A stretch of 25,785 nucleotides of DNA from a virus. Made by a program: the position numbers and the translations under genes. Positions 1 through 25,785 of this stretch are shown piece by piece. The notes below the pieces were generated by a model. That model did not search any database. It was not told the origin of the DNA and worked only from the letters and a program-made list of their open reading frames with translations. Positions within the stretch are counted from its first letter, which is position 1; every line of letters begins with the position of its first letter. The stretch spans positions 1-25,785 of the IMG/VR virus record IMGVR_UViG_3300009285_002348. One strand, given 5' to 3'.

Positions 1-237
1 CGCCAGTACGATTAGGGCTGATACTACGGCCACGATCACCCACTGCAATATTGATACAACGGACTTATTGGAAGAAATTAAATTCTTTATAGCCATATAA
101 TTGTCTCCTTCTTTTGTTGCGTGCAGGACGTTAAAATCATTAATATTTTGGAGAGCGTTTTTTACCCCCTCAAAGGCCTGTATATTTCGTTCTTGTTGGT
201 CTAGTATTATTTTAAACAACTCGTCTTTATTATTCAT
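1..237 (-). CDS. Partial coiled-coil and membrane protein (holin-like?)
   Basis: The ATG at 237 immediately follows the LamG gene's TAA. The frame is open to the window edge, so only the first 79 residues are seen. Residues 1-40 are hydrophilic and helical (KDELFKIILDQQERNIQAFEGVKNAL), then a polar stretch, then a hydrophobic segment VSILQWVIVAVVSALIVLA (about 61-79) that looks like a membrane helix. A short helical N-terminus with a C-terminal membrane helix recalls XhlA-type or holin-associated proteins, and lysis genes often lie after tail genes. This is only a suggestion because the rest is cut off. Confidence 0.45.
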   Translation of the reverse strand, partial: MNNKDELFKIILDQQERNIQAFEGVKNALQNINDFNVLHATKEGDNYMAIKNLISSNKSVVSILQWVIVAVVSALIVLA

Positions 238-900
238 TTATAGAAACCCAAAGAAACCGCCACCAGGATTGTGTATAAGTATTACCTCGGCCTGAGTCAG
301 TGCCCTACTAAAAATAGCTACATCGTCGACATTACCGTTGAAATAATAGGTCGCAGAGGAACCCCGTCCAATAATTCTCGCACCCGCACTTGTTCCCATA
401 TTTCCTGTCGTATTTTGTGACGCAACTAGAATGCTGTTTACATAAATCTTCTCCTGCGATCCATTGTAGGTATAAATGACAGAGTTATAAGAATTAGAAA
501 TTACAACACCAGCAGAACTCGCAAAGGAGCCATCTACGCCGTTGATATTAAATTGAGCTAAAACACTCCCGTTATCATTTATGAGCAAACGACTTCTCGT
601 GGCATCTCTTTGATCGTGCCAAAGCCCTCCATAACCCCCCCCATGTGCCCCCAGTGGCATGCAGTGTGCAACGAAGGAGAAACCGTTTGTGAAATTCGGC
701 ACCGCTGTACCGACAGAAATGAAACTAGAAGTTCCGTTAAAACCGGCGCCCTGGTTGAATTTGCCTTTTACCGCATTGTAGGTAATACCCGTATCGGTAC
801 CGTTGTTTGATCCTTTGCTGTCATTGCTGTTGCCTTCCATTCTCCAATAGGAAACGATGTTCGCGTCATTGAATAAAGGAAGGTTTACCAATTCCGCCAT
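238..900 (-). CDS. LamG / concanavalin A-like virion protein
   Basis: 220 residues that match a LamG-type jelly-roll: NIVSYWRMEGNSNDSKGSNNGT (start of the fold), KFNQGAGFNGTSSFISVG, a strand pair with GFSFVAHCM and GGLWHDQRDATRSRLLIN, then VIYTYNGSQEKIYVNSILVASQNTTGNMG and the typical end YYFNGNVDDVAIFSRALTQAEVILIH. Such domains bind carbohydrates, so this probably helps the phage attach to a surface glycan. It ends GGGFFGFL. It starts directly after the fibre stop (TAA-ATG) with GGGAG upstream. The protein is likely a small tail-tip or fibre-associated piece. Confidence 0.8.
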   Translation of the reverse strand: MAELVNLPLFNDANIVSYWRMEGNSNDSKGSNNGTDTGITYNAVKGKFNQGAGFNGTSSFISVGTAVPNFTNGFSFVAHCMPLGAHGGGYGGLWHDQRDATRSRLLINDNGSVLAQFNINGVDGSFASSAGVVISNSYNSVIYTYNGSQEKIYVNSILVASQNTTGNMGTSAGARIIGRGSSATYYFNGNVDDVAIFSRALTQAEVILIHNPGGGFFGFL

Positions 901-1758
901 TTATATGCTCCCAATACAATCCCAAACAGTGTTCGCGTTATTACGTTGAAATAGTACGCGCAACATAGTAGACACCGCGGTGGTAGCCGGCAGGGCCACC
1001 GTAGTTGCGGAAAAAGATGCGCCCCACGTTATAGCCCGTGCCGTACCGTTGTCCGTTATTTGAATTTCGATCATGTCCCCAGCAACCGGCGTTCCCGTTA
1101 GATTTGTTGTCATAGAAGTTATAGCTTGGGCGAGCCCCGTTATCTGAAAAATGTCCCCACCGTCTGTATTTATAGTAGGTGTGGCGCTTTGGGTAGTTAC
1201 TACAACGCGTTTGGATATACGTTTGTTGGTAAGTGTTTGTGTGTGATCTTTAAATACAAATTCGTCATTTCCTGTCAAAAGTGGTAACGCTACTGTTCTA
1301 TCGGCGGCAAGTTCGCAGACAGAAAGTATATATTGATGATCTGAGGAAGTATCATTAATTTGAGGAAGTGTTAATACAGAGCCGGATTTATGCGTTCCAT
1401 CTTGATTGTGCGCGACAAGTAACCCGTCTATCAGATCGTTCCACCCAACGTTAGTTATCAGTATTTCAACCACAGCGCCTGCTAAATGTGCCTGCGCAGT
1501 TCCCTCTGCGCCGCGTGTGGCGGTCACGAGGTTAGAACCACTAACTACACCCACAACAGTTTCCTCAAGTGACGGAGTTTTAGTTCCCGCAGAATCCACA
1601 CGGTCGATTACTGCAACCACTGCGGTGTCGGTGGGAAGCCCTGTAGCCGAGGAGAGTGGGATGGTGGTAACTACTGCGTCCGAGACCCCTCCCGAGCCTA
1701 TCTGTCCAACCCATTTCCTAGCTCCTTTTTTGAACTTATCTGTATTTGCCGCTGCCAT
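901..1758 (-). CDS. Tail fibre / appendage-like structural protein
   Basis: 285 residues, mostly beta and low-charge, Thr/Ala/Val-rich, with no membrane segment. It carries a pattern common in phage tail fibres and spikes: LLVAHNQDGTHKSGSVLTLPQINDTS, then GNDEFVFKDHTQTLTNKRI (the 'F-x-D-x-T-Q-T-L-T-N-K' element often found at repeats in fibres), and a C-terminal beta domain (DMIEIQITDNGTARAITWGASF, NNANTVWDCIGSI). The N-terminus (NTDKFKKGARKWVGQIGSGGVSDAV) may attach to the virion. Likely host-contacting, but no enzyme motif is seen. It starts with AAAAGGAAATAAC before the ATG and ends with TAA immediately followed by the next ATG. Confidence 0.7.
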   Translation of the reverse strand: MAAANTDKFKKGARKWVGQIGSGGVSDAVVTTIPLSSATGLPTDTAVVAVIDRVDSAGTKTPSLEETVVGVVSGSNLVTATRGAEGTAQAHLAGAVVEILITNVGWNDLIDGLLVAHNQDGTHKSGSVLTLPQINDTSSDHQYILSVCELAADRTVALPLLTGNDEFVFKDHTQTLTNKRISKRVVVTTQSATPTINTDGGDIFQITGLAQAITSMTTNLTGTPVAGDMIEIQITDNGTARAITWGASFSATTVALPATTAVSTMLRVLFQRNNANTVWDCIGSI

Positions 1759-1793
1759 GTTATTTCCTTTTCAATCCCAATAGTTTTGCCAAT

Positions 1794-1827
1794 AAAAAAA
1801 GACCAATCACCCCAAGGTTCTTGGTCT
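1794..1827 (-). terminator. Intrinsic terminator before the fibre gene (module 4)
   Basis: Stem AGACCAA / TTGGTCT with inner GAACCTTGGGGTGA, followed by seven T (1800-1794). Its inner sequence resembles that of module 2 at 10027. The fibre gene starts about 36 nt further on, after AAAAGGAAATAAC. Confidence 0.85.
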
Positions 1828-1859
1828 GTCTAACCGCTCGTGTTAGCAAAGATATTGTA

Positions 1860-1888
1860 ATTTTATAACCTTTGTACATAGTTGTCAA
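1860..1888 (-). promoter_or_regulatory. Sigma70 promoter upstream of the fibre gene (module 4)
   Basis: TTGACA (1888-1883), a 17-bp spacer, then TAAAAT (1865-1860), five of six positions. It begins 3 nt after the stop of the nozzle gene. Predicted start near 1853, leader about 60 nt. A small hairpin CTAAC / GTTAG (1830-1846) lies before the terminator. Confidence 0.8.
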
Positions 1889-1890
1889 TT

Positions 1891-3897
1891 TTACGTCCAA
1901 CTGGATGGCAGTCTACGTCTAACCAAAGTGCCCTTAGATTGAAGAGATAATATGGTAAAATCCGTGTCCGCCGTGCTGGAAGAAACCTTGTACTGAATGT
2001 TGTACACCTTAGCTCTTTTTTTGATAGCCTTTTTAGTTGTGGCCTGCGTAAATGTCGATGGTGCGTCCACAAGAATTATTGCCCAACTCCCCGCTCCCCC
2101 CGAAGTGTTTGTCTGCGTTTCAGAGAAATGATTTTCACCAAACAGATCGGTACCAATACCCGTGTTAGATCCAAAATCGGTTATGGTCGCTGTGGCGATT
2201 GTATTGAAACTATTGGACTTGCCAATTCCCAATACTTGAAAGTTTATGGCTCCACGCGGGTTTCCAAGTTCCAGAACAGTCTCTTTTAGATTCAAAATAT
2301 CGGTTTTTACCTTGGACACCGGAATAAGAGGAGATAAATATGTCTGTGTAAAAGCGGCTCCAAAATCGTTAAGTATGTTTTCTGAGATCTCTACCAACCG
2401 AGTTCCGGTCGTGGGAATACACAGAAACTTCGTATCCTTCGATACTGTAGTATATTCAAGGAACTGTTTAACACCAAACGACCAATCAACCGACCAGTTT
2501 GCTCTTTCATCGTCCCACACAATAACCCGGTCATTCCCCGAACTCGATGTGGGAACCGATATAAAAACCTTAGCATCGTAATAATACGAACAAACAGTGT
2601 TCATTTTAGCTCCAGACAAGCTCCTCCAGTAGGGACGAATGTTTTGAGACTTTTCATTTGTTCGCAGGATACCGTAATAATTCTTTTCGCTACCTAAATC
2701 AAACCAACCCTTCCTGTTTGGGAAGGCTAGATTATTCGGGGTAGCAACAACCCCCAGTGCTGACTCAGTACCAAACGACCCCACCACCTTTGTTGCGGAC
2801 GGCACCGAAAAAGATGTACTCCCAACAGTAGCACTTGTGATGGTTATCTGCCAGACGGCTCCCCTGCCGTCGGGAGTTCTCGATAAAACCGTGGCTCTAC
2901 CCTCACCGGTACCACTCTGGTAGTGTTTTACTGCAACAGGAATCTCGCGTCCGCCCTTTTCCAGATTAATCCAACCGCCACCGTAGAAATCAGAGAAGTT
3001 TCCGATAAAAGAGCCCGTCCCGGAGAAATATACCTTGTACATGTCCGCCGTGTTGTTGGTTGCCCAAACTCTATTACCCGACAGAACCATGGAGATAAAT
3101 TTTGGTGCTCCGGTAGTATTGGCATCAGGAACCTCTATATAAACATTCAGGTCGTTTGTGCCGTCATCGGTAAAGTTTGTTACATCGCTGTTCCCTAGGA
3201 GTACCTCATAACCGGATTGATCTGAGAGATATATCTGATATCGGGTAGCGCCAGATGACGCCGTCCAAGACCATGTTAATTTATCCGTTCCCGCGACCCA
3301 ATTATCTCTGGTCTTATTGACCGTGATCGAGGCTTCGGTAGATCCCACAGTTTCACCCACACTGTTAAGCGCGGTAACCTGGGCATAATATGTATAAATA
3401 CCGCTGGTAAGCCCCGAGGCGACCCGAGATGCTGTCAGATTGGTTGGGGCTGATATTTCTGTGTACGTGGTTAAAACCGACCCATCATACCTGGTCAGTG
3501 AGTCCGTTCCGTTGGCAATATACAAATATCCGGCGATTTGCATGAAGTAACACTGTATTCCTGCGGTAAAACTTGCGCCCGTTATTGCGGTGAGAGTCCC
3601 CCCATCAGTAGATTTATAAGCAGTGCCGTTACTGATAGTAATTAGTTCCGTGGTTCCGTCGGATTTCACATACTCGGCCGCACCATCGATTGTTGCGGGG
3701 TGGGATGCACCGTAGTAATTTCTACCCCAGCGTGTTTTCCACAAACCGTCCTGTACCTGCATGAGGTTGGTGCTTTGAACCGCAAATTTCGGACTCATTC
3801 GCGCCTCCTGCACCAAAGAGGAGTTACCCCCGGAAAAATCATCGATTCCGATGGTTATTTCTTTTTGTCCGCCGTTTCCACGACCTGTAAAACGCAT
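1891..3897 (-). CDS. Tail nozzle / tail tubular B-like protein with FN3 domain
   Basis: 668 residues, starting directly after the adaptor stop (TAA-ATG). The N-terminus (EITIGIDDFSGGNSSLVQEARMSPKFAVQSTNLMQVQDGLWKTRWG) is the type seen in beta-propeller tail nozzle proteins of podoviruses. Blade-like repeats with YLYIANGTDSLTRYDG and NRVWATNNTADMYKVYFSGTG follow. Residues about 150-250 (SAPTNLTASRVASG ... YYAQVTALNSVGETVGSTEASITV ... YQIYLSDQSGY) look like an inserted fibronectin type III domain, which in virions often contacts host surface glycans. The C-terminal part is beta-rich with VSKVKTDILNLKETVLELGN. It forms the end of the tail tube in the family. The FN3 call is firm from the repeat pattern, the nozzle call likely from position and pattern. 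Confidence 0.65.
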   Translation of the reverse strand: MRFTGRGNGGQKEITIGIDDFSGGNSSLVQEARMSPKFAVQSTNLMQVQDGLWKTRWGRNYYGASHPATIDGAAEYVKSDGTTELITISNGTAYKSTDGGTLTAITGASFTAGIQCYFMQIAGYLYIANGTDSLTRYDGSVLTTYTEISAPTNLTASRVASGLTSGIYTYYAQVTALNSVGETVGSTEASITVNKTRDNWVAGTDKLTWSWTASSGATRYQIYLSDQSGYEVLLGNSDVTNFTDDGTNDLNVYIEVPDANTTGAPKFISMVLSGNRVWATNNTADMYKVYFSGTGSFIGNFSDFYGGGWINLEKGGREIPVAVKHYQSGTGEGRATVLSRTPDGRGAVWQITITSATVGSTSFSVPSATKVVGSFGTESALGVVATPNNLAFPNRKGWFDLGSEKNYYGILRTNEKSQNIRPYWRSLSGAKMNTVCSYYYDAKVFISVPTSSSGNDRVIVWDDERANWSVDWSFGVKQFLEYTTVSKDTKFLCIPTTGTRLVEISENILNDFGAAFTQTYLSPLIPVSKVKTDILNLKETVLELGNPRGAINFQVLGIGKSNSFNTIATATITDFGSNTGIGTDLFGENHFSETQTNTSGGAGSWAIILVDAPSTFTQATTKKAIKKRAKVYNIQYKVSSSTADTDFTILSLQSKGTLVRRRLPSSWT

Positions 3898-4584
3898 TTA
3901 AACACCAAACCCGTCATCTGCGGGACTAAATTCTGTACTGTCCTGCAACCATGCGGGAGCGACGTTCCGCGTTCGCATGCCCTCTAGTTTCTGCGTAGCT
4001 ATTCCAAGGGCAGATGTATCCCCCTCGTCTTTTTTAAGCTCTGATAGAACATAATAAACTGCGAACATGGGGTCGGCCATCTCAAACACGGATGCCCCCG
4101 CGGTTAGTTTGGTAGCGTTCTTGTAGTAATTATAGGAAATAGTGTAATTTGCGGGAAAAGTGCTAGAAAGATTCGGATTAAATTCCAGAGTTGGCGAACC
4201 GTCTAGGAGGAAATAGCACCAGTGGGATGTATCATTCTCCAAAGTCTGTGCCTTTTCTTGGGATATTACCTTATATGCGACTTTATTCGTCCCAGAACCC
4301 AGCCACACATAACCACTAGCAGGAAACTTAAAATCTGTTGGGCACGCATAAGACGTATCTTCCGCGGACGTAGTTTTATCCCCCGTCGCAGCATCGGCCA
4401 ACTTAACAAACAACTCCTTCCACAACACACCCTCCTCGTTTTCCCAGATATTGACGGCAACATTCAAGAGTGACAACCAAACAGTAAAATCCTCATCTCC
4501 GGATGATGGTGCCGATGAGTCAGATTCATAAAGACTGTTTATATATGTAATTGCGTCAGAGACGGTATCAATGATTTTTGCCAT
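3898..4584 (-). CDS. Head-tail adaptor / tail tubular A-like protein (putative)
   Basis: 228 residues, starting at an ATG that touches the T-run of a terminator, with no Shine-Dalgarno. The protein begins with a helical segment (IIDTVSDAITYINSLYESD), followed by WLSLLNVAVNIWENEEGVLWKELFV, then beta-rich sequence (SGYVWLGSGTNKVAYKVIS, PANYTISYNYYKNA) and a C-terminal helical part with MADPMFAVYYVLSELKKDEGDTSA. This alpha-beta-alpha layout and the position directly before the nozzle gene fit the head-tail adaptor / tail tubular protein A class, which docks the tail on the portal. I base this on position and general layout rather than a specific motif. It ends with TAA directly followed by the next ATG. 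Confidence 0.55.
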   Translation of the reverse strand: MAKIIDTVSDAITYINSLYESDSSAPSSGDEDFTVWLSLLNVAVNIWENEEGVLWKELFVKLADAATGDKTTSAEDTSYACPTDFKFPASGYVWLGSGTNKVAYKVISQEKAQTLENDTSHWCYFLLDGSPTLEFNPNLSSTFPANYTISYNYYKNATKLTAGASVFEMADPMFAVYYVLSELKKDEGDTSALGIATQKLEGMRTRNVAPAWLQDSTEFSPADDGFGV

Positions 4585-4610
4585 AAAAAAAGACGAGCCT
4601 TGTGCCCGTC
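4585..4610 (-). terminator. Intrinsic terminator abutting the adaptor start codon (module 3)
   Basis: Stem GACGGGC / GCTCGTC (one G-T pair) around ACAAG, followed by exactly seven T (4591-4585) that end directly at the ATG of the next gene. There is no room for a ribosome-binding site between them; an AAGGA occurs only in the loop of the hairpin further upstream. Confidence 0.8.
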
Positions 4611-4644
4611 CGACCTACCATCCTTGTAGGTAAAGATTAAGTAA

Positions 4645-4673
4645 ATTATATATTTTTAAACAAGCTTTGTCAA
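4645..4673 (-). promoter_or_regulatory. Sigma70 promoter upstream of the adaptor gene (module 3)
   Basis: TTGACA (4673-4668), a 17-bp spacer, then TATAAT (4650-4645): a full consensus match. The TAA of the giant virion gene (4656-4658) is within the spacer. Predicted start near 4638, leader about 54 nt. A hairpin ACCTAC / GTAGGT (4613-4631) lies between promoter and terminator. Confidence 0.85.
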
Positions 4674-7600
4674 ACCACCCGCCAACGTATTAATAAATTT
4701 AACAGGTTTGGGCTGTGCGTACTTTTTGACCTTAAACCCCAGTGATTTTTTAACACCGCGCGTCTTTATCACAGCTGACTTCGGTTTTCTGAATTTTATA
4801 GACCTTATCTTTCTGGCTTTGTTTATTTTAATATTGCTGATACGTCTTTTAACCTTGCCCATAGATATCTTGACGCTTTTCTTCCCCGACACAAGTTTCA
4901 TTTTGGCTAGTTTAGCTAATTCTTTTCCGGCTTGTTCTTCCGTCACCTGTCCGAGTTCGTAAAGTTTATAAACATCGTTTGCGCGCTTGGTTATCTTCCC
5001 GTTATATTGAGATTTGGCTTTCCTGTCTAGCTCAGTAATTCCTGTAAGTTTGGGTGGGGTTAGGTCGGGATTTAGGTTTATGGATTTGACCTCACCACTG
5101 CTATTGTCGTAGTAAATATATTTTTCACCCGTGTTTTGTGCCTGACCACCCTCCCTTACAGCCTCGCGTACCTTTGTTTCTTCTGCATTTTTAACCCTTG
5201 TTTCCATTATCTCGTTATAGGTAGACTCCTTGTCGGAAGAACCCCTAACTACCTCGGATTGCTTCTCGCTTAAAGGGCGCTTGTTACCCTTGAAGTACTC
5301 TTGCGCTTCGGGGACTGAGTACTTACCAAATACACCGGCTTGGGCATAGTTCTTTAGACTCTTATCGATTAAGTATTGTGTATCGCCACCTTTAGTTTTT
5401 GATTCCCCCTCGTGAACCGCGGTAAGACCTTCTATGGTTCGTTTAATTTGTTGTCCACCGAACGGGGGTACAATTTTGGCAAGCGGATCCTGCAAACCTT
5501 TTGCCACCAATAAACCACTTCCGTACCTAGTCGGGTCGCCTTCACCAAACAAGTCTTTTCTTGTAGGGAGCTTGGTATCCCCCACAGTAGCACCATATTC
5601 GGGGTACAGCGCGGCAACAGACTGTCCTCCTGGAACATTAGATAACACTTCCCCAGCTTGCCTTCCTGCTAGCTTTAATGCTCCTATTTTTTTATCTTCT
5701 TCTGCTCCGTATGCTTGTAACCCCTCCACAAGAGCATTTATGGGGTCAAAACTAACATCGGAGCCACGAATTTCTTTTGCTGCGCGGTTCATAAAGTAAG
5801 ACGCTACGGCAAAAGTTGCTAATTTTTGAAACTGTTTTTCATCAACCCAACCCTTCATTACATACCATAGATTTCCAACCTCAAGTTGGAATGGTGCAAC
5901 AAGCTGAAACACCTTATCCTTTTGTAGTATAGGGACTTCCCCTACCCCCCTACCTGCGACCATTGATTCTGTGGCATCATCAGCATATTTAATTGCGTTG
6001 GGAGCATTTTCTGCTAAAGCCTTTGCATAGTGTGAATTCCATATAAATTTGGTTCCTATTTCATCTCCAATAGTTACTAACCATTTAGCCATATCACGGG
6101 CATTATCGATTAACCCCGTATTGAAACCTGAGAACGGGTCCGAATACCTTTCTCTTACAAACCTTGATTTGTTTATAGGAGTTTTATTTGAAAATATATC
6201 TGCTAGAGTGCCTCCGAGTCCTTTTATAGCATTTTTTGGTCCGGCGTTTGCTATACCTTGGGGTATATTAAATAACTGAGCTACAGAAGATGATGCATTC
6301 ATTAGAATTACATTTGCCTTAATCCTGTTGTTTAACCAGTTAAGTGCGCGCATTGCCTTCCTTCCACCCGGTATATATTTTTGAAATGCTCTATCTATAG
6401 GTCCTGTTTTTCCTGATAAGTCGTTGGCGAAATCGTTTAAGTATTCGATAAAATTGTTAAGCTTGCCCTTATTTACACCGTCTAGTGTGGCTTGTTCTAA
6501 CTCGCTAGATAGATTTCTAAAGTTTTCTATGTTTGGGTCTATGTGTTTGGCGTACATGGCCTTTTGAACATAATCTATAAACCCACCCACTGCATCGTAT
6601 GTTGTTTTATCGCCCCCCCTGCGTTGTGCAAACGATAACCACTTAGACTTTGGTTTTGTATCTGCCGATATACCCGCAAGCGTAGATTGAACCCCCGAAG
6701 GAGACTCGAAGATATTTTTAAGCCCTGCAACACCTTCCTGCATTTCCTTGAAATGCCTATAGTAGTCAGCTCGTTTAGGGATAATCTTTTCGGGGTTGTT
6801 GGGATATATCTTTGCCCTAGACTTGTTTACATCATCTATAAGTGTGTTGTAAGCATTTCTAAAGAACTTATCCGCACCAACAATCTTATCCGCAGTACCT
6901 TTTCCAAACTTGTTTATTAGTCCTTCGTAGGATACTTTCTTTTCTCCAAATAACTGAACCATCGCTGATATTTTGCTACCTTTTTGTATTCCTAAGCTTT
7001 TCAACGACTTGCTCCAAGACTCTAGTTCTCTTGTCATCAAGTCTTTTCCTCTATAGAACGGCTCTATGACCTCTTTTTCTACCTCCCCGTACCTTTTGTC
7101 GAAAACTGCCTTGAAATTACGTTTTACTGTGTCAAATCCCTTAGCGATGTTCCCAATATCTTTTAGCTCCTCTATATTCTTCGCACCTACGCCTTTTGTG
7201 TTACCCTCAATACCTTTTCCGATAATATCGAGCTGTTCTGATGTTGTTTTTATCTGCCCGGACTCCCTTTGTGCCTTGTACCACCGATCATAATCGTTTT
7301 TCGCGGCCCTTTCTGCGTCTAGTTTAGCCCTACGTTCTAATTTTGCCTTACCGACACTATCTAATTCTGAGGACACGGCGTCAGTTTTTATAGGTTCGTT
7401 TCCGAACAGTGTTTTTGTACCTTTTAGGCCCCCCCGTGCTATACTGTCGCCATATGGAAGATCGGGAACCGAACTCTTTTGAGAAGTGGGTGCTTCTAAC
7501 ACTTGCTTTGGTAGTTCTCCTTGCGGCTGCGTGGGGAGGTTTTGCTTGGCTACTTTCAATGTCTTTTGCCCTCCTACTTGGATTTGGCTTTTGGAAGTTA

Positions 7601-8837
7601 CGCGGGGAGCCTGATTAACATCCCCCACCTTTAGTTCTTTAGATAGACTCTTCCCACCCCCACTTACTATCACATCTTCTCTTTTTATCCCCTCTCTTTT
7701 GAGTGTGTCGTCATATAGGGATTTTAGGTTCGTTTCGTCTGCTCGTCTGTTTAAGTTAAATTCACTTGTACGGGCTTCCACCTCACCCGCGGCGTTTCTA
7801 TAAGCACCTTTTCCACCCGAGAGATTTGTTCCTTTCGCAAAACCTTCGATCTCCTGTACTGCGTGCTGTACTTCGTGTACTAAAGTCGACCTGAACCCCT
7901 CTTTTGTCATCTTCGGATTCATCTTCATTGTATTTGTGAGTGGATCGAAGCTGCCGTAGGTCGCTGAGTGGGTATAGTTCGGGTCCAGTTCAATTTTTAT
8001 GTGTTGTAGCTGAGGATAGTTTTGATATAGGGTCTTATGGTTAAAAACGTCGGCAAGAACGGGTGTTTCTTTTTGTTTAACAAGCTTATTTATAATACCT
8101 ACAAAGTCTTTTTTAACGCTTGATGTGTAGTCTGATAGCCACGCTTTAGGTTGGGAGTCAAAACCGCCTTCTAGTTTTGCTAAATTCTTGAAATTCTTGG
8201 CATTTTTACCAACAACCATCCCACCAACACCGACAAACGGCAACATACCTGTGGCAAAATCAAACGCCACATCACCTTTTACATCTGTTTTGAAATCGGG
8301 GTTCTCAATTTTATTGAGTACATTAAATGCTGTCGTGTATGGAAGTCCCTGGGATATGTTTGCAACGCCCTTTCCGATGAACTTACTCTTTGGGATTATC
8401 TTGCCCGCAAGAGTTCCCAGTGGTTTTTGTACGCCTGAAAACGCCGGGGAGATAACCTTACCCAAGGCGGCTGTTTGCACAATATTCGACGCTACTTCTC
8501 CGGTTATATTCCCATATTTGCCCACCTCGGTCTGCACGTTGTATTGAGGGATCCGGAGCTTGGATTGAATTTGTTCATTGATGTTTCCCGGCATCGCCTT
8601 GGCAAAACTGGTAGCAAAGTTGGCTGCAAATTCTGCTCTTTTCTGATTGGCCGGAGAAAGAGTGATCGGCTTGTTTAGTAGGGTGCGCACGTCCTCACGC
8701 ATACTTGTGGGCAACTGTTGCGTTTTCACCAAACCCTTAATGAATGGGTTATCGTTACCCCAGAAATTATCTCCCTGGTTTGCCTCGGGGTTGAAGTAAT
8801 CCCTTATCTTTTTAGAGAGATCTTTTAAAGAAGGCAT
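4656..8837 (-). CDS. Giant polyvalent internal virion protein with zincin motif
   Basis: 1393 residues. The N-terminus (SLKDLSKKIRDYFNPEANQ) looks like a virion-association segment. Residues about 190-210 are a hydrophobic patch. A zinc-binding zincin motif LVHEVQHAVQ is at H321-H325, with GEVEAR (about 351-356) as a possible third ligand, the arrangement of a large polyvalent protein-associated zincin domain. A long low-complexity linker lies near 405-480, helical domains follow to about 820, and an LPD38-like region with NWLNNRIKANVILMNASSSVAQL follows (about 850-1130). The last 90 residues are very Lys/Arg-rich and probably bind DNA. Such multi-domain proteins are packed in the capsid and ejected early. 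Membrane, peptidase and DNA-binding actions are inferences. Its stop lies in the spacer of the next promoter. Confidence 0.75.
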   Translation of the reverse strand: MPSLKDLSKKIRDYFNPEANQGDNFWGNDNPFIKGLVKTQQLPTSMREDVRTLLNKPITLSPANQKRAEFAANFATSFAKAMPGNINEQIQSKLRIPQYNVQTEVGKYGNITGEVASNIVQTAALGKVISPAFSGVQKPLGTLAGKIIPKSKFIGKGVANISQGLPYTTAFNVLNKIENPDFKTDVKGDVAFDFATGMLPFVGVGGMVVGKNAKNFKNLAKLEGGFDSQPKAWLSDYTSSVKKDFVGIINKLVKQKETPVLADVFNHKTLYQNYPQLQHIKIELDPNYTHSATYGSFDPLTNTMKMNPKMTKEGFRSTLVHEVQHAVQEIEGFAKGTNLSGGKGAYRNAAGEVEARTSEFNLNRRADETNLKSLYDDTLKREGIKREDVIVSGGGKSLSKELKVGDVNQAPRVTSKSQIQVGGQKTLKVAKQNLPTQPQGELPKQVLEAPTSQKSSVPDLPYGDSIARGGLKGTKTLFGNEPIKTDAVSSELDSVGKAKLERRAKLDAERAAKNDYDRWYKAQRESGQIKTTSEQLDIIGKGIEGNTKGVGAKNIEELKDIGNIAKGFDTVKRNFKAVFDKRYGEVEKEVIEPFYRGKDLMTRELESWSKSLKSLGIQKGSKISAMVQLFGEKKVSYEGLINKFGKGTADKIVGADKFFRNAYNTLIDDVNKSRAKIYPNNPEKIIPKRADYYRHFKEMQEGVAGLKNIFESPSGVQSTLAGISADTKPKSKWLSFAQRRGGDKTTYDAVGGFIDYVQKAMYAKHIDPNIENFRNLSSELEQATLDGVNKGKLNNFIEYLNDFANDLSGKTGPIDRAFQKYIPGGRKAMRALNWLNNRIKANVILMNASSSVAQLFNIPQGIANAGPKNAIKGLGGTLADIFSNKTPINKSRFVRERYSDPFSGFNTGLIDNARDMAKWLVTIGDEIGTKFIWNSHYAKALAENAPNAIKYADDATESMVAGRGVGEVPILQKDKVFQLVAPFQLEVGNLWYVMKGWVDEKQFQKLATFAVASYFMNRAAKEIRGSDVSFDPINALVEGLQAYGAEEDKKIGALKLAGRQAGEVLSNVPGGQSVAALYPEYGATVGDTKLPTRKDLFGEGDPTRYGSGLLVAKGLQDPLAKIVPPFGGQQIKRTIEGLTAVHEGESKTKGGDTQYLIDKSLKNYAQAGVFGKYSVPEAQEYFKGNKRPLSEKQSEVVRGSSDKESTYNEIMETRVKNAEETKVREAVREGGQAQNTGEKYIYYDNSSGEVKSINLNPDLTPPKLTGITELDRKAKSQYNGKITKRANDVYKLYELGQVTEEQAGKELAKLAKMKLVSGKKSVKISMGKVKRRISNIKINKARKIRSIKFRKPKSAVIKTRGVKKSLGFKVKKYAQPKPVKFINTLAGGLTKLV
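7454..7618 (+). CDS. Possible antisense small membrane protein (low confidence)
   Basis: A 54-codon plus-strand frame running against the low-complexity linker of the giant virion gene. The product starts hydrophilic (MEDREPNSFEKW), then has about 35 very hydrophobic residues (LTLALVVLLAAAWGGFAW, LLSMSFALLLGFGFW) and a short basic end, as in a one- or two-pass membrane protein. An extended -10, TGC-TATACT (7440-7445), lies 8 nt before the ATG, with a poor TTGTAC 19 bp upstream, so the message would be leaderless. Antisense frames of Lys/Gln-rich coding DNA are often hydrophobic by chance, so this could be a shadow. Confidence 0.25.
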   Translation: MEDREPNSFEKWVLLTLALVVLLAAAWGGFAWLLSMSFALLLGFGFWKLRGEPD

Positions 8838-8859
8838 CTTTTATGAAAACCTTCCGTTA

Positions 8860-10002
8860 TCAACCAAATAGGTTGTTTCTATCTCTCTCATCTTCTCCGC
8901 TATAGTTGTATGCATAAGCATTTCTATTGCCTTGTGCCACGACCGGTTGACCAAAGATGTCTGTCGCCTGTGGTAGGTTGGGGCTTATCTCGGAGACTTG
9001 CTGCATGGTAGATTTTAGCGTAGATATATTATCGGATACACGCATAGCCCATGTATCCAATGCCTGTTTTTTGGTTACAGCCTGTTGATTAATATCGTTC
9101 AGACTCTGGATGGCCTGGTCTAACAGACTTTTAGACAGTGCCTGCAGGTCTTGTGACTTTCCCAACTGACCCTGACTTTTCAAGGAGGCTAGTTGGTTTT
9201 GCGCGTCATTAAACCACATCGCAATCTGTTGTACCTGTTGGTTTTTCGCCTCTGATAGATTATTAACCTCCGTGTTGTAAATATTATTCAGATTTGTTTC
9301 TCTTGCGTTTATATCAGCAAGGATGTTTGCTGTTTCATTCATCACTCCCGACCTTTGTTGGGTACCCATTTTATTTAATGCGTAAGAATACTGGTCTGCG
9401 GCCGAACTGTCTCCCGCACCGCGGGATCCTAAAAATATGTTTCCCGCCATAAAAGCGTTTCGTATGTTTTCTGAAACATCGCGTAAACTTCGAGTCTGGT
9501 TTTGCTCTGCCGAAGTCCTGTTTTGACCGAGGCTTTGGAGTCCTTGCTCCCTCTGCAAATTTAACGATCCTAAACCCTGTTGATATTGACTGTTGGCCAT
9601 ACTCTCCTGTGCTAACCTCTGTCCAGAAAGTCCGGACAGTTGGGAGTCTAAACTACGCACGTAATTGTCCCACCCAGAGGATATATCTCCTCTTAAACGT
9701 CTTGCGCTCTCGTCTATACTCTCGGGTGTAGAACGATCTGTTTCTCTGGGCATTACGTTAGGTGTGGTGTTTCTCGGAACGCCACCACCTGTAGTCACGC
9801 TCGTACTTGGAGTATTCGATCGAGATAACAGGTTACTACCAGTAGTATTGTAAGGACTGACTGCCTGCGTGGCTATTTGATTGGCCGTAGTCCTATTTAT
9901 TGGGTATTTTCGTGCTGTTTGTACAGAACCCTTTTTGCCACCGAAGAACTCGGTTATACTTAACTCCGGGAGACCCCTCCAACTTCCAAATCCTATTGCC
10001 AT
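8860..10002 (-). CDS. Internal virion / ejection protein (putative)
   Basis: 380 residues, rich in Gln, Ser, Asn and Thr, with an N-terminal low-complexity region (about 30-95). A long helical part (about 95-340) looks coiled-coil and includes SGLSGQRLAQESMANSQYQQG and FMAGNIFLGSRGAGDSSAADQYSYALNKMG. Such composition, the 'GSRGAGDSSAADQYSYAL' segment, and the position directly upstream of a giant virion gene are typical of podovirus core or ejection proteins, which travel with the DNA into the host. It has no membrane segment or catalytic motif. It starts with AAAAAGGAGGTACG in front of the ATG. The role is inferred from position and composition, and the exact family is not recognised. Confidence 0.6.
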   Translation of the reverse strand: MAIGFGSWRGLPELSITEFFGGKKGSVQTARKYPINRTTANQIATQAVSPYNTTGSNLLSRSNTPSTSVTTGGGVPRNTTPNVMPRETDRSTPESIDESARRLRGDISSGWDNYVRSLDSQLSGLSGQRLAQESMANSQYQQGLGSLNLQREQGLQSLGQNRTSAEQNQTRSLRDVSENIRNAFMAGNIFLGSRGAGDSSAADQYSYALNKMGTQQRSGVMNETANILADINARETNLNNIYNTEVNNLSEAKNQQVQQIAMWFNDAQNQLASLKSQGQLGKSQDLQALSKSLLDQAIQSLNDINQQAVTKKQALDTWAMRVSDNISTLKSTMQQVSEISPNLPQATDIFGQPVVAQGNRNAYAYNYSGEDERDRNNLFG

Positions 10003-10026
10003 ATATAACGTACCTCCTTTTTAAAT

Positions 10027-10063
10027 AAAAAAAGACCTCTCCACCCCAAAGGTTTCAAGGTCT
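10027..10063 (-). terminator. Intrinsic terminator before internal virion protein (module 2)
   Basis: Stem AGACCT / AGGTCT with a long inner part (AACC opposite GGGG, so the arm is imperfect) and seven T (10033-10027). The inner sequence, AACCTTTGGGGTG, is close to that of the module at 1794 (AACCTTGGGGTG), so the two leaders look related. After it comes AAAAAGGAGGTACG, a strong ribosome-binding site for the next gene. Confidence 0.8.
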
Positions 10064-10096
10064 GCGTGTTGCTCTTGGCAACCGAAAGACACCTAT

Positions 10097-10124
10097 ATTA
10101 TACACCTAGATATAAATAAATCAA
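10097..10124 (-). promoter_or_regulatory. Sigma70 promoter upstream of internal virion protein (module 2)
   Basis: TTGATT (10124-10119), a 16-bp spacer, then TATAAT (10102-10097). The TGA of the last glycosyltransferase falls inside the -35. Predicted start near 10090, with a leader of about 64 nt up to the terminator's T-run. A small hairpin (GTTGC / GCAAC) lies between promoter and terminator. Confidence 0.75.
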
Positions 10125-11212
10125 GAAAGAACCGATTTGAAAAAATCTGCATAAAGTTTAATGTTGTCTTTCATCTGATGTGTGTTCTCAACCGTCTCGA
10201 AAGCGTTCTCTGCCATACTTTTCCTGAGCTTTTTATCTTCTATGAGCTTTTTAATACTTTCGTACCAACCGCTTGCGGTGGTAGCCAAAAACCCATTGGT
10301 TCCGTGATTGACCGCCTCGTTGTACTGACGTATGTTACTCCACACCCCCGGTTTTACGGCACTACTCGCCTCAAGGTATTTAATGGATGATTTACATCTA
10401 TTGTAGATGTTGTCGTCTAGGGGTGTTACTATAATATCTGCCTCATCCATGAAACCCGGCATTCTCTCCCCAACCCATTTGTACAGATCCTGATGTCCGT
10501 AGCTATTCTCATATCGTTGCCCCCACCTGTATTTATATTTGGGAATCAAGGCACCCACAGTTTTTAGAGTAACGTTGGGATACTCTTTCATAATCATATC
10601 TATTCCCCTCGCAAACTCCTCGCTTTGCAGGTCGATAAAGTGGGACGTGCTGCCGAAATGCACAAGGCGTATGTCAGCCGTATCTTTAAAAGGTGACCTG
10701 TGTGTGTACAGATTATCCAAATCTATATAATTCGGGAACACCACTATCTCGGAAACGGATTTATCGGTATTGTGCGAAATAGCGTTTCTCAAATACTTGT
10801 TGGTAGTAGTTATGTAATCTACCTCGTTGCATATTGCAGTAAAGTTGTGTAGATTCTCCGAACCTTTTTTGAACGCCTCATAAACTGGGTTATCTGGCAG
10901 TATTCCCCAGATAAGATCATCCACATCCATTATCAAAAGTCTGTTAAACTTCCTTGCCATAAGCCCCATTTTGGCAAATTCCCACGACATCGCCGTATAG
11001 TTAAAAAATATAATATCGTGCTTTGAAGCTACATCTAACCAGTCCAGTGTCTTGTGTTTTCTGGGATCGTATACATGTACTACAAACTTGGTATCAACAT
11101 CCTTGTAACCGTTTAAGTGCCTTGCCGGCTGTATTATCCGCGCAAAATCTACCCCGGACGTACGTTCCAAAGATTGATGGGACGGCAGTGCAAAAATACG
11201 TATAGTTTTCAT
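10121..11212 (-). CDS. Glycosyltransferase, GT-B type (GT4/GT1-like)
   Basis: 363 residues, the usual length of a GT-B enzyme. The C-terminal donor-binding domain is recognisable: DIRLVHFGSTSHF (about residue 175), IIVTPLDDNIYNRCKSSIKYLEASSAVKPGVWSNIRQYNEAV, then GTNGFLATTASGWYESIKKLIEDKKLRKSMAENAFETVENTHQM. The S-I-K-x-L-E-A-S segment is the E-x7-E-type donor site region, and the last part is the classic tail of such enzymes. It starts with an ATGA overlap on the preceding glycosyltransferase and ends the cassette; its TGA lies inside the -35 of the promoter that follows. Donor and acceptor are not known. Confidence 0.8.
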   Translation of the reverse strand: MKTIRIFALPSHQSLERTSGVDFARIIQPARHLNGYKDVDTKFVVHVYDPRKHKTLDWLDVASKHDIIFFNYTAMSWEFAKMGLMARKFNRLLIMDVDDLIWGILPDNPVYEAFKKGSENLHNFTAICNEVDYITTTNKYLRNAISHNTDKSVSEIVVFPNYIDLDNLYTHRSPFKDTADIRLVHFGSTSHFIDLQSEEFARGIDMIMKEYPNVTLKTVGALIPKYKYRWGQRYENSYGHQDLYKWVGERMPGFMDEADIIVTPLDDNIYNRCKSSIKYLEASSAVKPGVWSNIRQYNEAVNHGTNGFLATTASGWYESIKKLIEDKKLRKSMAENAFETVENTHQMKDNIKLYADFFKSVLS

Positions 11213-11961
11213 CTCTGCGTATCCTCCAGGAACTTATCCAACTTCTTATCGAAAATCTCTCTCAAGCCAATGTAGTGTCGCCTGAAGGCACCCACGTTGA
11301 ATATCTCGCCCGGGTCCGCACCAAAACTCATGCCGTCAGACCCAGGCTCATACTTATTGGTGTAATCCTCCTTCGAGTAGGTTTTGTTAAACATGACCAC
11401 ACGACATCCGCACAACCTAGCAACCTCCGTCATTGCCGAAACAGGGTCGTAACAGTACATTACTTGGCACTCGTTTAGCAGATCTGCCAGCCCCCCCTGA
11501 TTCCGTGCTAAAGAACGATCGACAATAATCGCCCCGGGCTTGTGTAAACCTAAATCCTCGCCCTTTCCCACAAACACCGCCCTCTTATCGCGGGCCCTGT
11601 GTTGGTCTTTAAATATGTTCGTGTTTATCACAGGTAAGAACATGTAATGATCGTCATTAGTATCCCCGAACAGTCTTGAAAAGTAGTAATTATGCTCGTT
11701 CGGATCAATTTCCTTTAATCCCCCCCCCTGTCCGCTGGACATGACACCTAGTTTATTCAATATATATCTCACCACCGTACCTGCCCCGACGGGATTGTCT
11801 GCTACTATCTCGGGGTATACCGCAACCACATCACCTGCCGGATATTGGTTCATATATACTTCCACTCCCCTAGCCAGAAGGTGCCCATAAAGACCAAACA
11901 TTACTTTTATCCCCCCACTAACAGGGTCATAGGGAGGGGAAACAAGTACGTATGGTTTCAT
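11209..11961 (-). CDS. Glycosyltransferase, GT-B type (short)
   Basis: 250 residues with a glycosyltransferase N-terminal signature: VLVSPPYDPVSGGIKVMFGLYGHLLARGVEVYM, i.e. a G-G-x-x-V-x-x-L-x-x-x-L glycine-rich loop and a helix. The second half has 'VFVGKGEDLGLHKPG', 'LADLLNECQVMYCYDPVSAMTEVARLCGCRVVMFNK', the latter like the donor-binding turn of GT-B enzymes. It is shorter than the typical 350-380 residues and may be a single-domain-rich or minimal form. Its stop overlaps the next ATG as ATGA. The donor is unknown. Confidence 0.65.
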   Translation of the reverse strand: MKPYVLVSPPYDPVSGGIKVMFGLYGHLLARGVEVYMNQYPAGDVVAVYPEIVADNPVGAGTVVRYILNKLGVMSSGQGGGLKEIDPNEHNYYFSRLFGDTNDDHYMFLPVINTNIFKDQHRARDKRAVFVGKGEDLGLHKPGAIIVDRSLARNQGGLADLLNECQVMYCYDPVSAMTEVARLCGCRVVMFNKTYSKEDYTNKYEPGSDGMSFGADPGEIFNVGAFRRHYIGLREIFDKKLDKFLEDTQR

Positions 11962-11962
11962 T

Positions 11963-12709
11963 TTAAATCCTCCTTACAGCAATACTATTACCACCAAAAG
12001 CAATTTTCTTTGCCCACACTCTAACCTCGTCGGTAAGTGGCATGTTATCGAAATCTAGTTTAGGAAAAACATTTCCCCTAGCAAAGTGGTAGGCAAACAC
12101 CTGCTCGTTCTTGCACATCAGCTTGTCATCCTCTATATAAAACAGAGGTTCCCGACCCAAAGACTTACAACCGTAGTAATCCTTTTCCTTGTCAAATACC
12201 TTCAATTTCAACTTAGATATTTTTGAATCATTATAAATCAACAAATTTAGAGTATCGTTTTCCTTGCGTAGGTACTTCATTGCTTTTCGATTTATCTTTT
12301 GCCATGCTTTCCAGAAATCTGGGTGCGTTGAGGCAACCATACCCGCCTGTAGATACATCTCCTCGGTAATGTTTTCAAAACTAGCGTTCTCATAATCGTT
12401 GTAGTTCCATACAGCACCCACATCATAATCTGTGTTGTCAAACACCTCGGTTAGGCGTCCACAAACTAGCGTATCGGCGTCTATGTTTACGATTAAATCA
12501 TACTTATCGACCAAAAGTTCCGCCAAAAACGGCTTGGCTTGATAAAAATTGATATTTTTCTCAGCGAACAACTTATCTACGACATCCTGCCGAAAGACTA
12601 TCAAATCAATGTCGGGATGAAACCGGACAAAAGAGTTAATAAAAATGTGCGTCCCGACGGGGTAGAAATATCTGTCGTCTGCTACTGTAAATGCGCATTT
12701 TCTTTGCAT
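11963..12709 (-). CDS. Glycosyltransferase, GT-A fold (DxD)
   Basis: 248 residues. The N-terminus is a nucleotide-sugar-type Rossmann start (MQRKCAFTVADDRYFYPVGTH). The metal-binding DxD motif is at N-I-D77-A-D79-T-L, as in GT-A enzymes. The acceptor-side motif EMYLQAGMVASTHPDFWKAW resembles the 'N-A-G-V-M' element of GT8-type enzymes, and later HFARG also recalls the His-containing segment of that family. It should transfer one sugar from a nucleotide-sugar donor. It starts 4 nt after the previous stop codon and lies just upstream of the two GT-B genes. Family number and donor cannot be fixed from the sequence. Confidence 0.75.
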   Translation of the reverse strand: MQRKCAFTVADDRYFYPVGTHIFINSFVRFHPDIDLIVFRQDVVDKLFAEKNINFYQAKPFLAELLVDKYDLIVNIDADTLVCGRLTEVFDNTDYDVGAVWNYNDYENASFENITEEMYLQAGMVASTHPDFWKAWQKINRKAMKYLRKENDTLNLLIYNDSKISKLKLKVFDKEKDYYGCKSLGREPLFYIEDDKLMCKNEQVFAYHFARGNVFPKLDFDNMPLTDEVRVWAKKIAFGGNSIAVRRI

Positions 12710-12712
12710 AGA

Positions 12713-13183
12713 TTAAATCCTCGCCACAAAATGTTGGTTCGGATACTCAAAATATCGGTATCCTAAGTTTTCCAAAATATTCTTAACTGGCCTATCGTGG
12801 TACTCACCAACAATAGTTCTGACCAAGGTTTTAGGAAACGCACTATTGAATAGTTCCACCTCATCACCCTCTATGTCGATTTTCAATAAATCCAGCACAG
12901 GTATCACGTGTCCCGACATAAATTCGCCGAGGTTTAAAACACGCTCTTCATATAACCGAACTTTGTTAAGTTTATTGTCTTTTATAGTTTGTCTAAATAA
13001 ATCTAGGCTACGCGTATCTTTATCGACTGCGTGTATCGTGCTGGCTCTGGGATAGACCCATAGGGAAAACGCCCCTATATTACAACCTAAATCCATAACC
13101 ACAAGGTTATCAAATACAGGAGAATACTCTCCATTTTCCAGAACCTCCCAAATATACCTGGTCGTGTCTAAATGAATAATCAT
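12713..13183 (-). CDS. Second FkbM-like SAM methyltransferase
   Basis: I choose the ATG at 13183 (156 aa), which overlaps the previous stop as ATGA. An ATG ten codons earlier (13213) is possible but overlaps by 34 nt. The SAM loop VVMDLGCNIGAFSLW is followed by IHAVDKDTRSLDLFRQTI and, near the end, LLKIDIEGDEVELF. These are the same motifs as in the preceding FkbM protein but in a shorter protein with a different N-terminus. It probably methylates another position of the same glycan or another residue. The end is GYRYFEYPNQHFVARI. Catalytic activity is inferred from the motifs. Confidence 0.75.
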   Translation of the reverse strand: MIIHLDTTRYIWEVLENGEYSPVFDNLVVMDLGCNIGAFSLWVYPRASTIHAVDKDTRSLDLFRQTIKDNKLNKVRLYEERVLNLGEFMSGHVIPVLDLLKIDIEGDEVELFNSAFPKTLVRTIVGEYHDRPVKNILENLGYRYFEYPNQHFVARI

Positions 13184-13833
13184 CTGGTAAATAAAACCAC
13201 TATTGCTGAACATTCATAACGTCTTGCCTGAAAACCCAGCCTAAGCATGTGTTCAACAAGAAGTTGCCACGTGGGGTAATGAAACTCTACTTCAATCGCC
13301 TTAATCTTTGGAGCTATTTTGATAAATCCCTCGGATCTTAGAATTTTGTCCTCTGCCCCCTCTACATCAAACTTTACGAAATCCACCTCACCGATTCCGT
13401 TCTGCGCCATAAAGGTATCAAACGACATTGTTTTTACCCTTTCCCCACCCTGGCCGTAATCGTTGGTGATAGAATTGCACGTAAGGTTGTTGGGTAGGAA
13501 GTTTATCGTGGCGTCTCCATCGCTATCGGATAAGGCCAAATTAAAAACCTCCACATTATCCCACCTGTTGAACTCTTTGTTTTTCCTAAGCGCCTCAAAA
13601 TGCATAGACGAGGGCTCGATGGCATAAATCTTTTTAGCATAATCCCTCATAAACTGCGTTACAACACCTATATTTGCTCCGACATCGATTATAACCATAT
13701 CCTTTTTCTGGTTTAGAACATCGGCGTAGATACTATCAAAGTATATTTCTTTATATATCCACGGAATATATAGACTATCAAACTTTATAGGACTCTTTTT
13801 TGTACCCTTCGGGTAGTATAGTGCGCCTAACAT
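13180..13833 (-). CDS. FkbM-family methyltransferase
   Basis: 217 residues with the FkbM pattern: an SAM-binding loop VIIDVGANIGVVTQF (about 47-61), IYAIEPSSMHFEALRKN, ALSDSDGDATINF, and the later acidic motif VDFVKFDVEGAEDKIL (about 150-165). In this family the enzyme moves a methyl group from S-adenosylmethionine to an oxygen of a sugar or related substrate, mostly in glycan and antibiotic pathways. It starts 2 nt from the HNH stop and its stop overlaps the next gene as ATGA. It sits with a second methyltransferase and three glycosyltransferases, so its likely target is a sugar residue of the same glycan. Confidence 0.8.
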   Translation of the reverse strand: MLGALYYPKGTKKSPIKFDSLYIPWIYKEIYFDSIYADVLNQKKDMVIIDVGANIGVVTQFMRDYAKKIYAIEPSSMHFEALRKNKEFNRWDNVEVFNLALSDSDGDATINFLPNNLTCNSITNDYGQGGERVKTMSFDTFMAQNGIGEVDFVKFDVEGAEDKILRSEGFIKIAPKIKAIEVEFHYPTWQLLVEHMLRLGFQARRYECSAIVVLFTR

Positions 13834-13835
13834 AG

Positions 13836-14285
13836 CTATCTCTTTCTATTATTGGGAAATATTTTACTTATCACACCCCAATTAGATTCCTTGTCCTTTT
13901 GTAGGTGGCATTTATGACATAAAGATTCCCAATCATCTAAGTCACGTTTATACTCATAACTTATATTAGACCACTCAAACGGGGGTTTGTGGTCGTCCCC
14001 TCTTGCGCATCTATCCGCACTTCCTAGTTTACTTCTAACCCAATCGTGAAGAGCATCGTAGCCAACTAAATCCCCTTTCCAATTGTGTGGGGTATGTCCG
14101 GCTTTAAATTCGGTATCTGGAGACTGGTGGATTCCCTTTAGTCCTGTATTCCACGGCTTAGCACCTTTCTTGAAAGCAGTACTAGGAACTATCCCTGTTT
14201 TCTTGCCAGTATTCCATGCAACGTGTCCCTTCTTAAAGTGCGTTTTACCTGTATTATATTGCGGGTGTCCCTTAGTAAACGGCAT
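13836..14285 (-). CDS. HNH homing-type endonuclease with N-terminal repeats
   Basis: 149 residues. The N-terminal half consists of four short repeats of the type F-x-K-G-H-x-x-W-N-T-G-K (near residues 3, 17, 39 and 60), the modular DNA-binding style of phage and intron homing endonucleases. The C-terminal half is an HNH nuclease: ADRCARGDDHKPPFEWSNIS, then EYKRDLDDWESLCHKCHLQKD. One Cys is seen in the first zinc knuckle position, and C-x-x-C-H in the second. It is free-standing and lies just after the truncated transketolase subunit. A possible promoter (TTGTAA, 15 bp, then TGT-GATAAT at 14320-14294) lies only 9 nt before the ATG and would give an almost leaderless message. No intron is visible. 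Confidence 0.8.
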   Translation of the reverse strand: MPFTKGHPQYNTGKTHFKKGHVAWNTGKKTGIVPSTAFKKGAKPWNTGLKGIHQSPDTEFKAGHTPHNWKGDLVGYDALHDWVRSKLGSADRCARGDDHKPPFEWSNISYEYKRDLDDWESLCHKCHLQKDKESNWGVISKIFPNNRKR

Positions 14286-14320
14286 GTGTTTAAATTATCA
14301 CAGTCCCAACCATGTTACAA

Positions 14321-14827
14321 CTACCTTATCAATCCTATAAAACTTGCCTCATCGTGTTCCACCATGTACTTAACCATTGCCGGTATTTGTTCCTTAGATG
14401 TCGGGTAATGTTCCATCAATTGGCACGAGTGTATAAACTCCTGTGCCTTAGTTCCATCGTGACTATATCCATCATGCCTGTAGTTGTCGCCTACCCCAGA
14501 GCCTACAAGCCTTACTGCGATGTTCTCGTGAGCCAAGTACAACGATATGGTTTCAGCGGCACGCAGAAAAAAACTGGTTATCGTATACACAAAAGGCTTC
14601 TTGCCCTCCTGTGCTAATCCTACGGCAATATCTAACATCGCCTGCTCGGCAGCTCCACAGTTTATGAATCTACCCGGGAACATGTTCTGTATTTTATCGA
14701 ACATGCCGTATCCCAAATCCCCCGTCAATAGATAAATACTACTATCCTTTAACATTTCGCTGAACAAAGCTCCTGCGAAGTAACCTCGTTGCGATTGGTG
14801 CCAACCTTCCATCTCTTTTTCTTTCAT
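14321..14827 (-). CDS. Transketolase-like, pyrimidine-binding subunit lacking the last domain
   Basis: 168 residues that match the middle, pyrimidine-binding domain of transketolases: LLTGDLGYGMFDKIQNMFPGRFINCGAAEQAM, with the catalytic-type Glu in GAAEQ at E61, then VGLAQEGKKPFVYTITSFFLRAAETISLYLA and VRLVGSGVGDNYRHDGYSHDG. The protein ends at FIGLIR, where this domain normally ends. The third transketolase domain (usually about 120 aa more) is absent, although many transketolases and relatives need only the first two domains for catalysis. With the N-subunit it would make a minimal heteromeric transketolase. It starts at an ATGA overlap with the GroES-like gene, and an HNH gene begins 36 nt after its stop. 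Confidence 0.85.
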   Translation of the reverse strand: MKEKEMEGWHQSQRGYFAGALFSEMLKDSSIYLLTGDLGYGMFDKIQNMFPGRFINCGAAEQAMLDIAVGLAQEGKKPFVYTITSFFLRAAETISLYLAHENIAVRLVGSGVGDNYRHDGYSHDGTKAQEFIHSCQLMEHYPTSKEQIPAMVKYMVEHDEASFIGLIR

Positions 14828-15072
14828 TTCTTTACCTCACATAAAACATCTTCTTCCGCCACAATAATTATATCTTTATCTCCGGTCTCAAACCCCGCGT
14901 GTTTCCTGAATAAATACATCTTATTTACCTTTAAACCCGAGCCATTGTTTACTGCTAGGGCGGTACCGTACTTAAAATCCTTCGCGGAATCGATCAGAAT
15001 AATCTCACCCGCGGAGCTTTCCAAACCCCCCTCAATGTGCAAGACGACGTAATCGTGTAGTGGTTTAATCAT
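14824..15072 (-). CDS. groES: GroES-like co-chaperonin (Cpn10)
   Basis: 82 residues matching the Cpn10 order: IKPLHDYVVL at the N-terminus, a shortened mobile loop (ESSAGEIIL, about 18-26) carrying the hydrophobic I-I-L tip that binds GroEL, the first strand pair with YGTALAVNNGSG, then VNKMYLFRKHAGFE and the C-terminal IIIVAEEDVLCEV. These are family features of the heptameric lid of the GroEL cage. Phage GroES proteins (T4 gp31 is the classic case) help the host GroEL fold the large capsid protein, and a capsid gene lies about 1.8 kb upstream. It is wedged between the two transketolase genes, with an 8-nt overlap upstream and an ATGA overlap downstream, so it is translated together with them. 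No phage GroEL is seen. Confidence 0.8.
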   Translation of the reverse strand: MIKPLHDYVVLHIEGGLESSAGEIILIDSAKDFKYGTALAVNNGSGLKVNKMYLFRKHAGFETGDKDIIIVAEEDVLCEVKK

Positions 15073-15688
15073 TTAATAACTCCTTGTATTGCTCGTTTGT
15101 GGGAGATAGGTAGTGCGCAGACACCCCCTGTAACCACCCGGGGTATTTAAAAAGATTGGTTCTTATTACTAAGCTTGGGTAAAACATCTGCATCCTTGTA
15201 TCTAACGCATCTACATCCACTTTGCCGAGCGCAGAATATCCGTTAGCATTACAGACAATCTTTAGGTTCTCCAAACGCAGTTCCCCCGCTATACGTAGCG
15301 CCTCCCAACAACTCCCCTCGGCCATTTCCCCATCGGAAACCAATACATAGACATCTATCTGAGGTTGCGCCAACGCCATTCCTACCGCTATTGGCAACCC
15401 GTGTCCTAGACTGCCAGTAGATACCCATATTTGGTTATCTACATCCCTGTTTGGGTGTGTTCCATGCTTCTTCATGAGTTCTTCCGCGTTTGCGATACCG
15501 TTCTTCTCGAGGATCACCGCCAAGGCTAGAAAAGCGTGCCCGTTAGACAGCACGAACTTATCTTGTGGTTTCTTAACCAAAAATAGTTTGTCTATAATGC
15601 CTACCGAGGTCAAAACACTACTCAAATGAGTTAGGCCTAGTTTCTGGGATATTTCAATACACCTGCGTTCTAGTTTATTTAACGGCAT
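15065..15688 (-). CDS. Transketolase-like, N-terminal (TPP-binding) subunit
   Basis: 207 residues. It has the N-terminal transketolase pattern: DKFVLSNGHAFLALA (about 43-57), WVSTGSLGHGLPIAVGMAL (about 88-106), and the thiamine diphosphate/metal motif VSDGEMAEGSCWEA at about 117-130, ending with CNANGY (about 146-151). The usual GDG is SDG here, with the metal-binding Asp kept. In the family, such a subunit pairs with a C-terminal subunit to move a two-carbon ketol unit between sugars. It is compact compared with about 270 aa for stand-alone N-subunits, mainly in the section after CNANGY. Its start overlaps the epimerase, and its stop overlaps the GroES-like gene by 8 nt. Confidence 0.85.
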   Translation of the reverse strand: MPLNKLERRCIEISQKLGLTHLSSVLTSVGIIDKLFLVKKPQDKFVLSNGHAFLALAVILEKNGIANAEELMKKHGTHPNRDVDNQIWVSTGSLGHGLPIAVGMALAQPQIDVYVLVSDGEMAEGSCWEALRIAGELRLENLKIVCNANGYSALGKVDVDALDTRMQMFYPSLVIRTNLFKYPGWLQGVSAHYLSPTNEQYKELLND

Positions 15689-16442
15689 TTACCATTTCCT
15701 CTATTGAAATCTCTAGCGATTTATTAGGAAGCCATCCATAACCCCTTGCTTTGAAATTATCCGATATCCATTCAACATCATCATAATCCCGCAAACTTTT
15801 AACCTCGTGCGTATTCGCTTTCTTTCCTGTTGTTTTCTCAACCAACAATCTAACTTCCTGGTTGCTGTAGCTTGTCCCCGTTCCCAGCTCGAAAATACCC
15901 CGAATGCCTTTGTTTGATAGCATCATTATGCCGTTTACTAAATCCTCTACATCAATCCAGTCATGTCTAGGTTCGGGTACAAAATCCATCTCCTCGCCCG
16001 TAAGACAAGACCTAATAAGGGTTGGGATAAGGTGCTCCTTCTGCTCCCCAACGCCCGTGACCGATAGCGGTCGAACTATGCTTATCGGAGCATTGTATTT
16101 CTCCATAAAAGATAGAAGTATCTCCTCAGAGGCTTTTTTTGTCCTAGAATATGTTGTCTGAACCCTACGTTTAACCGAGGATGTAGACAAATACACAAAG
16201 GACTTAATCTTTTTCCAATCGATCCAATTAAGTACGGTAATTAAATCGCTAACATTGGCTTTAATTATTTTATCGTCCTCAGTATGCCAATACATATTTC
16301 CGTAGGCAGAGAGAAAAAACACCTTTTCGGCATCTGAAAAATGAACTTTATCTATGTTTTCGTGGGGAATTGTTACAACAGCGTCTAGTCTAGCAACCAG
16401 ATGTCGTCCTATAAAAGAGTTTGCGCCCGTTATATACTGCAT
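15675..16442 (-). CDS. NAD(P)-dependent epimerase/dehydratase (extended SDR)
   Basis: I choose the ATG at 16442 (255 aa) over the TTG three codons earlier because it begins the first Rossmann strand exactly. The cofactor motif TGANSFIG is at residues 5-12, the active-site serine region LSTSS at about 85-89, and the catalytic Y-x-x-x-K at Y98 and K102. ISIVRPLSVTG and HDWIDVEDLVNGIM follow, as in sugar-nucleotide epimerases and dehydratases. It acts on a nucleotide-linked sugar in the cytoplasm, and the exact substrate cannot be read from the sequence. It opens the cassette and its end overlaps the transketolase start by 14 nt, so the two may act on the same sugar. It is shorter than typical family members (about 300-330 aa). 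Confidence 0.85.
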   Translation of the reverse strand: MQYITGANSFIGRHLVARLDAVVTIPHENIDKVHFSDAEKVFFLSAYGNMYWHTEDDKIIKANVSDLITVLNWIDWKKIKSFVYLSTSSVKRRVQTTYSRTKKASEEILLSFMEKYNAPISIVRPLSVTGVGEQKEHLIPTLIRSCLTGEEMDFVPEPRHDWIDVEDLVNGIMMLSNKGIRGIFELGTGTSYSNQEVRLLVEKTTGKKANTHEVKSLRDYDDVEWISDNFKARGYGWLPNKSLEISIEEMVNAVK

Positions 16443-16467
16443 ACCTAACAAATCCTACTGCAATGCT

Positions 16468-16496
16468 AGTATAGCACCTTTCTAAATAACCATCAA
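16468..16496 (-). promoter_or_regulatory. Promoter of the carbohydrate cassette
   Basis: TTGATG (16496-16491), a 17-bp spacer, then TATACT (16473-16468), with TGC before the -10 giving an extended -10. Transcription should start near 16461, about 20 nt before the epimerase ATG. There is no terminator-like hairpin between this promoter and the gene, unlike the four promoter-terminator modules elsewhere. Confidence 0.7.
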
Positions 16497-16507
16497 GACC
16501 TTCAAAC

Positions 16508-16765
16508 TTAGTACTCATTTCGATACCTGTCGTGTCTTTCCACGAAATCATGGATATCGGCTATCTCGTCTTTATTGTTATCACGATGTGCTTTGACAAG
16601 CGCCTCACGCATGCTCCGCACAGCAGCACTTTCCTTGTTCAACCTACCACGAGCAAGGTCGGCCTGTCTTACAACGTTGGGATCCCCGCTTCTAAGACCC
16701 TTCTCTATAAGATCCCGGTCAGCGGACCTATTATCGTTGTTTTTTCTAAAAATTATCTCTGTCAT
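16508..16765 (-). CDS. Charged helical hypothetical protein, 85 aa
   Basis: Starts at the ATG at 16765 with GAAGGAACAGTGT in front, downstream of the stem-loop that follows the capsid gene. Highly charged throughout (many Arg, Asp, Lys and Asn), predicted helical, with no hydrophobic core and no Cys. The RSADRDLIEKGLRSGDPNVVRQADLARGRLN segment suggests a small helical bundle or an RNA/DNA-associated peptide. I do not recognise the family. The stop codon lies just upstream of the cassette promoter, so this is the last gene of the head block. Confidence 0.55.
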   Translation of the reverse strand: MTEIIFRKNNDNRSADRDLIEKGLRSGDPNVVRQADLARGRLNKESAAVRSMREALVKAHRDNNKDEIADIHDFVERHDRYRNEY

Positions 16766-16783
16766 ACACTGTTCCTTCCCTCC

Positions 16784-16824
16784 GTGGTGGGAGAAGCACG
16801 TTAGGGCGTGCCTCCCCCAACCAC
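16784..16824 (-). other. Strong stem-loop after the major capsid gene
   Basis: On the minus strand the arms GTGGT, GGGAG and GCACG (from 16824) pair with CGTGC, CTCCC and ACCAC around a CCCTAA loop. This makes about 15 bp with a 3-nt bulge on one side and a 2-nt bulge on the other. No T-run follows, so it is not a standard intrinsic terminator. It lies 20 nt after the capsid stop and about 20 nt before the next gene's ATG, which fits an mRNA-stabilising or expression-tuning structure. Confidence 0.7.
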
Positions 16825-16843
16825 TACCCGGTGCTACCCAAGG

Positions 16844-17797
16844 TTAAACAAGAGCAAATCTTGCGGCCTGTACCCAATCACTGTTGAGTAATTTAACTGC
16901 GTAAGAACCTGCCCACGAAACATATGATACTCTACCAGCAGGTGAGTTTGAATCCACCTGATTCGGAAGAATATACAGTTTCGGTTTATCTTGCGATAGA
17001 TCGTAGCAACCAAACGAGTTGTCTCCGTGAACGTAGGTGTAGTATCTAGTAACACCCGAAGATGCTGTAGATGCTGCCTCAGTTCCAGAGGAAACGTCTT
17101 TGTTTAGAAGCCACCTAACTTGGTAAAGCTCTCCCATCTCCCCCCTGTAAAGATCCTTTACATCGGAGTACGTTTTCGCATTTACCCACGTGGAATCACC
17201 GATTAGATTGTACTTGCTGATAGGATCTGTCTTACCAATATACATCCCGTCCTTGTAAGGTCTCGCCTTAGCAATTTCGAGAGCTTTGGTCATAAGCCTT
17301 ATATCACAAGCATCTAGCGTGTCGCCCGCAGTAAATGTTGCCACGTCGTGGTTGTTGCCGTAGAAAGCTGTGCCGTTTTGAAGTTCTGCTCTAACCAAAC
17401 GATTGAGAGTTTCTCCCATGTTTTGACCCACAAGTTCCACCTTCTCTTTCATGCTGCTATCGATGGATACCAAAGTTAGCAATTTTGAGTGAATGGTTGT
17501 TAAGCCATACTCAGAAAGAGTCATGGACACAGTACATGCCGTAATAGCACATGTTACTGGGTTTGAGAGTTCCCCCAAAGGGCTGGTGATGATAGTGAGG
17601 GGCGTGTACCTAGTGAAGTTGACTGTTCGTCCCTCGTTCACGGGGTGTGTCCTCATCTGAGCGCCCTCCTTCAAAACAAGCTCATACTCCGCTCTCGCAA
17701 GGAAAACCTTTTCGTAATAGGTTTTTACCTCTTGAGTCAGAGTACCTGTCGTGTTGGGGTTTGTCACCCCACTTATTCCTGATCCGACTGCTGCCAT
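16844..17797 (-). CDS. Major capsid protein, N4 gp56 family
   Basis: 317 residues with the hallmark opening of the N4 gp56-type HK97-fold capsid protein: TTGTLTQEVKTYYEKVFLARAEYELVLKEGAQ, then R-T-V-N-F-T-R-Y-T-P-L (residues about 58-68). The family then has a 'T-L-S-E-Y-G' segment (residues about 93-98) and helices with DSSMKEKVELVGQNMGETLNRLVRAEL. The C-terminal half carries 'MYIGKTDPISKYNLIGD' and 'YYTYVHGDNSFGCYDL'. These subunits form the icosahedral shell. Start and stop are clear, with GGAAGGTGAG 13 nt before the ATG. The scaffold lies just upstream, and a strong stem-loop lies just downstream, which could favour high capsid expression. Confidence 0.9.
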   Translation of the reverse strand: MAAVGSGISGVTNPNTTGTLTQEVKTYYEKVFLARAEYELVLKEGAQMRTHPVNEGRTVNFTRYTPLTIITSPLGELSNPVTCAITACTVSMTLSEYGLTTIHSKLLTLVSIDSSMKEKVELVGQNMGETLNRLVRAELQNGTAFYGNNHDVATFTAGDTLDACDIRLMTKALEIAKARPYKDGMYIGKTDPISKYNLIGDSTWVNAKTYSDVKDLYRGEMGELYQVRWLLNKDVSSGTEAASTASSGVTRYYTYVHGDNSFGCYDLSQDKPKLYILPNQVDSNSPAGRVSYVSWAGSYAVKLLNSDWVQAARFALV

Positions 17798-17832
17798 ATA
17801 GTTTTAATATCTCACCTTCCTTCTTAGTGCTT

Positions 17833-18606
17833 TTAGGCTTGAACCACCCCTAGTTGTGCCTCAAGCTCGGCGATGGACTTGTCCGTTGCCGGTTTCTCTT
17901 TGTCGCGGATTGATGTTGGGCGCAGAGCTGCCTCCGAAACCTGTTTCACTACGCTCTCTGTCATATCCCCAACTTCCTTGCTAACTGCCCCCTTGTAGGG
18001 ACGCATCAGCTTTTCCACAAATTGTTTTACTGATGCGGTGTACGGATTCCTCGTTACATAGGCCTCCGTAGCCTCAGATATAGCTTCGGAAAGCTCCTTG
18101 TTAAATTTTTCGCCAGCAGGATCGAGTTCTGGATGTAAGCGCATAACCTCCGCGGCCTCGCTGTTAATCCGGTTTACCGCCTCCTGTTGCTTTCCCCTAA
18201 GCGTTATCAACGCGTCGGTTTGTTTGAGGATTTTGCTCTCTCTTGTGCGTAACCTACGCTCAAGTTCGAGGGCATCAATCTCCTCTCCGGGCTGTACTAG
18301 AGGGTCATCATCGTACGGTTGGTTTTGCTGATAGTCCAGCGTTGCTGGGTCAGTCAAACTCCTTAATCTGGCCTCTAGTGATTCGGCTCTGGCCTCGGCT
18401 TCTTTGGCCTTAGCGTTCAGCTCCCTCACCCGTCGCGAAAAACCTTTTTTGGTGGTTTCCTCGGTTTCTATCGTCTCGTCCGTCTCCGCATTTGCGGTTC
18501 CGGACGACTCAATGTCCTCCGCTGTTTTTTCATCTGCTACCGGCGTAGTAGCCACGTCGTTTTCTGTCTCGACGTCCTCGTTTAACGCCGTATCTTCATC
18601 TTGCAT
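17833..18606 (-). CDS. Capsid scaffolding protein
   Basis: 257 residues, very acidic at the N-terminus (repeated E/D/T up to residue about 50), then a helical, coiled-coil body rich in Ala, Glu and Arg (residues about 55-90 and 115-150). The C-terminal part is also helical (IAELEAQLGVVQA). This composition, together with its position directly upstream of the major capsid gene, is typical of phage scaffolding proteins, which line the prohead interior, guide capsid assembly and leave or are cleaved before packaging. No protease motif is visible. The Pro/Asp-rich hinge (YQQNQPYDDDPLVQPGEE) may separate two helical arms. The start ATG at 18606 is preceded by AGGTGA. Confidence 0.8.
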   Translation of the reverse strand: MQDEDTALNEDVETENDVATTPVADEKTAEDIESSGTANAETDETIETEETTKKGFSRRVRELNAKAKEAEARAESLEARLRSLTDPATLDYQQNQPYDDDPLVQPGEEIDALELERRLRTRESKILKQTDALITLRGKQQEAVNRINSEAAEVMRLHPELDPAGEKFNKELSEAISEATEAYVTRNPYTASVKQFVEKLMRPYKGAVSKEVGDMTESVVKQVSEAALRPTSIRDKEKPATDKSIAELEAQLGVVQA

Positions 18607-18701
18607 TTAATTCACCTGCTTTCTTACATACCACCTTAGGGGTGTATGAGGTCATCCCAAGCAATAATGTGCTTGTTCCTGCACACGCAGATACAAGAAC
18701 A
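18607..18701 (-). other. 95-nt spacer before the scaffold gene
   Basis: No convincing gene. It contains a small inverted repeat (CAGATA ... TATCTG, minus strand) and, near its end, AGCAGGTGAATTAA, the ribosome-binding site of the scaffold gene. An 86-codon frame crossing this spacer (18596-18856) overlaps both neighbours in other frames and is not supported. Confidence 0.5.
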
Positions 18702-18929
18702 CTATCTGTTTTTAAGTATTGGTCTTCCTGATTCGTCCAGTCCCACAAGCAATTTATCCATCCCAATGTAGATGGCGTGTTGCAACTCACAAGACTTACA
18801 AACCAAATACGGACCTTGTTGCCGCCAACTATGTTGTTCGTTCGGCTTAAAGACAAACGCAGGTCGGTTAAAATCCAGCGTCTCAGACTCTGGTATTATT
18901 TCAATGTTCTCATCACTCGTTTTTTGCAC
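18702..18929 (-). CDS. Small protein with possible zinc-binding C-x-x-C / H motif
   Basis: I choose the GTG at 18929 (75 aa), which overlaps the previous stop by 17 nt and has GGAGG close upstream. A TTG 14 codons earlier would give an 89-residue form that runs deep into the neighbouring gene in another frame. The core is HSWRQQGPYLVCKSCELQH, where H, C-x-x-C and H could bind zinc. It is followed by AIYIGMDKLLVGLDESGRPIL, a beta-strand pattern with G-x-P-I-L near the end. It sits between portal and scaffold, so a small head-associated role is likely, but the family is not recognised. Confidence 0.55.
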   Translation of the reverse strand: MQKTSDENIEIIPESETLDFNRPAFVFKPNEQHSWRQQGPYLVCKSCELQHAIYIGMDKLLVGLDESGRPILKNR

Positions 18930-19233
18930 AGGCCTCCGAAGCGTCTGCCACCTTATTAAGCAGCCTCTCAATCGCCTCTTGTGCCAAGCTAACTACCACG
19001 GCGTTTCGTCCTATTTCGTCCAAAGGCAGTCCTTGGGAAATAGCCAGTTTGTTTATACCACCTAACTCTGAGGTAACGCTTATTGCAATATCCTTAAAAA
19101 TCTTCCACCCGGCGGTTTGAGACATTGCATGCAAAGCCAACTCTTCCTCGGTCAAAGCCTCGTTTCCTCCAGTTTTTGCTAACGACGGGACATTCACAAA
19201 AAAATCAGGTTTAATGGCGGCTTTTACTGTCAT
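18913..19233 (-). CDS. Hypothetical head-region protein, 106 aa
   Basis: Starts at an ATGA overlap with the portal gene, so it is translationally coupled to it. The N-terminus is extended (KPDFFVNVPSLAKTGGNEALTEEEL), and the remainder is predicted helical with a conserved-looking core (MSQTAGWKIFKDIAISVTSELGGINKLA). The 'GWK' followed by a helix resembles small proteins often found between portal and scaffold in podovirus-like genomes, but I cannot name the family. It has no membrane segment, signal peptide or catalytic motif. A structural or assembly role is inferred from position only. Confidence 0.6.
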   Translation of the reverse strand: MTVKAAIKPDFFVNVPSLAKTGGNEALTEEELALHAMSQTAGWKIFKDIAISVTSELGGINKLAISQGLPLDEIGRNAVVVSLAQEAIERLLNKVADASEACAKNE

Positions 19234-21029
19234 AAAACCTCCTCCTGCGGTTGTTGCACCGCCCCCATCTCGGGCGGCGTTGCGTTCATATTCTGCCCCT
19301 GTTGCATTTGTGCTAAAACATTTTGGAAAATTTGAGCGTCACTGCTTAGAACGGTCTGGTCTTTCTCCTCCTCGGTCTTTTCGACAAGAATTTTATCCCA
19401 ATCCTGAATGCCGGAGCTTGCAATCACTTTCTTGAAAAGCTCGCCGAACTTCAATATATAACCCTCTTTATCCAAATCCGCCACCAAAGTATTTCCATTT
19501 GGTGTCTGAGAGCTCTTATACAGCGTTATGAGTGAAGACAGGTTGTCCTGTTGCACTTTTTGGTCCGCAGCAAACGTAGACCCAGATACGATCTCGTAAT
19601 CATAGAGGTTGGAACCGGATCCTTTCTTACTTATAACCAGTTTTCCACTCTCCTTGTCATACATCTCCTCAATCTCCGGGTAACTCCTTGCAATCTCTGC
19701 GATTTCCTCCTCAAACATCCTTATAGCAACAGACGACGGTTGCTTCTTGGATACGAGGTTTACCATCTTTTTCATCACGGAGGTCAAAAATCTCTCCATA
19801 TAGAACCTGTCTGCGGCATCTCTTGTATTTTCCCGTGCCTGTTGCATTTGCAACGCCTGTGGAGTCCTACCATAACCCGCGTCGGTTTCCTTGGTTACTG
19901 TTGTATCCGATGTACCAAATAGATTGAGGATTGAAGCGTTGGCTGTCTGGAGTGTGTTATTAAACGTAGAAATACCTTGCGGAGATAGATTGATAGTCCT
20001 GACGGCATTGTCTATCTGCCCCCTAACTAACCACTTCTCGGCCGCACCCCACTTGATAGAACTCATTGCAGCGATGTTGTCCTTGTTTATCAGTGCGGGC
20101 GGAAAGATAGACATTTTTACCCCATCTAAGTACAGATTCCACACAGCATTGATGGTCTTTTGCATAGACTCTCCCCGTTCCATATCCCCCATGCCAGATA
20201 TATCATCAAGCAGGGGCATGGAATACTTACGAACGATAGGCAATTCCCCATTCTTGTGTGGGTTTTCGATGTCCCTAAACTCCATGTCCGCATCAACGCA
20301 AAAATCGACCCATCTATCCCCCTCGAATTGAGTTAAAACCTCAAAAAACCCCATGCCTTTAGCCGTCGAAGTATTGGGATATTGTGTTTCCCCACGCTTA
20401 GATTGGTCTTCGGAGGTACGGTTTTGTTTGGAACCAGATTTATCCTTTAATCTACCCACAATACTAGAAATGTTTTTGAAACCATCCTTCTTACCCAATC
20501 GTTCAAAATAAGATAGGGGTTGCCACGTTCTTACGATAACAAAATCACTATCCTCGAGAGAAACAGCCCCTGCCTGGGGAAACACGTCACGAACATTTAA
20601 TAGCCATATGTCTGGACCAGCATACCCGTTTGAGCGTACGTCCCAATCCACGAGAACATCGAACGCTCCGTAGACATTAGAATACATATCGACCATCCTT
20701 AGCTTAGTTAAAAAATCGAACTGAGCGTTGGCATTTGGAACGACGTACTTATCTAAGATCAAATTCTTCAACCTGGCATCTCCTAGGTCATTCTTAGAAA
20801 TGCCCCTCACCTTACCGACGGGAAGTTGTGCCATAACTCTGTGGGCACGCTCTATTATGAGTGTTGATAGACGGTGGTCGAAAATCTGAGATTTAGTTCT
20901 ACTAGATACAGTGTCGTTTAACCTGCCGTGAAAAAGATCTTCCATACTGTCCCAAACCTCTCTTTTAGTAGAAAGGTTATCATAGGACGCTTGAAATCTC
21001 GATTTAATCTCGTTTATAATTGTGCTCAT
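19230..21029 (-). CDS. Phage portal protein
   Basis: I choose the ATG at 21029 (MSTIINEIKSRF, 599 aa). The same frame opens 16 codons earlier, but that stretch translates the terminator hairpin. The protein has the features of a portal / head-tail connector: a long helical N-terminus (KREVWDSMEDLFHGRLND), a Trp-rich middle with 'GPDIWLLNVRDVFPQ' and 'DSDFVIVRTW', the segment MGDMERGESMQKTINAVWNLYLDGVKM, and a C-terminal crown region that is Gln- and Met-rich (FQNVLAQMQQGQNMNATPPEM). Portals form the 12-mer DNA gate and dock the terminase. Length and its place after terL and before the scaffold agree. There is no Shine-Dalgarno in the 6 nt between the terminator and the ATG. The gene's end overlaps the next ATG by 4 nt. 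Confidence 0.85.
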   Translation of the reverse strand: MSTIINEIKSRFQASYDNLSTKREVWDSMEDLFHGRLNDTVSSRTKSQIFDHRLSTLIIERAHRVMAQLPVGKVRGISKNDLGDARLKNLILDKYVVPNANAQFDFLTKLRMVDMYSNVYGAFDVLVDWDVRSNGYAGPDIWLLNVRDVFPQAGAVSLEDSDFVIVRTWQPLSYFERLGKKDGFKNISSIVGRLKDKSGSKQNRTSEDQSKRGETQYPNTSTAKGMGFFEVLTQFEGDRWVDFCVDADMEFRDIENPHKNGELPIVRKYSMPLLDDISGMGDMERGESMQKTINAVWNLYLDGVKMSIFPPALINKDNIAAMSSIKWGAAEKWLVRGQIDNAVRTINLSPQGISTFNNTLQTANASILNLFGTSDTTVTKETDAGYGRTPQALQMQQARENTRDAADRFYMERFLTSVMKKMVNLVSKKQPSSVAIRMFEEEIAEIARSYPEIEEMYDKESGKLVISKKGSGSNLYDYEIVSGSTFAADQKVQQDNLSSLITLYKSSQTPNGNTLVADLDKEGYILKFGELFKKVIASSGIQDWDKILVEKTEEEKDQTVLSSDAQIFQNVLAQMQQGQNMNATPPEMGAVQQPQEEVL

Positions 21030-21035
21030 AAGAAC

Positions 21036-21068
21036 AAAAAAAGACGAGCACATAATATAGCTCGTCTT
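21036..21068 (-). terminator. Intrinsic terminator just before the portal gene (module 1)
   Basis: Minus strand: stem AAGACGAGC / GCTCGTCTT around a 10-nt A/T loop (21050-21059), running into seven T (21042-21036). It sits downstream of the consensus promoter and ends only 6 nt before the portal ATG, so it would stop that promoter's own transcripts unless it is overridden. Confidence 0.85.
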
Positions 21069-21100
21069 AATATACATTTCAGTATTTTCGACTCAAGGTA

Positions 21101-21129
21101 ATTATACAACCGACGTCATTCTGTGTCAA
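21101..21129 (-). promoter_or_regulatory. Sigma70 promoter upstream of portal (module 1)
   Basis: TTGACA (21129-21124), a 17-bp spacer, then TATAAT (21106-21101): a full consensus match. The TGA of the preceding gene (21116-21118) lies in the spacer. The predicted start is near 21094, giving a leader of about 59 nt up to the end of the intrinsic terminator at 21036. Confidence 0.85.
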
Positions 21130-21340
21130 TACGCGTTCCGGAATAACGCCTTCTGCGGTTTTTTACTATGTTGAGCGTTTCCGACACTACGACACCGTTT
21201 TTTACTTCAAAGTTGAAGGTTATTTGCCCAAAGGGGGTTGTCTGTACTTCTCGTTCAAGAATGACGTGAAACAGTAAGTTCTTACTTAATAGTTGTGCCA
21301 GTGGGGTGGTATTTATCTGTTGCATATTTCTTTCGTACAT
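21116..21340 (-). CDS. Small hypothetical protein (paralogue 2)
   Basis: I choose the ATG at 21340 (74 aa), which has GGAG seven nt upstream, although this overlaps the previous gene by 59 nt. An ATG at 21325 (69 aa, the same length as the paralogue) is possible but has only a weak GAAAG in front. The C-terminal half, GQITFNFEVKNGVVVSETLNIVKNRRRRY, mirrors the preceding gene. The very end is basic then acidic (RRRRYSGTRIDTE). The stop codon lies in the spacer of the portal promoter. The protein family is not recognised. Confidence 0.5.
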   Translation of the reverse strand: MYERNMQQINTTPLAQLLSKNLLFHVILEREVQTTPFGQITFNFEVKNGVVVSETLNIVKNRRRRYSGTRIDTE

Positions 21341-21491
21341 CCACGTACTCCACAAACGAAACATCTACAATATTTCCGCCATTAATCCTAAGGGTAAAGG
21401 TAATCTGACCAGTATTCTTTTCCGCGATACTTGCTTCAATATCTGCGTGTGCGGGAACATTCGACTCCCTTATGATTAGATCATAGTTCAT
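21282..21491 (-). CDS. Small hypothetical protein, 69 aa (paralogue 1)
   Basis: Starts directly after the TerL stop (TAA then ATG), with AAGGAGGGG inside the end of terL as ribosome-binding site. It is a beta-rich small protein. Residues about 27-55, GQITFTLRINGGNIVDVSF then VDVRKKY, have a clear counterpart in the next gene (GQITFNFEVKNGVVVSETL then VKNRRRRY), so the two are tandem paralogues. There is no catalytic motif and no membrane segment. Its position between TerL and portal is often used for small accessory or head-completion genes. Function unknown. Confidence 0.55.
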   Translation of the reverse strand: MNYDLIIRESNVPAHADIEASIAEKNTGQITFTLRINGGNIVDVSFVEYVDVRKKYATDKYHPTGTTIK

Positions 21492-22169
21492 TTAATAAAG
21501 CCCCTCCTTAGAAAACATTACCGTATCGTCGGGTGGCATGTCCCAATCATAACTAACCTCAGGCCGTTCGGTCTGAAACAGCTGCCACGCAATAGCGTGC
21601 GCAAAGATTAAGTCGTCGTGCGCGTTAATCTCGGCCGCCGGGCGACCGTTCGGGGTTATGATGAAACTCAAGTGTTCTTTTATAGTTTCCCTATCGTAAA
21701 TAGTTACCAACCTTCCATCCACAGCCTGCTTCCAATCACCGAGTAAAATTGGGCGAGTAGCCGCATTTGTCTGATACCCGTACTTCCCCGTAGGCTCGGA
21801 CTCTACCCTTCCTACGGATTTCATAACATATAAACGATATTTATTTAATCTATTCAACACGGAAAGGCGTTCCATCTCAGAAGCCCCCCCGTTATTAGAC
21901 TCAAAGGCCACCACCGGGGGAACACCTGTAACGTCAAAAATCCTCTCAAGAATAGGAAATATTGCCGCAGTCATCTGTGCCGCAACACCGCGGGAGTGGT
22001 AAATCAGAGGAATATCTAGACTGCTCTTGGAAAGAAAAGCGCACGCACCGTAATCAGCACCCCCCTGAGAACAATCCCCACCTACGAGGATAAACTCCCC
22101 CTGTTTTAAGGGACGAAATTGCCTAAAGATATATAGCCCCCTCCTTTGTAGGTTCGCGTACCCCCGCAA
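21492..22169 (-). CDS. terL: Terminase large subunit, nuclease part (in +1 frame)
   Basis: This frame carries the RNase H-fold nuclease half of TerL: VGGDCSQGGADYGACAF (first acidic site), VVAFESNNGGASEM (second) and INAHDDLIFAHAIAWQ (third acidic site near the C-terminus). It cuts the concatemer before and after headful or site-specific packaging. The only in-frame start at the 5' end is a TTG (22167-22169) with no Shine-Dalgarno in front, and the next ATG lies inside the nuclease domain, so separate initiation is unlikely. If a ribosome slips +1 on CTT at 22126-22128 it enters this frame at AGG, giving a 477-residue full-length TerL, a normal family length. The last codons contain AAGGAGGGG, the ribosome-binding site of the next gene. 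Confidence 0.8.
   Translation of the reverse strand: MRGYANLQRRGLYIFRQFRPLKQGEFILVGGDCSQGGADYGACAFLSKSSLDIPLIYHSRGVAAQMTAAIFPILERIFDVTGVPPVVAFESNNGGASEMERLSVLNRLNKYRLYVMKSVGRVESEPTGKYGYQTNAATRPILLGDWKQAVDGRLVTIYDRETIKEHLSFIITPNGRPAAEINAHDDLIFAHAIAWQLFQTERPEVSYDWDMPPDDTVMFSKEGLY
22123..22145 (-). promoter_or_regulatory. Candidate +1 frameshift signal in terL
   Basis: The minus strand reads AGGAGGGGG (22145-22137), then an 8-nt spacer, then TAT CTT TAG. The TAT-CTT-stop string with an upstream Shine-Dalgarno-like G-run is the make-up of the bacterial prfB +1 frameshift site (AGGGGG, TAT, CTT, TGA). Here the spacer to CTT is 8 nt rather than 3, and the stop is TAG rather than TGA. Slippage of the CTT-decoding tRNA to TTT would join the two terL frames. 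A one-base error in the run of five G would have the same effect on the reading frame and cannot be excluded. Confidence 0.45.
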
Positions 22170-22926
22170 GTAGGGTACTTAAAACATCGGTATCAAAAAA
22201 ACACTGGCCGGTAGTCAAAAATGCCTGTTCAGCCGTTTCTGGGTACTCCTGCACATACAGCCTTCCCAACTCCCTTTTTCTTTGCTCCAAAAACTCTTGG
22301 GGGTAAAAACTAGACGCACTAAAAAACAGCGGGTTGAAACCCGTCTCACCGCGCACAGAATCGTCCCAAAACTCCTTGAATTCGTTATACCCGTTCGCCG
22401 TGGTCTCTATGACCACCCTACCGTCCGGTCTAACGGCTTGCAAAGCTCCAGCCATCAATCTTCCAAAATGCTTAAAGAATGCTGCCTCGCTCATGTGTAA
22501 ATTCTTTATAGTCTTGGAACGCCCAAAGTCCGTGTTCTCGGCAGTTCCTATTTGGTATTTGGAATTTATGGCCTCGTTTACTAGCTCGTACTTAGAATTA
22601 TACTTTAATGGTATTTTAAAACCATTCTTTTCCTCGTAACTTTTGAGCGAAAACTTAACCCGATCCAATAACCCCTCAGCATTATCTGATATATCCGCAA
22701 GAACCACCGAGTATGAGTTTGGGTCGAGTATAAAATCTGTTGTAAATATCCCCCCGACGAGAGAACTAAAACCTTCCTGACGGGCTTTTAGTACTATATC
22801 TCTCCCGGTTGCCTGTTTTACAAACTGCTGTTGTGGAAGATTGAGAAAGAAAGGCACCACCTCACCCTGTTTATTCACAATCTCGAACTGTTCCTCTATA
22901 AATCGTTGATATTTTTCAAATACCAT
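22123..22926 (-). CDS. terL: Terminase large subunit, ATPase part
   Basis: 267 residues holding the whole packaging ATPase half. The Walker A-like KARQEGFSS is at residues 47-55, the Walker B-like LHMSEAAFF at about 143-151, and the coupling motif VVIETTANGYNEF at about 171-183. The typical terminase linker YPETAEQAFLTTGQCFFD follows. In the family this domain drives ATP-dependent DNA translocation into the prohead through the portal. The frame stops at TAG (22123-22125) just where the nuclease domain should begin. That domain continues in the +1 frame, so this is either the shorter product of a programmed +1 frameshift, or one half of a gene broken by a real or sequencing frameshift. The start ATG at 22926 overlaps the TerS end. 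Confidence 0.85.
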   Translation of the reverse strand: MVFEKYQRFIEEQFEIVNKQGEVVPFFLNLPQQQFVKQATGRDIVLKARQEGFSSLVGGIFTTDFILDPNSYSVVLADISDNAEGLLDRVKFSLKSYEEKNGFKIPLKYNSKYELVNEAINSKYQIGTAENTDFGRSKTIKNLHMSEAAFFKHFGRLMAGALQAVRPDGRVVIETTANGYNEFKEFWDDSVRGETGFNPLFFSASSFYPQEFLEQRKRELGRLYVQEYPETAEQAFLTTGQCFFDTDVLSTLLAGVREPTKEGAIYL

Positions 22927-23350
22927 ACTCAGATTTTTGTTTCTGGATTATATTCGCGATATTCACCTGTACACCGAGAGCGTCTGTCTCTACCCCTAGC
23001 AGTTTTCCCAGCTTGTCGTGATAGGGTTTTATGGTCTTATAATCAGGCTCTCGTTCGCCCGTAAAATCGTTCCACTTCTCGGCATCAATAGCGTTTCTTA
23101 GCACCGCGAAATATTTCTCATGGTCCAACCCATATGCCGCCGCAACAGCCGCCACCGGGATTTTGGATAACATTCTGCTTCCGTTTACCTGCGCAGTAAC
23201 ATCCAAGCAGTCTGGGTGGAGCTCCTTATAAGTCTTTGTGGCATTCCGGTCGTTTTCCAACCACTTTAGGAAAAATACTAACCGCTCCTTTGAACCAAGC
23301 ACGTTCTCTAGTTCTTCTAATGAAGGCAGATTTTCTTTCACAGAATCCAT
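22916..23350 (-). CDS. terS: Terminase small subunit (TerS)
   Basis: A 144-residue protein directly upstream of the large terminase, overlapping it by 11 nt. The middle, FFLKWLENDRNATKTYKELHPD followed by QVNGSRMLSKIPVAAVAAAYGLD, matches the layout of phage small terminases: a helix-turn-helix that counts 'A/T-K-T-Y' into a second 'GSRML-K-P-V' helix. This is usually the DNA-recognition part of the TerS ring that selects the packaging start on the concatemer. The C-terminal segment (VNIANIIQKQKSEYG) is a helix likely to contact TerL. Family assignment rests on this pattern plus the neighbour. The start is the ATG at 23350, just after an extended -10 promoter and with no Shine-Dalgarno. Confidence 0.75.
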   Translation of the reverse strand: MDSVKENLPSLEELENVLGSKERLVFFLKWLENDRNATKTYKELHPDCLDVTAQVNGSRMLSKIPVAAVAAAYGLDHEKYFAVLRNAIDAEKWNDFTGEREPDYKTIKPYHDKLGKLLGVETDALGVQVNIANIIQKQKSEYGI

Positions 23351-23360
23351 ATGTTTGTTA

Positions 23361-23369
23361 ATTATACCA
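23361..23369 (-). promoter_or_regulatory. Extended -10 promoter for the terminase operon
   Basis: On the minus strand TGGTATAAT lies at 23369-23361, a perfect TATAAT with the TGn extension. No good -35 lies 16-18 nt upstream. The first base of the small-terminase ATG is only 11 nt beyond the -10, so transcription would start about 0-5 nt before the ATG and the mRNA would be leaderless or nearly so. No Shine-Dalgarno motif lies in that gap, which fits this reading. Confidence 0.55.
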
Positions 23370-23631
23370 CCATATAAAGTATGTAGTTTTGGATTACGAC
23401 AAGAAGGTTTACTAGCGTGAATATTCTTACCGCCGGACGCCCTAGCTTGAACCTTTTAAGCACGAAGTAAGCAAGCATAGATAGCGTCAGATTAAGCACG
23501 ACGAATTGCCCGTAGGTCAGGCTCTCAAGAAGTCCCCGGTTGAAAGGAATACCCTCGACGGACGTACCCCACTTCGTTACGTTTAGGTACGTTGAGTGTA
23601 AATCTAAAAGTCTTGTTAAGAAAAATATCAT
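23362..23631 (-). CDS. Small two-helix membrane protein, DUF5658-like
   Basis: I choose the ATG at 23631 (89 aa) because it forms an ATGA overlap with the preceding gene. A longer in-frame reading up to 23775 passes through that gene in the wrong frame and looks like nonsense. Near the N-terminus it has LLDLHSTYLNVTKWGTSVEGIPF, which resembles the D-x-x-S/T ... E-x-(N/I)-P pattern of DUF5658-type small membrane proteins. Two hydrophobic segments follow (residues about 38-56 and 67-88) with a basic loop between them (KRFKLGRP). It ends with VV-stop, and its TAA forms part of the -10 element of the small terminase promoter. The role is unknown. A holin-like or membrane-modifying role is possible but not shown. 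Confidence 0.55.
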   Translation of the reverse strand: MIFFLTRLLDLHSTYLNVTKWGTSVEGIPFNRGLLESLTYGQFVVLNLTLSMLAYFVLKRFKLGRPAVRIFTLVNLLVVIQNYILYMVV

Positions 23632-23795
23632 AGAATCATATAAATAAATATAAACACGGCAAACAAAAACCCACAACCTATTGCTATCGCCGTAACATCT
23701 TGTTCTGGGTTGATCGTGGTTACTTCGTCCGGTTCGGCGAAGAATTCTTGTAGCGAAAACCAAATTTCTTTCCAAAACTTATTTTTTATTCTCAT
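23628..23795 (-). CDS. Small single-pass membrane protein, 55 aa
   Basis: A 55-codon frame starting with the ATG at 23795 and ending with TGA at 23628-23630. It is preceded by AGAGGAG six nt before the ATG, a good ribosome-binding site. Residues 1-35 are amphipathic and then acidic (FSLQEFFAEPDEVTT). Residues about 36-55 are one hydrophobic segment (AIAIGCGFLFAVFIFIYMIL) that runs to the C-terminus, so this is a tail-anchored type of small membrane protein. Its stop overlaps the ATG of the next membrane protein (ATGA). A pair of adjacent small membrane proteins in a phage can be a lysis pair or an exclusion pair, but nothing in the sequence decides this. Confidence 0.55.
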   Translation of the reverse strand: MRIKNKFWKEIWFSLQEFFAEPDEVTTINPEQDVTAIAIGCGFLFAVFIFIYMIL

Positions 23796-23976
23796 CGGGG
23801 TCTCCTCTTATCTCTTTCCAAGGAAAATCAGGCACAGAGTGTCCGTGAGTCCAATTCATAAATATTGCACTATTACATTCTGACTCCCACTCATCGCATC
23901 TTTTATCAAGAACTCTTATAGTTCCGTCATTATACTCAACTGTTACTTTTATTAGTTTCTTTACTTTCTTTCTCAT
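23779..23976 (-). CDS. Small hypothetical protein, 65 aa
   Basis: Starts at an ATGA overlap with the coiled-coil gene. The N-terminus is basic (MRKKVKKLIKVTVEY) and is followed by a beta-like segment and a Trp/Cys/His-containing middle (CDEWESECNSAIFMNWTHGH), with an acidic end. The two Cys and two His could bind a metal, but the spacing fits no motif I know. The 3' end contains AGAGGAG, which is well placed as ribosome-binding site for the next small gene, whose ATG lies inside this gene with a 17-nt overlap. Function unknown. Confidence 0.6.
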   Translation of the reverse strand: MRKKVKKLIKVTVEYNDGTIRVLDKRCDEWESECNSAIFMNWTHGHSVPDFPWKEIRGDPDENKK

Positions 23977-24194
23977 TCCCCCTTACCCCCCTTAGTCTGT
24001 GATAAAAGTTTCTTCAATCTTTTTTTACGGTCTTTTACTAATAACAATAAATCCTGTTCCAAGTTTTTTATATTCTCTAATCTTTCAACCCTACCAACGG
24101 TATCCAACATATCTGCTGGTGTTCCCCATTGTTTATCTATCTCTTTGATTAAGATGTCTACTGCACCTATGTCTTTTGTTAGTTTCTTACTCAT
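23973..24194 (-). CDS. Small coiled-coil protein, 73 aa, with LSQTK tail
   Basis: ATG overlaps the previous stop (ATGA), and the stop in turn overlaps the next ATG. Residues about 30-65 form a likely coiled coil rich in Leu, Lys and Arg (RVERLENIKNLEQDLLLLVKDRKKRLKKL). The C-terminus is LLSQTKGGKGE, the third copy of the tail shared by the two genes upstream. The tail's DNA carries a G-rich run just before the next start codon, so the peptide repeat may be a by-product of a repeated ribosome-binding segment. Function unknown. Confidence 0.6.
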   Translation of the reverse strand: MSKKLTKDIGAVDILIKEIDKQWGTPADMLDTVGRVERLENIKNLEQDLLLLVKDRKKRLKKLLSQTKGGKGE

Positions 24195-24637
24195 CTCTTA
24201 CCCCCTTTAGTTTGTGATAGGTATTCGTTTTGTACTTTTAACGCACCTATCTTATCTAGTATGAACATTGAGTTAGCTACCGCATCACTAACAAACCTGT
24301 AAACATCTCTTTTATACTCGTGATACCACCTTTCGTCTGAATAATGCCTATGTAGTTCTTCACAAACAAGTGCTTTTACATTTGCCCAAACTTGATACAA
24401 AACAGGTCTAATAAATACATTTTCAATTCCATTAGTTTTCAATATAAGTTTCTCATCTACCCACTTTATATATTCAGACCTCACCGCTTCTTCTCTTTCC
24501 TTTTGTAACTTAGACTCAAACCAAGCCCAAACCTTTTCACTATCGTGAGCAACCCAATCGTCCGTGTCTTCAAAAGGTTTAGTGAATAAATCCTCATATT
24601 CTTTCTTTATTTCCTCTATCTTTTCATCTAGTTTCAT
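24191..24637 (-). CDS. Charged helical protein, 148 aa, with QKEREEAV module and LSQTK tail
   Basis: Starts at the ATGA overlap with the preceding gene and ends at another ATGA overlap with the next. It is highly charged and predicted mostly helical, with many Trp residues (DDWVAHDSEKVWAWFESKLQ), followed by the QKEREEAV module (residues about 44-51) and a repeat tail YLSQTKGGKR at the extreme C-terminus. A middle section (LKTNGIENVFIRPVLYQVWANVKALVCEELHRHY) might be a small globular domain. I do not recognise a function. A 22-bp stretch encoding part of the shared module is identical to one in the preceding gene (24486-24507 versus 24734-24755), which argues for duplication or recombination between neighbours. 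Confidence 0.6.
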   Translation of the reverse strand: MKLDEKIEEIKKEYEDLFTKPFEDTDDWVAHDSEKVWAWFESKLQKEREEAVRSEYIKWVDEKLILKTNGIENVFIRPVLYQVWANVKALVCEELHRHYSDERWYHEYKRDVYRFVSDAVANSMFILDKIGALKVQNEYLSQTKGGKR

Positions 24638-24861
24638 TTCTTACCTCTTTTGGTTTGTGATAGGTAGGTTTCCACCCCTTCCACATAATCATTAAAATCG
24701 TCTGGATTGGCATACCTTATATAATCCCACACAGCTTCTTCTCTTTCCTTTTGTATGAGGGTGACGAGGGCTTCAACCTTATTTTTATGGTACTTCCCAT
24801 CCCCATTGTTAACTATAATGGCTATCTTTTCTTTGATTGTTAGTCCGTCTATTCTTTTCAT
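24634..24861 (-). CDS. Small charged protein with QKEREEAV module and LSQTK tail
   Basis: I choose the ATG at 24861 because it overlaps the previous stop as ATGA and follows AAAGAAAGGG. A start at 24897 would only add residues read in another frame through the upstream gene. The product is 75 aa. It holds a helix ending in LIQKEREEAV (residues about 35-44), then an acidic segment, and ends YLSQTKRGKK. Both the QKEREEAV segment and the LSQTK-GK tail recur in the next gene, with the DNA conserved, so these small genes look like recombined modules. No enzyme motif is seen. The 3' end doubles as the ribosome-binding region of the following gene, which starts at an ATGA overlap. Confidence 0.6.
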   Translation of the reverse strand: MKRIDGLTIKEKIAIIVNNGDGKYHKNKVEALVTLIQKEREEAVWDYIRYANPDDFNDYVEGVETYLSQTKRGKK

Positions 24862-25226
24862 TTTTTCCCTTTCTTTAACTTGCCGTAAAATCTCCACAGC
24901 TCCTTAAACCAATAAGATAGGTAGTAAGCGAGGGTCTCGTCCACCTCGGTAGCACTTCGCATAAGACAGGCTCCTACGCCGTTCCTATCCGTAATCATCC
25001 CCACAAGGTGGATAACTTCGTGCAATAACGCATAAAAATCCAAGGGGTTTGATATATAAACCCAAAAGGCTTTACCTTCTTCACGACGACAAAAACCCTT
25101 CACGCCTTCGGAAATCTTATAATCAGATTTCTCTTTCTTCAACCACTTGTTTATTTCATCCTTTGTTCCCGACAGAGCAACTACGTCTACAACGAACACC
25201 TTGTCAAAAAATCTTTTTGTCTTCAT
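24858..25226 (-). CDS. Putative HExxH zinc metallopeptidase-like protein
   Basis: A 122-residue protein with the zincin signature HEVIH (residues about 68-72, context LLHEVIHLVG). A downstream acidic helix, TEVDETLAYYLSYW (residues about 92-105), could supply the third zinc ligand (Glu). This pattern, HExxH followed by D/E-E-x-x-A-Y, is common in small phage proteins and in the wider zincin superfamily. The N-terminal half is a Lys-rich alpha/beta stretch and the end is a basic tail (KLKKGKK). There is no signal peptide or membrane segment, so it should act in the cytoplasm. The start ATG is preceded by AAAGGAGACAGA, a strong ribosome-binding site. Its TGA overlaps the next ATG (ATGA). The substrate is unknown, and peptidase activity is an inference from the motif. 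Confidence 0.65.
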   Translation of the reverse strand: MKTKRFFDKVFVVDVVALSGTKDEINKWLKKEKSDYKISEGVKGFCRREEGKAFWVYISNPLDFYALLHEVIHLVGMITDRNGVGACLMRSATEVDETLAYYLSYWFKELWRFYGKLKKGKK

Positions 25227-25259
25227 TCTGTCTCCTTTTGTTTGGTTTTGAGGGCTACA

Positions 25260-25589
25260 CTACTTAATTTCATAGAAAAACTCTTTGATACCGCCCATAA
25301 CCAACTTAAATGTTTTCTGACTAACACCTTTGGTTCGCAAATACCTTTCAAGTAAATTAAGGCTAAAACCTGCTCTTGTTAGTGCGTCCAAGCCGTCTTT
25401 TAAGGACTGTAATTTTTGGTCTAAATCGGCAATTTTATACTCCTCTTTGACAACAACAGCTTTTATGCCGTTAGAGTTTCCGCTTCTCAAACTATTTAGG
25501 ACTCTATTACCTGTTTCGGTATCAATCTCACAACTGTTTAGGAGCTGTGGGATATCGTATTCTTCTATATCTAAAACTAATCGTTTCAT
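25260..25589 (-). CDS. Hypothetical protein, 109 aa
   Basis: ATG at 25589, about 20 nt after the previous stop. The protein starts with a short acidic segment (MKRLVLDIEEYDIPQLL). A helical middle with regular leucines (residues about 55-85, DLDQKLQSLKDGLDALTRAG) could form a short coiled coil, and the last 25 residues are basic then hydrophobic (GVSQKTFKLVMGGIKEFFYEI). The segment 'GFSLNLLERYLRTKGVSQKTFKLVM' resembles small helical packing or DNA-binding domains, but no catalytic motif is visible. I do not recognise the family. It is first in line before the HExxH gene, which follows after 33 nt with a good ribosome-binding site. Confidence 0.65.
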   Translation of the reverse strand: MKRLVLDIEEYDIPQLLNSCEIDTETGNRVLNSLRSGNSNGIKAVVVKEEYKIADLDQKLQSLKDGLDALTRAGFSLNLLERYLRTKGVSQKTFKLVMGGIKEFFYEIK

Positions 25590-25610
25590 ATAAACCTTTC
25601 ATTTAATTTA

Positions 25611-25785
25611 TTACTTTTTATCAGACTCTCTGCTATCTTTGGTGGGTTGGAGATAAGGCTGGAAGAAATCAAATATCTCTTCTTTTTTTTCTTCGGACAA
25701 GTAGTCCGCGTATTCTTCGCCGTGACGAACTGTTGTACCGATATCTATCTCTTTTTCCATAAATGTCTTTTTGATACGTTCCACG
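25611..25785 (-). CDS. Partial hypothetical protein (3' end only)
   Basis: A frame stays open from the window edge to a TAA at 25611-25613. The visible part is about 57 residues and the gene probably continues beyond the edge, since a GTG at 25782-25784 is the last possible in-window start and an ATG lies a few codons further in. It is hydrophilic and acidic, with an E/K-rich stretch (LSEEKKEEIFDFF) followed by a polar C-terminus. I do not recognise a family. It lies about 20 nt upstream of the next minus-strand gene, so it is probably the preceding member of the same small-gene operon. Confidence 0.5.
   Translation of the reverse strand, partial: VERIKKTFMEKEIDIGTTVRHGEEYADYLSEEKKEEIFDFFQPYLQPTKDSRESDKK

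Follow-up and report, generated by a model that had tools for sequence, protein, structure and literature searches.

Why would a phage place strong promoters just ahead of intrinsic terminators, so that the transcripts begun there would be expected to stop before the structural genes that follow? The question is raised by an IMG/VR virus fragment of 25,785 bases (the whole stretch analysed, hereafter the window). In this window, the original prediction, made from sequence alone, placed four copies of a promoter, short leader and terminator, and proposed either an undescribed attenuation or antitermination system gating structural gene blocks or a family of four short phage RNAs. All four modules read on the - strand and their coordinates held. 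In each, a near-consensus sigma70 promoter (10-12 of 12 matches) is followed by a leader, a terminator stem that holds GAC...GTC, and exactly seven T. The original prediction missed a competing antiterminator: each leader contains a small hairpin, P2, closed by a helix of 3-5 bp, P1, and the 3' strand of P1 is the base of the 5' arm of the terminator, making P1 and the terminator mutually exclusive. The features are as follows.

21101..21129, - strand: module 1 promoter, TTGACA-17-TATAAT (12/12)
21064..21092, - strand: module 1 antiterminator (nascent fold; covariation of homologous leaders)
21092-21090 with 21066-21064, - strand: module 1 P1, GTC with GAC at the base of the terminator arm
21085-21082 with 21075-21072, - strand: module 1 P2, ATAC with GTAT, loop TGAAAT
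21036..21068, - strand: module 1 intrinsic terminator, AAGACGAGC...GCTCGTCTT, seven T (folding; covariation)
19230..21029, - strand: portal gene, led by module 1 (PHROG connector/portal matches; relatives)
10097..10124, - strand: module 2 promoter, TTGATT-16-TATAAT (10/12)
10060..10090, - strand: module 2 antiterminator (nascent fold -10.3 kcal/mol; class comparison)
10090-10087 with 10063-10060, - strand: module 2 P1, GTCT with AGAC
10082-10078 with 10072-10068, - strand: module 2 P2, GTTGC with GCAAC
10027..10063, - strand: module 2 intrinsic terminator with an inner hairpin, seven T (folding)
8860..10002, - strand: gene for a 380-aa late protein, led by module 2
4645..4673, - strand: module 3 promoter, TTGACA-17-TATAAT (12/12)
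4609..4636, - strand: module 3 antiterminator (nascent fold -7.4 kcal/mol; class consensus)
4636-4634 with 4611-4609, - strand: module 3 P1, TCT with GGA
4631-4626 with 4618-4613, - strand: module 3 P2, ACCTAC with GTAGGT
4585..4611, - strand: module 3 intrinsic terminator, GACGGGC...GCTCGTC, seven T (folding)
3898..4584, - strand: gene for a 228-aa adaptor-like protein, led by module 3; ATG directly after the T tract
1860..1888, - strand: module 4 promoter, TTGACA-17-TAAAAT (11/12)
1825..1850, - strand: module 4 antiterminator (nascent fold -5.7 kcal/mol)
1850-1847 with 1828-1825, - strand: module 4 P1, TTTG with CAGA
1846-1842 with 1834-1830, - strand: module 4 P2, CTAAC with GTTAG
1794..1827, - strand: module 4 intrinsic terminator, seven T (folding)
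901..1758, - strand: gene for a 285-aa late protein, led by module 4 (PHROG 3030)

Of the five best-scoring sigma70 sites on the - strand of the window, four are the module promoters; no terminator accompanies the fifth, at 2225 (10/12). Exact TTGACA-N16-18-TATAAT occurs at two sites, with none on the other strand and none in a reversed control. The remaining anatomical claims also held: the promoters of modules 1-3 overlap the stop codon of the upstream gene and that of module 4 abuts it, AACCTT(T)GGGGTG is common to the leaders of modules 2 and 4, and the distance from the last T to the next gene is short (6 nt, about 24 nt, 0 nt and 35 nt for modules 1 to 4), with the portal start corrected to the ATG at 21029. 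The modules cut the late region into four blocks, comprising the portal, capsid and sugar genes (block 1), the 380-aa protein and a 1393-aa protein (block 2), the adaptor-like 228-aa protein and a 668-aa protein (block 3), and the 285-aa protein and whatever follows it (block 4). The labels originally given to these blocks are only partly supported: the portal and adaptor identities have weak profile matches (for the 228-aa protein, Pfam SU10_adaptor at E 1.4e-5, just under the cut-off), and those of internal virion and fibre were not confirmed. Elsewhere in the window, the large terminase is encoded by two overlapping ORFs in different frames (21492-22169 and 22123-22926), an arrangement shared by records G001, G003 and G005; a single ORF of 438 aa takes its place in other relatives. 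Additionally, the head operon (window 10121-16451) includes sugar-related genes conserved in 15-17 of 17 records, among them transketolase-like pieces, a nucleotide-sugar epimerase, glycosyltransferases and methyltransferases, suggesting work on virion or host-surface glycans.

A comparison of the leaders with those of related phages, proposed as a check on the original prediction, was carried out. A portal search recovered 39 related contigs; an alignment search yielded 215, and 80 of these were retained. A nucleotide search of INPHARED returned no close isolate, the portal matching only a stretch of 27% identity in a Microcystis phage, and the three MAG contigs that carry the portal are too few and too short to be trusted for host assignment. 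In approximately 60 non-redundant relatives with enough upstream sequence, a leader and terminator precede the portal gene, mostly with a clear promoter, and the order of promoter, leader of about 50-70 nt, intrinsic terminator and start codon is conserved. An ORF is inserted between module and portal in L023, L026 and L033. The portal module has an exception in L041, at 30% portal identity, and is retained in L112, at 42%. The same order recurs before orthologues of the other three module-led late genes, to differing extents: 11 of 12 contigs have a class-specific leader before the 228-aa orthologue (in the remaining one, L117, a leader of portal type sits one small gene further upstream), at least 12 of 14 have a module before the 380-aa orthologue, in some cases ahead of a small extra gene, and only 4 of 12 have one before the 285-aa orthologue, indicating that module 4 is poorly conserved.

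The inverted order was also evaluated across 716 kb of related contigs. A promoter scoring at least 9 lies in the 73 nt window upstream of 43 of the 86 strong terminators, against 4.0% of random and 5.4% of shuffled windows; at a score of at least 11, the count is 22/86 against a background of 0.2%. A promoter in the equivalent downstream window, the arrangement that would have refuted the original prediction, was found for a single terminator of the 86, so that a promoter placed before its terminator is the rule. It should be noted that this set holds near-duplicate records, and the counts are therefore not fully independent. Several other strong promoters in these genomes lack a terminator and lead straight into a start codon. 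A scan of IMG/VR with a strict DNA pattern returned only two loci, both already known. The module is also portable: at 12227-12298 L091 carries, behind a promoter, a near-identical second portal leader that has a terminator stem of its own and precedes an epimerase gene, and in L117 and L124 portal-type leaders stand ahead of the adaptor operon. The module thus most likely acts in cis on the gene downstream. As a separate observation, 18 of 55 portal promoters in the relatives contain TAGCA, TTAGC, GCTAA or TGCTA in the -35/-10 spacer, sometimes mirrored by TGCTAA in the leader, and this motif could possibly be an operator in a subgroup.

The structure of the leaders is supported by covariation, strongly for P2 and the terminator and significantly for P1. 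Unguided RNAalifold of 34 portal leaders, from a sequence-only alignment, recovered a 4-bp P2 hairpin and the terminator. Covariation was 0.567 for P1 and P2 together (0.261 shuffled) and 0.652 for the terminator (0.266 shuffled), and that of P2 and the terminator is well above both shuffled and slid controls. P1 closes an internal loop around P2, has the form GYC/GRC, and is longer in some leaders (TTGCT/AGCAA in L063, AGTC/GACT in L103). When a covariance model from which P1 had been left out was used to align 49 distinct leaders, P1 alone scored 0.364 against 0.264±0.025 shuffled (0 of 500 shuffles reached 0.364) and at most 0.151 slid. About eleven separate compensatory changes in P1 could be placed on a tree of the portal protein: roughly six origins of U-A at the middle pair, three of A-U at the outer pair and two of U-A at the inner pair. 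Further, swapping 5' flanks within a class lowered P1 (72 leaders versus 62.0±2.9 after swapping; mean score reached in 0/1000). As a caveat, about 15% of P1 cells are unpaired, and L088, L091 and L092 are among the leaders without a clear P1. P1 is thus supported, if less overwhelmingly than P2 and the terminator, as is inevitable for a helix of 3 bp.

Folding is consistent with competition between the two structures. In all four window modules, nascent RNA folds P1-P2 until the 3' arm of the terminator emerges, and the complete RNA folds the terminator. The complete RNA likewise folds the terminator in 49/49 portal leaders, and the nascent RNA folds P1 in 34/49 compared with 27.7±2.8 flank-swapped, an excess of only about 2 sd; relative to the terminator, P1 is a weak helix. 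Leaders are specific to the operon class, and P2 loops differ between classes. Apical loops of 6 nt are common, TCTAAT and TATAAT being the commonest in portal leaders. No Rfam family matched the window or four relatives. Two other readings of the leader were considered and dropped: a mini-ORF with its ATG in the P2 loop and TAA before the terminator, which is absent from many leaders, and a -10-like sigma pause element in the P2 loop, of which the commonest loop, TCTAAT, lacks the critical A.

The module anatomy, its conservation, the covariation of P2, the terminator and P1, and the mutual exclusion of P1 and terminator are established from sequence. The anatomy is that of an attenuator with a mutually exclusive antiterminator; that read-through responds to a signal is inferred. 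In the proposed mechanism, host sigma70 polymerase would start at the near-consensus promoter (these phages likely rely on the host enzyme), and the nascent leader would fold the P1-P2 hairpin first. By default, the 3-5 bp of P1 would be displaced by the stronger terminator hairpin and transcription would stop 0-40 nt before the start codon, yielding an RNA of about 50-65 nt. Were P1-P2 stabilised, most likely by an RNA-binding protein or other factor appearing during infection, P1 would hold the base of the 5' arm, the terminator stem, now shorter, would be parted from its U tract, and polymerase would read into the late operon. Default termination, the stabilising factor and the late timing of expression are all inferred, in the absence of expression data. 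The gating of structural blocks put forward in the original prediction is supported by the approximately 60 relatives, the covariation and the competing antiterminator helix, and the evidence tips, by a modest margin, toward the modules being cis-acting transcription attenuators that gate the late operons of uncultivated tailed phages, with no transcription data and no factor identified. Against such a switch, the differences in P2 loops between operon classes are awkward for one common binding protein.

The start codons may bear on the same switch. The portal ATG at 21029 lies 6 nt past the T tract and has no Shine-Dalgarno sequence. Of 58 relatives, 40 likewise start the portal gene no more than 6 nt from the T tract, and a Shine-Dalgarno-like motif is present in only 4. 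Other conserved genes have such a motif more often (85/272 versus 34/272 random positions), albeit with crude start calls. The terminator therefore overlaps the likely ribosome site, and it may be speculated that the same RNA choice also affects translation. At 21029 and 4584, window starts that lie at or almost at the T tract without a Shine-Dalgarno sequence, initiation could be leaderless or could use the U tract (S1-like). Within the module 1 leader, an in-frame ATG at 21077 would add 16 residues to the portal protein through the terminator and is apparently not kept in relatives.

Of the alternatives, the least readily set aside is that the modules are fixed attenuators, leaky terminators at which P1-P2 sets a constant read-through for each operon with neither regulator nor timing. 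The searches found no regulator, P1 is weak relative to the terminator, and each operon class has its own leader, all of which are in keeping with this reading. Nevertheless, it is considered unlikely: the portal-class P2 loop and flanks are conserved beyond what pairing demands (e.g. TNTAAT loops), suggesting recognition, and a weak, tuned promoter would be a simpler route to the same end. Processive antitermination, in which leader RNA (put-like) or promoter DNA (Q-like) modifies polymerase and P1-P2 is a loading site rather than a competitor, draws on the gene order shared with lambda pR'-tR' and on two adjacent hairpins after the promoter that recall HK022 putL (PMC9378689). It is held to be very unlikely, as no Q homologue (PF06530) and no shared Q-binding-like spacer element were found, and put hairpins stand apart from the terminators that they overcome, while in the modules the terminator is itself the second hairpin, with P1 pairing to its arm. 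Both analogies drawn in the original prediction are thus weaker than supposed, that to put because of this difference in anatomy.

The view that the modules encode short phage RNAs acting in trans, and stand before structural genes by chance, finds support in the strong promoter and terminator that each predicted RNA of about 50-65 nt has for itself. Yet the position at operon starts is strict, often with the start codon on the T tract, and class-specific divergence, the duplication of a module ahead of a new gene and the covariation of P1 with the terminator each favor cis action, leaving this reading very improbable and the family of four short RNAs a poorer fit than attenuation. Equally hard to sustain is the suggestion that each terminator merely ends the upstream operon, the promoter lying upstream of it for lack of space. 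The overlap of the promoters of modules 1-3 with the preceding stop codon is in its favor, but a promoter just downstream accompanies only one of the 86 terminators, and a plain terminator would need neither a conserved P1 nor a conserved P2.

Late-operon attenuators of this kind in phages were not described in the literature searched, and the original description of the system as undescribed held within those sources. It is chiefly in bacterial metabolic operons that antiterminator hairpins overlapping a terminator are known; phages of the lambda type rely instead on a protein or RNA acting on polymerase. The principle is thus known, and it is likely that its use in phage late operons and the RNA family itself are new. 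If correct, multi-copy attenuators on late operons would constitute a distinct strategy of temporal control for phages that use host polymerase. The modules are defined, testable RNA targets that could lead to an unknown antitermination factor of phages without a cultured relative, and their conservation can aid operon annotation in metagenomic phage contigs. A bolder reading is that a widespread lineage times its whole virion program with several RNA attenuators per genome, each relying on a separate antiterminator hairpin, with a phage or host factor of unknown class releasing them all and virion proteins possibly feeding back on their own leaders; on present evidence this is less likely than not.

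A releasing factor was sought among known antiterminators. The CAT RNA-binding domain (PF03123) was found in none of 19 phage records, although positive controls were detected; lambda Q protein was likewise absent from the 19 records (PF06530, the only Q family searched across records), as was a NusG paralogue (PF02357, for NusG/LoaP). The ANTAR domain (PF03861) gave no match in the phage records, but its positive controls were silent too. A Pfam scan of 107 small proteins revealed no RNA-binding antiterminator among 25 of the 45 families matched. Since the phage records are fragments, the absence of regulators is not final, and the factor, a CAT protein included, could possibly be encoded by the host.

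Several characterized systems nonetheless share parts of this design. RAT and ANTAR leaders act by shortening the terminator stem next to the U tract (PMC3369936). In the BglG/LicT/SacY (CAT-RAT) systems, as in the modules, the leader forms a short hairpin, interrupted by internal loops, that overlaps the terminator's 5' arm and, when stabilised, shortens the terminator and parts its stem from the U tract, as is proposed here. Those systems control sugar genes, whereas the modules precede phage structural operons, no CAT domain was found, and the conserved RAT 5' sequence, GGATTGTTACTG, had no match at any module with 3 mismatches allowed. ANTAR leaders (NasR, EutV) similarly combine a hairpin with a terminator in which one stem excludes the other, but their loops need A1 and G4, a requirement that the modules' commonest loops do not meet. 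In lambda pR'-tR' with Q, a strong late promoter is also followed by a terminator before late genes, albeit at one locus, whereas the module phages have several per genome. A Q-binding-type element was looked for in the -35/-10 spacers of 48 promoters (17- or 18-nt spacers) and no conserved motif emerged, information content being low except for the TG of the extended -10. HK022 putL has two adjacent hairpins right after the promoter (PMC9378689); in putL and putR, as in the modules, the leader RNA forms two hairpins in succession near a phage promoter. The put RNA, which binds the zinc-binding domain of RNAP beta', is however about 70 nt and serves early genes, unlike the modules, whose genes are late. 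Finally, ribosomal-protein operons are controlled by autogenous attenuators, the L10(L12)4 leader of B. subtilis being an example of transcription attenuation (PMC4538822). While nothing so far indicates that a late protein binds its own leader, these attenuators resemble the modules in having operon-specific leaders, a likeness that would fit P2 loops that differ from operon to operon.
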